Assembly: GCF_012927185.1 (NCBI RefSeq)
Contig: NZ_JABBGB010000002.1
Coordinates: forward strand, 62,001 to 126,000
Direction: 5' to 3'
Origin: Pseudoflavitalea sp. G-6-1-2
Lineage (GTDB): Bacteria > Bacteroidota > Bacteroidia > Chitinophagales > Chitinophagaceae
DNA length: 64,000 nucleotides
Under the pieces are notes generated by a model. That model did not search any database and was not told the origin of the DNA. It worked only from the letters and a program-made list of their open reading frames with translations. Both the position numbers and the translations under genes were made by a program. Positions 1 to 64,000 of the stretch are shown piece by piece; the stretch's first letter is position 1; each line of letters starts with the position of its first letter.

Positions 1-1411
1 TGAACATCCGGATAATGTATTGATCGTTCTTGCGTGTGCCAACGATCACGAAGTTGAAAGCATACGCTGCTTCGGATGTGTAGGTGTGATGCCTGATGAA
101 GGTTACTTCTTCACCTGCCGGCACCGCATATTGAAGCTGCTCAAATCCGTTGTTGAGGTTGCGGCTGTAGATCTGATTGTCTGTTGAGAAGTACAGCATG
201 TTCTCATCTTCGTACAGCAATGCGTATTGTGTGGCATTGAACAGTTTGGAGCTGGGTTGTATGGTATCGTTGGTGATCTTCAGGCTCGACTCATCCTGTT
301 CGAGATAAGATAAGATCTTCAACGAAGGATTTGTTTTATCCTGCAACACGCCATACCCTTTCGAGATAAATGAGTATTTGGGAGCCGGCTGATATTCGAT
401 GTATTTCAGGGCCATGAACAACACCTGCTTATTGTTGTTGCGGGCCGGCATTTTAGTACCTGCCGCATCGCTGAATTCGGTGAGTGTAGAACCGGCATTC
501 ACCAGTGTAACAAAAGTGCTGCTGGTATTATCGAAGAATACAGGATTGGTGGCATCACTCGAAGAATTGAACAGCGACAGGCTGTAATCCGCATTGCTGC
601 TGTTTCTTCTGGTTTTGCTTCCGAAGAGACCTGAGTTCAGAGAATTGGTGGAGATCGAATAGAGCTGCCCTTTTGCGAGACCGTAATATGCAGAGCTGCC
701 TAAAATAACTGCATTGGGCGCTCCCATTTCGGGTATATCACCCAGGAAGAGCGTTTGCTTATTCCTGATCAGATTCAGTCGCCCGATCCCGATGGCATTG
801 ATATCCTTATCGGTTGATACCATCAGTGTGCGCGTTCTTTCGAGCGGCCCATTGTCGTATGTGTAATAGGCCGAAAGGAAACTCAGGTTGGTGATGTTTC
901 CGGCGAGCTTGCTGCCGTTCACTGTGCTGTAAATGTTTTCGAGTTTTTCTTCTGCCAGTATATTGTTGGGTGTGAGAAACAGATCGAGATCGCTGTCGGC
1001 CCCATCATCCTTGGCGATATACCAGCCTCTGGTGAAGCGGGTATTCACTGAAAGACCAGACTGTTTGGTTTTGATAACACCGGTTTTCTTATTTCTGGTG
1101 TAGAATACCAGTATGTAGTTTCCGGCGCTTTCTTTTACAGGATGGCTCAGGTTTTTGGTGTAAGAAATGGTATCCATCACTCCTACCTGTCCTTTGTAAA
1201 GTCCCCAGCGATATTCCATATCGGTGTCTTTGTTGGAGGTGAGTTCAGGATTGATGCGGAGTGTATCTTTTAGTGTGATCACCGAATAATTGTCGAGCAC
1301 ACCTTTGATCTCTATATTTTCTTTTTCCGAATAATCGTAATTGCTTTTGTCTTTGGTGCATGCCAAAACCAGCAGGAGCAGGCTGATGGCAGGTATATGA
1401 AGATGCTTCAT
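1..1411 (-). CDS. PKD-like family surface lipoprotein (3' end outside the window)
   Basis: The reading frame is open from an ATG at 1411 to the window edge (470 codons), so the C-terminus is missing. It begins with a lipoprotein signal peptide whose lipobox ends at Cys18 (VLAC), followed by CTKDKSNYDYSE, the usual start of PKD-like lipoproteins (Pfam PF16407 type) found at the end of SusC-SusD-DUF4843 operons. The rest is a beta-rich repetitive protein with many short strands, consistent with a beta-propeller-like fold. It follows the DUF4843 gene by 11 bases, so it is the distal gene of the sigma/FecR-controlled operon. It is probably a surface-exposed ligand-binding partner of the importer; its ligand cannot be inferred. 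Confidence 0.8.
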   Translation of the reverse strand, partial: MKHLHIPAISLLLLVLACTKDKSNYDYSEKENIEIKGVLDNYSVITLKDTLRINPELTSNKDTDMEYRWGLYKGQVGVMDTISYTKNLSHPVKESAGNYILVFYTRNKKTGVIKTKQSGLSVNTRFTRGWYIAKDDGADSDLDLFLTPNNILAEEKLENIYSTVNGSKLAGNITNLSFLSAYYTYDNGPLERTRTLMVSTDKDINAIGIGRLNLIRNKQTLFLGDIPEMGAPNAVILGSSAYYGLAKGQLYSISTNSLNSGLFGSKTRRNSSNADYSLSLFNSSSDATNPVFFDNTSSTFVTLVNAGSTLTEFSDAAGTKMPARNNNKQVLFMALKYIEYQPAPKYSFISKGYGVLQDKTNPSLKILSYLEQDESSLKITNDTIQPSSKLFNATQYALLYEDENMLYFSTDNQIYSRNLNNGFEQLQYAVPAGEEVTFIRHHTYTSEAAYAFNFVIVGTRKNDQYIIRMF

Positions 1412-1422
1412 GGTTGTTGGTT

Positions 1423-2196
1423 TTAGAGGAAGTTGATTGGTTCACCGTATTCATCTTTCAGTGGCGCATCGGGATGCGCCTTGTTGTATTCGATCAGCGA
1501 AGTCTGAAAGAAGGAACGATAGTATCTTACCTGTTCGTCGGAGAGTTCATCCATGTACTGATTGTCCCATCTGAATCCGGTTACATTGATCATGTACTGA
1601 TGCTTCGCTACACTGTATGGTCCCCAGTAATATTGAGAAGCAAATTCATCCCATGCATCGGGCCTGCTGAGCCGGTCGGTAAACTGCAGCTTGCGCCAGA
1701 GTTTGCTGCTCTCTCCCAGTTCGAAGTTTTCATCTTCCTTTACTCTGATGCCGAGGGAAAGCGATTTGTTCTTCAGTTCGGGAGTACGTTTGATGATCAC
1801 CGGTACGCGTGCATGAACAGAATCCGGTTTTATTACATAGAGATCCTTTACCGAGGCATCGTCGAATGCCACGTAATGCTGGCCAGCTATTGCATTTTCA
1901 ACTCCGGGCAGTTCGTATACCTGCAACGTGTATTTTCTGTCTTTGGATGCTGGTTTGCCGATGGTGTAAATATCGAAGTAAACGGTATCCACCATTTTAC
2001 TGTTGTCGTAATAGTAGAAAGTGGCAGACTTCAACGTATCCATGAATGTTGGATAGGAAGTGCCGGGCGGATTGAGCGGCGGCCCGAACTGCAGTCTGGC
2101 TTTGTGATTGAAAAGATAGTACTGATCCTGCTTGCAGCTGATGGCAACTGCTGCGAAGAGACAGCAAATGGTTATAGAAAATATTCCTGATTTCAT
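1423..2196 (-). CDS. DUF4843 domain-containing lipoprotein
   Basis: A 257-residue protein starting at ATG 2196, chosen because a lipoprotein signal begins there (lipobox ending AISC, Cys21) and because it lies 11 bases after the SusD stop; a longer frame begins inside the SusD gene. The YYLFNHKARLQFGPP segment after the signal, the tyrosine-rich strands and the position between SusD and a PKD-like lipoprotein fit DUF4843 (PF16132), a family known almost only from SusC/D operons. It likely sits on the cell surface as an accessory binding lipoprotein. Its biochemical function is not known. Confidence 0.8.
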   Translation of the reverse strand: MKSGIFSITICCLFAAVAISCKQDQYYLFNHKARLQFGPPLNPPGTSYPTFMDTLKSATFYYYDNSKMVDTVYFDIYTIGKPASKDRKYTLQVYELPGVENAIAGQHYVAFDDASVKDLYVIKPDSVHARVPVIIKRTPELKNKSLSLGIRVKEDENFELGESSKLWRKLQFTDRLSRPDAWDEFASQYYWGPYSVAKHQYMINVTGFRWDNQYMDELSDEQVRYYRSFFQTSLIEYNKAHPDAPLKDEYGEPINFL

Positions 2197-2207
2197 TTTA
2201 AGCAGTT

Positions 2208-3671
2208 TTATTTGATAACTTCTACAGTAGGCATCGGCATGATGTAATTCACCGTGGCGCTGGTTGGACAAAACAGAATAACGCTCTTAGGAGCATTGAT
2301 CCTTTTGTAGGCATAGTAGGCCTGCCCTTCTCCATAGAATTCTTTTCTGTATTCTTTGATGATCTCGCTGTACAATGCTGCCTGATCTGCAGGAGCAGCC
2401 AGCTGACCGATATTTCTGATGGTGCGGAATTGTTTGAAGTATGTGAGTCCGTCTGCAAACGGAGCTGTTTCCGCAGCAATGAGATACATTTCGCTGGTGC
2501 GTAACATTGGGATCTGTTTGTAGTCGGTGTCGGCATCGGTAGAAGACTCGGCCAGCGGCAGGTACTTTCTCATTACATAGTTATTGGAACCGTTGCCCAA
2601 TGTAATTACACTCCAGAGCGAACTTTCGCGCACATCCGTACCGGTATTGCCATACAGGCGGGTGGTGATGGTATTGGCGGTTGTTCCTTTTCTGTAAGTG
2701 GCATTGCCGAAGTTGTTGGAGAAAATATCGTTCAGGTTGTAATGATACATGCCGAAGATCTGTTCTGTGGTAAGCGGATAATTCTTTGATGCATACACTG
2801 CCGATGTAGCAAGCGGGAATTTATCCGTCCCATCCGCATTCTTTGCTTCGATCACTTCTCTGGCTGCAGTCAGCGCCAGCTCTTTATCTCCATACCACAG
2901 ATGTGCTCTTGCCTCAAGCGCTGTACTGGCATAATAGTTCATACGCAGGTAGCGGTATGCAAAGAAAAGATCTGCAGGGTTGAATCTGCGCGTTGGTCCG
3001 GGATAGCGCAGCTCCGACATGGAGAAGTTGAGAATGGGATCCACTGATTTCAGCAACTGTTTGCCTTCGCTCAGATCTTTGAAGATCTTTTCTTTGTATT
3101 CGCTGAAACCAATATGTGCATTCAGCTGGTTGGAATATTCCGTTACGTATGCCAGTTGATTGCCTTTGCCGGGATCCACTGGTGACGGGCCATAGAGCCG
3201 CATCAGATCGAAGTGAAGATATGCGCGGAAAGAAAGACATTCTCCTTTGATGAGCTCGTACATTCCTTTTGTGCGGAACACTTCTTTCTTGCTGTCGATA
3301 TTTCCCAGGATGGCATTGATATGCGCAATCACTTTGTATTGCTGACTGAAGATGGCGTTCATCCGCGTAATAACTCTGGCATCGGAATAATTGAAAAGGC
3401 CGATCTGCTGCTCGAATGAATTGGTGGTTATATCCCATCCGGAGATGATATTCTCGATATCTGCAAACGTAAGCGCTTTGCCATATGCATCCGCATGTTT
3501 GGCCAGAATGTAAACACCGGTGAGTGCATCTTTGAAACCTGCTTCACTGTTGAAGAGCAGCTCTTCGGGGATCTGCGTTTTGGGCTGAACATCCAGAAAC
3601 TTGTTGCAGGATGTGAGCATTGCCATGAGCAGAACAACAGCAGTTATAATGGATTTATTGATCTGTTTCAT
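2208..3671 (-). CDS. RagB/SusD family nutrient uptake outer membrane lipoprotein
   Basis: A 487-residue SusD homologue. The N-terminus has a lipoprotein signal with lipobox LTSC (Cys22) followed by NKFLDVQPKTQIPEELLF, the classical SusD start. The central part carries TPR-like helices and the C-terminal segment has the RagB/SusD ending (YRKEFYGEGQAYYAYKRI ... PMPTVEV). SusD proteins cap the SusC barrel on the cell surface and deliver substrate. The gene starts three bases after the SusC stop, so the two are translated together. No glycosidase accompanies this pair, so a polysaccharide substrate is not implied. Confidence 0.95.
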   Translation of the reverse strand: MKQINKSIITAVVLLMAMLTSCNKFLDVQPKTQIPEELLFNSEAGFKDALTGVYILAKHADAYGKALTFADIENIISGWDITTNSFEQQIGLFNYSDARVITRMNAIFSQQYKVIAHINAILGNIDSKKEVFRTKGMYELIKGECLSFRAYLHFDLMRLYGPSPVDPGKGNQLAYVTEYSNQLNAHIGFSEYKEKIFKDLSEGKQLLKSVDPILNFSMSELRYPGPTRRFNPADLFFAYRYLRMNYYASTALEARAHLWYGDKELALTAAREVIEAKNADGTDKFPLATSAVYASKNYPLTTEQIFGMYHYNLNDIFSNNFGNATYRKGTTANTITTRLYGNTGTDVRESSLWSVITLGNGSNNYVMRKYLPLAESSTDADTDYKQIPMLRTSEMYLIAAETAPFADGLTYFKQFRTIRNIGQLAAPADQAALYSEIIKEYRKEFYGEGQAYYAYKRINAPKSVILFCPTSATVNYIMPMPTVEVIK

Positions 3672-3674
3672 TGT

Positions 3675-6600
3675 TTAGAAAGTTGCGTTTAAGCTGAGTG
3701 AAAACTGTCTTGAGAACGGATAGGTGGTTCCTCTCTCCCTTCTTACGGTGGAGATGTACATCGGTTCTGCCATGTCTGCCGAGATATTGATGTTTTCAAT
3801 TCCCATGCGTGTCAGCCATTTTGCATTTCTGAAATCGTATTGCAGGTTGATGTTCTGCATAACCAGCGTGTTCTCGTTCTGAACAAACCGCGACGACTTA
3901 TAGGTGGGCTTTGTATTACGGATGCCTTTGAATGGCGCCTGATCTCCCGGCTTCTGCCATCTTCCGAAGAAAGAACGCTCATCCATATTGTAATCGAAGT
4001 TGTTGCTCTCTACACGCTCTACGAGGGTTTGATTGTACATCTGTCCACCCAAACGGAAACGGAATGATGTGTTCAATGTAAATCCTTTGTAACGCAGCAT
4101 GGTACCGAAGTTTCCGAAGAGATCGGGTTCTGTTGTGCCTGCCGGCATCACATCATTGCCAGACCATGTGTAGGTAGGTGTTCCATCTGCTCTCAGAAAC
4201 AGTTCATTGCCGGTGCTGGGGTCGATGCCCAGTGATCTCACTACCCAGATGGTATTGCTCGAATACCCTTCGATGAAAAGCTGACCAGGATCGGTTTGCA
4301 GATCGCGGATGCTTTTCTGCGCATCTTTCAATGCTGCTGATGTGCTGATCACTTTATTGCGGTTCTGCAACACTGCTCCGGTTACGGACCAGGTGAGTCC
4401 TTTTGGTTTCTTCATCAGGTAACCCGTTGCACGCAGCTCGAAGCCCTGATTGCGGAGCTTGCCGATATTGGCCGTGTAGTAACTGAAACCGTTCGATGCC
4501 GGTGTGTTTACTGATGAGATAAGATCGTTGGTGGTTTCGATATAATACTCGCCATTCAGCATCAGGTATCTGTTGAAGAGCTCGATATCTGTACCCACAT
4601 TGTATTTGAGGGCCTGCTGCCATTGAAGATCCTTATTACCATATCCAAGCTGATAAGTGCCGTTCCAGTTGTAATAGCGATCGTCTGTGAAATAGGCGTA
4701 GGTGGTCATTGCCTGATAAGCGTTGAAGTTGGTAGAACCCGTGATACCCACAGATCCACGGAGCTTCAGTCGGTTGACTACAGAGTTGGCATTGAAGAAT
4801 TTCTCTTCGTGGATATTCCATCCGAGGCCTACAGACCAGAATGGAGCAAATCGTTTGCGCGATCCGAATTGTGATGATCCGTCTACTCTGAACACCACGT
4901 CAGCAAAATAGCGGTTGGCGTAATTGTAATTCACGTTTCCTACAAATCCGAGCGCTCTCGATAATGCTTCATCGCCGGTAGGTTTGCCTCCTTTCGCATA
5001 TTGCTGACCCATGGTGATGAAGTCGAGCCGCTCATTGGGGAAGCCCTCTGCGAGGAATCTGTAGCTCGATGCCTCATTCTGACGGATATTGAAATCCGCT
5101 CCGGCAAAGAGATTGTGGTTTTGGCCAATGATGGTGCTCCAGGTAAGGTTCAGCGATCCATCGTAGGAGAAGGCGTTGTTTACACTGTAGGCATAATCTC
5201 CTTTTCGGAAAATATCCTGACCAGAATAATTGGCGAAAGCAGTATGATCAGCAGGACGGAATTTGTCTGTCTGTGTCTGGGATTTGGTGATGCCCAGCTG
5301 TGCCCGCACTCTCAGATCATTGTTGATTCTCCACTCGATGGTGGTGTTATTGGTGTATGCTGTCTGATTGCTTTTATCGAATGTATGCAGTGTGGCGTTG
5401 TACAGCGGATTGGTGGGGAGGTTTCTCCATCTGCCTATCCAGTCTGTGTTTCCGGGATTTCCGAGAAATTTGTTCACCTTTCCGTTTTCATCGTAAGGCG
5501 CCCAGTAAGGATTCTGTTTCACATAATCTCCGAAGGCTCCATATGGACTTTGCCTGCTCTTCACTGAAGAAATATTCAGGTAGTTTCTGAACAACAGTTT
5601 GCGGTAGGTATAAGAAAGTGTGATGGTTCCGTTGGTGGTCTTTCTGTCGGAACCTTTCATAACACCAGCTACATTGTTGGTTTGAAATGCGGCGGAGTAA
5701 CGGAACTGATTGTCTCCTCCTTCGATGCGGATATTGTTTCTCATGCCGTACGCATTGCGAAGAGGAAGGGCCATCCAGTCTGTTTCCACTCCCCTGTTCA
5801 CTTCATCGAGCAGGTAACTGTAGTATCTTTTGAGTGGCAGATCGTCTGAGGTATTTACGAATTCATAATAACCTGCGAGTCTTTCCAGTTCGAGTTTGTC
5901 GCGGCCTTTAAGCAGTGAGTAGCCGCTGAGATCAGCAGTTTCGAGATTGATATTGGTGCCGAAACTCACTCTCAGTTTGCCAGGTTTGGGCATTCTGGTG
6001 GTGATCACCACAACGCCGTTGGCGCCTCTGGAACCATAGATGGCAGTGGCTGCAGCGTCTTTGAGAATGGTGATGCTTTCAACATCGTTTTCATTGATGT
6101 TGAGCAGGGCCTGCAGGGTTGATTGAAATCCGTCGAGAATGATCAGCGGAGTATTCAGCTGTGCATTCGATTCGTTGCGGATCTCGTTTACGTTTGGAAT
6201 GCTGGAGTTGCCGCGGATCTGGATCTCCGGCAGTCGGTTGGGATCCGATCCGAACAGATTGCTTTCGATGATATTGAAAGATGGATCGATATTGCGCAGG
6301 GATACAATCAGGTTGCGGTTTCCGAACTGCTTGAGCTCTTTATTGGTAACAGTGCGCGATGCACCGGTAAAGCTTTTGTCCTCTTTTTTGAAGATACCGG
6401 TGGATACAACCACCTGATCCATGTCTCTCACACTTACCTTGAGGATGGTTTCCACTACTCTTTGTCCGGGTTTGAGTCTGATCTCCTGCGTCTCGAATCC
6501 TACGTTTGAAATAATGAGTGTAGCATTCTCATTGACCCTGCTGAGATAGAAAGTACCATTATCAGCAGTGTACGTGCTTTGTGAAGCGCCTTTCACTCTT

Positions 6601-7139
6601 ACGGTAGCGCGGGCAACGGGATTGCCGACGGCATCTCTGATTCTTCCGCTTACAGTGATCAGCGTATCTGCCAGCTCTGGCAGGTATACGTTGGAAGGCT
6701 GTACTATTGCCGTTCTTTTAGGCGAAATGAAAATGCTTTTTCCTTCAATGAAATACTCCAGCGGTTGCCATCTGAACAGCGCAGCCAGAAATTGTTTCAG
6801 CTCAACATCATTGGCTTCGAGTGTAACGGGCTTTGCATTTCTGATGGCAGCTTTGCTGTACAGAAACACAAAATCAGTCTGCTTCTCTATTGAAGCAAAT
6901 ACAGCTTCCAGTGTGGTCTCCTTTGCAGAAAAACTTACTTTCTGGGAAAGTCCGGTTGCAGATACTTGTAAGAAGCAGGCTGTTAACAACACAGTCGTTA
7001 GCTTCATAACTAACAGGGTTTTGGTGATGTAGGGGCGCTTCAACCAGGCCGACCGCCTACAAATAGCAGTTTTTAGCATACTTTTGCTTTGTTTGGGTGA
7101 TGAAAACAGTCTCAGTAAAAATTGTATTTGTTTACCCAT
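3675..7139 (-). CDS. SusC/RagA family TonB-dependent receptor with N-terminal STN domain
   Basis: A 1154-residue TonB-linked outer membrane protein. After a signal sequence (MKLTTVLLTACFLQVSA) there is an STN domain (about residues 70-140), then a carboxypeptidase-regulatory-like domain, a plug with the LDGFQSTLQALLNINENDVESITILKDAAATAIYGSRGA-type SusC region, and a long beta-barrel ending in aromatic F. STN domains on transporters contact FecR-type anti-sigma factors, matching the FecR and ECF genes immediately upstream. The annotated ATG at 7139 gives a long cytoplasmic-looking leader; starts nearer the hydrophobic core are possible. It probably senses its own substrate as well as importing it. 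Confidence 0.95.
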   Translation of the reverse strand: MGKQIQFLLRLFSSPKQSKSMLKTAICRRSAWLKRPYITKTLLVMKLTTVLLTACFLQVSATGLSQKVSFSAKETTLEAVFASIEKQTDFVFLYSKAAIRNAKPVTLEANDVELKQFLAALFRWQPLEYFIEGKSIFISPKRTAIVQPSNVYLPELADTLITVSGRIRDAVGNPVARATVRVKGASQSTYTADNGTFYLSRVNENATLIISNVGFETQEIRLKPGQRVVETILKVSVRDMDQVVVSTGIFKKEDKSFTGASRTVTNKELKQFGNRNLIVSLRNIDPSFNIIESNLFGSDPNRLPEIQIRGNSSIPNVNEIRNESNAQLNTPLIILDGFQSTLQALLNINENDVESITILKDAAATAIYGSRGANGVVVITTRMPKPGKLRVSFGTNINLETADLSGYSLLKGRDKLELERLAGYYEFVNTSDDLPLKRYYSYLLDEVNRGVETDWMALPLRNAYGMRNNIRIEGGDNQFRYSAAFQTNNVAGVMKGSDRKTTNGTITLSYTYRKLLFRNYLNISSVKSRQSPYGAFGDYVKQNPYWAPYDENGKVNKFLGNPGNTDWIGRWRNLPTNPLYNATLHTFDKSNQTAYTNNTTIEWRINNDLRVRAQLGITKSQTQTDKFRPADHTAFANYSGQDIFRKGDYAYSVNNAFSYDGSLNLTWSTIIGQNHNLFAGADFNIRQNEASSYRFLAEGFPNERLDFITMGQQYAKGGKPTGDEALSRALGFVGNVNYNYANRYFADVVFRVDGSSQFGSRKRFAPFWSVGLGWNIHEEKFFNANSVVNRLKLRGSVGITGSTNFNAYQAMTTYAYFTDDRYYNWNGTYQLGYGNKDLQWQQALKYNVGTDIELFNRYLMLNGEYYIETTNDLISSVNTPASNGFSYYTANIGKLRNQGFELRATGYLMKKPKGLTWSVTGAVLQNRNKVISTSAALKDAQKSIRDLQTDPGQLFIEGYSSNTIWVVRSLGIDPSTGNELFLRADGTPTYTWSGNDVMPAGTTEPDLFGNFGTMLRYKGFTLNTSFRFRLGGQMYNQTLVERVESNNFDYNMDERSFFGRWQKPGDQAPFKGIRNTKPTYKSSRFVQNENTLVMQNINLQYDFRNAKWLTRMGIENINISADMAEPMYISTVRRERGTTYPFSRQFSLSLNATF

Positions 7140-7146
7140 ACATCCG

Positions 7147-7170
7147 CCAGAAATGTTCCCGCATTTCTGG
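7147..7170 (-). other. Hairpin between FecR and SusC genes
   Basis: A perfect 9-bp inverted repeat, CCAGAAATG / CATTTCTGG, with a 6-base loop lies in the 66-base gap just ahead of the SusC start. On the gene strand it lacks a following T-run, so it is not a normal terminator in that direction. It could tune SusC expression relative to FecR or stabilise the mRNA; this is inference. Confidence 0.4.
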
Positions 7171-7205
7171 TTTTTGTTTTGAGTAAAACCTTTTATGTTG
7201 TTTGA

Positions 7206-8402
7206 TTATAGTATCACAATGGTATTTCCTTCTTTGCGCAGCTTCACGCCCATCTTTTGCAGATAGTCCAGAATTACTGACAGGTTTACGTTCCGGTACA
7301 TTTTCCCTTTGAGGGTGATATCGGGTATGGCGTTCTGGTATTTCACCTGAATATTATACCATCTTTCGAGTTGCCGCATGATGGAAGGGAAATCAGCATC
7401 GTTGAAACTGAAGAGTCCGTTCTTCCAGGCAAACGCCTGTGCGAGGTCAACTCCTGAAATCACTTTGATGCCATCTTTTTGCTGAGCAGATACAGTTCCC
7501 TGCTGTCCCGGTTTTAAGATGGCCGACTGATCTGCTTTGATCAGTTTTATGCTTCCTTCCGCCAGTGTGGTTTTGATATTGGCTTCATCTGCATAAGCAT
7601 TCACGTTGAATGCTGTTCCCAGCACTTCGATATTCGATTGATCGGGCATCTCCACAACAAAAGGCTGCTCTTTATTCTTCGCTACATCGAAATACACTTC
7701 ACCTTTTATTTTTACCAGTCTTTGTTTCGAAACGAAACTGGCAGGGTAAGTGATGGAGCTGGCGGCATTCAGCCATACCCTGGTTCCATCGGGAAGTGTG
7801 ATCTGGTATTGTCCTCCTGTAGGCGTAGACATGGTGTTCCACATTACAGTATTGCCGGAGGCATTGGCTGGTATGTATCTGATCTGTCCGTTTGCGAGTT
7901 TCTCTACCTGTACGTTTCCCTGTTGTGCGAGCTGGCCATTGGCAGCGCTGTCGAGAACAATGCGCCTTCCGTCTGCCAGGGTAAGCACAGCTTTTTCTCC
8001 ACCGGGCAGCACATCGGCAGCCTGCTCTTCCTTGCCTGCGATAACAGGTTGTTCCGGCGGTTTATTTGAATTGAAATAATAAACGGTAGCGGTACCGGCG
8101 AGTAATACGATTGCTGCTGCATATTTGATCCAGCCCCGGCGCAATCCTATACGATGAGCAGGCGGAATTTCAGCCGTGGATGATTCATCCTCCAAAGCCT
8201 TTCTGAGCATCGTTTCGCTTTGCAATCCGGTAAGTATGTTTTCTTCTGAATCGAAAGTATCCCATGCCTCATTCATCAGCTCCAGCAAGGCGGGCTCATT
8301 TTCGGGAATTGCGGCAAGCCGTGCCAGCTCTGCTTTTTCAGCGCTGCTGGCGGTTCCATCGATCAGCTTATGGTAAAGAAAAGATAATTTGCTTGTATCC
8401 AT
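7206..8402 (-). CDS. FecR family anti-sigma/sigma regulator protein
   Basis: A 398-residue FecR homologue. The start at ATG 8402 gives MDTSKLSFLYHKLIDGTASSAEKAEL, the usual N-terminal helical sigma-binding region. One membrane segment lies near residues 90-107 (YAAAIVLLAGTATVYYF). The periplasmic part has the FecR domain (about 190-285, TPTGGQYQITLPDGTRVWLNAASS ... VKGEVYFDVAKNKEQPFVV-type motifs) and a C-terminal DUF4974 domain (about 320-398). It should hold the ECF sigma factor at the inner membrane until the STN domain of the SusC receptor signals substrate binding. It follows the sigma gene by 53 bases. Confidence 0.95.
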   Translation of the reverse strand: MDTSKLSFLYHKLIDGTASSAEKAELARLAAIPENEPALLELMNEAWDTFDSEENILTGLQSETMLRKALEDESSTAEIPPAHRIGLRRGWIKYAAAIVLLAGTATVYYFNSNKPPEQPVIAGKEEQAADVLPGGEKAVLTLADGRRIVLDSAANGQLAQQGNVQVEKLANGQIRYIPANASGNTVMWNTMSTPTGGQYQITLPDGTRVWLNAASSITYPASFVSKQRLVKIKGEVYFDVAKNKEQPFVVEMPDQSNIEVLGTAFNVNAYADEANIKTTLAEGSIKLIKADQSAILKPGQQGTVSAQQKDGIKVISGVDLAQAFAWKNGLFSFNDADFPSIMRQLERWYNIQVKYQNAIPDITLKGKMYRNVNLSVILDYLQKMGVKLRKEGNTIVIL

Positions 8403-8455
8403 TATTAACCTAGACACCAAATGAAAAGGGAGGGGTCAATGCCGCACAAAATATT

Positions 8456-9046
8456 TTATCGGGTGAGAAAAATGATGAGCACGGCGGGCAGATCGGGGTA
8501 ATGAGCGCGCAGTTGCTTTTGGATGGATTGCAGCGCCATACTGATATGCCGCTTCACCGTTTCGGAAGAAAGCTGCATTTCCTGTGCAATCTCTGCATGT
8601 TTCAATCCGCGCTGGCGGCTCAGCAGATAGGCTTTCTGTTGCTGTGGAGGAAGTTGTTCGATGGCATTGGCTACAATAGCATCGAGGTATTTGAGATCGG
8701 TGGTATCGCTGATCTCTTCCACGGTATGCTGATGCTGAAGAAATTGGTTGTGCCTCAGCAGTTTCCGCCCGTGATCTCTCATGGCATTGAGGGCCTGATT
8801 GCGACAGATGGTGAACAGCCAGGATCTGAAGCTGCTGATAGAAGCGAGCTGACTGCGTTGTCGCCATGCTTTCACAAACGCATCCTGCGTGATCTCTTCT
8901 GCCGCTTCCTTCGAGGAGGTGAGCTTATAGATATAGGTTGCCAGTGGTTTATGGTAGGTATAAAAAAGTATGGAAAATGCTTTCTCATCTCCTTCCGAAA
9001 CACGAATGAGCAGGTCCTGTTCTGTATGTAAATCTGGCGCCGTCAA
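8456..9046 (-). CDS. RNA polymerase ECF sigma-70 factor (FecI-like)
   Basis: A 196-residue ECF sigma factor. Region 2 (about residues 22-90, including EEITQDAFVKAWRQRSQL) and region 4 helix-turn-helix (about 130-180, LPPQQQKAYLLSRQRGLKHAEIA) are clear. A stop codon lies just upstream in frame and no ATG precedes region 2, so translation must start at TTG 9046, an unusual start that gives the normal family length. It heads the FecR-SusC-SusD operon, the standard Bacteroidota layout in which the sigma factor transcribes its own transport locus. Confidence 0.93.
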   Translation of the reverse strand: MTAPDLHTEQDLLIRVSEGDEKAFSILFYTYHKPLATYIYKLTSSKEAAEEITQDAFVKAWRQRSQLASISSFRSWLFTICRNQALNAMRDHGRKLLRHNQFLQHQHTVEEISDTTDLKYLDAIVANAIEQLPPQQQKAYLLSRQRGLKHAEIAQEMQLSSETVKRHISMALQSIQKQLRAHYPDLPAVLIIFLTR

Positions 9047-9129
9047 TCAGGTAATTAACTGTATTTTTTCTGTAAATGCAAGGAAAGGCTGGAATGGTAA
9101 GGTATTGAACAAATTTTCATGAGGGACGG

Positions 9130-9137
9130 CAAAAATA
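9130..9137 (-). promoter_or_regulatory. Bacteroidota -7 promoter element for the sigma gene
   Basis: The minus strand reads TATTTTTG, matching TAnnTTTG. About 20 bases further upstream only a TTT/TTC replaces the -33 TTG. This would give a leader of about 80 bases for the ECF sigma gene. Confidence 0.45.
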
Positions 9138-9214
9138 GGGAAATTGTAAAATAACCGAAATTTAAGCACAGTTTTGGCTGTGTTGCAGTACGATCGAAAT
9201 CAAAACCTTTCAGC

Positions 9215-10603
9215 ATGAAAACATTATCCGGTTTAGTTGAACAGACAAAAGTTTGCTTACTTTTCTTCGTTGCTGTCTTGCTTTCATTAACGGTCAATGC
9301 CCAGAAGAAAACCATGCATGCAGCATTTGTGGGCACCAGATGGGAACCCAGTACCATGATGGGCGGTGGAATGACCAGTACACAGGTAATCATTTATTTC
9401 AGACCGGATGGCACTTACACGCATACATTGGGCAACAACTGGCAAAAGGATATCGACGGACATTACACCATCGTTCCCGGAAGTATCCTACTCACGGATA
9501 ATAAAGGAGAAAAGGAAACCATCCCTTACAAAGGCGATGGCAGCTTCTGGTACGATCGCACTTCGGTATACAAAAAAGAACCTTCCAATAAGATCCCACC
9601 CGGCTATTACAGTTTCAGCACCAGCTCCGGCAGCGGCGGCATTGGTTCCGGTACCAATGCCCCATACGTGGGAGGCCGCTCCCATAAAGGATTTCAGTTC
9701 AATGCCGATGGGAGTTTCACATCCGGCACATCCAGCTCCACTTACATTTCGGGTGAAAATGTAAGCGGTTACGGAAACAAAAAAAGAGATGAAGACGGCA
9801 CTTATACCATCAAAGACGGATTGCTTACACTGCACTTCAACAATGGCGAAAAAAGTGTGAACAGCTGTTTCACTTCCGATGCCGTATCGTCGATTGTTCT
9901 GAACGGCACCACGTACTATGCGGAAGAAAAAGATGCAAAGAAAGAATCTGCTGCTGCATCACCCAAAAGTGCACCGGTGGCCGATGCCGCATCCGCAAAA
10001 GCATTTCTGAAGAAAGTGAATCAGGCAAACGGCGGTAAACAATTGGATGAAGTAGTTACTGCAAAACTGGATTATTCGATGGGAAACGGAGCTATTCAGA
10101 TCATCACCCTGCTCGATCTGCCGCAATCCAAAATACGGATGGAATACAGGAGGAACGGACAATTGATGGGCATCGAACAGACCGATGCCAATGCAGGATG
10201 GGAATATGCCAATGGCAAATCAACTCCCCTCACCCCACAAAGGATCAGGGAAATGCAGGATGTTTTCTTTCATGGCATATTCAATCTGCAAACGTCCCGG
10301 CTGAACTCATTAAAACTGCTGTCTGCACCAAAGGCTTCCGGCGAAGAAACAACGCTGGTGGTTGGTACACCCGATGGAACTGTGCTGGGATGGGCGTTCG
10401 ACAAGGATAACCATCTCACAGGTAAAGCCAGCAAGATCGATGGGAAACCAGTCACGCATTTCTTCTCAGGTTTTAAAACTGTTCAGAACATAGTACTGCC
10501 TTTCTCTGTAAAGGAAATCAGGGATAATAAAACCTTCACTTATGTGTTCAGCAGTTTTGAGATAAATCCATCACTGGGCGCCAATGCCTGGGCGAAGCCG
10601 TAG
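9215..10603 (+). CDS. Secreted two-domain protein of unknown function (LolA-like C-terminal half)
   Basis: A 462-residue protein with a signal peptide ending near residue 29 (LTVNAQ). The N-terminal half holds two repeats built on TYTHTLGNNWQKDIDGHYTI and SFTSGTSS ... DEDGTYTIKDG, each a beta-rich unit around a D-G-x-Y-T-I motif. After an Ala/Lys linker (about 245-265) the C-terminal half (KAFLKKVNQANGGKQLDEVV onward) resembles the periplasmic lipoprotein-carrier-like fold used by LolA/outer-membrane-lipoprotein-sorting proteins. I do not recognise the full architecture. It is monocistronic, divergent from the sigma gene, and probably periplasmic. Confidence 0.7.
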   Translation: MKTLSGLVEQTKVCLLFFVAVLLSLTVNAQKKTMHAAFVGTRWEPSTMMGGGMTSTQVIIYFRPDGTYTHTLGNNWQKDIDGHYTIVPGSILLTDNKGEKETIPYKGDGSFWYDRTSVYKKEPSNKIPPGYYSFSTSSGSGGIGSGTNAPYVGGRSHKGFQFNADGSFTSGTSSSTYISGENVSGYGNKKRDEDGTYTIKDGLLTLHFNNGEKSVNSCFTSDAVSSIVLNGTTYYAEEKDAKKESAAASPKSAPVADAASAKAFLKKVNQANGGKQLDEVVTAKLDYSMGNGAIQIITLLDLPQSKIRMEYRRNGQLMGIEQTDANAGWEYANGKSTPLTPQRIREMQDVFFHGIFNLQTSRLNSLKLLSAPKASGEETTLVVGTPDGTVLGWAFDKDNHLTGKASKIDGKPVTHFFSGFKTVQNIVLPFSVKEIRDNKTFTYVFSSFEINPSLGANAWAKP

Positions 10604-10615
10604 GCCGCCCTGCAC

Positions 10616-10631
10616 TACCGGTAAACCAGTA
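10616..10631 (+). promoter_or_regulatory. 16-base element shared with the paralogous TPR gene
   Basis: TACCGGTAAACCAGTA lies about 100 bases upstream of the TPR lipoprotein gene. The exact reverse complement occurs at 58293-58308 upstream of the paralogous TPR gene, with a second near-copy there. It sits 60 bases ahead of a -7-like TATTTTTG, in a position suited to a transcription factor site. Confidence 0.5.
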
Positions 10632-10690
10632 TTTTTCTCCTACACGCTTCATTGTTCATAAATCGGTGATCCCCCTTTCTGATATACCAT

Positions 10691-10698
10691 TATTTTTG
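10691..10698 (+). promoter_or_regulatory. Bacteroidota -7 promoter element for the TPR gene
   Basis: TATTTTTG matches TAnnTTTG and lies 35 bases before the ATG. No good -33 TTG is present at the expected distance, which would suit an activator-dependent promoter. Confidence 0.45.
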
Positions 10699-10733
10699 TT
10701 GATACAACACCACTTAATCAATAGTTCCGGACT

Positions 10734-12416
10734 ATGAAACAGCATTATTTCAGATGGACTGGTTGCTCCCTCCTGGTTGCGACCTTATTGATGACGAATT
10801 GCAAAAGCGATCCCAAATCGCCTGCAGCCATTGCGAAACTTACAGATACCGCCTTTGTGAAACTCATGGAAGGCAATCTCGATGCAGCACAGGAAACGGC
10901 TGCAAGTGTGATCAATGCCGACAGCAGCAATGGCCTCGCTTACCTGCTCAGGGCCAGCAACCTGCTTTTTGAAAAAGGAGATCTCAGTCTGGCGCAGGCC
11001 GATCTGGAGAAAGCCGTGCAGCTGAGTCCCAACAACGGTGTCTGTCATGCATTTCTCGCAGAATGTTACAGAAAACAAAGCAATGCAACAGCCGCGAAAC
11101 AGTCTGCGGATAAAGCCATCAGCCTTTTGCAGTCACCTGCTACAGCCATGGATCATTTCGCCCTGGGACTTGCACATACCATTGCAGAGAAACCGGAAGC
11201 AGCCATTGCCGATTACAGAAATGCCATCGCACTTAACCCGCGTTATGCAGGAGCCTATCTGAAAAAAGGGGCCCTGTTCTATGGCCAAAATCAGAACGAT
11301 TCTGCATTTGCGGATCTCTCGAAAGCCATCGAGATCAACGATGGTTTTGAAGAAGCCTACATGATGCGCGGCAATATTCTTTTTGCGCAACAACAGTTCG
11401 ACGCTGCTGCGCAGGATTACAGCAAAACCATTGCGCTCGATCCCAAATCACCAACGGGATATCTTTACAGAGGCAATATCTATGCGAAGCAAAAACAATA
11501 CGAGCAGGCAGCCACCGATCTTACCAAAGCCATTGAATTGAGTCCGGACAATATGGATGCCTATATCGAACGTGCCAATGCTTACTACTACAATAAACAA
11601 TACGACGATGCACTGAGCGATTACAAAAAAATTGTAGAGATGAGTCCTGATTTCGCCAATGGATGGCTCTACGTAGGTATTGTGCAACACGAAAAACAAC
11701 AGTACAACGAAGCGATAGCGAGCTACACAAAAGCGATCGACCTCGATTCTGCGAATCTCTACGCATATGCCAACCGCGCCGATGCGCTGGATGCCATCGG
11801 AGAAAAGAAAAATGCGAACAGGGACAGAAAAATATACGCTGACCTCGGCGGTGAAATCACTGCCTCCGGAGAAAGCACCACACGTTCCATTTTTCCGGGA
11901 AGCACATTCGATGCATCCGAGGCCAGGGCTGCATTAGAGCGTGGATCATCCACCATCCGCGGAAGAGCCTGCACCAAAGTAGACGGAAGGATCTTCGATG
12001 CACAGGGAGTGAAAGTGGTACTCTTCCCCGTAACAGCTTATCTCGAAGAATGGTACGATCTCAGAAGAAAAAAAGAAGGACGGAAAACGAATGTGTATAT
12101 GTCTACCGAAGCCAATCAATACCGCATCGAAACCTCCTGTGATTACGATGGGCGTTTTGCATTCGAGGGATTGAAACCGGGGCGTTATTTCATCCAGATC
12201 ATTCATAATTTCAATCAGATGAAAACTGCCAGAATCTATACCGGTTCTGATACTTACTGGAATGGCCCGGTGAGGACCACCACCAATTACTACTACGATC
12301 AGAACTATGTGGTGGCACGCTCCAAACGACTGGAAAAATGGGTAGAGATCAAAGAGGATGGCGATACTAAAAAAGTAACGCTGGCGAATGGTCTGATCAA
12401 GAGTTGTGTATTCTGA
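10734..12416 (+). CDS. TPR-repeat lipoprotein with conserved cysteine-containing C-terminal domain
   Basis: A 560-residue predicted lipoprotein (lipobox LMTNC). Residues about 45-375 are consecutive tetratricopeptide repeats of 34 residues with typical A..D..KAI.L.P motifs. The last 170 residues form a separate beta-rich domain with FAFEGLKPGRYFIQI, reminiscent of carboxypeptidase-regulatory/Cna-B-like folds, plus three Cys (RACTK, SCD, KSC). The gene at 58431-60269 has the same repeats and a very similar C-terminal domain, so the two are paralogues. Probably a periplasmic scaffold; no partner is visible nearby. Confidence 0.8.
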   Translation: MKQHYFRWTGCSLLVATLLMTNCKSDPKSPAAIAKLTDTAFVKLMEGNLDAAQETAASVINADSSNGLAYLLRASNLLFEKGDLSLAQADLEKAVQLSPNNGVCHAFLAECYRKQSNATAAKQSADKAISLLQSPATAMDHFALGLAHTIAEKPEAAIADYRNAIALNPRYAGAYLKKGALFYGQNQNDSAFADLSKAIEINDGFEEAYMMRGNILFAQQQFDAAAQDYSKTIALDPKSPTGYLYRGNIYAKQKQYEQAATDLTKAIELSPDNMDAYIERANAYYYNKQYDDALSDYKKIVEMSPDFANGWLYVGIVQHEKQQYNEAIASYTKAIDLDSANLYAYANRADALDAIGEKKNANRDRKIYADLGGEITASGESTTRSIFPGSTFDASEARAALERGSSTIRGRACTKVDGRIFDAQGVKVVLFPVTAYLEEWYDLRRKKEGRKTNVYMSTEANQYRIETSCDYDGRFAFEGLKPGRYFIQIIHNFNQMKTARIYTGSDTYWNGPVRTTTNYYYDQNYVVARSKRLEKWVEIKEDGDTKKVTLANGLIKSCVF

Positions 12417-12440
12417 TAAAATATTGGATCAAACTGCTAA

Positions 12441-12472
12441 AGGGGACAGGGAAAAATTATTCCCTGTCCCCT
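12441..12472 (+). terminator. Hairpin terminator after the TPR gene
   Basis: A perfect 13-bp stem (AGGGGACAGGGAA / TTCCCTGTCCCCT) with a 6-base loop lies 25 bases after the TPR stop. The following CTTCATTTG is only partly T-rich, so termination may be partial. The stem also overlaps the region where the -33 of the HxlR gene would lie. Confidence 0.6.
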
Positions 12473-12512
12473 CTTCATTTGCAAATATTAATTTTGATAA
12501 AATCATTCGCGT

Positions 12513-12914
12513 ATGTACCAGAGGAAGATACCGGAGTTGCTGGATTGCGGCCTGGCCGTAGCTCTCAAAGTGATCGGCGGAAAATGGAAGTCATGGATCA
12601 TCGACTGTATCCGGCGTGATATCAGAAGACCGAGCGCCATTCATCGTGAGATGGATGTGATTGCACCTCGTGTGATCAATCTTCATCTGAAAGAACTGGA
12701 AGAGCATGGCATCATTTACAAAGTGATCTTTGCCGATGTTCCTCCGCGCGTTGAATACAGGTTCACTGCTGTTGGTGAAAGTCTGCTGCCCCTGCTCGCT
12801 CAGCTCGAAGACTGGGGCAATGCCAACAAAGAATACATCAACCGCAATGTGGAAGAATATGCTCCGGGCTCCTGCCAATTTCTGCCGGAGCAGCAGGCGG
12901 CAAAAGCCTCGTAG
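12513..12914 (+). CDS. HxlR (DUF24) family winged-helix transcriptional regulator
   Basis: A 133-residue HxlR regulator. The start MYQRKIPELLDCGLAVALKVIGGKWKSWII is typical, with IGGKW marking helix 1 of the winged helix and Cys12 at the place where redox-sensing members carry their reactive cysteine. The recognition helix region is PRVINLHLKELEEHGII. A -7-like TAATTTTG lies at 12489-12496. It is convergent, with three bases between stops, with an imine-reductase-like dehydrogenase that is a likely target; a dyad operator lies upstream of that gene at 13930. Confidence 0.92.
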   Translation: MYQRKIPELLDCGLAVALKVIGGKWKSWIIDCIRRDIRRPSAIHREMDVIAPRVINLHLKELEEHGIIYKVIFADVPPRVEYRFTAVGESLLPLLAQLEDWGNANKEYINRNVEEYAPGSCQFLPEQQAAKAS

Positions 12915-12917
12915 CCA

Positions 12918-13802
12918 TTAACGCATCACTTTGATGATGGCAGCATGCTCCTCTTTTCCGAAACCCGCATCCACTGCACGTTGGAAGAGATTGGCGGCAA
13001 ACTCCGGAAGATCACTGCCGATGCCTGCTTCTTTCGAATGCTGCACCAGCATATGCAGATCGAGCGCTGTTGTATTGATGGTGCTTTCTGGATCAGTGAA
13101 TTTTCCATGATGAATTACATTGCCCATATGCTTCGATTCTTCTGCCAGCATGGGTGAAATATTTGCGATCAGCGATCCGAACGCATCAACCGGCAAGCCT
13201 GCATTTTCGGTGATGAGTGCGCCATGCACAAATCCAATCCAGCTGCCTGCGAGATAGGCCATCACCGAGTTGAACATCACTGCAGATGCCCCAGGTTCAT
13301 TGCCAACATAACTGATTGTTCCCAATGCTTTCAAAGTTTCTTCAAACTCAGTAATGGCACTTTGATTGCCCGACATAGTGATGGTCGCTTCCGGCGTTCC
13401 TACCTGTCTTGGCCAGGCGAGTATATCTCCATTCAATGCTCTGCCTCCGTTCTGTTGCACCCACGCATCGAACTCACGCGCTTCTTTCGGTGTGCCGGTG
13501 CTGAGCTGCACGAGTGTTCGATTGTGAAGCAGACTGGCATCCACGCCGTCGAATATCTTTTTAGACACTTTGTAGTCAGATACGATAGTTACCACCAACG
13601 GACTTGCCTGGATGGCAGTTGCGAGATCCGGCGCTGCTGTGGCTCCTGCTGCAACAAGCGGCGCTGCTTTTGATGCATCTCTGTTCCAGACTGTAACGTC
13701 AAATCCGTCGGAAACGAATGCTCCTGCAATGGCGGATCCCATGGAGCCAAGTCCGATTACCGTTACTTTTTCTCTTGCTTCGTTTGCTTTTCCTGTAGTC
13801 AT
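12918..13802 (-). CDS. NAD(P)-dependent oxidoreductase, imine-reductase-like beta-hydroxyacid dehydrogenase superfamily
   Basis: A 294-residue protein with an N-terminal Rossmann fold (VTVIGLGSMGSAIAGAF, about residues 13-29) and an all-helical C-terminal half. In beta-hydroxyacid dehydrogenases a catalytic Lys lies in the G-x-G-x-x-x-K-x-x-N motif; here the corresponding segment is GNEPGASAVMFNSVMAYL without Lys, as in imine reductases and their relatives. The substrate cannot be read from sequence. A full -33/-7 promoter lies at 13831-13861 and a dyad operator further upstream. The neighbouring HxlR gene probably regulates it. Confidence 0.85.
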   Translation of the reverse strand: MTTGKANEAREKVTVIGLGSMGSAIAGAFVSDGFDVTVWNRDASKAAPLVAAGATAAPDLATAIQASPLVVTIVSDYKVSKKIFDGVDASLLHNRTLVQLSTGTPKEAREFDAWVQQNGGRALNGDILAWPRQVGTPEATITMSGNQSAITEFEETLKALGTISYVGNEPGASAVMFNSVMAYLAGSWIGFVHGALITENAGLPVDAFGSLIANISPMLAEESKHMGNVIHHGKFTDPESTINTTALDLHMLVQHSKEAGIGSDLPEFAANLFQRAVDAGFGKEEHAAIIKVMR

Positions 13803-13830
13803 AAATTTGTCTTTTGTTTTATTGTTGATG

Positions 13831-13861
13831 CAAACTTAGACCAGCCATCCACCCTGAACAA
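13831..13861 (-). promoter_or_regulatory. Bacteroidota promoter (-33 and -7) of the oxidoreductase gene
   Basis: On the minus strand TTG (13861-13859), 20 bases, then TAAGTTTG (13838-13831). Both elements and their spacing match the TTG-N19-21-TAnnTTTG consensus. The leader would be about 25 bases. Confidence 0.65.
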
Positions 13862-13929
13862 TAAGGGAAAAAAGTTTCAGGTGGGGGAAAAATTTAGCCC
13901 TGTGGCTGCATCAAAAGCGAACAATCCCT

Positions 13930-13965
13930 GTATCAGAAATGATACGGCTATATCAGGAATAGTAT
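13930..13965. promoter_or_regulatory. Dyad operator GTATCA-N4-TGATAC plus a degenerate second copy
   Basis: GTATCAGAAATGATAC (13930-13945) is a perfect 6-bp dyad with 4-base spacer. A weaker copy, ATATCAGGAATAGTAT (13950-13965), follows 20 bases later, two helical turns. The same dyad occurs beside another HxlR gene at 23079. It lies between the oxidoreductase and the MacB-type permease, so either could be the target. Confidence 0.55.
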
Positions 13966-14019
13966 GGTAATTGTTTGTTATTCAGTTGGATATGGGCTGG
14001 CACACTCTTGAGTGATCAT

Positions 14020-14039
14020 ATCAGCCGGAAATCAGCCGG
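14020..14039 (+). repeat. Short direct repeat ATCAGCCGG
   Basis: ATCAGCCGG occurs twice with an 11-base period, ending 20 bases before the permease ATG. One helical turn of spacing would suit protein binding, but it may be chance. Confidence 0.35.
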
Positions 14040-14059
14040 TATACGTTAATATTGTCACT

Positions 14060-16453
14060 ATGCTGAAATCTTATCTCAAAATTGCCTGGCGGAATCTGAG
14101 CCGTAATAAAACTTATGGAATACTCAATATAGCCGGACTGGCATTATCCATCACCTGCGGCATATTGGTATTTGTGCTGGTGAAGTATCATCTCAGCTTC
14201 GATAATTTTCATAAAGATTCTGCGCGCATCTATCGCTTCGTAACGGAGCAGCACAGAGATGAAGTAACTTATTCATCGAGTGTGCCGCCAGCATTCGGAG
14301 CAACGTTCCGCAACGATTACAGTTTTGGTGAAAAAGTAGCGCGCATAGTGAGTTTCGATAAAGAACTGATTTCGATTGAAAGCGGGAAAGACGTAAAGAA
14401 ATTCAAAGAAGCATCCGGGCCTGTGTTTGCAGAGAAAGAATACTTCGAGATCTTCAATTTCCCGATGCTGAAAGGCAATCAGCAGACAGCTTTAACTGAA
14501 CCCAATTCTGCCATCATCACAGAAAGGCTGGCGAAGAAATATTTTGGCAATGATGATGCAATGGGTAAAGTGCTGAAGGTGGGCAATAAGATTGAAGTGA
14601 AGATAACGGGAGTACTGAAAGACCTCCCTGCCAATTCCGATCAGGAAGCGGGATTGTTCATCTCATGGCCAACCATTGCCCGTTACGACAATTGGTTTTC
14701 TCAGCCCGATGCATGGGGCGGTATCTCCAGCGAGCTGCAATGCTTTGTTCGTTTAAACGAAAATGTGCAACCTGCATCTGTGGAAGCAGTGTTGCCTGCT
14801 TATGTAAAGAAGTATCGCCCTAAGAATAAGAATGTACACGTGTACAAACTTCAACCGATTGCCGACTGGCATTTCGATGCACGATACGGTGGTGTGATGG
14901 AAAAAAAGAATATCTGGATACTGTGTTTCATTGGTCTGTTCCTCATCATTACTGCCTGCGTTAACTTCGTGAATCTGGCTACAGCACAGGCTTTGAAGCG
15001 ATCCAAAGAAGTAGGCATCAAGAAAGTGCTGGGAAGCCTCCGCAATACATTGTTCTGGCAGTTCATTGCAGAGACTGCGATGATCACCACTGCAGCAGCA
15101 GCGCTTGCTCTTGGTTTGGCTTATATATTGTTGCCCGCGGTGAACGATCTGTTCAGTGCATCGGTTAACCTCAACATATTTCAGAACTGGCAGCTGCTGC
15201 TGTTTATTCCGCTGCTGATATTGCTGGTAACATTTTTAGCGGGTGTATATCCCGGCATGGTGTTATCCGGCTTCAGACCTATTACGGCATTGAAAGGCAA
15301 ACTGTCCATGCAGCATATCGGAGGGTTCAATGTGAGACGTGGATTGATTGTGGCACAGTTCAGCATTTCGCTGGTGCTGATCATCAGCATGATTGTGATC
15401 ACCCGACAGATGGAGTACGCAAAAAAATCGGAACTCGGATTCAGAAAAGATGCTATCGTAATGTTGCCGCTGGGAGCGGATTCTATGGGAGTTGCCGTGC
15501 AGACATTGCAGCACAAGCTGGCTGATATTCCGGGGGTGGAGAAAGTAACTGCCTGTTATGCGGCGCCCGGTTCGGAAGAATCGTGGTTCAATATGGTGAG
15601 CTTCGATAATCGTCCGGAACCTGAAGATTTCAGAGTGAACATCAAAGCAGGTGATGATCAGTACCTGTCTGCATTCGACCTGAAACTGGTTGCCGGCAGA
15701 AATATCTTTCCATCAGACAGTGTTCGTGAGGCGGTAGTGAACGAAACGCTGGTGCGCAAACTGGGCATAAAAAGTGTTGAAGAAGCGATTGGTCACAAGA
15801 TCAATCTGAACGGTGGTAAAACTCCTGCAAGTATCGTAGGGGTAGTAAAAGATTTTCACGATAAATCTTTTCACGAAGACATCAACCCCGTTTGCATTAC
15901 AAGTTATACCGACTTTTACGGTAATTATGCAGTAAGAGTAAGACCCGATAAACTCGGTTCTGTATTGCCACAGCTGGAAGCAGTGTGGAGCAATATGTAT
16001 CCTGAAAAACTCTATGAGTCTCAGTTTCTGGATGCTAAGATTGCAGCGTTCTACGAAACGGAAGCAACGATGCTGCAGCTGATCCGTGTGTTCTCATTCA
16101 TTGCCATCTTTATCGGATGCCTTGGCTTGTATGGACTGGTAGCGTTTATGGTAACCCAGAAGACCAAAGAGATCGGTATCAGAAAAGTATTGGGAAGCAG
16201 CATGCGCGAGATCCTCTGGATCTTCGGAAAAGAATTTGCGCTGCTGATTGTGATTGCATTCTTAATTGCCGCTCCGCTTGGATGGTGGCTGATGCATAGC
16301 TGGCTGCAGGATTTTGAGTATCATATCAACATCGGAGTAGTTGAATTTGCATTGGCTATACTGCTGATTGCAACGGTTACAGCCATTACGGTAGGATTTC
16401 AAAGCATCAAAGCATCGCTGATGAACCCGGTTAAGAGCCTGAGGTCAGAATAA
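14060..16453 (+). CDS. MacB/FtsX-type ABC transporter permease
   Basis: A 797-residue permease. The start at ATG 14060 (MLKSYLKIAWRNLSRNKTYG) is the canonical family start. Order: membrane helix 1 (about 21-41), a periplasmic MacB core domain, three helices about residues 290-410 (FtsX), a second helix and periplasmic domain about 430-660, and three C-terminal helices (about 680-790) with the FtsX signature TKEIGIRKVLGSSMREIL. This duplicated architecture is typical of Bacteroidota permeases. No ATPase gene is adjacent, so the partner is encoded elsewhere. Such transporters often export peptides or act in envelope stress; the cargo here is unknown. Confidence 0.9.
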   Translation: MLKSYLKIAWRNLSRNKTYGILNIAGLALSITCGILVFVLVKYHLSFDNFHKDSARIYRFVTEQHRDEVTYSSSVPPAFGATFRNDYSFGEKVARIVSFDKELISIESGKDVKKFKEASGPVFAEKEYFEIFNFPMLKGNQQTALTEPNSAIITERLAKKYFGNDDAMGKVLKVGNKIEVKITGVLKDLPANSDQEAGLFISWPTIARYDNWFSQPDAWGGISSELQCFVRLNENVQPASVEAVLPAYVKKYRPKNKNVHVYKLQPIADWHFDARYGGVMEKKNIWILCFIGLFLIITACVNFVNLATAQALKRSKEVGIKKVLGSLRNTLFWQFIAETAMITTAAAALALGLAYILLPAVNDLFSASVNLNIFQNWQLLLFIPLLILLVTFLAGVYPGMVLSGFRPITALKGKLSMQHIGGFNVRRGLIVAQFSISLVLIISMIVITRQMEYAKKSELGFRKDAIVMLPLGADSMGVAVQTLQHKLADIPGVEKVTACYAAPGSEESWFNMVSFDNRPEPEDFRVNIKAGDDQYLSAFDLKLVAGRNIFPSDSVREAVVNETLVRKLGIKSVEEAIGHKINLNGGKTPASIVGVVKDFHDKSFHEDINPVCITSYTDFYGNYAVRVRPDKLGSVLPQLEAVWSNMYPEKLYESQFLDAKIAAFYETEATMLQLIRVFSFIAIFIGCLGLYGLVAFMVTQKTKEIGIRKVLGSSMREILWIFGKEFALLIVIAFLIAAPLGWWLMHSWLQDFEYHINIGVVEFALAILLIATVTAITVGFQSIKASLMNPVKSLRSE

Positions 16454-16497
16454 GTGATTGATGCTTTCTAAAATAGTTCGATTGGAATATTAACGTT

Positions 16498-16525
16498 GAA
16501 CGGGCTAAGTTTTCTTAGCCCGTTC
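16498..16525. terminator. Bidirectional terminator between permease and DJ-1 gene
   Basis: A perfect 12-bp stem (GAACGGGCTAAG / CTTAGCCCGTTC) with a TTTT loop, followed by a T-rich TTAATTTTATT on the plus strand. It separates two convergent genes. Confidence 0.85.
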
Positions 16526-16546
16526 TTAATTTTATTGATAGCGGAA

Positions 16547-17320
16547 TTATTTCAGCAAGCCGAGCAATGCCTCGCCCACAGCCTTGGCTGATTGCGGGTT
16601 CTGGCCGGTCACTACCCTGTTGTCTACTGTTACGTGCGGCTGCCACAAACCTGATTTTTCAAACTTCGCTCCGCGTTCGATCAGTTTTGATTCCAGTGCA
16701 AAAGGAACCACGTTTTCCAGTTTCACTGCCGCTTCTTCTTCATTGGTGAACGCATTTATTTTCTTGCCGTCCACGAGATATTTTCCGTTGTTCAGTTTGA
16801 TGTTCACCAAACCTGCAGGGCCATGGCAAACAGCGCCTACGACTCCGTTGTTCTCATAGATGCGTTGAGCAAGACCTGCCAGTGCTGTGTTGTCTGCAAA
16901 ATCCCACATGGCTCCATGTCCGCCTGCGTAGAAGATAGCTGCATACTCATCCGGATTGATTTCCGATGGCGTATGCGTGTGCTCTACTTTGTTGCGGTAC
17001 TCTTTATTTTCCCAGAATTCTTTATTGGTGGCATCGTCGAGATTGAAACCATCTACAGGTGCTTTGCCTCCTTTCGGACTAACGAAGTCGATCTCATAAC
17101 CGGCCTTGTGCAGTACTTCCCAGGGATGTGAAACTTCACTAAGGTAATAACCGGTTGGTTCGTTGGTGCTTCCTTTTTTATCGTGGCTTGTAACCACAAA
17201 CAGAACTTTCTTTTTCATAGTGCTTTTTTTAGTTTGTGCCAGAGCATGGTTACTGATTGCAAAACTTACTATTGCAAGTACCATCAATAGCTTTGAAACA
17301 GATGAAATGCGTTTGCTCAT
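16547..17320 (-). CDS. DJ-1/PfpI family protein with signal peptide (type 1 glutamine amidotransferase-like, Hsp31/glyoxalase III type)
   Basis: A 257-residue protein. From ATG 17320 it has a signal peptide (MSKRISSVSKLLMVLAIVSF, ending HALAQ), then the DJ-1/PfpI domain. Cys165-His166 in AVCHGPAGL is the nucleophile elbow and Glu54 (STNEPTGYY) the usual acidic partner, so catalytic residues of the Hsp31/glyoxalase III class are kept. An internal Met35 (MKKKVLFVV) would give a cytosolic form instead. The gene follows a Crp/Fnr gene, and the 92-base gap holds a perfect CRP-type dyad, so that regulator likely controls it. It may act in methylglyoxal or protein-damage defence. Confidence 0.88.
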   Translation of the reverse strand: MSKRISSVSKLLMVLAIVSFAISNHALAQTKKSTMKKKVLFVVTSHDKKGSTNEPTGYYLSEVSHPWEVLHKAGYEIDFVSPKGGKAPVDGFNLDDATNKEFWENKEYRNKVEHTHTPSEINPDEYAAIFYAGGHGAMWDFADNTALAGLAQRIYENNGVVGAVCHGPAGLVNIKLNNGKYLVDGKKINAFTNEEEAAVKLENVVPFALESKLIERGAKFEKSGLWQPHVTVDNRVVTGQNPQSAKAVGEALLGLLK

Positions 17321-17383
17321 TTTTGTATTAGTTGATTTGCAGTACAAAATTGGGAAAAGCATTACTGCCGGCACAGGAGCCAT

Positions 17384-17412
17384 ATCACAGATTAATTGTG
17401 ATGTAGGTCACA
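17384..17412. promoter_or_regulatory. CRP-type operator upstream of the DJ-1 gene
   Basis: TGTGATGTAGGTCACA (17397-17412) is TGTGA-N6-TCACA, identical to the classical CRP consensus. A further inverted half, ATCACA at 17384-17389, pairs with TGTGAT at 17397-17402 with 7 bases between. The array lies directly after the Crp/Fnr stop codon and ahead of the DJ-1 gene. Confidence 0.65.
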
Positions 17413-17976
17413 CTATTTTGAAAGGCGGCTGAGTGTTTCTCTCGAAACGCCGAGATAACTGGCGATCAGGGTTTTGCTCACCCTTTGAAAAAGTGAGGGG
17501 TATTGATGAAGCAGCAGATCGTACCGTTCACTTGCATTGTTGTTGAGCAGCGATAGGATGCGGCGTTGCGAAGCAAGAAAGCCTCCGTTCAGTTTTATTC
17601 TGAAGAAGTGTTCAATCTTGTGAAGATCGGCACAGAGCTTTTCGCGATTGGTGAGTGTGATGCCCAGTACCTCCACATCTTCCAGACAATCGATATTGAG
17701 CATTGCCTTCGTTTGATTTGCATAAGCCTGATAGTCGCTGACCCACCAGTCTTCCATGGCAAACTGCAAGATATGCTCCTTGCCTTCATCATTGGTATAA
17801 CTTGCCTTGAGCAATCCGCGCAATACAAAATTATCTGTGAGAACAGCATCGCCTTCCTGAACAAGAAACTGATGTTTCCTGAGTTTGCGCAAAGTGAAAT
17901 GTGAAAGGATGTACTCGAATTCCTGATCGGAAAGCGGCGTGATCTTCTCTATATGTTGTCTCAGTGGATGGCTCAT
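17413..17976 (-). CDS. Crp/Fnr family transcriptional regulator
   Basis: A 187-residue regulator with an N-terminal cyclic-nucleotide-binding-like beta-roll (HQFLVQEGDAVLTDNFVLRGLLK, about 35-60) and a C-terminal helix-turn-helix (TLIASYLGVSRETLSRL, about 168-184). The protein ends right after the recognition helix, as in the short Bacteroidota Crp-like group. The phosphate-binding cassette of true cAMP receptors is not obvious, so the ligand is unknown. It lies directly upstream of the DJ-1 gene with a CRP-type operator in the gap, and has another dyad ahead of its own start at 17999-18016. Confidence 0.9.
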   Translation of the reverse strand: MSHPLRQHIEKITPLSDQEFEYILSHFTLRKLRKHQFLVQEGDAVLTDNFVLRGLLKASYTNDEGKEHILQFAMEDWWVSDYQAYANQTKAMLNIDCLEDVEVLGITLTNREKLCADLHKIEHFFRIKLNGGFLASQRRILSLLNNNASERYDLLLHQYPSLFQRVSKTLIASYLGVSRETLSRLSK

Positions 17977-17998
17977 GCAAGTTTTTTACGGATTGCCT

Positions 17999-18016
17999 GC
18001 TGATTGATTTATCAGC
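17999..18016. promoter_or_regulatory. Dyad ahead of the Crp/Fnr gene in the 309-base divergent gap
   Basis: GCTGAT-TGATTT-ATCAGC is a perfect 6-bp dyad 22 bases upstream of the Crp/Fnr ATG, placed for autoregulation. The rest of the gap 17977-18285 shows no gene; TAATTTTA at 18226-18233 is a weak -7-like match for the plus-strand gene at 18286. Confidence 0.4.
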
Positions 18017-18285
18017 CCGCTAAGGTACGAAAAGACAAGAGACGGGTTTATGCGGGATTGGTCGAAAATGCCATTCTGAAACTGATGAATGAATAAATAC
18101 TGAAACCCTTATTGGGCATTGGTTTTATGTATATGTAGCTGAATACGCATCCCGGCCGGACGATTCTTCTGTCGAAATACACGGACGTTTCCGTATCGGC
18201 GATTCCGGCAAAACAGAACATGACTTAATTTTACAACCGCACTGCCCCACCTGTTCTGAGTTCTGTCAACATAAAAACATTCGCC

Positions 18286-19218
18286 ATGCGATACCTTATG
18301 CCTGTTTTGCTGATCATTACGGGGCTGCAATTGCCTGCACAGGAACTTTATCTGGATGATGCAAGCTTCCACAAAAGCCGGCAGCCCGGCGATGGCATGT
18401 GGGTTGAAAAAGTGAATCCCGCAGATCAATCCAATGCTCAATACTCCCGCGACAATATCACTTTCAAAAAAGGAAAACAATTCGTTTACAATTATTATTT
18501 CATCGAACACAATGGCAAGGAGAAAAAGAAGTTCCTGCTTTCTTCACGCGATTCGATCAGCAATCCTTTGAGACTTGCAAAATATGATCGGCCGGCAGAT
18601 AGCCTGCTCGATAAAGTTTTATTGCAGGTTACGGATGAGAAAGAAACTTATGCAGCCTGCATGCAGGACAGCTCCTGCACGCAGACCACCATTCTGTATA
18701 CTTATCTGATGCGGCAACCTGCCGGAAGCACTGCTGCTTCACTGTTCCGAAGCAAACGATCGGGGCAGCTCTATTCACAGCAGGGTGCAAGGGCCACAGG
18801 TGTGGTAGACAACAAAAAGAATATCTGGCTTCATCCTCCGAGGCAATTCACTTTCAGGATTCTGCAACTCAGCCCCTTCCCTTTTTATCTGTTCGATACC
18901 ACCATAACAAACTGGGCATGGAATGTAGAAGTTGGCGGAGCTTATCTCGATCCACGATGGATAAACAGCAAAACCAATTTGATTGTGCGGTATGCTTATG
19001 AAAGAGTGTCGGATGAAGTGATCACAACGCCTTTCGGCAATCTCCGGTGCAAAGTGGTGATTGGAACCGGGCGATCAGTGTCGCATCCGGAATTCAGCTC
19101 CTCGATGAAGAGTTACTTTCATCCCGAATATGGATTTGTATTGATGGATTACAAAAATGTCGACGGTTCAAAACTGGTATTGCAGTTGGAAGAATTACAA
19201 ACTGCCGATGCATTCTGA
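18286..19218 (+). CDS. Secreted hypothetical protein
   Basis: A 310-residue protein with a signal peptide (MRYLMPVLLIITGLQLPAQ). The mature part is beta-rich, with a central pair of cysteines (ACMQDSSC, about residues 125-132) and a C-terminal half (NVEVGGAYLDPRWIN ... LVVRYAYERVSDE-like, ending VLQLEELQ) that looks like one domain repeated in other Bacteroidota secreted hypotheticals. I do not recognise a family. It is transcribed alone, divergent from the Crp/Fnr gene and convergent with the AraC gene. Confidence 0.65.
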   Translation: MRYLMPVLLIITGLQLPAQELYLDDASFHKSRQPGDGMWVEKVNPADQSNAQYSRDNITFKKGKQFVYNYYFIEHNGKEKKKFLLSSRDSISNPLRLAKYDRPADSLLDKVLLQVTDEKETYAACMQDSSCTQTTILYTYLMRQPAGSTAASLFRSKRSGQLYSQQGARATGVVDNKKNIWLHPPRQFTFRILQLSPFPFYLFDTTITNWAWNVEVGGAYLDPRWINSKTNLIVRYAYERVSDEVITTPFGNLRCKVVIGTGRSVSHPEFSSSMKSYFHPEYGFVLMDYKNVDGSKLVLQLEELQTADAF

Positions 19219-19239
19219 GTTGCAGCAGAATTCCGCAAA

Positions 19240-20073
19240 CTAGCTCCTGCCCGACTTCTCCAGCAGTTCCGTTGGTGCATACCCATACTTCTTTTTGAAA
19301 GCGAAGGAGAAATGCGAAAGGTTCTCGAAGCCAACTTCATAACATACATCGATGGGCTTCTTCTTTTTCTCTACAAACTGGTAGTGCGCCAGTTCCAGTC
19401 TTTTTTGTGTAAGCCACTTCTGGGGCGTTGTGTGAAATGCTTTCCTGAAATCCCTTTTGAAAGTGGTGAGACTTCTGCCTGTGAGGTACCCGAATTTATC
19501 CAGACTTAAATTGAACATGAAGTTTTTCTCCATGTAGCCGATGAGATCCACTTTTCCGGGTTCTTCAAAGTTGGTGAGCACATCATCTATCGATTGATCG
19601 ATGGCGCGGAGAATGCTGATGGCTTCCGTTATTTTGAGCGTAGCGATATCTCCTGGTAATGTGCTCATGTCGAAATATGGCAGCAGTGAAGCCAGGCAAC
19701 TTTCCAGCAACGGATGATTGCTGAAAGATAGAATGCCATGCTGCGCCTGTTTGGGTTTTACAGAGAGATTGGCGTAAAACTTTTTCAGCCTTTCTTCTGT
19801 GAGGTGCATCACTACTGTCTTGTGTGGCGCTCCATCTTTTGGATAATTGATGATGGTGGCAAGCTGATTGCGGGGTATCAGAAATATATTTCCCTTTTTG
19901 AAAACATAGGTGGCATCTGCCTGCACAATTTTGGTTTCCCCGGAGAGGAACCATATGAGCATATGATGCTCAAACATGATGTCTGATTTGAAGAACTTGT
20001 CTTCATAACAGCTCAGCTTGATGTCTTCTGTGATATACCTTGCCTTGTACTCCATCGCCGGTTGATTTGGCAT
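19240..20073 (-). CDS. AraC family transcriptional regulator
   Basis: A 277-residue regulator starting at ATG 20073; a TTG five codons earlier and an ATG at 20055 are alternatives. The N-terminal half is a cupin-like ligand domain (LIWFLSGETKIVQADATYVFKKG). The C-terminal half (about 175-275) has two AraC helix-turn-helix motifs, LSLDKFGYLTGRSLTTFKRDF and the family signature ending YEVGFENLSHFSFAFKKKYG. It is the last gene after two short-chain dehydrogenases on the same strand with a 49-base gap. It likely regulates them through direct repeats at 21918-21956. Confidence 0.92.
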   Translation of the reverse strand: MPNQPAMEYKARYITEDIKLSCYEDKFFKSDIMFEHHMLIWFLSGETKIVQADATYVFKKGNIFLIPRNQLATIINYPKDGAPHKTVVMHLTEERLKKFYANLSVKPKQAQHGILSFSNHPLLESCLASLLPYFDMSTLPGDIATLKITEAISILRAIDQSIDDVLTNFEEPGKVDLIGYMEKNFMFNLSLDKFGYLTGRSLTTFKRDFRKAFHTTPQKWLTQKRLELAHYQFVEKKKKPIDVCYEVGFENLSHFSFAFKKKYGYAPTELLEKSGRS

Positions 20074-20122
20074 GTTGATGTAATTCAATAATACAAAAAG
20101 AAAATGTTACGGATCATTTTTT

Positions 20123-20848
20123 TCAGATGGATTGTCCGCCATCCACCAGAAAATTGGCGCCGGTGATAAAGCTGGCCTGATCTCCCGAAAGAAATGTGAT
20201 GAGGTTGGCCACTTCATCCGGATTTCCGAATCTGGATAACGGAATGGTGCTTGTCATCTGCTTTTCCAGTTCATCGTTCAGTCCCAGTTTGTTCATGATC
20301 TCAGTTGCAACCGGACCTGGACTCACTGCGTTCACCCTGATCTTTCTGGGAGCCAGTTCCAGTGCCGCGATCTTCATCACCGCATTGATGGCCGCTTTGC
20401 TGGCTGCATACACGGATGCCTGCTGTGGCGAAATAGTCGCTGAAGTGGAACTCAGAAATATCACAGAGGCATTATCGTTCAGCAAAGGAATGAGTTTGCT
20501 GAGTGTGAAATAGGCCCCTTTGAAATTTACGTTCATGATAGTGTCGAACATTGTTTCGGTGGTCTGTTCTATGGGCGACAGGTTTGTGATGCCTGCATTG
20601 ATGAGCAGTATATCGATCTTGCCGATCCGGGCAATGTCAGTTGCTAACTGGTCGATGTCGTTGAGGTTCGACTGGTCTGCGATGAGACCAGTTGCGTTCA
20701 GTTCGGCTGCTGCTTTTTCAACAGCTTCCTTTCTTCTTCCTGTGATGATTACGTTGGCTTGCTGTTGCTGCAATGCTTTTGCTGCTGCATAGCCGATTCC
20801 ACTGTTGCCGCCTGTTACAACGGCCAGTTTGCTGGCAGATGATTTCAT
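20123..20848 (-). CDS. SDR family oxidoreductase (classical short-chain dehydrogenase)
   Basis: A 241-residue classical SDR. The start at ATG 20848 gives MKSSASKLAVVTGG. Motifs: cofactor loop TGGNSGIG (12-19), NAG (NAGITN), catalytic Ser in FLSSTSA, YAASK catalytic pair, and PGPVATE after the active site. The Arg in ITGRRKEA after strand 2 suggests NADP(H) preference. The substrate is not predictable. It follows the preceding SDR gene by 25 bases and is in one unit with the AraC gene. Confidence 0.93.
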   Translation of the reverse strand: MKSSASKLAVVTGGNSGIGYAAAKALQQQQANVIITGRRKEAVEKAAAELNATGLIADQSNLNDIDQLATDIARIGKIDILLINAGITNLSPIEQTTETMFDTIMNVNFKGAYFTLSKLIPLLNDNASVIFLSSTSATISPQQASVYAASKAAINAVMKIAALELAPRKIRVNAVSPGPVATEIMNKLGLNDELEKQMTSTIPLSRFGNPDEVANLITFLSGDQASFITGANFLVDGGQSI

Positions 20849-20873
20849 GATGTTGAGTTTGTGCTTTGAGGAA

Positions 20874-21869
20874 TTATTGAATGTTGAAAGTGATGCCGGT
20901 GGTTTCTTCGGTCCATTGCCAGAGTTGACGGGCATTGGCTTCGTCGAGTGAATACAGCTTTACACCGGATGTTGAGGAGAGATCTGCTGAAATCCGCGCT
21001 ATGTCTGCGTCTTCGCAATACACACCTCCGATATTACTGAGCATGGGACTGGTGGCGCACCATACTGTTGTGGCTGCTCCCTGCTCAATGGTTTTGAGTG
21101 ATGCTTCCACTTCGGGCAGCATTTTGCCTTCGGCATCTACGAAGCCCAGCTGCTGAAATAATTCCAGAGGGGCTTCCCTGCCGAGCTCAGTGCCTTTAAT
21201 GGAACCGGGATGCAGTGAGTAAGCTCTTACCTGATGCGCTTTAGCGCGATTGTCGAGCTCCAGAGAAAACAGGTTGCTGGCGGTTTTGGATTGTCCATAT
21301 CCCTGCAATGTTTCATATTCCCTGTGATAGAAATTGGGATCTTCAAAATTGAACGGAGCAAACTGGTGGCCTTGTGAAGATACATTCACTACCCTGGCTC
21401 CATTGGCCTTTTTCAATGCAGGCCATAATCTGGCAGTGAGGCGGAATTGTGCGAGGTAATTGGTAGCGAGTTGCGATTCAACTCCCTCACTGTTCCTTCT
21501 AAGTGGTACCCACATGATGCCGGCATTGTTGATCAGCAGGTGAAGCGGTTTTTCTGAAGCAAGGAATTTGGATGCAAAGGCATCGATGCTGGCGTTATCC
21601 ATCAGATCCATTTCTTCGATCTGCACATTGGGAATGCCATGCAGATTGGTGAGCGCTTTTGTGATATTCCTCGCAGGTACAATCACTGTAGCGCCCGCAG
21701 CGGCAAGCACTTTGGTTGTTTCTAGTCCGATTCCGGTATTGCCTCCTGTTACGATGGCTGTTTTGCCCGTGAGGTTGATTTGGCCGATTACTTCAGTTGC
21801 TGTAGAATGTGCATTGAAGCCTGTGTTGATGGGGTTTTGCAACCCTCCCTGATAATTGTTCTGTTCCAT
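20874..21869 (-). CDS. SDR family NAD(P)-dependent oxidoreductase (WW-domain oxidoreductase/retinol dehydrogenase-like)
   Basis: A 331-residue extended-length SDR. Start ATG 21869 (MEQNNYQGG). Motifs: TGGNTGIGLETT cofactor loop, NNAGIMWVP, Ser in VVNVSSQGH and GYGQSK active-site Tyr/Lys, then HPGSIKGTELGRE. This pattern is that of the retinol-dehydrogenase-like group common beside AraC or TetR regulators. It heads a likely SDR-SDR-AraC operon with a TACTTTTG -7 element 22 bases upstream and AraC-like direct repeats beyond. Specific substrate unknown. Confidence 0.9.
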   Translation of the reverse strand: MEQNNYQGGLQNPINTGFNAHSTATEVIGQINLTGKTAIVTGGNTGIGLETTKVLAAAGATVIVPARNITKALTNLHGIPNVQIEEMDLMDNASIDAFASKFLASEKPLHLLINNAGIMWVPLRRNSEGVESQLATNYLAQFRLTARLWPALKKANGARVVNVSSQGHQFAPFNFEDPNFYHREYETLQGYGQSKTASNLFSLELDNRAKAHQVRAYSLHPGSIKGTELGREAPLELFQQLGFVDAEGKMLPEVEASLKTIEQGAATTVWCATSPMLSNIGGVYCEDADIARISADLSSTSGVKLYSLDEANARQLWQWTEETTGITFNIQ

Positions 21870-21890
21870 AATTTGTTTGTTTTGTTGGAA

Positions 21891-21898
21891 CAAAAGTA
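21891..21898 (-). promoter_or_regulatory. Bacteroidota -7 promoter element of the SDR-SDR-AraC unit
   Basis: The minus strand reads TACTTTTG (TAnnTTTG). No TTG stands at -33, in keeping with activator dependence; direct repeats lie immediately upstream. Confidence 0.5.
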
Positions 21899-21917
21899 GA
21901 GAGAGTTGCCGGCCGAG

Positions 21918-21956
21918 ACTTTGTTCAGAAGTCCGAATATACTTTGTTTAAAAGAC
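21918..21956. promoter_or_regulatory. Tandem direct repeat, candidate AraC operator
   Basis: ACTTTGTTCAGAAGTC (21918-21933) and ACTTTGTTTAAAAGAC (21941-21956) match at 13 of 16 bases with a 23-base period. Tandem same-orientation sites about two turns apart, 20-58 bases upstream of the -7 element, are the usual layout for AraC-family activators. Confidence 0.5.
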
Positions 21957-21958
21957 CA

Positions 21959-22357
21959 CTATCGGATCAGTTCTTTTTCTTTCAGATAGTCGAATATCAG
22001 TTTGTCTACCTCCGAAATTTTGGGTTTGTCTTCGTAATGCAGCCAGACCATTTCTTCTATTTCTGCATCGGGAGAAAGTTCTCCGGAATAATCGGCCATA
22101 TAGCAGGTCATCTTTACGATAACTCCTTCTGCATGTCCATGGGCCTGCGCTTCGAATGTTCCGAGATATTGAAGTGTGTGTGGTTGCAGTTCAACACGCA
22201 GCTCTTCTCTGATCTCTCTGCACAATGCCTGTTCATCCGTTTCTCCTTCCTCTCTTTTGCCACCGGGAATGTAATATTTATCCTTCCCATAACTTTTGGT
22301 GGACAGAATGCTGTTGTTCTGAATATGTATCCAGGCGAGTTTATCGATATATTTCAT
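21959..22357 (-). CDS. NUDIX hydrolase
   Basis: A 132-residue Nudix protein. The Nudix box runs from Gly33 to Val55: G-x5-E-x7-R-E-I-x-E-E with Glu48, Glu51 and Glu52 as metal ligands; the usual Gly near its end is Arg54. It lacks any targeting signal, so it is cytosolic. The short length and the KDKYYIPGG entry resemble 8-oxo-dGTP-type or ADP-sugar Nudix enzymes, but the substrate is open. A -7-like TATATTTG lies on the minus strand at 22390-22383, so it probably has its own promoter. Confidence 0.9.
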   Translation of the reverse strand: MKYIDKLAWIHIQNNSILSTKSYGKDKYYIPGGKREEGETDEQALCREIREELRVELQPHTLQYLGTFEAQAHGHAEGVIVKMTCYMADYSGELSPDAEIEEMVWLHYEDKPKISEVDKLIFDYLKEKELIR

Positions 22358-22407
22358 GGGGTGCCGAAATTAAATAATCCTGCAAATATACAGTACCAGC
22401 CTGTGTT

Positions 22408-23031
22408 TTAGGCATCTCTTCTCCTTCTCACCTGTTTTACTTTTCCGGTGATCTTTCCCCAGAATGCTTTTACAGGCCAGAGTACTTTTTGTGTGAACAT
22501 CGATTTGTCTGCCAGATAATATTCTCCTTTTGCCTGTGCAAGAATATAGACCAGCTCATAAGACGAAGGCATTTGAGGATATGCGCGATTGACGGCTTCC
22601 ACTGTTTCTTCGGAAAGATATTCGAAGTTCAGGGCGGGTTTAATGATGGCTCTCCATCGAAGCGTGTCGTTGGTTTCATTGGAGAAGGCATGTGTTACGC
22701 CGGGCTTAACGGTGAAAGTTTCATTGGGATTTAGCTGCACTTTTTTTCCGTCGGCCATTAAGGTTAGTGTGCCTTCAACAGCTATGAAATGCTCCGATTG
22801 AAGCGGGTGTTTATGCAATGGTGGTCCGGGTTTGCCGGGAGGCAGGGTTACTTCGAATTCGGCATATTCGCCATTGGTTTCTTTGCCTGATTTTATCAGC
22901 AGCACGGTTTCTCCCGTTGGCAGAATGGTCACTACTTTTTTGCTTGATATTCTGGGCATGGTGTCTGTAATTGTTTCGCTCATAGCCTGACTGGATAAGA
23001 AGATGAATGATGCTGCAACGAGAACTTTCAT
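22408..23031 (-). CDS. Cupin domain-containing protein
   Basis: A 207-residue protein with one cupin domain (about residues 60-130): metal-ligand motif HKHPLQSEHF with His/His/Glu and second motif GVTHAFSN. From ATG 23031 the first 17 residues look like a signal peptide (VLVAASFIFLSSQA). Yet a -7-like TAATTTTG at 23051-23044 leaves almost no leader for that start, so Met17 (22983, MSETITD) is a real alternative giving a cytosolic protein. The gene is divergent from an HxlR regulator with a perfect dyad between them, suggesting direct control. Confidence 0.85.
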   Translation of the reverse strand: MKVLVAASFIFLSSQAMSETITDTMPRISSKKVVTILPTGETVLLIKSGKETNGEYAEFEVTLPPGKPGPPLHKHPLQSEHFIAVEGTLTLMADGKKVQLNPNETFTVKPGVTHAFSNETNDTLRWRAIIKPALNFEYLSEETVEAVNRAYPQMPSSYELVYILAQAKGEYYLADKSMFTQKVLWPVKAFWGKITGKVKQVRRRRDA

Positions 23032-23078
23032 GTATTCTTTTTACAAAATTACACGGGCGATTCAGTAGATTAGCGTGT

Positions 23079-23096
23079 GGTATCATGCATGATACC
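23079..23096. promoter_or_regulatory. Perfect 18-bp palindrome between cupin and HxlR genes
   Basis: GGTATCATGCATGATACC is fully self-complementary. Its core GTATCA-N4-TGATAC is the same as the dyad at 13930. It lies 28 bases upstream of the -7 element of the cupin gene and 51 bases before the HxlR ATG, so it can serve both divergent promoters. Confidence 0.7.
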
Positions 23097-23147
23097 TGTT
23101 GCTTTTTTGCTGATGAAAAGATGTATCATGCGCCGCTATTTATCTGT

Positions 23148-23549
23148 ATGAAAAAAAGAAAACCTACGAAAGAGGATGTCCGCTATTTGCAGGACACGCT
23201 GTATGTGATCGGTGGGAAATGGAGATTCCTTATCATGCTTTCACTGGCACAGGGCAATAACCGCTTCTCAGATCTGAAGCGGAGCATCGCCGGCATCACA
23301 GCAAGAACTTTATCGCGCGAATTGAAAGCGCTTGAGCTGAACGGCATCGTTATCCGTGAAATGAATAACCACGATAATACGCCTGATTACAATATCACCA
23401 TCTACTGCAATTCTTTCGATCCCGTAATTCAGTCGATGATCGACTGGGGCAAACAACACCGCCAGAATCTGAAAGAAGCAGCCAAAAGAACCGCTGCTGC
23501 CAAAGCCCTCAGTCAACCTGCCCTGACGCGCACGAAAAAGCCACGCTAA
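23148..23549 (+). CDS. HxlR (DUF24) family transcriptional regulator
   Basis: A 133-residue HxlR protein. The start at ATG 23148 (MKKRKPTKEDVRYLQDTLYVIGGKWRFLIMLSL) fits the family; longer frames run through the palindrome and are unlikely. The winged helix includes RFSDLKRSIAGITARTLSRELKALELNGIV. It lacks the N-terminal redox cysteine found in the 12513 paralogue, so it may sense a ligand instead. The tail is rich in Lys and Arg. It is divergent from the cupin gene. Confidence 0.92.
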   Translation: MKKRKPTKEDVRYLQDTLYVIGGKWRFLIMLSLAQGNNRFSDLKRSIAGITARTLSRELKALELNGIVIREMNNHDNTPDYNITIYCNSFDPVIQSMIDWGKQHRQNLKEAAKRTAAAKALSQPALTRTKKPR

Positions 23550-23602
23550 AAAAAATATGGTTTTGCCTTCACCCTTTTTGACCACCTGAGTGCTTTATAG
23601 GG

Positions 23603-23618
23603 TGCATCTTAGGATGCA
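23603..23618 (+). other. Small dyad in the leader of the S41 protease gene
   Basis: TGCATC-TTAG-GATGCA, a 6-bp stem with a 4-base loop, lies 15 bases before the protease ATG. It could be an operator or an mRNA hairpin near the start. Confidence 0.35.
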
Positions 23619-23633
23619 TTCAATATTTCGCTT

Positions 23634-25736
23634 ATGAGAAAAAGTCAAAAGGTAACAGGCAGTCTGTTATTTTCCGGAATATTACTGGCAATGCAGCCGG
23701 TTGCCGCTCAGTCTCAGGCTGTGGCAAATCTGAGTGAGCCGGGCGCCCGAGCCGCCATTCTGAATGAAGTGGTGCGTGCCGTAACCATCGACCATTACAG
23801 TCCCAAACCAATTGATGATAATTATGCTGCCGGCATCTACAGCAATTTCATGCAGCAGCTCGATCCTGCCCATACGATTTTTCTGAAGCAGGATATCGAT
23901 CGTTTGCAGAAACTCAAATCGGGCATCGACGATCAGCTGAAGCAGGGATCTGCTGCTTTCTTCGATTCAGCTATCTCCATTTATAAATCGCGACTGGCAG
24001 ATTTCAAATTGCTGGTCCCCCAGCTGCTCAGCAAGCCGCTGGACCTTACCACTACTGAAGTTCTTAGCTCTGATACCAAAAACCAACCTTATCCTTCCGG
24101 CATAACCGGAAGAAACGCAGCCTGGACCAAACTGCTGAAGCTGCAGGTATTGAAAAAATATGTGCTGCTGCTTCAACAGCAGAAAGATCAGCAGAAGCTG
24201 TATCCTGCACTGGAAGCGAAAGCCAGAGAGGTTGTGAAGAAAACGGCACTCGCGTGGGCCGGCAATGCACTCACCGATAGAGCAATCGACGACAAATTCT
24301 GCAAGTATGTGGATTGCGTTTCCAAACAAATGGATGCGCATTCTCAGTACATGGCACCGGGATTGTTCAAAACATTTGCAGGAGCCGACGGCAATCCATA
24401 TTTCAGCATCGGTGTAACGCTCACAACAGAGGATAACGAAGTATACGTGAAGTCTGTAGTGCCAGGTACCGGAACCGAAGCGGGTAAAAAAATTAATGCG
24501 GGTAACAGAATCATAGCCATAGAAGACAGCACCGGTACAATGACGCCTGTATCCGGATTGAACACACAGGATGCCACATTCCTGCTTTCCGGTAAACGCG
24601 GAACAGCAGCCAGGCTTATCATCGAAAACGAAGCACTCGAAGAAGTGACAATTAGCATTCCCAGAGAGGAAATGAAATACACTTCGTACAAAGCGAAATC
24701 TGCACTGATTACACATAACGGCAAGAAGATCGGACTGATCAATCTGCCTAATTTCTACGGAGGGCCTTTCTCTGCAGTGAATGCAGCCAATGATGTTGCA
24801 AAAGAACTGAAGAATCTGAAAGCGCTGGAAGCGGAAATGATCATCTTCGATCTCCGCAACAATCCCGGCGGATCTTTGACCGACGGAACTTCCATCGGCG
24901 GTTACTTCTTCGGGGAAGGACCAGTAGCCAAAACAAAAGCAAAATATCTTCCTGAAACGCATAGTGCCAGCAAGCAGCATCTGATGTTTGAAGGTCCGCT
25001 TACAGTAATGGTAGATGAGTCGAGCGCTTCGGCATCTGAAATGTTCAGCGCGGCTGTGCAGGATCGCGGCAGAGGAATTGTGATCGGCACATCCAGCACA
25101 TTCGGAAAAGGAACAGCACAGAACTCGATTTCGATCCCCGATCCTAATCATACAAAAGGCTCACCATCCGCAGACTTCGGAAGCATGACGCTTACCCAAA
25201 AGAAATTCTACCGCATCAGTGGCGGTACAACACAGATTGGTGGCGTTATACCTGATATTGTGATGCAGGATAGGATGAGCAATACCAGCATCCGTGAAAA
25301 AGATCTGCTGAATGTATTGCCCATCGAAACCATTGAAGTAAAAGATTTCAAACCCGGCAAAAGAAATTTCAATTACGGGTTGGTAGTAAAGAATGCGCAG
25401 CAAAGAATAAAGCTCAACAAAGCCATGCAGCTGATCGGCATCGAAATGAAAAAAGAACAGCAGCTGCTTTCCGGTCCGGTTAACCTGAACTGGAAAAGTT
25501 ATGTAACACGTTCAAAAGAACTTGCACAGCTCAAGGCCAGCATCAGCAAAAACAAAAAGCTCGGCGATGGTCAGTTGCTGCAGGTAGAATCGGGTATTCC
25601 GGAATGGGTGAATCCCAATACAATTCATCCTTTCGAGATGCTTGAGTACGAAGCATGGCTCAACAGTTTGAAATATGATATCTATCTGCAGGAAGCAATC
25701 AGTGTTTCTGAAGATATTCTTGCCAACCCTATGTAA
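23634..25736 (+). CDS. S41 family carboxy-terminal processing protease (Prc/Tsp-like)
   Basis: A 700-residue periplasmic tail-specific protease. A signal peptide (to about VAAQ, residue 25) is followed by an N-terminal helical domain, a PDZ domain (about 245-335, SIGVTLTTEDNEVYVKSVVPG) and the S41 protease core. Catalytic Ser466 lies in SSASASE and Lys492 in TFGKGT, with Asp477 in VQD, the same spacing as Escherichia coli Prc within one residue. A C-terminal DUF3340-like helical region ends the protein. Length is near the Prc norm. It is monocistronic and ends in a bidirectional terminator. It degrades or trims envelope proteins. Confidence 0.93.
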   Translation: MRKSQKVTGSLLFSGILLAMQPVAAQSQAVANLSEPGARAAILNEVVRAVTIDHYSPKPIDDNYAAGIYSNFMQQLDPAHTIFLKQDIDRLQKLKSGIDDQLKQGSAAFFDSAISIYKSRLADFKLLVPQLLSKPLDLTTTEVLSSDTKNQPYPSGITGRNAAWTKLLKLQVLKKYVLLLQQQKDQQKLYPALEAKAREVVKKTALAWAGNALTDRAIDDKFCKYVDCVSKQMDAHSQYMAPGLFKTFAGADGNPYFSIGVTLTTEDNEVYVKSVVPGTGTEAGKKINAGNRIIAIEDSTGTMTPVSGLNTQDATFLLSGKRGTAARLIIENEALEEVTISIPREEMKYTSYKAKSALITHNGKKIGLINLPNFYGGPFSAVNAANDVAKELKNLKALEAEMIIFDLRNNPGGSLTDGTSIGGYFFGEGPVAKTKAKYLPETHSASKQHLMFEGPLTVMVDESSASASEMFSAAVQDRGRGIVIGTSSTFGKGTAQNSISIPDPNHTKGSPSADFGSMTLTQKKFYRISGGTTQIGGVIPDIVMQDRMSNTSIREKDLLNVLPIETIEVKDFKPGKRNFNYGLVVKNAQQRIKLNKAMQLIGIEMKKEQQLLSGPVNLNWKSYVTRSKELAQLKASISKNKKLGDGQLLQVESGIPEWVNPNTIHPFEMLEYEAWLNSLKYDIYLQEAISVSEDILANPM

Positions 25737-25762
25737 AGCTCCTACGTAAATACCCCTTGTGT

Positions 25763-25789
25763 CAGAACCCGCTTCAGTAGCGGGTTCTG
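25763..25789. terminator. Bidirectional terminator between protease and MFS genes
   Basis: A 10-bp perfect stem (CAGAACCCGC / GCGGGTTCTG) with a 7-base loop lies between the two convergent stop codons. Confidence 0.8.
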
Positions 25790-25799
25790 TGCTTTACAC

Positions 25800-27029
25800 C
25801 TACCCTGCAATATTCAACTTTCTGGCAATTGCCCAGCAGATCAGTGCCATTGTACAGATGCTGGCTCCGAGCAGTGATACGCCGGTCCATCCATAAGCTG
25901 CGTACATATTGGTAGTGCTCAGAGATCCGGCGGCACTGCCGATGGAGTAAAATATCATGTAACCTCCGGTGATGCGGCCTCTGGCCTCCGGTTTAATTTT
26001 CAGAATGATGCTTTGATTGGTTACGTGTACGGCCTGCAATCCAAAGTCGAATACAATGATGCCTGCCACCAGCATCCAGAGATGCGGAATGCCTCCATAG
26101 ATGAAGATCCAGGAGAGCAGCATTACTGCCAGTCCGATGCCGCTGGTCCATTGTGCCCATCCTTTGTCGGCGAGTTTGCCGGCCCTCACTGCGCCGAGAG
26201 CACCTGTTACGCCTGCGAGGCCAAACAATCCCACTTCAGAATGGCTCATGTAAAACGGCGCATCACTGAGTGGAAATACCATGGGTGTCCACAAAACAGT
26301 TGCTGCTCCGAAAATGAACATAGCGAGCAAACCTCTTACGAGCAATACCGGTGTGTTGAAAAATAAAGTGAATACAGATTTCAATAACTGAGGATAACTG
26401 CCTGTTGCTTTTGCTGGTGGAGTGGAAGGCAATTGACGGTACAACAGAAAGGAGAACAATAGTGTTGCGGAAGCAGAGAACAGGTATACGGTTCTCCATC
26501 CCGACCAGTCGGACAAGGTACCGGAAATGGTTCTTGCGAGCAGAATGCCGATAACGATGCCGCTGGTAACGGTTCCTACAACAGTGCCTCTGTCCCGATC
26601 CGTAGAGCGATTGGCGGCCAGCGCTACCATCGATTGAGCCACTACTGCCATCAATCCCATACCCATCATTGCGGCCAGCAGAATTATGGTAGAATGTGTA
26701 AAGCCAACGATCAGCAAGAATAAGGCAAGCAGTGCAAGTTGTGTTGAGATCAGTTTGCGGCTGTCCCAGAGATCACCGAGCGGAACCAGCAGCAGCAGTC
26801 CGATGCCGTAACCGATCTGCGTAAAACTGATCACCATGCCGGTGCGGGAAGATGGAATATTCATGTCGCGGCCAATGGCATCCAGCAAAGGTTGAGCGAA
26901 GTATACATTGGCTACCGAGAGTCCGCAACAAATAGCAAGCAACAGCACCAGGCCTGTACTAAGGCCCTGAAATGGGGCTGCGACAGATGTTTCAGCTATA
27001 TTCCCTCCTGTATTTGTATTTATTTTCAT
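25800..27029 (-). CDS. MFS transporter (drug/arabinose-efflux-like)
   Basis: A 409-residue major facilitator protein with 12 predicted membrane segments starting at about residue 28 (VLLLAICCGLSVANVYFAQPLLDAIG). The loop GDLWDSRKL between helices 2 and 3 is the MFS signature A. The start at ATG 27029 is chosen because the longer frame runs through the operator. It is divergent from an HxlR regulator, the usual layout for inducible efflux, and two matching dyads fill the gap. Export of a small toxic compound is likely; the compound is unknown. Confidence 0.92.
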   Translation of the reverse strand: MKINTNTGGNIAETSVAAPFQGLSTGLVLLLAICCGLSVANVYFAQPLLDAIGRDMNIPSSRTGMVISFTQIGYGIGLLLLVPLGDLWDSRKLISTQLALLALFLLIVGFTHSTIILLAAMMGMGLMAVVAQSMVALAANRSTDRDRGTVVGTVTSGIVIGILLARTISGTLSDWSGWRTVYLFSASATLLFSFLLYRQLPSTPPAKATGSYPQLLKSVFTLFFNTPVLLVRGLLAMFIFGAATVLWTPMVFPLSDAPFYMSHSEVGLFGLAGVTGALGAVRAGKLADKGWAQWTSGIGLAVMLLSWIFIYGGIPHLWMLVAGIIVFDFGLQAVHVTNQSIILKIKPEARGRITGGYMIFYSIGSAAGSLSTTNMYAAYGWTGVSLLGASICTMALICWAIARKLNIAG

Positions 27030-27036
27030 ATATTCG

Positions 27037-27085
27037 TACTTGTGATTTGCAAGTAAAACTATAGTGATACTTGCAAATTGCAAGT
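27037..27085. promoter_or_regulatory. Two dyad operators ACTTG-N7-CAAGT between MFS and HxlR genes
   Basis: TACTTGTGATTTGCAAGTA (27037-27055) and ACTTGCAAATTGCAAGT (27069-27085) share the ACTTG-N7-CAAGT dyad; the second is a near-perfect 17-base palindrome. Their centres are 31 bases apart, close to three helical turns, so dimers would sit on one face and repress both divergent genes. Confidence 0.7.
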
Positions 27086-27098
27086 TAAAGAAATCATA

Positions 27099-27509
27099 AT
27101 GAAGAAACTGAAACGCCGTTCCGATTGCCCCACCAGCAATACCCTCGATCTGCTGGGTGATAAATGGACATTCCTCCTGCTGCGGGATATGTTCTTTCAG
27201 GATAAAAGCCGGTATGGACAGTTTCTTACTTCCGATGAGAAGATCGCCACCAATATTCTGGCGGACAGACTGGAATTAATGGAAGAACATGGATTGGTAA
27301 AAACAAAGGTCTGTGCAGAGAACAAATCGCACAACGAATACATCCCTACTGCCAAAGCAGTGGATCTTTTGCCGATACTCGCCGAAATGATGATCTGGGG
27401 AAGCAAATATTTCGACAAGACCATTACTATCCCAACAGATCTGCTGAAGAAATTGAAACGCGATAAAGAAGGCACGCTGAAGGAGTACGCCGCTAAATTC
27501 AGGAAGTGA
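27099..27509 (+). CDS. HxlR (DUF24) family transcriptional regulator
   Basis: A 136-residue HxlR protein. The start at ATG 27099 (MKKLKRRSDCPTSNTLDLLGDKWTFLLL) puts Cys9 near the N-terminus, where redox- or quinone-sensing members carry the reactive Cys. The winged-helix signature is LLGDKW then ATNILADRLELMEEHGLV. It lies divergent from the MFS exporter with two shared dyads in the 69-base gap, so autoregulation and control of the exporter are both likely. It is convergent with the SulP gene. Confidence 0.93.
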   Translation: MKKLKRRSDCPTSNTLDLLGDKWTFLLLRDMFFQDKSRYGQFLTSDEKIATNILADRLELMEEHGLVKTKVCAENKSHNEYIPTAKAVDLLPILAEMMIWGSKYFDKTITIPTDLLKKLKRDKEGTLKEYAAKFRK

Positions 27510-27537
27510 ATGTGCTGTGAATGATATCGGAAATGCA

Positions 27538-29172
27538 TTACAGATTGCTACTTCTTTTCAGAGCGGCATCGAAACTGCCGGTAACGTTTGCTTTGCCAAT
27601 GGCAAAGAGCAATCTTGATCTTCGGAGTTCATCCATTACATGCTGATTGGTAATTTCTGAGAGTATCAATTTCGTTTTTCTCTTTTTACAATCTTTCAGT
27701 GCATCTTTTAACGCCTTGATGCCGGAGGCATCGATGAGCGGCACCTGTTTCATGCGAAGAATAAGCACTCTGGGCGGTTTTTCGATCTGCCGGAGCGCCT
27801 CCGTGAATTTGTACACTGCTCCAAAAAACAGTGGACCCTCGATCTCAAAAACTTCTACATCCATAGGCAAGTTGCGACTCTCCGTTGATTGACCGGTTTG
27901 CTTTACACTCAATACTTCGGTTTGTTTTACAAGGTTCTTCACAAAAAAAATCAGCGCAAGTATCATTCCTGTTTCGATAGCCACTGTAAGATCGATAAGA
28001 ACAGTTAAACCAAATGAAGCGAGTAATACCGTTACATCACCCGCAGATCCTTTGAGGATGGATCTGAAGTGTTGCCATTCACTCATATTGTATGCTACTA
28101 TTATTAGAATGCCTGCGAGTGTTGCCATTGGTACCAGCGCGGCCCATTTGCCCAGGAACAGCAGTATCAACAGCAGTGTGATGGCATGTATTATACCTGC
28201 AACGGGTGTCTGGGCTCCATTTTTAATATTGGTGGCAGTTCTCGCAATTGCTCCTGTGGCCGGTATTCCACCAAACAGCGATGAAAAAATATTGGCGGCG
28301 CCCTGTGCTATAAGTTCTGTGTTGGAATGATGCCTCTTGCCCGTCATGCCATCGGCAACTACTGCTGACAGTAATGATTCTATTGCTCCCAGCAGTGCAA
28401 TGGCAATAGCCGGCTGAAAGAGTTTTCTGATGGTGTCCAGATCAGGAATAGAAAAATGGGGAGCAGGAAAAGCTGAACTGATCTGTCCAAATCTGTCTGC
28501 AATGGTTTCTACGGGAAGATGCAGCCAATGCACAAGCATGGTTGTAATCAGCAGTGCTATCAGTGAACCGGGAATTTTATGTGTAATGCGCGGCCAGAAG
28601 ATCAGCAGTAATATGGTGAACAGTGCAAGTGCAACGCTATACCCGTTTATGGTTGCTATATGTGAAATGTATGCATGCAATCTGCCGGTGAGGTCGCCAG
28701 GGATTCTTTCAATTTTCAATCCCAGCACATCATTTACCTGAGTGAGTGCAATAATAAGTGCAATGCCGCTGGTAAATCCTACGATTAGCGGATATGGAAT
28801 GAAACGGATTACGGTGCCCAGTTTTGCCATCCCCATCAATATCAGCAAAATGCCCGCAATGAATGTTGCCGTAATCAGGCCACTCAAACCATATTGCTGA
28901 ACAATGCCTGCAACTATTACTACAAATGCACCGGTTGGTCCGCCTATCTGCACCGTGCTTCCTCCCATTGCTGAAATTATGAAACCTGCTATGATAGCTG
29001 TAATGATGCCGGTTTGAGGCGATACACCGGATGCAATTCCAAACGCAATGGCGAGTGGCAATGCTACAATGCCTACTATCAACCCTGCCTGCAGATCTTT
29101 ATAGAAAACCGGCAAACTGTAATTTTTCAATGCATCTGGTAGCGCCGGATAGAAATACTTTTCTTTTCGCAT
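27538..29172 (-). CDS. SulP family inorganic anion transporter with STAS domain
   Basis: A 544-residue SLC26/SulP protein. A membrane domain of about 12-14 segments spans residues 20-420, with the family entry motif (DLQAGLIVGIVALPLAIAFG) and the repeat VQIGGPTGAFVVIVAGI. The cytoplasmic STAS domain (about 435-540) carries LILRMKQVPLIDASGIKALK. The substrate could be sulfate, bicarbonate or a dicarboxylate; the sequence does not decide. No carbonic anhydrase or sulfate assimilation gene is adjacent. Confidence 0.94.
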   Translation of the reverse strand: MRKEKYFYPALPDALKNYSLPVFYKDLQAGLIVGIVALPLAIAFGIASGVSPQTGIITAIIAGFIISAMGGSTVQIGGPTGAFVVIVAGIVQQYGLSGLITATFIAGILLILMGMAKLGTVIRFIPYPLIVGFTSGIALIIALTQVNDVLGLKIERIPGDLTGRLHAYISHIATINGYSVALALFTILLLIFWPRITHKIPGSLIALLITTMLVHWLHLPVETIADRFGQISSAFPAPHFSIPDLDTIRKLFQPAIAIALLGAIESLLSAVVADGMTGKRHHSNTELIAQGAANIFSSLFGGIPATGAIARTATNIKNGAQTPVAGIIHAITLLLILLFLGKWAALVPMATLAGILIIVAYNMSEWQHFRSILKGSAGDVTVLLASFGLTVLIDLTVAIETGMILALIFFVKNLVKQTEVLSVKQTGQSTESRNLPMDVEVFEIEGPLFFGAVYKFTEALRQIEKPPRVLILRMKQVPLIDASGIKALKDALKDCKKRKTKLILSEITNQHVMDELRRSRLLFAIGKANVTGSFDAALKRSSNL

Positions 29173-29321
29173 AAAGGGGGTGATGCATAGTTAGTAAACA
29201 ATTAACCCAGCCGGACAGCACTGCACTGTTTTCAAGGGAGCGAATACGTCTGCAGACTGTCCGGACTCAGGTTATGGACGGTTCTAAATACACGGGAGTG
29301 GCTATAGAGTATAGGGGCTTC

Positions 29322-29933
29322 TTATTGTCTGATCCAGAATTTCAGCAATCCCTGTTCGTGCCATTCCTGCAATTTGAATGTGGGAGGAATTTCATCGTCC
29401 CAACTGCAGTACGTGGCAATTCTTACACCGGGTTGCAACACACTCAGCTCGTTGTAGAGATAGTGTGTGTAGTAATCATAGAGCTCTTTTGAAAACTCTA
29501 TGCTCTCATCGATCCGGTATGCACCGGGAATATTTTCAAAGAAAGCATTGTAGAAGAAGAAGCCATCAAAACTGCCGAGATCGAGCTGTGTGAAATTCTT
29601 ATGCAGGAAAGTGATGTTGGGCAATCCCAGATCATGTTTCAGCGCTTCTGCCCTTTCGATGAGACTGGCCCTTTGTTCTACGCCGTAGAAATGAGCATCG
29701 GATTTGTAAGAGGCGGCTGCAAGACAGAATTTTCCTATCCCGCTTCCGATATCGAGTATCTTCAGATTTTCGCGATGCGCCAGAAACTCAACTGATTTTC
29801 TGATAATGCGAAGCGGGGCCCAATGCACTTCGTTCAGTTCTGACGAAAGATCGGGAACCAGGCTGCAAAATTTGGTTTCAGAGCTAAAACACCCATCGCC
29901 ACTGCCGGATTTAGTATTTTTGGCGAGTTTCAT
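29322..29933 (-). CDS. Class I SAM-dependent methyltransferase
   Basis: A 203-residue methyltransferase of the Rossmann-like class. Motif I is ILDIGSGIGKFCLAAA (about 59-74), followed by an acidic residue after strand 2 (YGVEQRASL) and the motif DGFFFYNAFFEN near strand 4. The substrate is unknown. The ATG at 29933 is only four bases from a TAGCTTTG -7-like box (29945-29938), so transcripts may be nearly leaderless. It is divergent from a Crp/Fnr gene with a CRP-type dyad between them. Confidence 0.88.
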   Translation of the reverse strand: MKLAKNTKSGSGDGCFSSETKFCSLVPDLSSELNEVHWAPLRIIRKSVEFLAHRENLKILDIGSGIGKFCLAAASYKSDAHFYGVEQRASLIERAEALKHDLGLPNITFLHKNFTQLDLGSFDGFFFYNAFFENIPGAYRIDESIEFSKELYDYYTHYLYNELSVLQPGVRIATYCSWDDEIPPTFKLQEWHEQGLLKFWIRQ

Positions 29934-29990
29934 GCTGCAAAGCTATTGGCGATAGCGCTTACCTGAAACGCATATTTATCACCGGGAAAA

Positions 29991-30004
29991 GTGATTTATT
30001 TCAC
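29991..30004. promoter_or_regulatory. CRP-type dyad between methyltransferase and Crp/Fnr genes
   Basis: GTGA-TTTATT-TCAC has the half-sites and 6-base spacing of CRP-family operators. ATCAC at 29978-29982 pairs with GTGAT at 29991-29995 as a second overlapping dyad. The site is 24 bases ahead of the Crp/Fnr ATG, suited to autoregulation. Confidence 0.55.
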
Positions 30005-30027
30005 CTTTTCCTATTTATTTATTGCAT

Positions 30028-30735
30028 ATGAGTATCAGAGAAATCTTTCCTATCGATAAATGGGATTTCAAAAGTGAATCCATTCTCGCAAATCTGCCCG
30101 AGGAAGATTTTGCATTGCTCACTGCGCATGAGGTGGTAAATTCTTACGCAAAAGGTGAGATCATTTTCAGAGAGAACTTCTACCCTACCGGCATCTTCTA
30201 CATCCGTGCGGGAAAAGTGAAGAAATTCAAACGGCTCGATTCGCGTGGTGAGCAGATCATCTACGTGGCCAATGCCGGTGAACTGGTAGGCTATCATGCC
30301 ATACTTTCCGAAGAAAGGTATCCGGATTCGGCCTCTGCGCTGGAAGCCTGTGTTATCAGCTTCATTCCGAAGGAAGATTTTCTCGCAGCCATTCAGCAAT
30401 CCAATATTCTCAAGGGACGATTACTGAAAACACTCAGCCACGAATTTGCAGTACTGGCCAACGGCATGGCGCTTTTTGCTCAAAGAACAGTGCGGGAGCG
30501 ACTGGCTTTGCAACTGATAGTGCTGAGAGAAAAATATAAGCAGGATTTTCAACCGGGCATGCAGGTAGAAATAGATATGTCGAGAGAAGACCTGGCCAAT
30601 CTGGTGGGAACTGCCAGAGAGAATATCATCCGAACCCTGTCTGAATTCAAGTCAGCCGGCATGCTGGCTACCAAAGGAAGCAAAATCATCATCTACGATA
30701 TTAAGAAACTGATCGAGCTGGCGAATTACAAATAA
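30028..30735 (+). CDS. Crp/Fnr family transcriptional regulator
   Basis: A 235-residue full-length Crp/Fnr protein; the ATG at 30028 is preferred to a TTG two codons earlier. The N-terminal beta-roll (EIIFRENFYPTGIFYIRAGKVKKFKR) is followed by the long dimer helix and a winged helix-turn-helix (about 180-225: DMSREDLANLVGTARENIIRTLSEF), whose EDLA-x-x-VG-x-x-RE-x-x-x-R motif is typical of Fnr-like DNA readers. No Fnr-type cysteine cluster is visible at the N-terminus, so oxygen sensing by an iron-sulfur cluster is unlikely. Its stop is three bases from that of the LacI gene. Confidence 0.92.
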   Translation: MSIREIFPIDKWDFKSESILANLPEEDFALLTAHEVVNSYAKGEIIFRENFYPTGIFYIRAGKVKKFKRLDSRGEQIIYVANAGELVGYHAILSEERYPDSASALEACVISFIPKEDFLAAIQQSNILKGRLLKTLSHEFAVLANGMALFAQRTVRERLALQLIVLREKYKQDFQPGMQVEIDMSREDLANLVGTARENIIRTLSEFKSAGMLATKGSKIIIYDIKKLIELANYK

Positions 30736-30738
30736 GGT

Positions 30739-31752
30739 TCAGCTTGAACTGCGGACTATCAGTTGCGTTTTCAGCACCTTGATCATGCTTTTCCATTCGT
30801 TCACGTCGCGCTTCATCTGATCGATCAGCATTTGCGTGGCTACCTTGCCTATTTCTTTCACCGGTTGGGCAACGGTGGTGAGCGCCGGTTCAATCAATCC
30901 CGATACAAAATCATTGCTGAAGCCCACCACTGCTACATCTCCGGGGATGCGCAGTCCTGCTTTTTTGATGGCGAGAATGGTTTCGATAGCGGTAGGATCG
31001 TTCACTGCGAAGATGGCATCGGGTCTGTTTGGAAGACTCAACAAGTGGTTCACATAGATCTTCACTTTCTCTACATTCAGGTCGTAGTGAATGATCAGTT
31101 CTTCATCGATTGGGATATCGTGCTTTTTCAATGCAGCCTTGTAGCCATTGAGACGGCGTGCGGAGATCACCAGTGAAGGCGGGCCTGCAATATGTGCGAT
31201 GCGTTTATGCCCGCGGAGAATCAGGTGTTCCACTGCATGGAAGGCGCCATCATAATCGTCTACTATCACTTTGGGAACATTCATTTCGTCGCAAACCCTG
31301 TTGAAGAAAACGATGGGAATTCCTTTACGCTGAAATACTTTGAGATGGTCGAAGTTCTTTGTTTCGCGGGTGATGGAGATCAGCACACCATCTACCTGAT
31401 TGGCGAGCATCACTTTTGTATTGGCTACTTCTGTTTCGTAGGTTTCGTTACTCTGACAGATCACAGTGTTGTATCCCGCTCTGGTAGCCACTTCCTGCAC
31501 TTCCATGATTATCTGCGGAAAGAAAGAGCTCATGAATTCGGGAACAATGATGCCGATGGTATTTGTTTTGTGTGTAATGAGACTGATGGCATGCATGTTC
31601 CGTTGGTAGTCGGACTGTGCTGCATATTCCAGCACCGCTTCGCGGGTCTGTTCGCTAACGCTCTTATGTCCGGTCAATGCCCTGGACACTGTGGACTTCG
31701 ACAGATTGAGAGCCTTCGCAATATCGATGATGGTAACCTGACGCCTTTTCAA
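30739..31752 (-). CDS. LacI family transcriptional regulator of the glycan-utilisation operon
   Basis: A 337-residue LacI/GalR regulator. The N-terminal helix-turn-helix VTIIDIAKALNLSKSTVSRAL is followed by a hinge and a periplasmic-binding-protein-like domain (GIIVPEFMSSFFPQII ... VDDYDGAFHAVEHL ... HIAGP). A stop codon lies two codons upstream and no ATG precedes the helix-turn-helix, so TTG at 31752 must be the start. It is divergent from the SusC-to-symporter operon, with a strong double operator 39 bases upstream, so it most likely represses that operon and itself until an imported sugar binds. Confidence 0.95.
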   Translation of the reverse strand: MKRRQVTIIDIAKALNLSKSTVSRALTGHKSVSEQTREAVLEYAAQSDYQRNMHAISLITHKTNTIGIIVPEFMSSFFPQIIMEVQEVATRAGYNTVICQSNETYETEVANTKVMLANQVDGVLISITRETKNFDHLKVFQRKGIPIVFFNRVCDEMNVPKVIVDDYDGAFHAVEHLILRGHKRIAHIAGPPSLVISARRLNGYKAALKKHDIPIDEELIIHYDLNVEKVKIYVNHLLSLPNRPDAIFAVNDPTAIETILAIKKAGLRIPGDVAVVGFSNDFVSGLIEPALTTVAQPVKEIGKVATQMLIDQMKRDVNEWKSMIKVLKTQLIVRSSS

Positions 31753-31790
31753 TTTTCAGATTTGGCACAAGTAACGAATTAATGCGCATT

Positions 31791-31827
31791 CGTGGGAACA
31801 TTCCCGTAAAATGGGAATGTTCCCACG
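31791..31827. promoter_or_regulatory. Double LacI-type operator controlling the glycan operon
   Basis: Two arms of 15 bases, CGTGGGAACATTCCC and its exact complement GGGAATGTTCCCACG, are separated by 7 bases. Each arm contains a LacI-type palindrome GGGAAYRTTCCC, so there are two operators with centres 19 bases apart. The rest of the 264-base divergent gap also has a 9-bp dyad (AAAAGATTT 31869-31877 / AAATCTTTT 31893-31901) and no gene. Confidence 0.8.
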
Positions 31828-32016
31828 GAAATTTTAATGCTTTTTTCTTGCTGGAGAGCGTAAACTTCAAAAGATTTGGATCTGCAAACCTTAAATCTTT
31901 TCCTGTAACAGGCATTTTATTCATAGTCTGAAAACTTTTCAACCAAAAGTCTACGATTGCCGATGTGCTTTTATCCAAAACTGAATCACATCGTTGTTTA
32001 TTAAAGTTGACCCCAT

Positions 32017-35000
32017 ATGAAAAAACGATTTGCGGCCCCTGCTTCCGGTCTATTTCTGCTCGTCTGCCTGCTGGTGACTGCCGCGGGTGTGAGGGCACAG
32101 GAAAATGCTCCGCGTTATTCAAAAACAGTTACAGGCCTTATCACCAATGCGAAAGGCGAGCCCATCGATGGTGCTTCCGTTCAGGTGAAAGGAAAAAAAT
32201 GGGGAGCCATCGCCAATACCAATGGCGTGTACAATCTGGTGATCCCCGACTCCATCAATGTGATGCTGATTTTCTCAGCCACCAATTACCTCAGCAAAGA
32301 GATCCGTTTACCTGCTCAGCAATCGGTGATGAATGCAAAGCTCGAAGAAACTGCACAATCCCTCGAAGATGTGGTAGTGATCGGCTACGGCACCGTGAAG
32401 AAGAAAGATGTTACCGGTGCAGTTGCAACGGCGAACATGGCTGATCTGAAGAAAGCGCCCGTGAACAATTTCGCGGAAGCCCTTGCAGGCCGCATTTCAG
32501 GCGTGCAGGTGAGTTCTTCCGACGGACAACCGGGCAGTGAACTGCAGATCATCATCCGTGGCAACAACTCTGTAACGCAGGATAACTCTCCGCTGTACGT
32601 GATCGATGGTTTTCCGGTAGAGACCGCTTCGGCCAATCTGATAAATCCTGAAGAGATCGAGTCGATCGAAACTTTGAAAGATGCGTCTGCCACCGCCATC
32701 TACGGTGCGCGTGGCGCCAATGGTGTTATCATCATCACCACTAAAAAAGGAAAGATCGGCGCTCCCGTGATTACTTACGATGGCTGGGTGGGCATGCATC
32801 AGAACATCAAAAAGCAGGAGCTGATGAGCCCTTACGAATATGTGAAGATGCAGCTCGAAATGAGTCCCGTACTGAACACGCCCATCTTTCTGAACAATGG
32901 GAAAACACTCGACTCCTACAAAGATGTGAAAGGCGCCGACTGGCAGGACCTGATCTTCCGCAATGGTCTCGTTCACAGTCATAGTCTGGCTGTACGTGGC
33001 GGAACCGACAAAACGCGTTACTCGCTTTCAGGATCACTGCTCGATCAGGAAGGAATGATCATCAACAGCGGGTTCAGGCGTTACCAGGGCAGGTTCTCCA
33101 TCGATCAGACCATCAATACCAAACTCAAAGCAGGTGTGAATATCAACTACACTGCTTACAAAAGATATGGAACCATCGCTGCTGAATCTCAGGGCAGTCC
33201 TACTGCCACTATGATGTACAGCGTGTGGGGATACAGACCGGTAACCGGCGATTCGGAAAGCAGTCTCGAAGACCTGCTCTTCGATCCCAGTGTAGATCCG
33301 AATACAGATTTCAGGATCAATCCGGTGCTGAGTACCAAAAACGAATACAATCCGCTATTCAACAATACGCTGATCATAAATGCCTATGTTGATTACAAAC
33401 TCAGCAAATACCTGAGTTTCCGTGCAACCGGTGGTGTTACCAAAACGCAGATCCGCCGCGAGATCTTCAATAATTCATCCACACGCGGCGGGCATCCGCG
33501 CAATAATCAGGGAGTGAATGGAACCATCACCAATACAGATCTTACCAATCTGCTGAACGAAAACACACTTACGTATAACCGAAGATTCAATAAAGATCAT
33601 AACCTGAATGTACTGGCTGGATTTACCGTGCAGGACATCACCGGAAATATCAATGGATTCACTGCCATGCAGGTGCCTACCGAAGCGCTCGGCATTAAAG
33701 GTTTGGGACAGGGAATCGTAACCGTATCTCCTACCTACGCACCTGCCAGTGGATTGCTGAGCTATCTGGGAAGGATCAATTACGGTTTTAAATCGAAATA
33801 CCTGCTCACGCTGAGTTTCCGTGCAGACGGATCTTCAAAATTCCCAAGGGACAATCGCTGGGCATATTTCCCCTCCGGTGCATTTGCATGGAGACTGGTG
33901 GATGAGAAATTCATGAAGCAGTTCGATTGGCTCTCCGATGCAAAAGTTCGTGTAGGCTATGGTACCACCGGCAATAACCGCGTGAATGACTTCTCTGCAT
34001 GGTCTTCGCTGGAGATCAATCCCACTTCGGGTTACAGCTATGGCAATGCGCCTGGTCAGGGTATGGTGCCGGTGAATCTCGGCAACGACAAACTGAAATG
34101 GGAAACCACTACGCAATCCAATATCGGACTGGATCTCGGTTTCTTCAACAACAGAATAATGCTCACCACCGACTACTATTACAAGAAAACCAGCGACCTG
34201 CTGCTGAATGCAACGCTTGCTCCGTCACAAGGGTTTCTCACCGGTTATAAAAATGTAGGAAAGGTGTCGAACGAAGGCATAGAGTTTACACTCAATACAA
34301 AGAATATTCAGACTAAGAATTTCAGCTGGAGCTCCGGTTTCAACATAGCTTTCAACCGCAACAAAGTACTTGCACTGAACGATGGCGAATCGAGCCTTGC
34401 AACAAGAGTAACCTGGGGTAATTTCAATTCTGCGTTTCCCTATATCGCAGTACCCGGAAATCCGATCGCACTTTTCTATGGCATGCTCTTCGACGGCGTG
34501 TATCAGTACAGCGATTTCGACAAAACATCTGCCGGCACATATGTGCTGAAAGCAGGCATCACAGACAATGGACTTGCACGCGATAAAGTGCAGCCTGGTT
34601 CCATCAAATTCAGAGACCTCAACGGCGATAACCACATCGATGATAAAGACCTTACCATTATCGGCAACCCCAACCCTATTCACTTCGGAGGCTTCACCAA
34701 CAATTTCGCCTGGAAGAATTTCGACCTCAATGTATTCTTCCAGTGGAGTTATGGAAACGATCTGCTGAATGCCAACCGGATTGAATTTGAAGGCGGTGAT
34801 CCCACCACGAGGAACCTGCTCAATATGTTCAAATCGTTTGAGCAAAGATGGACTCCCGAAAATCAAACCAACGACCTGTACAGGGTTGGTGGACAGGGCC
34901 CCGCTTATTATTCATCACGCACTATCGAAGATGGCTCTTACCTGCGACTGAAAACAGTTTCGTTGGGATACAATCTCCCGGACAAAACCATGAAACGCTG

Positions 35001-35175
35001 GAAGATGAAATCGCTGCGACTCTATTTCGCTGCGCAGAATCTGATCACCTGGACCAACTACTCAGGCATCGACCCTGAAGTGAATACCAGACCCGGAGCG
35101 CTCACTCCCGGATTCGACTTCTCACCTTATCCAAGAACACGCACATTGACCTTCGGCCTGAATGCTGCTTTTTAA
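32017..35175 (+). CDS. SusC/RagA family TonB-linked outer membrane glycan transporter
   Basis: A 1052-residue SusC without an STN domain. Signal peptide to about residue 28 (AGVRAQ), carboxypeptidase-regulatory-like domain (about 38-115, VTGLITNAKGEPIDGASVQVKG), TonB box region VVVIGYGTVKKKDVTG, plug with LYVIDGFPVETA and LKDASATAIYGARGANGVI, then a beta-barrel ending ...TLTFGLNAAF. The absence of STN fits control by LacI rather than an ECF/FecR pair. It is the first gene of the operon and the importer for oligosaccharides cut at the surface. Confidence 0.96.
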   Translation: MKKRFAAPASGLFLLVCLLVTAAGVRAQENAPRYSKTVTGLITNAKGEPIDGASVQVKGKKWGAIANTNGVYNLVIPDSINVMLIFSATNYLSKEIRLPAQQSVMNAKLEETAQSLEDVVVIGYGTVKKKDVTGAVATANMADLKKAPVNNFAEALAGRISGVQVSSSDGQPGSELQIIIRGNNSVTQDNSPLYVIDGFPVETASANLINPEEIESIETLKDASATAIYGARGANGVIIITTKKGKIGAPVITYDGWVGMHQNIKKQELMSPYEYVKMQLEMSPVLNTPIFLNNGKTLDSYKDVKGADWQDLIFRNGLVHSHSLAVRGGTDKTRYSLSGSLLDQEGMIINSGFRRYQGRFSIDQTINTKLKAGVNINYTAYKRYGTIAAESQGSPTATMMYSVWGYRPVTGDSESSLEDLLFDPSVDPNTDFRINPVLSTKNEYNPLFNNTLIINAYVDYKLSKYLSFRATGGVTKTQIRREIFNNSSTRGGHPRNNQGVNGTITNTDLTNLLNENTLTYNRRFNKDHNLNVLAGFTVQDITGNINGFTAMQVPTEALGIKGLGQGIVTVSPTYAPASGLLSYLGRINYGFKSKYLLTLSFRADGSSKFPRDNRWAYFPSGAFAWRLVDEKFMKQFDWLSDAKVRVGYGTTGNNRVNDFSAWSSLEINPTSGYSYGNAPGQGMVPVNLGNDKLKWETTTQSNIGLDLGFFNNRIMLTTDYYYKKTSDLLLNATLAPSQGFLTGYKNVGKVSNEGIEFTLNTKNIQTKNFSWSSGFNIAFNRNKVLALNDGESSLATRVTWGNFNSAFPYIAVPGNPIALFYGMLFDGVYQYSDFDKTSAGTYVLKAGITDNGLARDKVQPGSIKFRDLNGDNHIDDKDLTIIGNPNPIHFGGFTNNFAWKNFDLNVFFQWSYGNDLLNANRIEFEGGDPTTRNLLNMFKSFEQRWTPENQTNDLYRVGGQGPAYYSSRTIEDGSYLRLKTVSLGYNLPDKTMKRWKMKSLRLYFAAQNLITWTNYSGIDPEVNTRPGALTPGFDFSPYPRTRTLTFGLNAAF

Positions 35176-35196
35176 ATCATGATTAACTACATTAAC

Positions 35197-36765
35197 ATGA
35201 AACGATTTCTTTTGCTGTTGACAATTACTGCTGCTCTTGGTACATCCTGCAGTAAAGTATTGAATAAAGACCCCGACTTTGTTTCTCCTGAAAACTATTA
35301 CAATAATGAGGCTGACCTCATGAAAGCGCTGAACGGCGTGTACAACCGTCTGATAGATAATTTTGGCCGTGCCTATGGCCGCGGACTCTTCAGCACGCTG
35401 GTGATGAACGATGAATCTTTTTACAGAGGCCTTACCGGCAACGATGTTCGCGTAATGGTATTCGATGCGGGTCACCTCGATATCGGCAGACTCTGGGAAG
35501 TGCTCTACGAAGGCATCAACCGCGCCAACATGCTGCTCGAAAATGTACACAAGGCAAAGATGGATGAAGTGCAACGCAACGCCATCAAAGGCGAAGCTCT
35601 CTTTCTGCGTGCATACTTCTATTACCTGCTGGCCGATATGTATGGATCGGTTCCGTTGAAACTCTATTCAACCAAATCTCCTACCGACGAAAACCTGCCA
35701 GCAGCGCCACTCACCGAGATTTTTGCTCAGATTGTAAAGGATATGAAAGAAGCAGAAACGCTCGTAAATGAGATCAGCTATTTTTCACACAACGAAAGAA
35801 TATCCAAAACCGCTGTACAGGCGATACTGGCAAGAGTATACCTGAAAATGGCGGGTGAACCGATGCGCGATATCGACAGATACAAAGATGCATTGGAATA
35901 CTGCAACAAAGTGATCGCTTCAGGTAAACATTCCCTCAACCCCGATTTCAAACAGATCTTCATCAATCACTCTAAAAATATCAACGAGAGCAAAGAGTGC
36001 ATCTGGGAAATAGGCATGTTCGGAAACAAGATCGGCAATTTCGATCTGGCAGGTTCTGTAGGTGTGGAGAATGGCATCGAGTGCCCAAGTGAAGCAATCG
36101 GATGGTCGAGCGGCGGTATGAAGATCACAGCAAAACTGTACAATCTCTTCGGCACCAAAGACACTGCCCGCCGAGATTGGAGCATCGCTACCTATCGTTA
36201 TGTTACCTCAGGCACCAATACTGTAAAAACCAACTGGACGGCTGCACAGATCTACGATCGCAATCCCGGCAAATGGCGCAGGGAATACGAAACAGAAGCG
36301 AAGGCAAGACAGTACAACTCCACAAACTTCCCTGTTATCCGTTATTCGGATGTATTGCTGATGAAAGCAGAAGCAGAGAATGAAGTGAACCAGGCGCCCA
36401 ATGCAGAAGCCATGGATGCCATCAACAAAGTGAGAAGACGTGCATTCGGCAAACCGGTAGATGTTCCCAATGCAGATGCGGACCTTCCGGCGATCACCGA
36501 TAAAGTGGCTTTCCTCACGGAGATTCAGAACGAGCGCCTGCGCGAGCTTTGCTTCGAAGGCCTCCGCAAGCACGATCTGATCCGCTGGGGTATTTACGTT
36601 ACCACCATGAATAACCTCGCAAATGACATTACGGCAACTGCACCTGCAGCTTACAAATATGCAGCCACAACCGGCAACAACACTACTGCAAGGCATGTGC
36701 TCTTCCCTATTCCGGTGAATGAGATCACCATCAATAAACATATCAAACAAAACCCAGGGTATTGA
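35197..36765 (+). CDS. RagB/SusD family glycan-binding outer membrane lipoprotein
   Basis: A 522-residue SusD. The start at ATG 35197 (MKRFLLLLTITAALGTSC) gives a lipobox ending at Cys18; a start six codons upstream is possible. After SKVLNKDPDFVSPENYYNNEADLMKALNGVYN come TPR-like helices and the C-terminal RagB/SusD motif (IQNERLRELCFEGLRKHDLIRWG ... LFPIPVNEI). It pairs with the SusC 21 bases upstream and caps its barrel. Its glycan specificity is not readable from sequence. Confidence 0.96.
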   Translation: MKRFLLLLTITAALGTSCSKVLNKDPDFVSPENYYNNEADLMKALNGVYNRLIDNFGRAYGRGLFSTLVMNDESFYRGLTGNDVRVMVFDAGHLDIGRLWEVLYEGINRANMLLENVHKAKMDEVQRNAIKGEALFLRAYFYYLLADMYGSVPLKLYSTKSPTDENLPAAPLTEIFAQIVKDMKEAETLVNEISYFSHNERISKTAVQAILARVYLKMAGEPMRDIDRYKDALEYCNKVIASGKHSLNPDFKQIFINHSKNINESKECIWEIGMFGNKIGNFDLAGSVGVENGIECPSEAIGWSSGGMKITAKLYNLFGTKDTARRDWSIATYRYVTSGTNTVKTNWTAAQIYDRNPGKWRREYETEAKARQYNSTNFPVIRYSDVLLMKAEAENEVNQAPNAEAMDAINKVRRRAFGKPVDVPNADADLPAITDKVAFLTEIQNERLRELCFEGLRKHDLIRWGIYVTTMNNLANDITATAPAAYKYAATTGNNTTARHVLFPIPVNEITINKHIKQNPGY

Positions 36766-36788
36766 TTGTGCACCTCAAATTATCATTC

Positions 36789-37682
36789 ATGAAAAGATAT
36801 TCCTTATATATTCCGATGCTGGCACTGCTCGCTGTTTCATGTGCTAAAGTGAAAGTGCCGAAAGCCGATCTCACTGTAACTACTTCTTCGCTTACTTACA
36901 AAGCAGGAGATACTGTTACGTTTCAATTTGCCGGCAATCCGGATAACATCACTTTCTATTCAGGAGAAGTCGGACGCAATTATGATTACAGAACGCGCAC
37001 CAAAGCAGATAACAGTCTCCAGATAGATTTCAAAAGTTTCGTATCGTTCAGCCCCATTTATCAGAATCTGCAACTGATGGTATCCAACAATTTCAATGGA
37101 ACAGTGGATGCGGCCAATGTGAGTGCAGCTACCTGGACGGATATCAGCCAGCTCGCTACTTTCTCTGCCGGTGCCGACAATGTTGCATCCGGAGTAATAG
37201 ATCTCCGGCCATATCTCGGCAATGCAGAAACGCCGAATGTGTATGTTGCTTTCAGGTACACCGAGCCGGCGCGGACAACTGGCCAGAACCGTTGGGTGAT
37301 CCGCAGTTTCAATGCAGACCTGGTTACACCCGAAGGGCAACTGACCAATCTCGCACAGATGGCAACAGGTGGATGGAAGTCTGTGGACTTCAAGAATCCT
37401 GCTGCGGTATGGACCATCACCAGCGCGCAGTTGCTGATGTATGGCGGGGCAGGAAATGTTGCGGAGAACGAAGACTGGGTGATCTCCAAACCGCTTGTGG
37501 TAAGCAAAAGCATTCAGCCCGATGCCGGCCTTGCACTGAAAAATATCAGCAAGACAATGAGCAGCTACCAGCACGTTTACAAAACACCTGGCACATACAA
37601 AGCTGTATTTGTATCATCTGCCATTCGATACAACGGAGAAAACAGTCAAACACAGGAACTCACTTTCACTATTACGCCCTGA
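36789..37682 (+). CDS. DUF5017 domain-containing surface lipoprotein
   Basis: A 297-residue lipoprotein starting at ATG 36789 (MKRYSLYIPMLALLAVSC, Cys18). The next part, FQFAGNPDNITFYSGEVGRNYDYRTR, is the hallmark of DUF5017 (PF16409), a Bacteroidota family found right after SusC/SusD genes. The C-terminal YKTPGTYKAVFVSSAIRY adds a PKD/Ig-like strand set. By position it corresponds to the SusE/SusF-type surface glycan-binding proteins, which hold the polysaccharide near the enzymes. It follows SusD by 23 bases. Confidence 0.85.
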   Translation: MKRYSLYIPMLALLAVSCAKVKVPKADLTVTTSSLTYKAGDTVTFQFAGNPDNITFYSGEVGRNYDYRTRTKADNSLQIDFKSFVSFSPIYQNLQLMVSNNFNGTVDAANVSAATWTDISQLATFSAGADNVASGVIDLRPYLGNAETPNVYVAFRYTEPARTTGQNRWVIRSFNADLVTPEGQLTNLAQMATGGWKSVDFKNPAAVWTITSAQLLMYGGAGNVAENEDWVISKPLVVSKSIQPDAGLALKNISKTMSSYQHVYKTPGTYKAVFVSSAIRYNGENSQTQELTFTITP

Positions 37683-37685
37683 TTC

Positions 37686-40280
37686 ATGAACCGATTGTTA
37701 CATATCGCTGGTTTAGCACTGATCTGTGGAATGCCCTGCATTGCAAATGCACAACTGCGTTTGAAAAACAATGCACTCGATTTGCAGTGGAAGCGCGCAA
37801 CTGATGGCCTGAAACTCAGCAGTATTGCGGTTTCCGGAGCGCAGGGCTGGCAGCAGCTGGCTGCTCCTTCCGGAGCCTACACTTTGCTGTACTCGAAAGA
37901 AAAACCTGCTACTGATGCCGTTCCTGTATTGGATGCAAAAGGCGCAGCAGTAGATTTTCCTGAACAGCATTACCGCTACCTCACTCCCATCTGGAAACAG
38001 GCTACGTCCCCTGTTGAAATGAATATTGCCGGCGAGGCCATCCGGTTTTTTCCTTCATCGGTGGAAGAAGCTCCCGGCCGCCTGATCTTTGCACAGGAAG
38101 AAAAGCTGGCCAGCATTCGCTCGCAATGGGAGTTCGATAAAGTGTATGCCAACGATATCAAAGTAAACATTACGGTAAGAGCGAAGCGGGATGGATATTT
38201 TTCCATGAGCAGTCCTACCCTTGCAGTGCTGAATAAAAATAATTTCAACTGGGCTTCAGTGCCGGGCGTGTTGCAGGGAAATGCCATTGAGCCATCGTTC
38301 ATCAATGCGTTTGCATATGGACAAGGCATTCCCGATAAACCGGTGGTTTTACGCGAAAGAACAGCCTCTACATTGAGTCCGCTCGTAACAACAAAAGAGA
38401 ATATCACTCTTGCTGTAATTCCTGATCCGGGTATCGCGCGCGATCCATGGGCCAGCAATGAAAAGTCTATCGGTGACTGGTTTTTAGGGCTTTCATTGAT
38501 GAACAGGAATGCAGAACTGATGCCCACCATTTATCATCCGGTATTGGGTGAAAAGAAATCTTTCCTGAAAGCCGGCGACAGCATCGTTTTTTCATTTCGC
38601 TATACAATCCGCAATGGCAGCTGGTTTCCGGTATTCAAACATGCCGTGAATGATGTGTATCGATTTGCTGATGCACTGGCATTGAAACAAACGAAACAAT
38701 CGCTCACCAGCAGATTGCTGGGCATGCACCGGTATGTGATCGACGACAGCTTATCAAAATGGAGAACCGAAGCATACAAAGGCATTACCATCGGTGCGCA
38801 GGATTATCTCGGAGGTGTTTACAACTCAGATAAAGATGCGATGAAAAATGCCGACTATGGCGCCATGTGGATGCTGAGCAAGATCACTGAAGATACGGTA
38901 CTGCAATCCACAAGGCTGCCTTATGCGCGCAATTTCAAACTGATGCAGCAGAACACTGGCAAGGGTTTCTTTCATGGGGCCGCTGCCGGGCAATACTATC
39001 TCTTCCGCAGCAAACGCTTCACAGAAGAATGGGGAGATTATTCCGAACCTATTGCCCTCACCTACTATATGATTGCCGATATGGGCAATATACTGCTCTT
39101 TCAGCCGAATGATACCGCGCTGAAATCAGCCTTCCGCGAAGCGGCAGATCGACTGCTTCATTGGATGCAACCCAACGGACAATGGCAGGTAGCTTACGAC
39201 AATCATACTGCAAAACCCATGTTCACTGAAGTGCAGGACCTGCGTCCCACATTCTACGGCATGCTGGTAGCATACAATATTCTGGGTGATGTGAAATACA
39301 AAGCCGCTGCATGCAAAGGCGCAGACTGGTTCATCAAAAATGCAGTGGAGCGCGGCCGTTTTCTCGGCACTTGCGGAGATGCAAGGTTTGTTCCTGATTT
39401 CGCTACAGGCCAGAGTGTGCAGGCTTTGATGGATCTCTATGCAGCCACAAAAGATGCGAGATATAAAAACGCAGCTATCGCTACGGCTAAGATCTACACC
39501 ACTTCTGTGTACACGCATCCGATACCGGACAGAACAAAAAAAATGGTGAACGGCATTGCGCGTGAAGACTGGGAGATCGCGCAGGCTGGATTGAGTTTCG
39601 AACATGGCGGCACACTTGGATCGGCCAATCATCGTGGCCCAATCTTACTTGCGAGCCATGCAGGCATGTTCATCAGAATGTTTGCAATAACTAAAGACTC
39701 CATCTTCCTGAATATGGCGCGGGCAGCGGCTTTGGGCAGAGATGCATTCGTTGATTCCGCTACTTCTGTTGCAAGCTATTACTGGGATGCGATGAATAAA
39801 GGTGCTGGTCCGTATCCGCATCATGCCTGGTGGCAGGTAGGCTGGATCACAGATTATCTGTTGGCTGAAATAAGCCTGCGATCTGGAAATGGCATTGAAT
39901 TTCCGCGTGGATTCATCACGCCCAAAGTAGGTCCGCATCAAAGCTATGGATTCAAAGAAGGAACTGTCTATGGCACGAAGGCGTCGCTGTTGCTGAAAGA
40001 AAACATGCTGCATATTAATGATCCGTATATCGATCATTTTGCAGCGATCGATACAAAAAACCGGAAACTCTTTCTGATGCTGCTGAACAATGATGATGAA
40101 AAGCGCAGCATTTCAGTACAACTCGATCCTGCTCATGTGCTCAACAATAAGAGTATTCAACTGCTGAAAGTATTATCCAGAAAGGATTCCCGGCATACAA
40201 CACCAATGAATAATTTCGGCAGCTGGTCACTGAACATCCCTGCTTACGGATTGCAGGTGATAGAAATAAATTACAGGTAA
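37686..40280 (+). CDS. Secreted alpha-toroid protein of unrecognised family, candidate glycan-active enzyme 1
   Basis: An 864-residue protein with a signal peptide (MNRLLHIAGLALICGMPCIA, to Ala21). Residues about 22-335 look like a beta-supersandwich. Residues about 345-760 are helical hairpins typical of an (alpha/alpha) toroid, with conserved-looking Trp/His/Asp motifs: GDYSEPIALTYYM, FLGTCGDARFVPDFATGQSVQ, SFEHGGTLGSANHRGP and PHHAWWQVGW. A C-terminal beta-sandwich follows from about 790. This order occurs in several polysaccharide lyase and glycosidase families, but I cannot assign one. It lies 3 bases after the DUF5017 gene and overlaps the next gene. Confidence 0.75.
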   Translation: MNRLLHIAGLALICGMPCIANAQLRLKNNALDLQWKRATDGLKLSSIAVSGAQGWQQLAAPSGAYTLLYSKEKPATDAVPVLDAKGAAVDFPEQHYRYLTPIWKQATSPVEMNIAGEAIRFFPSSVEEAPGRLIFAQEEKLASIRSQWEFDKVYANDIKVNITVRAKRDGYFSMSSPTLAVLNKNNFNWASVPGVLQGNAIEPSFINAFAYGQGIPDKPVVLRERTASTLSPLVTTKENITLAVIPDPGIARDPWASNEKSIGDWFLGLSLMNRNAELMPTIYHPVLGEKKSFLKAGDSIVFSFRYTIRNGSWFPVFKHAVNDVYRFADALALKQTKQSLTSRLLGMHRYVIDDSLSKWRTEAYKGITIGAQDYLGGVYNSDKDAMKNADYGAMWMLSKITEDTVLQSTRLPYARNFKLMQQNTGKGFFHGAAAGQYYLFRSKRFTEEWGDYSEPIALTYYMIADMGNILLFQPNDTALKSAFREAADRLLHWMQPNGQWQVAYDNHTAKPMFTEVQDLRPTFYGMLVAYNILGDVKYKAAACKGADWFIKNAVERGRFLGTCGDARFVPDFATGQSVQALMDLYAATKDARYKNAAIATAKIYTTSVYTHPIPDRTKKMVNGIAREDWEIAQAGLSFEHGGTLGSANHRGPILLASHAGMFIRMFAITKDSIFLNMARAAALGRDAFVDSATSVASYYWDAMNKGAGPYPHHAWWQVGWITDYLLAEISLRSGNGIEFPRGFITPKVGPHQSYGFKEGTVYGTKASLLLKENMLHINDPYIDHFAAIDTKNRKLFLMLLNNDDEKRSISVQLDPAHVLNNKSIQLLKVLSRKDSRHTTPMNNFGSWSLNIPAYGLQVIEINYR

Positions 40281-43200
40281 TGACAAGATGGTTGACGATA
40301 CTGTTGATGATTATCAGCTGCAATGCATTTGCCCAGCGCTATCTGGTAGAAGCAGAAACATTCCAGTTCCAGGGAGGATGGTTCACGGAAAAATCTGCCA
40401 GCTGCCTCGGCAATACCATGTTGCGGGTGCAGGGCGGTAAAGGCGCTGCCGATGCATTAACTGTGATAGAAGTGGCCGGAGGCCGCTACGCAGTATGGGT
40501 AAGATCTGCTGACTTCAAAGAAAAACAAGGCACACGTTTGCTCAGATTGTCGGTTGATGAACAACCAATGGAAGAAGCCGGCAGGCATGGTGTGGAAGGA
40601 TTTGCCTGGGAAAAAGTCGGCACTGTTATGCTGGAGCGCAAACAGGTACTACTTCGCCTGCGCGATTCCAGAAAGAATTTTGCACGCTGCGATGCAGTGC
40701 TGCTCACTGCAGATACGGCCATCGATCCCAATAATCAAACATTTGCAGAACTGGCAAAATTCCGCACTGCACCTGTAAAGATGCAGGCGGCAAATGCAGT
40801 AACACCGGCTGTTTCGCCTTATCTGGTTATCCCTTCTGGTGCTCCTGTTATTGCCGAGATAAAAAATGAAAAGCTCCGCATGCGTTTCGTGAAAGGCGGT
40901 GCAAACAAAACCGCCATTGTGGCGAAAACCGAATACTATGCCGACGGTGAATGGCGCAGCGTGAACAGCTTCTACGAAGATCATAAAGTATACCTGCTGA
41001 GTGCCCAGGACCCTGCAATTACATTCGGCAATTTCTTTCCATCGTGGAATGGATCGAAGGGTAAGAGTTACATTATGCACGATGGAAAGAAGATTGAAAT
41101 GCAGGAACCCGAAGCCCTGCTGAATCCTTTTCTATCGGGAGATTTGAGTGAAGCGATTCCCGTAGAAGCCATCAAACTGAATGATAGTTCGATTGAAGTA
41201 AAATATATCACCAGTGATCATTCCGTGATCACCGGCATCTGGTCTCTCGGAAAAAATGCCGGGCATGTAACAGTGCAGCTGCAATGTATGCCTGCAAAAT
41301 CAGGTTATTACAGCATGGCATTGGCGGCATTCCAGGCAATGGATGCAGCGCGCGTAACCAATGTGCAGCTGCCGCCGATGTTTCAGTACAAACGAATTTC
41401 CCCGTACCCCGTGATGCTCGCATCATCGATGATGCAGCAGCCTGTTGCCATTACTGAAACAAAGGTTGGCAGCGGGCTGCTTTCTACTTTCATTAGTGGT
41501 GAAGCAAACAGCTTTTCGGCTGATTGGGGAATGTCAGAATCATCGCCGATGGGCTTTGCCATCAAAAATGAATCGAACAAGGTGCAACCCGTAGCATTCG
41601 CTCCTGTACTGGGTTTGAAGAACTCGAAGAAATCAGCAGGACAATCATTTTCCCAGACATTTGCCATCGGCGTTATACCCGCAGGATGGGAAAATGCATT
41701 GGAGTATATTTCAGAACAGGTATACAAAGTACGCGATTACAGAAAACAATCGCAGGGCAGTCTCACCGATGGCCTCTTCAATATGATCGACCTAGTGAAG
41801 AATGATGATGCCGCAGGCTGGGACAACAGCATGAAAGGCTTCTACGATATCGAAGCAGACCCCGGCAGTTCTCCCACTGTTGCGCATGCAGCTCCGCTGG
41901 CGATGCTGTCGACTGCTGCCATTACACGCGATGAAGATTTCTACCTCAAACGTAGTTTGCCTACCATCGAGTACACGCTTTCAAGAAGTGGTTATCGTTG
42001 GGCTAAAGCCATCGTTCCATCTGCGTACAATAATTCTGAAAAGACATTGCTGCTGAATCCTTTCAATTCGCAGTTCACCACTGCTTATTACGAAGGATTG
42101 AATCGTTTCACTGAAGGCGCCAATCCATGGATCAGTAAAATTGCATTGCCCGATAACAAGATCAGAACTGCATTGGGCTATTCGGTGAATATCCCGGCAT
42201 GGGTGCAGGAACTGGCTGCATACAAACTCACGAACAACAGCAGCTGGCTGAACAGCGCCATTGCAAATGCAGATCGGTTCATCACTACTCAAGTGAACAG
42301 CAATACCATCACGCCCATGGGCAAGGGTGCATTCTACAATGCCAACTTCTATGCGTACTGGTGGGATCTGCCTGATCTCTATGAGGCAACCAACGACAGC
42401 AAATACCTGCGGGCAGCGGAGTACAGTGCGTTTCAGACGATAGCTGGCATACGTTCAGTTCCGCAGGTGCAGGACAGTTTGCAGAAAATCCATCCTGGAA
42501 ACAAATACGAAGGAAACAATAGTTTGTGGTGGAAGAATAAAGAGAAATTCAGACTGGGCTTCCCACGTAAGTCCGGTGATGCGCCGGAGAAGCATGTTGC
42601 AGCGCAACTTGTAAGCCCTGTTGGGCTGGGGTTTGAGCAGCCTTTCACTTACTTTGAACCGGATAAGACGGTGCGTCCGGTTTTCATGAGCAGCTGGGCC
42701 CCTCACCTGTTGCGACTCTACCAATTCACCAATCGGGAAATCTTTCAGACATACGCGCGTAATGCAGTGATCGGAAGATTTACCAACTATCCCGGCTACT
42801 ATGCCACCGGCTACACAGACATCACTATGCAGCCCGATTTTCCGTACAAAGGGCCTGATGTAAGTTCGATCTACTACCATCATATTCCTGCACACCTTGC
42901 CTTCAGCTGGGATTACCTGATCACCGAAGCTATTCAGCGTTCAGGAAAGGCCATCAGCTTTCCTTACAGCAAACAGGATGGATTTGTATGGTTCACCAAC
43001 CGCATGTACGGAGCAGGCAAAGGAACTATTAATGAGGATAAGAATGCACGGCTTTGGATGAAACGTGGATTGATCGAATTGAATACCCCCGAAGTGAATT
43101 ACATAACTGCCATTTCGGACGATAAATTCTATGTGATACTGTTGAGCGAATCTAACACTGCATTGCCGGTAACTGTGAAACTGAGTAAAGAAACCGGCGT

Positions 43201-43651
43201 AGCCGTAAATGCACCGGTTCAAATAAATGCAGGAGGAAAATCAAAAACGGTGAAGTCTGCGCTGAACAATCATGAATTGTCTGTATCCCTTTCTGGTAAA
43301 GGCATTTCAATGATTGCCATTCCCTTGGAAAAGAAAAATGCATTCACCGCTATCACTCCTGTGAAAGATGGAATGAAAGTGATTGATGCCGGAGCACCAT
43401 GGGGCAAGGTTTTCCTTTTCAGGATCAGATCGCCTTTCGGTTGGGATTCTGTGTACGGATTTGCAGAAACAGCGCCGCTCGCCAATGCATCGGTGACTAT
43501 CAGCTGCAACCAGCAGACACAAACAAAAAATGAATATCCATTTGAATGGAGTTTTTATAAACTGAAACCAGAGGAAAAAGCGGAAGTGAAACTCCGGTTT
43601 ACATCAGGTGATCAGGTGAAAGAAGAAACAATTGTTCTGGAAGGAAATTAA
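40280..43651 (+). CDS. Secreted alpha-toroid protein with N-terminal carbohydrate-binding-like domain, candidate glycan-active enzyme 2
   Basis: A 1123-residue protein starting within the preceding stop (TAATG), so translation is coupled. Signal peptide to about residue 19, then a jelly-roll-like domain (20-150, YLVEAETFQFQGGW ... YAVWVRSADF) of the kind fused to many glycan enzymes. A beta-rich region (about 170-480), an (alpha/alpha) toroid (about 490-905) and C-terminal beta domains follow. Its toroid end (YHHIPAHLAFSWDYLITEA, RSGKAISFP) lines up with PHHAWWQVGWITDYLLAEI and RSGNGIEFP of the previous gene, so the two are distant relatives. No known family was recognised. Confidence 0.75.
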   Translation: MTRWLTILLMIISCNAFAQRYLVEAETFQFQGGWFTEKSASCLGNTMLRVQGGKGAADALTVIEVAGGRYAVWVRSADFKEKQGTRLLRLSVDEQPMEEAGRHGVEGFAWEKVGTVMLERKQVLLRLRDSRKNFARCDAVLLTADTAIDPNNQTFAELAKFRTAPVKMQAANAVTPAVSPYLVIPSGAPVIAEIKNEKLRMRFVKGGANKTAIVAKTEYYADGEWRSVNSFYEDHKVYLLSAQDPAITFGNFFPSWNGSKGKSYIMHDGKKIEMQEPEALLNPFLSGDLSEAIPVEAIKLNDSSIEVKYITSDHSVITGIWSLGKNAGHVTVQLQCMPAKSGYYSMALAAFQAMDAARVTNVQLPPMFQYKRISPYPVMLASSMMQQPVAITETKVGSGLLSTFISGEANSFSADWGMSESSPMGFAIKNESNKVQPVAFAPVLGLKNSKKSAGQSFSQTFAIGVIPAGWENALEYISEQVYKVRDYRKQSQGSLTDGLFNMIDLVKNDDAAGWDNSMKGFYDIEADPGSSPTVAHAAPLAMLSTAAITRDEDFYLKRSLPTIEYTLSRSGYRWAKAIVPSAYNNSEKTLLLNPFNSQFTTAYYEGLNRFTEGANPWISKIALPDNKIRTALGYSVNIPAWVQELAAYKLTNNSSWLNSAIANADRFITTQVNSNTITPMGKGAFYNANFYAYWWDLPDLYEATNDSKYLRAAEYSAFQTIAGIRSVPQVQDSLQKIHPGNKYEGNNSLWWKNKEKFRLGFPRKSGDAPEKHVAAQLVSPVGLGFEQPFTYFEPDKTVRPVFMSSWAPHLLRLYQFTNREIFQTYARNAVIGRFTNYPGYYATGYTDITMQPDFPYKGPDVSSIYYHHIPAHLAFSWDYLITEAIQRSGKAISFPYSKQDGFVWFTNRMYGAGKGTINEDKNARLWMKRGLIELNTPEVNYITAISDDKFYVILLSESNTALPVTVKLSKETGVAVNAPVQINAGGKSKTVKSALNNHELSVSLSGKGISMIAIPLEKKNAFTAITPVKDGMKVIDAGAPWGKVFLFRIRSPFGWDSVYGFAETAPLANASVTISCNQQTQTKNEYPFEWSFYKLKPEEKAEVKLRFTSGDQVKEETIVLEGN

Positions 43652-43656
43652 TAATC

Positions 43657-45084
43657 ATGAAAAAAAACGTACCTGCTTTAGCGCTTTCCATGCTCCTTGC
43701 ACTCGGAGGTTTCCGGGCATCAGCACAGACAGATGCAGAACTCAAAAGAATGTCTGCCTCTCAGGCTGGCGCTTCGCCCCTGTTCTTTGATCCGGCAACT
43801 GAAAAGATTCCGGCTATCGATCCGGGTAATTTTTCCGATGCACGCGAAACCGTTGTCCGTGGAGGCCTGCCGAATTTCTTTGCGAAGATCAAAGCCGGCA
43901 AACCCGTTACTGTCGGGCTTATCGGAGGAAGCATTACGCAGGGGATGTATTGTTATCGCACGCAGGCTACTCAATACATACAGAAGCGTTTGCCAGATGT
44001 GAAATTCAACTGGCTGAATGCCGGCGTTTCCGGAACGGGCACCGATCTCGCCTCCTGCCGTATTGGCGAACAGATCCTGAAACATAATCCTGATCTCGTT
44101 TTCATCGAGTTTGCTGTGAATGGAGGATTTCAGCCGGGCATGGAAGGAATGATTCGTCAGATCATCCGCAACAATCCTTCTACAGATATCTGCCTGATCT
44201 ATACTGTGCTCAATCCGCAGGCAAAAAAATACATGGAACAAACCATTCCGGAGCCGATCCAAAGTCTTGAAAAGATGGCTGCTTACTACGACCTGCCTGG
44301 CATTCATATGGGTATCGAAGCCGCCACTCTGGAAGCAAACAATAAGCTGATCTGGAAAGGTGATACTGCTGCTATCAAAGACAAGATTGTTTTTTCTGCG
44401 GATGGCATTCACCCGCTTCGCGAAGGTGGAAACCTGTATGCAAACGCCATTGCCAGAGGATTTGACAAGCTGATGGAAAAAACAGTAGCTGCACAAAAGC
44501 AGCATGTTCTTCCTACAGCCATCATTGCTTCCAACTGGGAAGATGCGAAGATGCTCGACCCGTTGGAGTCCGCACAATTCAGCAAAGGATGGACCCGCAT
44601 AGACACAAAAGAAAATGCAAAACTCAGACAGTTCAACAGCTGGTTTCCCTACGTGATGAAATGCGAAAAACCAGGTGCCGGTTTCACTTTCCGGTTCAAA
44701 GGTTCCATGTTCGGATTCTTCGATATTGGCGGACCGGAAATGGGTCAGGTTACGGTAACCATCGATGGAAAAGTGGTGAAGATGAAAGAAGCTTCCGGTA
44801 AAGGTTTCCGTCTCCTCAATATCGATAGCACGGGCAATGAACTGGTGAATCGCTTCAACAACTTCTGCAATAACCGCTATCGCGGACAATATGAGTTCAT
44901 CGAAACTACAGATGGTGAACACATGGTGACCATCACACTGTCAGGAGAAAAAGCAGACAAGGCAAAAATACTCGGAGAAAAACAACTGCAGGACATAACC
45001 GAACACCCTGAAAAGTACGACAGAACCGTAATGTATCTCGGAAAGATCCTGCTCAGAGGGGAACTGATCAAAAAAGAAAAGTAG
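43657..45084 (+). CDS. SGNH/GDSL-family hydrolase, probable carbohydrate esterase
   Basis: A 475-residue secreted hydrolase (signal MKKNVPALALSMLLALGG, cut near SAQ). The SGNH catalytic blocks are present: Ser92 in GGSITQG, Gly in NAGVSGTG, Asn155 in EFAVNGG, and Asp249/His252 in DGIHP. The C-terminal 200 residues form an extra beta-sandwich (FTFRFKGSMFGFFDIGGPEMGQ-type strands). In glycan operons such enzymes remove acetyl or other acyl esters from the polysaccharide backbone so that cleavage can proceed. It sits five bases after the preceding gene in the same operon. Confidence 0.88.
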   Translation: MKKNVPALALSMLLALGGFRASAQTDAELKRMSASQAGASPLFFDPATEKIPAIDPGNFSDARETVVRGGLPNFFAKIKAGKPVTVGLIGGSITQGMYCYRTQATQYIQKRLPDVKFNWLNAGVSGTGTDLASCRIGEQILKHNPDLVFIEFAVNGGFQPGMEGMIRQIIRNNPSTDICLIYTVLNPQAKKYMEQTIPEPIQSLEKMAAYYDLPGIHMGIEAATLEANNKLIWKGDTAAIKDKIVFSADGIHPLREGGNLYANAIARGFDKLMEKTVAAQKQHVLPTAIIASNWEDAKMLDPLESAQFSKGWTRIDTKENAKLRQFNSWFPYVMKCEKPGAGFTFRFKGSMFGFFDIGGPEMGQVTVTIDGKVVKMKEASGKGFRLLNIDSTGNELVNRFNNFCNNRYRGQYEFIETTDGEHMVTITLSGEKADKAKILGEKQLQDITEHPEKYDRTVMYLGKILLRGELIKKEK

Positions 45085-45091
45085 ACTAACA

Positions 45092-47581
45092 ATGATGAAG
45101 CGAATAGCCATTGCAATATTGCTGACAAGCGCTCTCACCGCGCATGCGCAGGTGTACAAAGACAAAAACGCAGCTGTTGAAGCGCGTGTGAACGACCTGC
45201 TTTCCCGCATGACGCTGGAAGAAAAGATCGACTACATAGGAGGATACAAAGGATTTTACATCAGAGGAATCGAACGGCTGGGACTTCCGGAGATCAAACT
45301 CACCGACGGTCCTGTGGGAACGCACAAAGATGGAAAATCAACCGCCTATCCTGCCAGCATTCTGTCGGCTGCAACATGGGATACGGCTCTGGTGTACCAG
45401 TTAGGCAAACAATTGGGAAGAGATTCCAAAGCAAGAGGTGTGCACGTATTGCTCGCACCGGGCGTGAATATTCTCCGTGCTCCGATGGGTGGCAGAAACT
45501 TTGAATACTTCAGTGAAGATCCTTACCTCAACTCGCGTGTCGCAGTTGCGTACGTGAAAGGACTGCAGGACGAAAAAGTGGTTGCCACTGTAAAACATTA
45601 TGCTGCCAACAATCAGGAATGGGACAGACATAACACCAGCAGCGATATAGACGAACGCACCTTACACGAGATCTATCTTCCCGTGTACAAAGCCACCGTG
45701 CAGGAAGCAAAAGCGGGCAGCATCATGACCAGCTACAACCCTGTTAACGGCGTACATGCTTCACAAAATGACGTACTCAACAATAAGATTCTGAAACAAA
45801 AATGGGGCTTCGACGGCTTCGTGATGAGCGACTGGAGCTCCACCTACGATGGCGTTGCTGCTGCAAACGGAGGGCTCGATCTCGAAATGCCCCGCGCCAG
45901 GTCCATGACCAAAGAGATATTGATCCCTGCCATTCAGAAAGGATTGGTAAAAGAATCAACCATCGATGATAAAGTGAAACGGATGCTTCGCATCATCTTC
46001 CGTTTCGGATTCTTCGACAACAAACAACTGGATACCAGCATACCCATGGATAATCCGGATGCCGCAAAAGTGGCGCTGGAACTGGCACGCAGCGGAATGG
46101 TATTGCTGAAGAACAAAGGCAGCCTGCTTCCTTTAGACGCTTCCAAAACAAAAACGCTGGCTGTTATTGGTCCGAATGCCAATGCCTATATTTCCGGAGG
46201 TGGAAGTTCTTATACTTTCCCTTTCCATTCTGTTTCTACATTGCAGGGAATCAACAATGTGGTGCCGCAGGTAAAAACTGTTTATGCTCCAGGTCTTCCT
46301 ACCCTTCCCGATCTGGTATCGCAATCGGTTTTTTACACAGAGAAAGGAAGTTCTGTAAAAGGATTGAAAGCTGAGTATTTCAGCAATATCAAACTGGAAG
46401 GCGCTCCGGCGAAAACCGTGATCGATACCACCATCAGCATCAACAATGGATGGCATATTGCGGCGGAGAATCAGGGCATTCCCTTCGATCATTGCTCTAT
46501 GCGCTGGACCGGTGTTGTGCGTCCATCAAAGTCTGCGGGATATCGTTTCACTGTTCGCGGGTTCGATGGCTTCAGGCTCTACGTAGATACGGCGCTCGTG
46601 ATAAACGAATGGCGCGATCAGGGCATCACCACCCGCGAAGCGGTAGTACAGTTCGAAGCCGGAAAAGAATATACCGTAAGGCTGGAATACTTTGCCAACG
46701 TGCATCCTGTAGACATCAGCTTCGCATGGCGCGAAGACAAAATTTTATTCGACGAAGCTGTGACTGCTGCTGCTACATCCGATGCGGCCATCGTGTGCAT
46801 CGGTTTCAACGAAAGCAGCGAGCGCGAAAGCAACGACAGAACATTTGCATTGCCACAGTATCAGGATAGCCTGGTACAAAGCATCGTGGCTGCCAATCCC
46901 AATACCATCGTATTGCTCAATGCTGGCGGTAACGCAGACATGAGCCGCTGGATAAATAAAGTGCCTGCATTGCTGCATATCTGGTATGCAGGCCAGGAAG
47001 GAGGAACTGCAATAGCTGAAGCATTGTTCGGAAAACTGAACCCTTCCGGAAAACTGCCGGTGAGTTTTGAAAAACAATGGGCGGATAATCCTGCTTACAA
47101 TTACTACTACGATTCTGCCAACAGCAAACGCGTGACATACAAAGAAGGACTGTTCATGGGGTATCGCCACTACGATCGGAGTACGGTGAAACCCTTATTC
47201 CCATTCGGTTTTGGACTGAGCTACACCAGTTTCAGCTACAGCGGTCTTACACTGAAAAATGTTGCTGCAAAAGAACCCAAAGTAATAGTGCAGTTCAAAT
47301 TAACCAATACCGGAAAAACAGCCGGAGCGGAAGTAGCGCAGGTGTACGTACGCGAAGTGAATGCCAAAGAAAAACGGCCCTACAAAGAATTGAAAGGATT
47401 TGCCAAAGTGTTCCTCCAACCGGGAGAAACAAAAACAGTGAAGGTTTCGCTGGACAAGTCTGCATTCGAATACTATCGTGTTGCGAAACACGATTTCGCA
47501 CATGATGCAGGCGAGTTCGAAATAATGGTAGCGTCATCGGCGGAGTCCATCAAACTGAGCAAGAAGATCACAATCAAATAG
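45092..47581 (+). CDS. Glycoside hydrolase family 3 beta-glycosidase with PA14 insert
   Basis: An 829-residue GH3 enzyme. Signal peptide (to HAQ, about residue 20), GH3 TIM-barrel (residues 30-300) with catalytic nucleophile Asp247 in FVMSDWS and substrate motif KHYAANNQEWDRH, then the alpha/beta sandwich. A PA14 domain (about 425-560, GLKAEYFSNIKLEG) is inserted before the acid/base loop at Glu577/Glu579 (NESSERESNDR). A C-terminal fibronectin-III-like domain ends it. GH3 enzymes with PA14 usually release terminal beta-linked glucose, xylose or related sugars; which one is not clear. Likely periplasmic, acting on imported oligosaccharides. Confidence 0.95.
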   Translation: MMKRIAIAILLTSALTAHAQVYKDKNAAVEARVNDLLSRMTLEEKIDYIGGYKGFYIRGIERLGLPEIKLTDGPVGTHKDGKSTAYPASILSAATWDTALVYQLGKQLGRDSKARGVHVLLAPGVNILRAPMGGRNFEYFSEDPYLNSRVAVAYVKGLQDEKVVATVKHYAANNQEWDRHNTSSDIDERTLHEIYLPVYKATVQEAKAGSIMTSYNPVNGVHASQNDVLNNKILKQKWGFDGFVMSDWSSTYDGVAAANGGLDLEMPRARSMTKEILIPAIQKGLVKESTIDDKVKRMLRIIFRFGFFDNKQLDTSIPMDNPDAAKVALELARSGMVLLKNKGSLLPLDASKTKTLAVIGPNANAYISGGGSSYTFPFHSVSTLQGINNVVPQVKTVYAPGLPTLPDLVSQSVFYTEKGSSVKGLKAEYFSNIKLEGAPAKTVIDTTISINNGWHIAAENQGIPFDHCSMRWTGVVRPSKSAGYRFTVRGFDGFRLYVDTALVINEWRDQGITTREAVVQFEAGKEYTVRLEYFANVHPVDISFAWREDKILFDEAVTAAATSDAAIVCIGFNESSERESNDRTFALPQYQDSLVQSIVAANPNTIVLLNAGGNADMSRWINKVPALLHIWYAGQEGGTAIAEALFGKLNPSGKLPVSFEKQWADNPAYNYYYDSANSKRVTYKEGLFMGYRHYDRSTVKPLFPFGFGLSYTSFSYSGLTLKNVAAKEPKVIVQFKLTNTGKTAGAEVAQVYVREVNAKEKRPYKELKGFAKVFLQPGETKTVKVSLDKSAFEYYRVAKHDFAHDAGEFEIMVASSAESIKLSKKITIK

Positions 47582-47622
47582 AAATTCATCATTACGAAAG
47601 AATAAACTGAAAAAACAATCCT

Positions 47623-49902
47623 ATGATATTTAGTGAAGGAGGAGAAAAACGTGCGCTCACCCTGAAAACTGTTGAGACGGATCTCGTGATCGTTGGCGGC
47701 GGTGTATCCGGCGCATGTGCGGCCATCACAGCGGCCAGAAAAGGCGTGAAAGTAGTTTTGATTCAGGACAGGCCGGTGCTCGGCGGCAATGCCAGCTCTG
47801 AAGTGAGATTATGGATGCTGGGCGCTACTTCGCATATGGGCAACAACAATCGTTGGGCAAGAGAAGGCGGTGTAGTGGATGAACTGATGGTGGAAAATAT
47901 GTACCGCAACAAAGAGGGCAATCCACTCATCTTCGATACGGTATTGCTCGATAAAGTACGTTCCGAATCGAATATCACGCTGCTGCTGAATACTGCAGTG
48001 TATGATGTAGAGAAGTCAACCGCTGATGAGATCAGCGCTGTGAAAGCCTTTTGCAGTCAGAATTCCACGGAGTATCTGGTGAAAGCACCACTGTTCTGTG
48101 ATGCATCCGGAGACGGTATTGTTGGTTTTCTTGCAGGTGCTGCATTCCGAATGGGTGCAGAAAGCAAGGAAGAATTCGGAGAGTTATTCGCGCCATCAAA
48201 AGAATATGGAGAGTTGTTGGGGCATAGCCTTTATTTCTACAGCAAGGATACCGGAAGGCCGGTGAAATTTGTTGCTCCCTCCTATGTTTTGCAGGATATC
48301 ACCACTATTCCGCGTTTTAAGAATTTCAATACGCGCGAGTATGGCTGCAAGCTCTGGTGGCTCGAATATGGTGGCCGTCTCGATACAGTGCACGATACAG
48401 AAACCATCAAATGGGAACTCTGGAAAGTTGCCTACGGTGCATGGAATTACATCAAGAATTCCGGCAATTTTCCTGAAGCAGAAAATCTCACATTGGAATG
48501 GGTAGGCACTATTCCCGGTAAAAGAGAAAGTCGCCGGTTCGAAGGAGAATATATGCTGAAGCAACAGGATGTTGTAGAACAGAGAACGCACGAAGATGCG
48601 GTGGCATTCGGCGGATGGAGCATCGATCTTCATCCTGCGGATGGCGTGTTCAGTGAAAAGCCGGGTTGCAACCAGTGGCATAGCAAGGGCATCTATCAGA
48701 TTCCCTATCGTACCATGTACAGCCGCAATATCAAAAATCTTTTTCTTGCTGGAAGGATCATCAGCGCAAGCCATGTTGCATTCGGATCATCGCGCGTAAT
48801 GGCCACTGCAGCGCATGCTGCGCAGGCTGTTGCGATGGCAGCAGTGCTTTGCCTTCAGAAGAAAATTCAACCTGCCGATTTGTATCATAAAGGTTTTGTT
48901 GCTGAATTGCAGACTGCCTTGCTGCAATCGGGGCATCATATTCCCGGCATTGTTCTGAACGATCAGCAGGATCTGGTGAAGCAAGCTTCGATTACTGCCA
49001 GCAGCGAACTGGTGCTTACGGAACTGCCCGAAAGCAATCTGCTGAAATCGCTTGAAACAGCTGTGGCGCAGATGGTGCCGCTTCGCGAAGGCAAGGTGGA
49101 AGATTTCATTTTCCATGCACAATCCGATAAAGAAACAACGCTTGAAGTTGAACTCCGTATCAGCAGCAAGCAATCGAACCATACTCCCGACTTAACTATT
49201 TCGAAACAAACTGTGCAGATCAATCCGGGCAGAAACTGCATCAGGATTGCGTTTGACGCACTGATGCCACATGATGCCTATGCATTCGTTACCTTCCTGA
49301 AAAATGCGGATGTGCAATTGCATTTCTCTCCGCAACGCATTTCCGGGGTATTGTCGGTATTCAACAGCATCAACAAAGCTGTATCGAATTATGGCAAACA
49401 AACGCCTCCGGATGATCTCGGTGTAGATGCGTTTGAATTCTGGTGTCCCAAAAGAAGACCGGATGGAGAGAACATCGCATTCAAATATCCTGCAGGTATT
49501 GCTGCTTTCGGCGCGGCCAATATTGCCAATGGCATCGACAGGCCGGTATTTGCACCCAATGCATGGGTGGCATCTTTTGAAGATAAACAACCTGCGTTGA
49601 CTATCGCATGGAATGCACCACAGACGATTTCTGCGATCGATATATTGTTCGATACGGATTATGATCATCCGATGGAATCTGTGCTGATGGGGCATCCTGA
49701 AGATGTAATGCCTTTCTGTATCCGCCACTATTCAATCAAAGATGAGAAAGGAAATCTGCTGTTTGAAAAGATTGGCAATTACCAGACGCTGAACAGCATC
49801 CGGTTCGAAAAACCAGTTACGGCAAGCAGTCTCGTTATTGAAGTGGAACATCCATCTGCGGATGTACCTGCAGCAATATTTTCTGTAAGATGTTATCAGT
49901 AA
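47623..49902 (+). CDS. FAD-dependent oxidoreductase fused to C-terminal beta-sandwich domains
   Basis: A 759-residue protein without signal peptide. The N-terminus is a Rossmann FAD-binding site (DLVIVGGGVSGACAAITAARKG, residues 20-41), then LGGNASSEVRLWMLGA typical of the PF12831 FAD_oxidored group and a second FAD segment GLSRNIKNLFLAGR-like (MYSRNIKNLFLAGRIISASHVAFGSSRVMAT) near residues 365-395. Beyond residue 460 the protein turns into beta-rich domains, the last (about 640-759) resembling a discoidin-like carbohydrate-binding fold. Such enzymes are common in Bacteroidota glycan loci, but their reaction is mostly undefined; oxidation of a sugar or uronate in the cytosol is a reasonable guess. 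Confidence 0.82.
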   Translation: MIFSEGGEKRALTLKTVETDLVIVGGGVSGACAAITAARKGVKVVLIQDRPVLGGNASSEVRLWMLGATSHMGNNNRWAREGGVVDELMVENMYRNKEGNPLIFDTVLLDKVRSESNITLLLNTAVYDVEKSTADEISAVKAFCSQNSTEYLVKAPLFCDASGDGIVGFLAGAAFRMGAESKEEFGELFAPSKEYGELLGHSLYFYSKDTGRPVKFVAPSYVLQDITTIPRFKNFNTREYGCKLWWLEYGGRLDTVHDTETIKWELWKVAYGAWNYIKNSGNFPEAENLTLEWVGTIPGKRESRRFEGEYMLKQQDVVEQRTHEDAVAFGGWSIDLHPADGVFSEKPGCNQWHSKGIYQIPYRTMYSRNIKNLFLAGRIISASHVAFGSSRVMATAAHAAQAVAMAAVLCLQKKIQPADLYHKGFVAELQTALLQSGHHIPGIVLNDQQDLVKQASITASSELVLTELPESNLLKSLETAVAQMVPLREGKVEDFIFHAQSDKETTLEVELRISSKQSNHTPDLTISKQTVQINPGRNCIRIAFDALMPHDAYAFVTFLKNADVQLHFSPQRISGVLSVFNSINKAVSNYGKQTPPDDLGVDAFEFWCPKRRPDGENIAFKYPAGIAAFGAANIANGIDRPVFAPNAWVASFEDKQPALTIAWNAPQTISAIDILFDTDYDHPMESVLMGHPEDVMPFCIRHYSIKDEKGNLLFEKIGNYQTLNSIRFEKPVTASSLVIEVEHPSADVPAAIFSVRCYQ

Positions 49903-49927
49903 GTCACAACAGGTATAATTTAGCAAT

Positions 49928-51610
49928 ATGAATTCAGCTATCGATGCTAGTGTAATTGCGGTGTTCTCGGTATTTATCATGCTGGTGGGGTTCTCCTTCT
50001 CGCGCACGGGACGTAACCTGAAATCGTTCTTCGCAGGCGGTGAAGCAGTGCCCTGGAGCATTGGAGGATTATCACTCTTCATGAGTTTTTTCTCTGCCGG
50101 CACTTTTGTGGCATGGGGTTCGATCGCCTATCAGCATGGATGGGTGGCCATCACCATTCAATGGACCATGTGTATCGGTGGATTGATCACCGGCCTATAC
50201 CTCGCTCCAAAATGGAAGGCAACCGGCAATCTCACTGCTGCTGAATTCATCAAAGAAAGATTGGGTGTGAAGGTGCAGAAATCCTTCATCTACATATTCA
50301 TGCTGGTATCGTTATTCATCAAGGGTTCAGTATTGTACTCAGTGGCCAAGCTGGTAGGTTCTTCGCTGAACCTGCCGCTTGTGCCGGTTACTGTTGTGCT
50401 GGGTATTCTGATGATTGCCTACACGGCCGTTGGTGGTTTGTGGGCAGTGATGGTAACGGATATTCTTCAGTTTGTAATTCTCACTGCTGCTGTGCTGCTG
50501 ATCATTCCACTTGTGTTTAAAGAAGCAGGTGGGCTCAGCCAGTTTCTGGCAGCCAAACCCGAAGGTTTCTTCGAGCCGGTTAATGGAGATTACACCTGGG
50601 GATTTATCGCGGCTTTCGCCATCTACCATATTTTCTATATCGGTGGCAACTGGACTTTCGTTCAGCGATACACAAGCGTTGATACGCCGAAATCCGCATC
50701 CAAAGTAGCTTTCCTGTTTGCAGCATTGTATGTGATCAGTCCGATCTTATGGATGCTGCCACCGATGGTGTACAAAACCATCAACCCATCGCTGGTGGGA
50801 CTGGATACAGAAAATGCATATCTGATGGTTTGCAAACAGGTATTGCCGGCCGGCCTGATGGGACTGATTCTTACAGGCATGTACTTCTCTACTTCGGCAT
50901 CTGCCAACACTGCCTTGAATGTGGTGTCGGCAGTATTCACCAATGATATTTACAAAGGCAGCATCAACCCTGCTGCATCGGATAAGAAACTGATGCAGGT
51001 AGCACGTACATCGAGCTGGCTCTTCGGATTCGGCATGATTGCCATTGCATTGATTGTGCCCTATATCGGCGGCATCGTTGAATTTACATTGAGCATCGGA
51101 GCCATCACCGGCGGCCCATTGCTGGCCCCTCCTATCTGGGCGCTGTTTTCGAAACGGCTTACGGGTAAGGCAACTATCGTTATTACCGTGGTGAGCCTTG
51201 CCGTGAACCTGCTGTTCAAAATGATCCTTCCCTTTACCCTGCACTTCAAATTGTCGCGCGGAAGCGAAATGCTGCTGGGTGTTGCCTTACCGGCCATTCT
51301 GCTGGTGATCTATGAATTGTACGCAGCTTCGAAAGGGTCGATTAGTATGGAGTATATCGATATGCAGCAACGCAGAGCGAAAAGAAAACAGGAAGGGATT
51401 ACAGTAAGCGAAGAAGAAAAACAACAAATTAAAAGGCAGAATAAATTCGGACTGAAGATCATAGCTTTCTCACTCGCCTTTACATCGGTGCTGCTGTTTG
51501 TGTTGAGTGCAATCACCGATAAAGGATCTTCGATGGTAGTGTTGATCGCTTCGATCATATTGGTGTTGGCTTTGATTCCATTTAGAAGCGCCGCAAAGAT
51601 CAAATGCTGA
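49928..51610 (+). CDS. Sodium:solute symporter (SSS family)
   Basis: A 560-residue inner membrane symporter of the SLC5/SSS type with about 13-14 membrane segments. It has the conserved family stretches FFAGGEAVPWSIGGLSLFMS near the start, the TAAEFIKERLG motif, and TGMYFSTSASANTALNVVSAVFTNDIYKG around helix 8-9. The Lys/Arg-rich loop RRAKRKQEG precedes the last helices. It is the last gene of the operon, 25 bases after the oxidoreductase, followed by a strong terminator. It most likely brings the mono- or disaccharide released by the secreted enzymes into the cytosol, coupled to sodium. Confidence 0.94.
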   Translation: MNSAIDASVIAVFSVFIMLVGFSFSRTGRNLKSFFAGGEAVPWSIGGLSLFMSFFSAGTFVAWGSIAYQHGWVAITIQWTMCIGGLITGLYLAPKWKATGNLTAAEFIKERLGVKVQKSFIYIFMLVSLFIKGSVLYSVAKLVGSSLNLPLVPVTVVLGILMIAYTAVGGLWAVMVTDILQFVILTAAVLLIIPLVFKEAGGLSQFLAAKPEGFFEPVNGDYTWGFIAAFAIYHIFYIGGNWTFVQRYTSVDTPKSASKVAFLFAALYVISPILWMLPPMVYKTINPSLVGLDTENAYLMVCKQVLPAGLMGLILTGMYFSTSASANTALNVVSAVFTNDIYKGSINPAASDKKLMQVARTSSWLFGFGMIAIALIVPYIGGIVEFTLSIGAITGGPLLAPPIWALFSKRLTGKATIVITVVSLAVNLLFKMILPFTLHFKLSRGSEMLLGVALPAILLVIYELYAASKGSISMEYIDMQQRRAKRKQEGITVSEEEKQQIKRQNKFGLKIIAFSLAFTSVLLFVLSAITDKGSSMVVLIASIILVLALIPFRSAAKIKC

Positions 51611-51640
51611 TCTGACAAGTGTTTCTGTGTTTTGCTCCTG

Positions 51641-51673
51641 AACAGTCCGTAGCCAAAAGCGGGCTGTTTTTTT
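51641..51673 (+). terminator. Terminator of the glycan-utilisation operon
   Basis: Stem AACAGTCCG / CGGGCTGTT (9 bp with one G-T pair), loop of 10 bases, then a run of seven T, 30 bases after the symporter stop. This marks the end of the nine-gene unit. The rest of the 206-base gap 51611-51816 holds no gene. Confidence 0.8.
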
Positions 51674-51816
51674 ATGCGTATGCAATTCCCGGCTCCTGTT
51701 TAGCCTATTTCTTCCCGGTTTCTGCAGATCGTCAACAAACGACTGCGGTTCATCAAAGGCTTTTTATGAATCCCCCGCCCTGCTTCATTTTTGTGCCCAC
51801 AAAACAAATATGATCA

Positions 51817-52773
51817 ATGAAACAGAAGGTTGGAAGACCGGAGAAACTGATTCCGGCAATTTTGATGATGGGAATGTTCTTGTTCAATGCGTTTCAATCG
51901 GAGGCGCAGTTAGGGCCGAATACCCTGCAGGGGCCGGGCATTGCTATCAACGCAGACTATATGCCTGCATCACGTTATATCAGACCAGAGGATAGTGTGA
52001 AAACCAGATCCACCACAACAATCAAACGATTGTCGATGGGTGCAGCTTTCAATCTTGCTACCGTCAAAGACACCAGCACCGGGAAATTCAGGCAATGGAC
52101 CCTTGGACTTCGTGGCAGCTATATGGATCTCCGCAATGAGAAATACGAAAATGTGATCATGCCGGAAAAATTGCTGGGTGCAGATCTGGCATTGATGCAC
52201 GTGCGCAGTCTCCGCAACAAATGGTCGATCATGATGATGGCCTCCGTGGGCCTGTACACCGATCTCGAAGAGATCGACAATAAAGACATCTTCATAAATG
52301 GCGGTGTGTTGTTTGTGAAACAGGTGAATCCCCGCTTCAGTTACGGATTTGGGGCCGTACTCACCAACTCATTCGGAACACCGATGGTGCTGCCGGGACT
52401 GCTCGCAAGCTGGAACAGCGGCAAAAAATTACGCGTAAATATCAGTTTCCCCGAACAATTCAAAGTGAGCTACAATCTGAACGATTTTATTGAAACAGCC
52501 ATCGCCGTGCGCATGAATGGCGGCGCATACGATGTGGAGAAACGTAAAGACAACCGGCGACTGATGGGCTACAAAGAACTGACTGCAGGATGGGAAAACA
52601 GTTTCCACGTATCCAAAAGATTCAGCATAAATGTTGCTGCCGGCGGCGCCCTGCTCCGCAGCGTAGACTTCCGCAGGAAAAGCCTTTCCGAGATGTTCAA
52701 GACACAACCCGAACACAGGCTTGCCACAGGATTGTTTGCCAGCGCAGGTTTGCGCATGCATTTCAATCAATAG
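51817..52773 (+). CDS. Outer membrane beta-barrel protein, DUF6268-like
   Basis: A 318-residue protein with an N-terminal signal (IPAILMMGMFLFNAFQSEA) and a mature part of alternating amphipathic strands ending in aromatic residues and FNQ, typical of a small outer membrane barrel. The layout resembles DUF6268 proteins, a low-confidence assignment. It is followed by a sensor kinase nine bases after its stop (or 53 with the later start) and a LytTR regulator, so the three may be one unit. No ligand can be inferred. Confidence 0.65.
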   Translation: MKQKVGRPEKLIPAILMMGMFLFNAFQSEAQLGPNTLQGPGIAINADYMPASRYIRPEDSVKTRSTTTIKRLSMGAAFNLATVKDTSTGKFRQWTLGLRGSYMDLRNEKYENVIMPEKLLGADLALMHVRSLRNKWSIMMMASVGLYTDLEEIDNKDIFINGGVLFVKQVNPRFSYGFGAVLTNSFGTPMVLPGLLASWNSGKKLRVNISFPEQFKVSYNLNDFIETAIAVRMNGGAYDVEKRKDNRRLMGYKELTAGWENSFHVSKRFSINVAAGGALLRSVDFRRKSLSEMFKTQPEHRLATGLFASAGLRMHFNQ

Positions 52774-52826
52774 GGCAATGAATGATGATATTTGCTGATA
52801 TTTGTAATATTCTTTATTTCAAACAG

Positions 52827-53861
52827 ATGAGGTTAGTTCGGTTTACAAGGTGGCGGATTTTGATGACGATTTTCTGGGCGCTGCTGTCCTACGGTATCTT
52901 CTATCAGATAGTTACGCAGATGAATCTTACCGTGATGAATGCCTTCAGATACATTGTGGTAGTGATTTCATTCATGATCGTCTGCACGCATTTTATGAGT
53001 GACTATCTCCTGCCCAGGTATATGCGAAAAAGAAAACTCTGGGTGTTTATTCTGATTGCATTTGTGATAAGTGCGTTGATGGCTGTAGTGTTTGCTTACA
53101 TCGATCTGTATTTTGCTCCGCAGGATACCACTTTCTTCCAGAAATGGTCGAACATGATGCTCAGCTCGGTACTCATCACCACCAATGTATGCGGACTCCG
53201 GTTTTACAGAGAACATGCCGAAATGGAGAAGAAACACCGGGAACTGCAGACTGCGCACCTCGAAGCAGAACTGAAACTGCTGCGCGATCAGGTGAACCCG
53301 CACTTTCTTTTCAATGTGATCAACAGCATCAATGTACTGATGCGGAAAGATGTGAACCAGGCCTCTTCCGTTTTGCTGAAGTTCTCAGATATGCTGCGGC
53401 ATCATCTGTACGACAGCTCCAAAGAATATATTTCGCTGAAAGAAGAAATCAATTATCTGCAAAACTATGTGAATGTAGAAATGATCAGGTGGGGCAATGA
53501 TGTGCAGGTTGAGTGCAACTGGATAGAACCACCTGATTATATTCTCATAGCGCCTTTCATATTGTCGCCCTTTGTAGAAAACGCTTTCAAGCATGTATCG
53601 CAGGAGCATCCCGGTGGCAACTATGTAAAGATCAATATGACGCTGTCGCATACCGAACTCTGGTTCAGCGTCGAAAATACCTGCGATCCGCAGTCGGCTT
53701 TCGTCCATACAGGCCCCAAGGCCGGTGGCATTGGACTGGAGAATGTGCAAAAAAGACTGGGCCTGCTCTACGACGGAAAGTACCGTCTGGAAACAGGCCG
53801 AAAGGAAAAAATTTTTCTGGTAAACTTATACATATCATTGCAGGTTCAGGAATATGGATAA
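52827..53861 (+). CDS. LytS-type sensor histidine kinase (His_kinase domain)
   Basis: A 344-residue kinase from ATG 52827 (MRLVRFTRWRILMTIFWALL); an ATG at 52782 would add 15 residues and place the start nine bases after the barrel gene. Four membrane segments (about residues 10-125) are followed by a coiled linker and the PF06580 kinase domain with phosphoacceptor motif LRDQVNPHFLFNVINS, then the ATP-binding region (SPFVENAFKHV, GIGLENVQKRLGLLY). It lacks a periplasmic sensor domain, so it senses via the membrane part. It overlaps its response regulator by 8 bases. Confidence 0.92.
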   Translation: MRLVRFTRWRILMTIFWALLSYGIFYQIVTQMNLTVMNAFRYIVVVISFMIVCTHFMSDYLLPRYMRKRKLWVFILIAFVISALMAVVFAYIDLYFAPQDTTFFQKWSNMMLSSVLITTNVCGLRFYREHAEMEKKHRELQTAHLEAELKLLRDQVNPHFLFNVINSINVLMRKDVNQASSVLLKFSDMLRHHLYDSSKEYISLKEEINYLQNYVNVEMIRWGNDVQVECNWIEPPDYILIAPFILSPFVENAFKHVSQEHPGGNYVKINMTLSHTELWFSVENTCDPQSAFVHTGPKAGGIGLENVQKRLGLLYDGKYRLETGRKEKIFLVNLYISLQVQEYG

Positions 53862-54588
53862 AATGAAATGTATCATAGTAGATGATGAAGCGCTCGCGCG
53901 CGAAGGCATAGAGCAGTATGCCCGTGAGATCGGTTTTCTCGAAGTGGTGGGCGGCTACAAAAATGCCATGGCAGCGCAGGCTGCTTTGCAGGAGAACAAT
54001 GTAGACCTGATGTTCCTCGACATCAATATGCCGAGGATGACGGGGCTCTCCTTTCTCGAAACGCTGAGCAAGCCTCCGATCACCATCATCACTACCGCCT
54101 ATCCGGATTATGCATTGGAAGGTTTCCGGCTTCATGTGCTCGATTACCTGCTGAAGCCGATTTCGCTGGAGCGTTTTGCAAAATCAGTGAACAAAGCGTA
54201 CGATTATTATCGGTTGCTCCAAAAATCTGCGGAGCCAGTACAGCAGCCGCTCGATTACATTTTTCTGAAACACAGCAATCTCTATGAGAAAGTGATGCTG
54301 GCCGAGATTGTGTATGTGGAAGCCATGCAGAATTATGTGGTGATACATACTGTGTCGAAGAAAATCATAGTACATCTCACATTCAAGGCAGTAACGGAAA
54401 GCCTGCCTGCAACGGAATTCTTCCGTGTTCATAAATCATTCCTCATCAATATTGCGCATATCAAAGCCATCGAGGGCAATACGGTGCATCTGCATCACAA
54501 GCAGATACCTGTCAGCCGCAGTCAGCGCGAAGAACTGATGCAACAGGTGGTAAACAGGGCATTACTGTCGAAGGATAATAAAAAGTAG
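53854..54588 (+). CDS. LytTR family response regulator
   Basis: A 244-residue regulator with a receiver domain (residues 1-120; phospho-accepting Asp56 in MFLDINMP, acidic pair DDE at 10-12, Lys in LLKPISL) and a C-terminal LytTR DNA-binding domain (about 140-240: YVEAMQNYVVIHT, FFRVHKSFLINIAHIKAI). The start overlaps the kinase end, so the two are cotranscribed and translationally coupled. Members often act on one or a few nearby targets; the upstream barrel gene is a candidate. It ends at a strong bidirectional terminator. Confidence 0.95.
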   Translation: MDKMKCIIVDDEALAREGIEQYAREIGFLEVVGGYKNAMAAQAALQENNVDLMFLDINMPRMTGLSFLETLSKPPITIITTAYPDYALEGFRLHVLDYLLKPISLERFAKSVNKAYDYYRLLQKSAEPVQQPLDYIFLKHSNLYEKVMLAEIVYVEAMQNYVVIHTVSKKIIVHLTFKAVTESLPATEFFRVHKSFLINIAHIKAIEGNTVHLHHKQIPVSRSQREELMQQVVNRALLSKDNKK

Positions 54589-54630
54589 TTGCCTGCGATT
54601 GTGAGCAAAATGCTTAGAACATGCTTAATA

Positions 54631-54673
54631 AAAAATCCTGACCAGCGCATTATTGCTGCCGGTCAGGATTTTT
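54631..54673. terminator. Bidirectional terminator between the LytTR gene and the next gene
   Basis: Stem ATCCTGACC / GGTCAGGAT with flanking A- and T-runs on both sides (AAAAA before, TTTTT after), 17-base loop. It serves both convergent genes. Confidence 0.85.
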
Positions 54674-54682
54674 TCGTTTGAA

Positions 54683-55180
54683 TTATTTCTCTTTACCGAT
54701 CACGTAGATCTTTTCCTTTCCTTCATAAGTGATCTTAATGCGGATGGATTCGATCTCATGCAGGTGCACATGCGGGAAATTCCCTTTTCCGAGATCGAGG
54801 TTGAGCATTTTGCATCGCGGGAAGGCGGCGTCTTTCATCAGATCCACCGGCTCGTCGGCAGTAAGAATACCATGTTCTCCTTTGAGGTTGGTACCTGTTA
54901 CCTGCATTTGCTGGATGGTGATGGAGAGGATCTTATCATCTCCAAGATTCACAATCTGCAGCTTTGCGGCAGAAGTCTGAGCATTGTAAGGGCTGAGATG
55001 GCAAAAGAATTCTTTGTCCAGCTGATAGCGGGTAGCATTCTTGTTTTTGCTGAAAGCCTGGGCTTTGCCACGGCATTCGGTAATGCAGCTGGAGTCGATT
55101 ACGGTGAGTGCTTTCACGCTGGTTTGCGCTGTTGCGGCTATGCTGAAGAGCAACAGGCATAATACACTGAGGGTTTTCAT
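54683..55180 (-). CDS. Small secreted hypothetical protein
   Basis: A 165-residue protein from ATG 55180, chosen because a signal peptide begins there (MKTLSVLCLLLFSIAATAQ). The mature part has several beta strands with a conserved-looking Cys pair (SSCITECRGKAQ, C in FFCHLS, C in RCKMLN), so four cysteines may form two disulfides. I do not recognise the family. A TTG-N20-TATTTTTC promoter sits upstream at 55207-55237. It is probably monocistronic. Confidence 0.65.
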   Translation of the reverse strand: MKTLSVLCLLLFSIAATAQTSVKALTVIDSSCITECRGKAQAFSKNKNATRYQLDKEFFCHLSPYNAQTSAAKLQIVNLGDDKILSITIQQMQVTGTNLKGEHGILTADEPVDLMKDAAFPRCKMLNLDLGKGNFPHVHLHEIESIRIKITYEGKEKIYVIGKEK

Positions 55181-55206
55181 GGGTTTCACGGATTGGGTTA
55201 ATGCGC

Positions 55207-55237
55207 GAAAAATAGAGAAAAGGTTTTTTTCGTGCAA
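55207..55237 (-). promoter_or_regulatory. Bacteroidota promoter of the small secreted protein gene
   Basis: On the minus strand TTG (55237-55235), 20 bases, then TATTTTTC (55214-55207), one base from TAnnTTTG. Spacing matches the consensus and places the start of transcription about 25 bases before the ATG. Confidence 0.55.
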
Positions 55238-55282
55238 TGGGAAAACTACCGTGAAAAGAATCAGAGAAATACGATCAGGCGT

Positions 55283-55648
55283 TTATTGTGTGCTTTGAAC
55301 TGCCTCTTCCAGTGATGAAAGGAACAGGATCTGTTTTGCTTTATTGGTCTCGAAAATAAAATCACGGAGACTCTTTGATGCATACTTTGAAAAATCTCCC
55401 AGAACGATCAGCTTCATCCGGTAGTTGGTGAATTTCTGCAGAATCTCTCCCGCCAGTTTTGTTTTGAGATCAAAGAATGCCGGTGTGATATTTTTTTCGT
55501 GAAGAATAATGCCGTCGAAACCCTGATAATACAGGTCGCCCATCAGATTGAGGCCATCATCCACATTTTTGATAAGTATAGTGTCTGCAATTACCTCTCC
55601 GTATTTTAAATGCTGTATCTGATGCGTTAGAATTTGGGTATCGTTCAT
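55283..55648 (-). CDS. DUF4180 domain-containing protein
   Basis: A 121-residue cytosolic protein. The sequence around YYQGFDGIILHEKNITPAFFDLKTKLAGEILQKFTNYRMKLIVLGDFS, in the middle, is typical of DUF4180 (PF13788), a small family of alpha/beta fold with unknown role that often lies near oxidoreductases or regulators. It ends in EEAVQS. It precedes the secreted protein gene by 102 bases and follows the truncated nuclease remnant on the same strand. Confidence 0.8.
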   Translation of the reverse strand: MNDTQILTHQIQHLKYGEVIADTILIKNVDDGLNLMGDLYYQGFDGIILHEKNITPAFFDLKTKLAGEILQKFTNYRMKLIVLGDFSKYASKSLRDFIFETNKAKQILFLSSLEEAVQSTQ

Positions 55649-55672
55649 AACGCACTCAAGATACCAAAATAT

Positions 55673-56026
55673 TTACTGTACCCGTTTCTTGATACCATTG
55701 AGATAACTTTCCGTATGATCTGTATCCATTTCCACCCATAACGGCAGGTGATCGCTCATCTGATAAGTACGGAAATCTCCAAAGTTTTTGCTGGTGATCG
55801 GTTTATCCTTGTAATGTTTTTTGATGCGGGCTTCATAATCATCCAGTTTATCGAATACAGTTTCGTAGAAATCGAAAATGCCTGAGTTTTTGAATGTAAT
55901 ATCACGGAAACGGTTGTAGTAGAGAATCTGATCATAAATCTTTTCTCCTTTAACATAGCCGGGTTTTCGTTTTTTCTTAACCAGTGGTATTGGCAGGAAG
56001 CCGTAACTTGCATCGGAATGAATGTT
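55673..56026 (-). pseudogene. Truncated remnant of an endonuclease/exonuclease/phosphatase family gene
   Basis: The minus strand has an open frame of about 117 codons ending at 55673 that has no start codon and an in-frame stop just upstream (56029-56027). The end reads FRTYQMSDHLPLWVEMDTDH; the SDHLP-x-W segment is the C-terminal catalytic Asp-His signature of the endonuclease/exonuclease/phosphatase superfamily. An earlier part (GEKIYDQILYYNRF) matches the strand before it. A full enzyme has about 300-400 residues, so only the C-terminal third remains. The missing part ends where the AraC gene begins. Confidence 0.75.
56003..56014 (+). promoter_or_regulatory. 12-base element shared with the nitrilase gene (copy 1)
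   Basis: GTAACTTGCATC lies exactly 14 bases before the AraC ATG. The same 12 bases occur at 56867-56878 with the same distance to the nitrilase ATG. TAACTTGC partly resembles a -7 element, so it may be a promoter core or a regulator site. Confidence 0.5.
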
Positions 56027-56028
56027 TT

Positions 56029-56826
56029 ATGCAAATAGCTCCACATCCCGCTCTCGCACATATTGTGAAGCACTATCTGGTGCTGGATGGATCATTTGCG
56101 CAAACCCGCATCTACAGGCTCTTTGCAGATGGCAATACAGGGCTTGTTTTCAATCTTTCCTCTTCGCTTTTTTCCACGGCATCAGGCAATGCAGGTAATG
56201 AGCTCTGCTGGTTGTACGGACAGGTAGGGAGCTGGCACGATCTGCAACTGAACGGGCAAATCAACTGGCTGATCGCAGTGCTGCAGCCCTACGGTGCGCA
56301 TCACTTGTGGAACCTGCCCGCTTCAGAATTGAAAGATCAATTTGTTCCGGCGGAACTGGTGCTGGGCAAATCCGCAGGTATAATTGCAGAGACATTGCTT
56401 CAGCAGAAAACGGTGCAGCAAAGAATCGATTTGCTCGATCAATTCTTCCTGCGGCAATCCGGCAATCAGTTCCAGCCTGATCAATTGGTGAAGGAAGCGA
56501 TCCATCAGATCAGTTTATCCGAAGGAACCATCTCCGTTCATACATTGCAACAGCAATTAAAAGTGAATGAACGTACACTGGAACGCAGATTCAAAAACCA
56601 GACGGGTATCAGTCCTAAACACTATTCCGGCATTGTGCGCGTTAATGCAAGCGCCAAAAAACTTCAGCGAAAACAAAGAGCAGGAAATCTCACCCAACTC
56701 GCTTACGAGTCTAATTACTGCGATCAGGCGCATTTTATCCGCGACTTCAAAAAGTTTACAGGTATTACACCACAACAGTACCAGCAGTCGGCAGAGGCGC
56801 TGGCATTGAACTTCTTCCGTATTTAG
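56029..56826 (+). CDS. AraC family transcriptional regulator (DUF6597-type N-terminus)
   Basis: A 265-residue regulator from ATG 56029 (MQIAPHPALAHIVKHYLVLDG), a start found in the group with an N-terminal DUF6597 ligand domain. Two helix-turn-helix motifs lie in the last 100 residues (ISVHTLQQQLKVNERTLERRF and the signature LAYESNYCDQAHFIRDFKKF). Its start falls at the point where the nuclease remnant is cut off. The element GTAACTTGCATC is shared with the next gene, a nitrilase, suggesting that it controls both itself and the nitrilase. Confidence 0.92.
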   Translation: MQIAPHPALAHIVKHYLVLDGSFAQTRIYRLFADGNTGLVFNLSSSLFSTASGNAGNELCWLYGQVGSWHDLQLNGQINWLIAVLQPYGAHHLWNLPASELKDQFVPAELVLGKSAGIIAETLLQQKTVQQRIDLLDQFFLRQSGNQFQPDQLVKEAIHQISLSEGTISVHTLQQQLKVNERTLERRFKNQTGISPKHYSGIVRVNASAKKLQRKQRAGNLTQLAYESNYCDQAHFIRDFKKFTGITPQQYQQSAEALALNFFRI

Positions 56827-56866
56827 CAGGTGTCGGTTTTTTACAATGCTGGGTTTTGGTGTGGGT

Positions 56867-56878
56867 GTAACTTGCATC
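56867..56878 (+). promoter_or_regulatory. 12-base element shared with the AraC gene (copy 2)
   Basis: GTAACTTGCATC, identical in sequence and distance to the start codon (14 bases) to the copy ahead of the AraC gene. Confidence 0.5.
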
Positions 56879-56892
56879 CATAAATCAGCAAT

Positions 56893-57846
56893 ATGGAACC
56901 AATCAGAATAGCCACAGCGCAATTCGAAAACCGAAGCAACGATAAACAGTACAATCTGCAAAAGATCCGCACACTTGCCACTGAAGCAAAACAACAGGGA
57001 GCACAGGTGATCGCTTTTCATGAATGCTCTGTAACCGGTTACACTTTTGCGCGGCATTTAAGCAAGGAAGCGCTCACGGATGTTGCAGAATCCATTCCTG
57101 ACGGTGAGAGTGTGCAACAGCTCATTGCCATTGCAAAGGAAATCGGCATTGTAATTCTTGCCGGACTATTTGAAAAAACAGCCGATGATCATCTCTATAA
57201 AGCCTATGTATGTGTTGATGGAAATGGATTGGTGGCGAAGTACAGAAAACTTCATCCATTCATCAACCCATATCTAACACCGGGTGATGAATATGTGGTA
57301 TTCGATCTGCTGGGTTGGAAGTGCGGTATACTCATTTGCTACGACAACAATATAATCGAGAATGTGCGTGCCACTGCCCTGCTCGGTGCAGATATCATCT
57401 TTATGCCGCATGTTACCATGTGTACGCCATCACCCAGGCCTGGCGCGGGTTTCGTTGATGCAGAATTATGGAAAGATAAGGTCAGGAATGCCACACTGCT
57501 TCGTGCTGAATTCGACGGATTGAAAGGCCGCAGCTGGCTGATGAAATGGCTTCCAGCACGTGCCTACGACAATGCCATTTATGCAATATTCTCCAACCCC
57601 ATCGGTATGGACGACGATCAGCTGAAGAACGGCTGCTCCATGATACTCGATCCCTTCGGAGATATCATCGCAGAATGCCGCACGCTCGGAGATGAAATTG
57701 CCATCGCTACCCTCACTGCAGAAAAACTGCAATTAGCGGGTGGACACAGATACCGGAATGCAAGAAGACCTGAATTGTACGGCAACATCATTGCGGCTCC
57801 GCATCAGTCTGTTCAGAAAGTAGCCTGGCTGAAAGAGAGTAAATGA
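56893..57846 (+). CDS. Carbon-nitrogen hydrolase (nitrilase superfamily)
   Basis: A 317-residue member of the nitrilase superfamily. The catalytic triad is visible: Glu44 (FHECSVTGY), Lys119 (YRKLHPF) and Cys149 (LICYDNN). The Asn-Asn after the Cys and the long insert about 170-215 (PRPGAGFVDAELWKDKVR) set it apart from omega-amidases and N-carbamylputrescine amidases. Cytosolic; the substrate is a small amide or nitrile. It follows the AraC gene by 66 bases on the same strand and shares an upstream 12-mer, so the two are probably regulated together. Confidence 0.93.
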   Translation: MEPIRIATAQFENRSNDKQYNLQKIRTLATEAKQQGAQVIAFHECSVTGYTFARHLSKEALTDVAESIPDGESVQQLIAIAKEIGIVILAGLFEKTADDHLYKAYVCVDGNGLVAKYRKLHPFINPYLTPGDEYVVFDLLGWKCGILICYDNNIIENVRATALLGADIIFMPHVTMCTPSPRPGAGFVDAELWKDKVRNATLLRAEFDGLKGRSWLMKWLPARAYDNAIYAIFSNPIGMDDDQLKNGCSMILDPFGDIIAECRTLGDEIAIATLTAEKLQLAGGHRYRNARRPELYGNIIAAPHQSVQKVAWLKESK

Positions 57847-57864
57847 TAGTGCCGGAATGATACA

Positions 57865-58275
57865 CTACTGCCGAACCCATATCAGCAATGGCCATGCAAA
57901 CAATAAGGCGCCTAAAAAGAAGATCACAGTAAGCAAATGAATAACGCGGTTGTTGACGCGGAGAAAAACAAATTGCTCGATGGTGCGGCCCAGCCAGAAA
58001 ATGGAGATGCCTCCTGTGAGTACCCTGCCTGGAGCGTTTGCCATCAGTGCTTCTCCAAAATATAAATAGAGGAATGCCAGCAGCAGAAAGATATAGATCA
58101 GTCTGCAATTGAGTATTTGCATTATTCCCCGGTTGTAGAACTGCAATTTGGTCAGGTCTTTCTTCCAGCCAAACAGTTTCCAGAAACCCATATGAAAAAT
58201 GGCAAATGCCAGCGAATACAGTCCGCAAAAGAATAAAATCATTTTCATCAGAACCGGGTTTGAAAAATTGAGCAT
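57865..58275 (-). CDS. Small four-helix membrane protein of unknown function
   Basis: A 136-residue protein with four hydrophobic segments (about 10-31, 55-75, 82-102, 110-131) and short Arg/Lys-containing loops. The ending FAWPLLIWVRQ and the loop RTIEQFVFLRVNNRVIH suggest a small integral inner membrane protein. I do not recognise the family. It is convergent with the nitrilase gene, 18 bases apart, and divergent from the TPR gene at 58431. Confidence 0.75.
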   Translation of the reverse strand: MLNFSNPVLMKMILFFCGLYSLAFAIFHMGFWKLFGWKKDLTKLQFYNRGIMQILNCRLIYIFLLLAFLYLYFGEALMANAPGRVLTGGISIFWLGRTIEQFVFLRVNNRVIHLLTVIFFLGALLFAWPLLIWVRQ

Positions 58276-58292
58276 TTCCGCACAAGTAAAGT

Positions 58293-58334
58293 TACTGGTT
58301 TACCGGTATTGTCATTTCCGGTAAACCGGTATTT
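58293..58334. promoter_or_regulatory. Inverted pair of the TACCGGTAAACC element upstream of the TPR gene
   Basis: TACTGGTTTACCGGTA (58293-58308) is the exact reverse complement of the element at 10616-10631. CCGGTAAACCGGTATTT (58318-58334) is a second copy in the opposite orientation. GGTTTACCGG and CCGGTAAACC form a perfect 10-bp inverted repeat with an 11-base spacer, about 70-85 bases before a TAGTTTTG -7 box. Confidence 0.55.
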
Positions 58335-58402
58335 AATGCCTGATCCTGCAAACCTGCGTTTTCAATGGCCTCATAAAATTATAACCGGTTCCGATATATT
58401 AT

Positions 58403-58410
58403 TAGTTTTG
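58403..58410 (+). promoter_or_regulatory. Bacteroidota -7 promoter element of the second TPR gene
   Basis: TAGTTTTG matches TAnnTTTG and lies 20 bases before ATG 58431 (11 before ATG 58422). No TTG is at -33. Confidence 0.45.
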
Positions 58411-58430
58411 CCTCCAAATAAATGGTGCGC

Positions 58431-60269
58431 ATGATAAACCGGATCTTAATTTTCTTAGCAGTTTGTTTATTAAGTGCAATAACCCCCTCAATTGCACAGA
58501 CCGGCTCTAAAGCCGATGCTGCCCTGGCTCAACTGATGGAAGGAAATTTTATCGAGGCGAAACGAACAGCCAACGATGTACTGCAGACAGATGGCAACAA
58601 TGTACTCGCATATGTTGTAAGAGCTTCGGGAAATGTATACGAATACAAATTAACAGCCGCACAGGCGGATATCGAAAAGGCCGCAAAATTGCAGCCTGAA
58701 AGTGGCGTGGTGCAAGGGTTTCTGTCGAATATCCATTCGAACCTGGGCAATGAAGCACTGTCTAAAAAGGCAGCAGAAAAAGCACTCACATTACTTGGAT
58801 CTCCCAATACCGCCATCGAATATTATGCACGCGGATATGCCAATTTTGCGGTTCTCCGCGATGATCAGGCGATAGAAGATTTCACAAAGTCTTTCCAGTT
58901 GAATCCGCGTTATCTCCGTGCATTGGCATTCCGGGCCAGCCTTTACAAAGCAAAAAATCAAACCGATCTCGCATTCAACGACTATACCCGTTGCATTCAA
59001 ACCAATCCCGGTTATGCCATTCCTTATGTTCACAGAGGAAAGATCTATATGAACAGAGGAAACAATGAACTGGCCATTGCCGATTTTATGAAAGCAGTAC
59101 AGGTGGATCCGCTCAACGACGATGCCTGGATCAATACCAACTACGCATTCTGTTCCATGAGGCAATACGATAAAGCGCTGGAATGCCTTAACAAAGCCGA
59201 AGCAATCAATCCCAATAATGCCTGGTTGAACTATCAGCGCGGAAACATCTATTTCGATCTGGGAAAACTGGACGATGCATTGAGCTACTACAACCAGTAT
59301 CAGAACAAAGCTCCTAAATCGGCGCTGTCTTATATTCAGAAAGCGAAGATCTATAAGGCACAGGGCAAACTGGAAGAGGCGTTGGGAGAGCTCACGTTGG
59401 CTTTCAAACTCGATTCCAAAAACGCTGATACCTGGCTGGAACGCGGAAACTTATTCTTTGAAGCACAGATGTGGGATGATGCGGTTCTCGATTATCAGGA
59501 AGCGGCCAAACTCAATCCCAATTTAGCCAGTGCTCAACTGAATATCGGCTGCGTAAAATACCAGCTCGAGTTTTTCAACGAAGCGCTCACTTACTTCAAC
59601 AGGGCCATTGAACTGAATCCGAACTACGCATTGGCTTACATCAACCGGGCAGATACATACGATGCTTTGGGCAAAACCAAAGAAGCCAATGCCGATAAGA
59701 AAAAATATGTTGAACTGGGTGGCCAGCTCGCTCCTGCCGGCGCCAAAACCATCAAAGACATCTACCCCAGTACCAACTTCGATGCAAACCTCACCAGAGC
59801 TGCATTGCAGCGAGGGTCGTCTGTAATCAAAGGACGTGCCTGCACCAAGGCCGATGGCCTTAAATTCGATGCCAGCGGCATCACCGTTGTACTATATCCG
59901 GCTACTCCCTATCTCGAAGAATGGTATGAATTGCGCGAAAAGAAAGAAGGCAAAAAAACAAGAGTGTACATGAGCAAGGAAGCAGTGAAATTCTGTGTAA
60001 CTGCGCAGTGCGACAGGGATGGCCGTTTTGCTTTTGAAGGATTGAAACCAGGCAGGTACTTCATTCAGATAATGCACAACTTCAATCAGCAAAAAACGGG
60101 CACCAGATATGTTGGTTCTTCCGGCAGAACAGATTATTACAGCGAATACAATTATACCATTGCGCGATCTGCAAGACTGGAGAAGTTCGTAGAGATCAAA
60201 GAAGATGGAGATACCAAAAGAATCACGCTGTCCAATTCACTTATCAAGAGCTGCAGCGGAATATTATAG
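58431..60269 (+). CDS. Secreted TPR-repeat protein with cysteine-containing C-terminal domain
   Basis: A 612-residue protein from ATG 58431 (MINRILIFLAVCLLSAITPSIAQ signal peptide); ATG 58422 adds three residues. TPR repeats cover about 30-430. The last 170 residues repeat the domain of the TPR lipoprotein at 10734-12416: both have RACTK, CD-x-DGRFAFEGLKPGRYFIQI and KSC near the end. Unlike that paralogue it is not a predicted lipoprotein, so the pair may differ in location, soluble periplasmic versus anchored. The two also share an upstream element. Confidence 0.82.
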   Translation: MINRILIFLAVCLLSAITPSIAQTGSKADAALAQLMEGNFIEAKRTANDVLQTDGNNVLAYVVRASGNVYEYKLTAAQADIEKAAKLQPESGVVQGFLSNIHSNLGNEALSKKAAEKALTLLGSPNTAIEYYARGYANFAVLRDDQAIEDFTKSFQLNPRYLRALAFRASLYKAKNQTDLAFNDYTRCIQTNPGYAIPYVHRGKIYMNRGNNELAIADFMKAVQVDPLNDDAWINTNYAFCSMRQYDKALECLNKAEAINPNNAWLNYQRGNIYFDLGKLDDALSYYNQYQNKAPKSALSYIQKAKIYKAQGKLEEALGELTLAFKLDSKNADTWLERGNLFFEAQMWDDAVLDYQEAAKLNPNLASAQLNIGCVKYQLEFFNEALTYFNRAIELNPNYALAYINRADTYDALGKTKEANADKKKYVELGGQLAPAGAKTIKDIYPSTNFDANLTRAALQRGSSVIKGRACTKADGLKFDASGITVVLYPATPYLEEWYELREKKEGKKTRVYMSKEAVKFCVTAQCDRDGRFAFEGLKPGRYFIQIMHNFNQQKTGTRYVGSSGRTDYYSEYNYTIARSARLEKFVEIKEDGDTKRITLSNSLIKSCSGIL

Positions 60270-60291
60270 TTGATCCGTACCTGTACGAACA

Positions 60292-60322
60292 ATAAAACCC
60301 GCTCTCGCTGCGGGTTTTATTT
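60292..60322. terminator. Bidirectional terminator after the second TPR gene
   Basis: A perfect 12-bp stem (AATAAAACCCGC / GCGGGTTTTATT) with a 7-base loop and flanking A/T runs, between two convergent genes. Confidence 0.88.
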
Positions 60323-60336
60323 TGTATTGAAACTTT

Positions 60337-61029
60337 CTAATGTCTTTCGTTGATCACAGTCTTTTTGTTCTTCATGGCTGCCTGCCATTTGTAAGGGAAG
60401 ATGGCTTTGTTCTTTTCTACCATCGATTCCATGAATTGTGTTACTGTGGTTCGGATCGATGCAGGTAAGTCGTAGTACGCTTTATCGATCACTGTTTCCC
60501 GCTCATCATCGAGCACTCCGTTCTGATGTCTGATGGCAATCTTCTTTCCCTTGTTGATCACAAATATTTTGATTCTTCCATCATCCACCCCATTCATCGC
60601 AACGGTGCAGTATGGAAGTATGATATCTGTAAGTCCGTCTTTATCGATATCCTGTACAAGACACCAGCGGGTCATAAACCAGATAGCCCCTTCGGAAGGT
60701 TCCTCCTTTCTGATCTGATCATTGAGTGTAAGCATCTGCCGGAGGCTGTCTTTTTCGATCTTATGAATAAATGCCCTGATCTTATAGCTTATAGTGTCGT
60801 CGTTGCCTATCAGATCACGGCTTTCGGTGAGTGTAAGGTAATATTGTCCGGATTGGTCGGTGTACCTGTACACGCGATAGATTGGAAACGTGATGCCCAG
60901 CCTGGTACGCTGCTCCTGAGGAAATGCAGACTCGATCTGAGTTTTACTTAGTATGAAGCTCGTGTCTTTTTTCTGTGCGGAGGCAGTGATGGAATGGAAG
61001 GCCAGTAATAACAGAAACAGTTTTCGCAT
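60337..61029 (-). CDS. Secreted hypothetical protein, possibly of the M949_RS01915 family
   Basis: A 230-residue protein from ATG 61029 (MRKLFLLLLAFHSITASAQ). The central part has VQDIDKDGLTDIILPYC, a calcium-loop-like DxDxDG motif of FG-GAP/VCBS-type repeats, preceded by SEGAIWFMTRWCL. This layout recalls the Bacteroidota M949_RS01915 family linked to surface polysaccharide in one Flavobacteria species, a weak assignment. A -7-like TAAGTTTG is at 61073-61066. It is convergent with the TPR gene. Confidence 0.55.
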   Translation of the reverse strand: MRKLFLLLLAFHSITASAQKKDTSFILSKTQIESAFPQEQRTRLGITFPIYRVYRYTDQSGQYYLTLTESRDLIGNDDTISYKIRAFIHKIEKDSLRQMLTLNDQIRKEEPSEGAIWFMTRWCLVQDIDKDGLTDIILPYCTVAMNGVDDGRIKIFVINKGKKIAIRHQNGVLDDERETVIDKAYYDLPASIRTTVTQFMESMVEKNKAIFPYKWQAAMKNKKTVINERH

Positions 61030-61094
61030 ACGGGTGATATATCGTTTGATCAAGCGTAAAAATATCAAACTTACCTGATTAACCCATCCCTAAC

Positions 61095-61676
61095 TTAAAA
61101 CCTCCATCCTAAGTGTATAGTGGGAAAAAATCGCCAGTCTTCCTGTTTGTATTTCGCGCGCGTGCCCTGCGCCGGAAAATGAACGTTTTTGGTATGGAAG
61201 ATGCGGTCGATGCCTATCCATGGAGTGAGGTAAAATCCTTTTTGTGCGTTCGCGGACCTTCCGAACATGATCCGATATCCGCCTCTGATACCTGCTGCGA
61301 AGGCCTCGCCTGTCTGGCTGGGTACGGTACTTTTTTTGATACTGACTTTGGTCCAGGTATAATCCGCTTCCAGCCCAACGAAAAAACCGCCGGCCTTTTT
61401 GCCTAAGAGGTAGTCTGCCTTTATACCTACGCCGTTCGACTTCTCCAGATAATCGTCATTGCTGGTAAATGCTTCAGGGGTTTCAAGACCGAAAACGCCC
61501 ACATCGTAACGGATGCGGTTGAGCTGGTATCCGGCATGGAAGGAGTATCCCTTGAGGAAGTAAGCGATCGGGTCCACTTCCAGTTCAATATGTCCTTTTT
61601 TCTTTTCGGTTGCTTGTTGCGCATAGATACTTGCAGACACGCACAATACAGTCATCAGTAATAATAGCTGCTTCAT
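61095..61676 (-). CDS. Outer membrane beta-barrel hypothetical protein (DUF3575-like)
   Basis: A 193-residue protein starting at ATG 61676 (MKQLLLLMTVLCVSASIYAQ). Mature strands with the repeating pattern VGVFGLETPE, GVGIKADYLLG, FFVGLEADYTW, GFYLTPWIGIDRIF and terminal HLGWRF are those of a small eight-stranded outer membrane barrel. A -7-like TAGTTTTG lies at 61717-61710. The DUF3575 comparison is only from the overall pattern. Function unknown. Confidence 0.65.
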   Translation of the reverse strand: MKQLLLLMTVLCVSASIYAQQATEKKKGHIELEVDPIAYFLKGYSFHAGYQLNRIRYDVGVFGLETPEAFTSNDDYLEKSNGVGIKADYLLGKKAGGFFVGLEADYTWTKVSIKKSTVPSQTGEAFAAGIRGGYRIMFGRSANAQKGFYLTPWIGIDRIFHTKNVHFPAQGTRAKYKQEDWRFFPTIHLGWRF

Positions 61677-61797
61677 CGGTTTGTTTTTTCTGGTGTTTTT
61701 TGATGAAACAAAACTATCCGATGATATGGGCAAGGGCGTCTGAATAAGGGCCGAAGAGGTGCGAACTGATTAATCCGGACGTACAGATCTGCTGTAG

Positions 61798-62958
61798 TTA
61801 GCCACCAGAGCTGGTTTTGAAAGCCGAAGGAGTTTTGCCCGTATGCTTTTTGAATACCTGATTGAAGGTGGATTTGGAATTAAATCCAGCCTCATAGGCC
61901 AATGCAAGCAATGTATAGGATTGTTTGCCGGGATCATTCATCAGCCGGATCATCTCCTGCACCCGGTACCCGTTCACGAGATCGTAGAAGCTCTGTCCGA
62001 AATGCCGGTTGATCACCTGCGACAACAGATAGTCTGGCAATCGTACGGCCGTGGCCAGCTCGGCAAGACTCAGTTCGGGTTCGAGATAAGGACGTTTCTC
62101 TTCGAGATAGGTTTGAATGGCAAGGCCATATTGAGTGGTTTCTTCGGCACTCAATGCCGAAGACCTGTATTTTTCTGATGTGTTGAGTTGTGCGCCTGCA
62201 TCTTCCAGTGCATCATCGATATGCAGAGTAGCTTCGCTTGCTGTTGCATCATTGGCTGGCATGGTGCGCCGGCAACTGAGTTTTCTTGCCGCGATCACAT
62301 AAAGCATGATACTCGATACCAATCCACTCCAGACATTCATCTCCAGAAAACTGATCAGGTGCGTATAGAAAAGCAGGAAGAGCATCAATGAAATGCCCGT
62401 GAGCGCAACACATAGAAAGAGTACCTGCCTCCACCATTGCTGATTTGCATTTGCTTCACTGTTTACCGGTATCATCAGGATACTCATTACAAGGTAGGTG
62501 CCGCTGATGATGAGCCGCAGTACTGTAACAACTACCAGTTGCGGGCTGGCTTTCTCACTGTGAAAAATGGCTTCCACCATGCTGATCTTTTCCTGGCCAG
62601 ATGAAAGATAGAATGGCGTTAGCATCGCAACGTACAATATAAACGGAACAAAATGTATCAGGTCTGCACGGGTTAATTGCTGCTGCAGCAACGCTCTGGT
62701 GAAGAGATAGATCAGCGGAGGAATGGCCAGTATCAGCGGATCCCCGATACGAATGAGGTGTGGTGCAAATTTGTAATATCCCAGTGCACCAAGCGATGCG
62801 CCTGCAATTACACAACCTAATGCCAGGCAAATAAAAGCCAGCAGTCGCGAAGCGGTCTTGTTACCGTTTTTTGAATTGAACAACACTAAAAACAACATCA
62901 GTGCCTGCACAGATCCCAGCAGATTGATCATGCCTGCCCAAAAGAAGAATGAATGCAT
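61798..62958 (-). CDS. Membrane-anchored AraC-type helix-turn-helix regulator
   Basis: A 386-residue regulator with about seven N-terminal membrane segments (residues 8-225; ALMLFLVLFNSKNGNK, LIYLFTRALL, VLFLCVALTGISLML) and a cytosolic AraC DNA-binding domain (about 285-382; LSLAELATAVRLPDYLLSQVINRHFG and the signature ALAYEAGFNSKSTFNQVFKKHTG). Proteins of this layout, frequent in Bacteroidota, are thought to pass a membrane signal directly to DNA. A full promoter is at 63082-63113. Neighbours do not reveal its targets. Confidence 0.92.
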   Translation of the reverse strand: MHSFFFWAGMINLLGSVQALMLFLVLFNSKNGNKTASRLLAFICLALGCVIAGASLGALGYYKFAPHLIRIGDPLILAIPPLIYLFTRALLQQQLTRADLIHFVPFILYVAMLTPFYLSSGQEKISMVEAIFHSEKASPQLVVVTVLRLIISGTYLVMSILMIPVNSEANANQQWWRQVLFLCVALTGISLMLFLLFYTHLISFLEMNVWSGLVSSIMLYVIAARKLSCRRTMPANDATASEATLHIDDALEDAGAQLNTSEKYRSSALSAEETTQYGLAIQTYLEEKRPYLEPELSLAELATAVRLPDYLLSQVINRHFGQSFYDLVNGYRVQEMIRLMNDPGKQSYTLLALAYEAGFNSKSTFNQVFKKHTGKTPSAFKTSSGG

Positions 62959-63081
62959 AGTTTTGGTTTTGCTTCCGCACGGAACGGTTATTACAATGAC
63001 AGATCAGTCCGGCAAATCGTTACAGACATAGTCTCAGAAAATCAGGTGCGGAGCGTTGATGGCAGGAGGAGTGATCTTGCG

Positions 63082-63113
63082 CAAAAGTATACTCACAACA
63101 TCAGATGCGCAAA
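63082..63113 (-). promoter_or_regulatory. Bacteroidota promoter of the membrane-anchored AraC gene
   Basis: On the minus strand TTTG (63113-63110), 20 bases, then TACTTTTG (63089-63082), the full TTG-N19-21-TAnnTTTG consensus. The leader would be about 120 bases. The rest of 62959-63211 shows no gene. Confidence 0.65.
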
Positions 63114-63211
63114 TTTCAGCATGTATTTTATGCAGGTTTTTCTTACGCTAAAGTTCTGTGCAGACGGGCGTTTGCACAAATACTGATTCTGCGTTGCAAC
63201 GATGAATGGGG

Positions 63212-64000
63212 TTATTTTTTTTCAAGCCTGCGGATCTTTTCTCTGATGCCCTGCTGCTCCGTAACTGTTTTGGCAAGCGCCAATGCATTCTCAAAACTTT
63301 CAGCGGCCCTGGTTGCATCGAGTTGAGTGTACAACTCACCCAGCAATATCCAGTAGAAGTGATTGCGGCTGAGATTAAGTTCCAGCGCAGGTTGCAGCGC
63401 AGCAGATGCACCGCTTACTTTGTACAGGGCATAGAGCCTGTTCAGTGCAACGGATGAAGAGAAGTTGATAGATAGCAACTGATCGTAGAGTTGCAGTATC
63501 TCCTGCCATTTTTCTTTTGTGTCGGATTTGATGCAGTGGAGCGAAGCTATGCGCGCTTCGATATGATACGAGCTGAGGTATTGCCCGGTGGCGGCTATTT
63601 GAAGATAATGGATGCCCTGATGTATGAGGTTGGCATCCCAGAGCGACTCATCCTGCTGATCGTAAAGGACCAGGTTTTCATTCTCATTCTGCCTGGCATC
63701 GAACCGCGATGCATGGAAACACATCAGGGCAATCAGTGCGTTTGTTTCCGGCAGATTGGTCTTGTCGTATTCAGTGAGCAGCAGTCCAAGTTTCAGGGCT
63801 TCCACACAGAGTTCTTTCTGCAGAATTACATCCTGTGTTTTGGAGTAGTACCCTTCATTGAAAAGCAGGTAGATGATATGGAGTACGTTGCGGAGTCTTT
63901 CGGGCAGAACTGCTTCGGGCGGAAATTCAAGACTTATTTTTTCTTCCCTCAGTTTTTCCTTTGCTCTGAATAGTCGTTTGTTGATGGTTTCTTTATTGCT
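63212..64000 (-). CDS. ECF RNA polymerase sigma factor with DUF6596 C-terminal domain (5' end outside the window)
   Basis: An open frame of 263 codons runs from the window edge to a stop at 63212; the start is not included. The visible part begins NKETINKRLFRAKEKLRE, the end of sigma region 4, followed by VLHIIYLLFNEGYYS, SRFDARQNENENLVLYDQQDESLW and a TPR-like C-terminus. This is the signature of the ECF subgroup with a DUF6596 domain, in which the C-terminal helices replace an anti-sigma factor as the sensor. In other genomes such genes are often next to a YCII-related (DGPF) protein gene, which here would lie outside the window. Confidence 0.9.
   Translation of the reverse strand, partial: SNKETINKRLFRAKEKLREEKISLEFPPEAVLPERLRNVLHIIYLLFNEGYYSKTQDVILQKELCVEALKLGLLLTEYDKTNLPETNALIALMCFHASRFDARQNENENLVLYDQQDESLWDANLIHQGIHYLQIAATGQYLSSYHIEARIASLHCIKSDTKEKWQEILQLYDQLLSINFSSSVALNRLYALYKVSGASAALQPALELNLSRNHFYWILLGELYTQLDATRAAESFENALALAKTVTEQQGIREKIRRLEKK

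Follow-up and report, generated by a model that had tools for sequence, protein, structure and literature searches.

A predicted LacI-controlled Sus-type operon of Pseudoflavitalea sp. G-6-1-2 in which an unassigned toroid protein accompanies a PF12831 oxidoreductase

In the genome of Pseudoflavitalea sp. G-6-1-2, a member of the Bacteroidota, a stretch of 64,000 nucleotides (hereafter the window) contains nine plus-strand genes (32017-51610) that are predicted from their layout to be a single LacI-controlled Sus-type operon (Table 1). The order of these genes, running from SusC, SusD and DUF5017 through TorA, TorB, the SGNH esterase, GH3 and the FAD oxidoreductase to the symporter, had been proposed in the original prediction and is confirmed by open reading frames and Pfam matches, while the intergenic gaps, previously given as 0-41 bases, range from -4 to 41 bases as the reading frames open and from -1 to 41 bases with the ATG start of DUF5017. 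The reading frame of the latter (36762-37682) opens at the TTG at 36762, and its start was moved to the ATG at 36789, which is likelier because a lipoprotein signal results from it. Adjacent susC and susD homologues and linked carbohydrate-active enzymes (GH3, SGNH) are both present, as in SusC/SusD polysaccharide utilisation loci. The strong terminator anticipated downstream is also found, as a hairpin of 11 pairs (-17.5 kcal/mol, z -3.0) followed by a T run, with 0 of 200 shuffles equal or better. A promoter scan gave 11 matches, compared with 27.4 in shuffles, and was based on the sigma-70 consensus only, which is uninformative for this phylum. Twenty further window proteins that were scanned are seemingly unrelated to the operon, except for a SusC/SusD/FecR cluster at the left end.

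Table 1. Features of the predicted operon and its flanks (positions in the window)
Feature	Position	Strand	Basis or remark
LacI-family regulator	30739..31752	-	divergent from operon; Pfam LacI and Peripla_BP
Paired operator (predicted)	31791..31827	.	TGGGAACATTCCCG at 31793, TGGGAATGTTCCCA at 31812; starts 19 bp apart
SusC/RagA TonB-dependent transporter	32017..35175	+	TIGR04056, E 2e-270
SusD-like glycan-binding lipoprotein	35179..36765	+	PF07980, E 1.2e-39; lipobox by eye
DUF5017 lipoprotein, likely glycan-binding	36789..37682	+	PF16409, E 8.8e-51; lipobox by eye
TorA, predicted exported beta-sandwich and helical toroid protein	37686..40280	+	sub-threshold GH88 only; structure model
TorB, exported TorA paralogue with N-terminal CBM35-like domain	40280..43651	+	homology; CBM35 structure comparison
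SGNH/GDSL esterase, probable de-O-acylase	43657..45084	+	PF13472; 6hfz, E 1.9e-13
GH3 glycosidase with PA14 and Fn3-like domains	45092..47581	+	
FAD oxidoreductase	47623..49902	+	PF12831, E 2e-97; no export signal seen
Sodium:solute symporter	49928..51610	+	PF00474, E 7.8e-32
Intrinsic terminator	51640..51673	+	hairpin 51640-51669, then T run

The operator is composed of two copies of TGGGAAYRTTCCCA 19 bp apart and recurs at the loci of relatives; its region forms a perfect 15-nt inverted repeat (31791-31805 and 31813-31827, 7-nt spacer), which also scores as a terminator-like hairpin. A half-site search of the window at up to two mismatches returned 2 matches, both exact, against 0.40 expected, and 4 of 100 shuffles contained two or more; the case that can be made from the window itself is modest, and the real support comes from conservation in relatives, where the same spacing is kept, bearing out the double LacI operator proposed earlier. 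Across 100 loci, 110 operator sites were found; none of ten base shuffles yielded more than one, and two control patterns yielded none. With four twice-fetched loci counted once and two lacking TorA left out, 39 of 94 distinct TorA loci carry a site and 32 carry a pair, and the spacing is exactly 19 bp in 39 of the 45 pairs. Sites occur in 29 of 39 TorA loci with a LacI gene versus 10 of 55 without one, and the other 10 LacI-bearing loci have none at this stringency. In one relative (L040), a LacI protein 74% identical to that of the window is encoded next to the same operator pair. The combination of a LacI gene with a conserved palindromic upstream operator, itself predicted from sequence, is consistent with a LacI-controlled operon.

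Among all sites in the same genome with at most one mismatch, just two operator pairs are found. The second lies outside the window, 41 kb upstream, ahead of a satellite operon (at C2:53182) that encodes an exported protein as well as a beta-helix protein resembling GH110; the nine-gene operon is therefore not the whole regulon, and its earlier description as complete does not hold. The satellite beta-helix protein matches the solved GH110 enzyme 9beh over residues 338-631 (E 1.6e-8), suggesting homology to GH110 that, like the GH97 similarity mentioned below, is to be read at family level. Since a GH110-related protein is thereby brought in, the earlier argument that the two toroids have to account for backbone cleavage does not follow. 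In three distinct relatives (L043=L062, L046=L065 and L084) the TorA operon itself includes a homologue of the beta-helix gene, and in two more (L060 and L068) the homologue lies alongside that operon in the opposite direction.

Homology between TorA and TorB is evident from BLASTP (E 4e-25, 22% over 750 columns), in agreement with the relationship first proposed. Their description as toroids is supported for TorA by a model (pLDDT 86.1, pTM 0.89) with a beta / helical / beta layout, whereas the TorB model is poor (66.7 and 0.49), so that its toroid fold rests mainly on homology to TorA and only its N-terminal domain, which resembles CBM35 structures (TMt 0.71), was used for fold comparison. 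Their unassigned status was upheld: for both, Pfam and PDB-sequence searches gave no match above the cut-off and NCBIfam gave no informative one, and Foldseek gives TorA a TM of 0.33 or less in the 50 matches listed, values which support its fold class and not a mechanism. The best of these matches is the lyase BACCELL_00875 (5no8; E 1.3e-10, TM 0.28/0.33), whose family we take to be PL27. Several assignments were considered and rejected, namely GH88 for TorA (Pfam 16.6 versus a gathering cut-off of 26.6 bits), GH127 for TorB (15.9 versus 24.9), GH127 and D-glucuronyl C5-epimerase for TorA (the window protein has no match to either at E 0.1), and the BACCELL_00875 lyase family for TorA (5no8 is not among the PDB sequence matches at E<=1 of a 19-member profile). 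Weak Pfam matches among the 19 TorA members are to GH88 (17/19), C5-epimerase (16/19), GH127 (16/19) and PL10 (2/19), with one relative (L081) reaching 25.5 for GH127 and exceeding the C5-epimerase cut-off (27.3 versus 23.3). TorA and TorB thus share with helical-toroid enzymes (GH88, GH127, GH76, BACCELL_00875) the helical toroid and a weak profile similarity in its helical part, but the window proteins fall below every cut-off and TorA has low TM values. The invariant residues of TorA are E447, E448, D518, D565, D571, E639, H640, H658, H712 and H713.

A single scan returned 264 TorA relatives. TorA has a patchy distribution across the phylum, with 4 full-length matches in a sample of 395 genomes, and is frequent in the family of genome G436 (65 of 150 genomes); 72,556 plasmid records contained no match. 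On the plus strand of 80 named TorA loci, with flanks ending at 10 kb, SusC is found in 78, SusD in 77, the symporter in 64, the oxidoreductase in 55 (L094 being counted on a 26% match), DUF5017 in 49, and SGNH and TorB in 40 each, with GH3 (16), GH97 (13) and GH2 (13) all below the oxidoreductase. The oxidoreductase is absent from the fetched stretch in the other 25 loci, many of these stretches ending early, although in L079, L081, L083 and L092 the stretch includes the symporter and genes beyond it. GH28-like partners occur in nine of the 80 loci, and a gene of the 3-keto-disaccharide hydrolase family (PF06439) directly follows the symporter in five, all from Sphingobacterium and called from one scanned representative. 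The conserved core consists of TorA and the oxidoreductase, plus the symporter in most loci, while the other enzymes vary; because these accessory enzymes differ, the substrate may vary between relatives. One genome, named Bacteroides congonensis, contains a locus (L072) whose gene set is almost identical.

The linkage of TorA to the oxidoreductase in two family samples is strong. Both are present in 80 of 81 TorA genomes, comprising all 16 with full-length TorA in the window's family (195 genomes sampled) and 64 of 65 in the G436 family (150 genomes sampled), and 79 of 82 TorA copies share a contig with the oxidoreductase, with starts within 17 kb. These counts leave out a TorA fragment (G153) and partial TorB/TorC-type rows (22 genomes tallied, 16 used), as well as G106 (26 tallied, 25 used) and G597 and G715 (73 tallied, 71 used), which match just a 40-43% paralogue of the oxidoreductase; rows with a broken or partial oxidoreductase (G578, G662, G640, G711, G627) were retained. 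The oxidoreductase also occurs without TorA, in 9 of 25 oxidoreductase genomes of the window's family and 7 of 71 of the G436 family, where it adjoins GH29, GH95, GH2, GH97 or TorC-like genes and is therefore not specific to a TorA product. Solved structures were of no help in assigning a function to PF12831, as both the profile and the single sequence match the FAD-binding region only. Seven related loci encode a second, apparently secreted PF12831 protein, which has both an export signal and the carbohydrate-binding motif of TorB (E 5e-20 to the TorB binding domain for the one compared, from L125) and whose gene adjoins a DxxxGAT protein in six of the seven. An ApbE-type gene is found in three related loci. 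The module of TorA and oxidoreductase points to a possible glycan pathway and gives the PF12831 flavoenzyme a predicted partner. No description of it was found in the literature at title and abstract level, and none of the gene clusters seen in PMC9131120 and PMC12758843 matches this operon.

Taken together, the nine genes probably, with somewhat better than even confidence, constitute the principal operon of a Sus-type regulon that is controlled by LacI and serves the use of an acylated glycan, involving toroid cleavage and sugar oxidation. Inducer binding would release LacI from the paired operator, whereupon SusC, SusD and DUF5017 would capture acylated glycan fragments and take them through the outer membrane. 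Ordinary export signals, judged by eye, are seen at the N termini of TorA, TorB, SGNH and GH3, and most counterparts in relatives lack a lipobox in a crude test; a periplasmic location is thus suggested for these four proteins, whose substrates would be imported oligosaccharides and not the polymer at the surface. In the periplasm, the SGNH esterase could remove acyl groups, GH3 could trim ends that are beta-linked (or alpha-L-arabinopyranosyl), and the putative toroid enzymes TorA and TorB could cleave the remaining linkages, presumably in about this order. The symporter would import the released mono- or disaccharide, which the cytoplasmic PF12831 flavoenzyme would oxidise, if oxidation is indeed the direction of its reaction, and the satellite operon would supply the beta-helix protein and the exported protein. 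The earlier scheme of binding, deacylation, cutting, trimming, import and oxidation thus fits the gene set, except that it limited cleavage to the two toroids. The glycan may perhaps bear galactose or arabinopyranose, as hinted by the GH97 of one relative (nearest to alpha-galactosidases; the window proteins that were scanned included no GH97), by the satellite beta-helix protein (nearest to GH110) and by GH3, whose best curated model is an alpha-L-arabinopyranosidase, at a score far below its cut-off. The SGNH core (residues 75-295) is shared with 6hfz, presumably the CE17 acetyl mannan esterase, while the remainder of the window protein is unaligned.

Compared with Sus-like loci of Bacteroidota, the operon shares the SusC/SusD pair, a surface lipoprotein, an esterase, a glycoside hydrolase, an inner-membrane transporter, its own regulator and an operon-like layout, but it differs in having no classical endo-enzyme, two toroids without Pfam or NCBIfam assignment, a linked flavoenzyme and a distant satellite operon that is preceded by the same pair of operators. 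Sus-type layouts are common, and it is conceivable, though rather unlikely, that the locus serves ordinary glycan utilisation, the oxidoreductase being peripheral (aldose-oxidising or detoxifying) and TorA and TorB belonging to a named CAZy family missing from Pfam and NCBIfam, an explanation compatible with the favoured regulon. The weak superfamily matches of TorA, and the choice of Pfam and NCBIfam as the family libraries compared, agree with it, but the oxidoreductase is kept more often than GH3, GH97 or GH2 and is almost always near TorA in both family samples.

That a uronic-acid glycan is degraded here by TorA and TorB acting as polysaccharide lyases or unsaturated-uronyl hydrolases, with the flavoenzyme handling the uronate, appears distinctly unlikely. 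The Foldseek match to BACCELL_00875, the weak GH88, C5-epimerase and PL10 similarities and the GH28-like partners would suit such a role; against it stand the low TM values, the equally weak GH127 matches, the lack of 5no8 among the sequence matches and the absence from the operon of any uronate-catabolism gene recognised by Pfam.

In 3-keto-glycoside pathways, which use PF06439, a glycoside is oxidised and then cleaved by elimination; glycoside oxidation beside glycan import and the PF06439 gene in five related loci recall them, but this operon has PF12831 as its redox enzyme, and none of the ten operon-region proteins scanned matches PF06439. That unrelated enzymes here proceed likewise, PF12831 oxidising the sugar ring and the activated residue then being cleaved in an elimination catalysed by TorA-type toroids or other partners, is very doubtful: the tight TorA linkage, the secreted PF12831 proteins with their DxxxGAT neighbours, the ApbE-type genes and the Sphingobacterium hydrolases speak for it, but TorA is exported and the oxidoreductase has no export signal, so TorA would not meet its product, and the hydrolase family is confined to one genus and the oxidoreductase is not confined to TorA genomes.

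TorA, TorB and TorC represent three related protein families without assignment in the libraries compared (Pfam, NCBIfam, PDB), and the exact operator makes the favoured regulon readable in relatives, members outside the locus included. Resolving this system could supply a substrate for many loci and show the role of PF12831 oxidoreductases beside glycan genes. The boldest reading, which we consider improbable, is an undescribed oxidative glycan depolymerisation in Bacteroidota. In it, PF12831 flavoenzymes, cytoplasmic in this operon and in other species secreted forms that carry a carbohydrate-binding domain and adjoin a flavinylated electron carrier, would oxidise a ring position of the glycan or of its fragments, and Tor toroids would make or cleave such residues, all under a single LacI regulon whose paired operators keep a 19-bp spacing; if true, oxidation-assisted cleavage of glycans would have been arrived at a second time, independently.

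Judged from sequence, the operon is genuine: a conserved form of Sus-type locus that includes unassigned proteins and a putative oxidative module. The predicted nine-gene plus-strand arrangement, running with tight spacing from SusC (32017) to the sodium:solute symporter (51610), was borne out, as were the flanking control elements: the LacI gene is divergent from the operon, which is preceded by a perfect inverted repeat and followed by an intrinsic terminator. The surrounding genes (sulfate permease, methyltransferase, two-component system, and others) are apparently unrelated to the operon; a further SusD, SusC, and FecR cluster occupies the left end of the window (2208-8420, minus strand). 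The window sits on contig 2 (C2) of a 6.1 Mb genome, a search of which found one full TorA copy and one oxidoreductase copy.

Toroid proteins and the satellite operon
Feature	Location	Strand	Description
TorA	37686-40280	+	864 aa
TorB	40280-43651	+	1123 aa
TorC	in relatives		about 945 aa
Satellite operon	G000:C2:53182-57727 (L196:9183-13728)	+	operator pair, three genes; outside the window
Satellite gene 1		+	exported protein, 441 aa; relatives 39-47%
Satellite gene 2		+	beta-helix protein, 706 aa; related to GH110
Satellite gene 3		+	PD40 protein

The regulon extends past 30739-51673, the interval originally proposed. A second operator pair with three genes, referred to as the satellite operon, lies 41 kb upstream of the window operator and 8.8 kb before the window start; therefore the operon cannot be called complete, and, as the satellite encodes a GH110-like beta-helix protein, the claim that only the two toroids can account for cleavage of the backbone also fails. 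This protein matches the GH110 structure 9beh (E 1.6e-8) and shares 58-59% identity with a homologue within three TorA loci (L043, L046, and L084), while relatives of the 441-aa protein, whose C-terminus by eye resembles a secretion-sorting tail, occur in six TorA loci (five named Pedobacter).

The operator consists of TGGGAAYRTTCCCA twice, with starts 19 bp apart. At least one site is present in 39 of 94 distinct TorA loci and a pair in 32, the spacing among 45 pairs being 19 in 39, 20 in five, and 22 in one. Of the 39 loci carrying a LacI gene, 29 have a site, versus 10 of the 55 lacking one, and 110 sites were observed in 100 loci versus 0 or 1 per shuffle in ten base shuffles; two control patterns gave 0 sites over the same 100 loci. 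The pairs precede SusC (26), GH97 (8), TorC (3), and oxidoreductase (3) genes, and since they are not confined to SusC, one regulator probably serves several promoters. On both strands of the host genome, with at most one mismatch, 31 site rows were found versus 2 for the control pattern, and pairs occur in only two places, the window operator and C2:53182-53214. A gene family typed GntR at L081 (251-1276, minus strand; only L081 scanned) recurs in 25 of 80 named loci.

The best 80 of 264 TorA relatives from one scan, spread over Bacteroidota, were taken as loci, and partners were counted within the fetched stretch, which in many cases stops short of the operon end. On the plus strand these are SusC (78), SusD (77), symporter (64), oxidoreductase (55, including L094 at a 26% match only), DUF5017 (49), SGNH (40), TorB (40), GH3 (16), TorC (16), GH97 (13), GH2 (13), and GH28-like genes (9). 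Four of the 25 loci without the oxidoreductase (L079, L081, L083, and L092) cover the symporter and later genes and lack it. The oxidoreductase accompanies full-length TorA in 16/16 cases among 195 genomes of the window's family (25 with oxidoreductase overall) and in 64/65 among 150 genomes of the family of G436 (71 overall), with Fisher p values, which ignore relatedness, of 2e-17 and 4e-33, respectively. Across both samples, 79 of 82 TorA copies share a contig with the oxidoreductase, starts at most 17 kb apart; the exceptions are G587 and G711, fragmented genomes with the genes on different contigs, and G692, without an oxidoreductase match. Among 395 genomes sampled across the phylum, four have full-length TorA and six, including those four, a close oxidoreductase.

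The description of TorA and TorB as related, unassigned toroid proteins held. The two are homologous (E 4e-25), as are TorC and TorA (E 3e-24), and for the window proteins Pfam gave nothing above threshold, just sub-threshold GH88 and GH127, a PDB sequence search gave no convincing match, and NCBIfam gave none for TorA and a single weak, implausible one for TorB. The best PDB match of a 19-member TorA profile is an alpha-1,6-mannanase (E 0.0046, 75 positions). Weak Pfam matches of these members to GH88 (17/19), GH127 (16/19), C5-epimerase (16/19), and PL10 (2/19), together with a further relative in L081 that exceeds the cut-offs of GH127 (25.5 vs 24.9) and C5-epimerase (27.3 vs 23.3), are read as superfamily evidence. 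The predicted TorA model is good (pLDDT 86.1, pTM 0.89), and its top Foldseek match is the lyase BACCELL_00875 (E 1.3e-10, TM 0.28/0.33); the best 50 matches listed, among them structures of cellobiose phosphorylase, GH65, GH116, GH97, and GH52, all have TM of 0.33 or lower. For TorB the model is poor, but the N-terminal domain of the protein is similar to CBM35 structures (TMt 0.71, model comparison). In one genome, symporter and TorA form a single uninterrupted frame of 1430 aa (L042:13506-17795, minus strand), either a fusion or a lost stop.

By eye, ordinary export signals were recognized at the N-termini of window TorA, TorB, SGNH, and GH3, and a lipobox in DUF5017 and SusD; no export signal was seen in the oxidoreductase. 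A crude test over the 94 distinct TorA loci found no lipobox in TorA (88/94), TorB (41/49), SGNH (47/48), GH3 (21/21), or the oxidoreductase (65/66), and found one in DUF5017 (31/43) and SusD (48/63). TorA, TorB, SGNH, and GH3 therefore look periplasmic.

The oxidoreductase shows strong conservation (70% mean column identity, 18 proteins), and its match to solved structures is confined to the FAD-binding region. Seven loci (L056, L125, L129, L132, L134, L135, and L138) encode a second PF12831-like protein (L125 and L132 scanned in Pfam) with an apparent export signal and the motif of the TorB N-terminal domain, the L125 domain matching that of TorB by BLASTP at E 5e-20. In six of the seven, the adjoining gene carries a DxxxGAT motif, which resembles flavinylation sites; two such proteins scanned in Pfam gave no flavin-family match. 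A gene of the family typed ApbE at L125 lies within TorA loci L125, L130, and L134, and in L125 and L134 it occurs together with the apparently secreted PF12831-like and DxxxGAT proteins. These findings provide the best evidence that these flavoenzymes act on glycans. Ten oxidoreductase stretches without a close TorA (L181-L190) carry SusC or SusD in eight and the symporter in seven, with GH29 (L181, L185), GH95 (L184), GH97, GH2, and TorC-like genes as partners and TorB in L190; in L185, an MFS transporter takes the symporter's place. Five Sphingobacterium loci (L103, L104, L111, L112, and L113; only L104 scanned) have a 3-keto-disaccharide hydrolase family gene 3' of the symporter.

The substrate may tentatively be an acylated glycan bearing galactose or arabinopyranose; the partner genes differ among relatives. 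This suggestion draws on the GH110-like beta-helix protein, on the GH97 of L043, which is nearest to alpha-galactosidases (3a24, E 5.1e-45) and also matches 5xfm, listed as a beta-arabinopyranosidase (E 2.2e-43), and on GH3, whose best curated model is an alpha-L-arabinopyranosidase (509 bits vs a cut-off of 1300).
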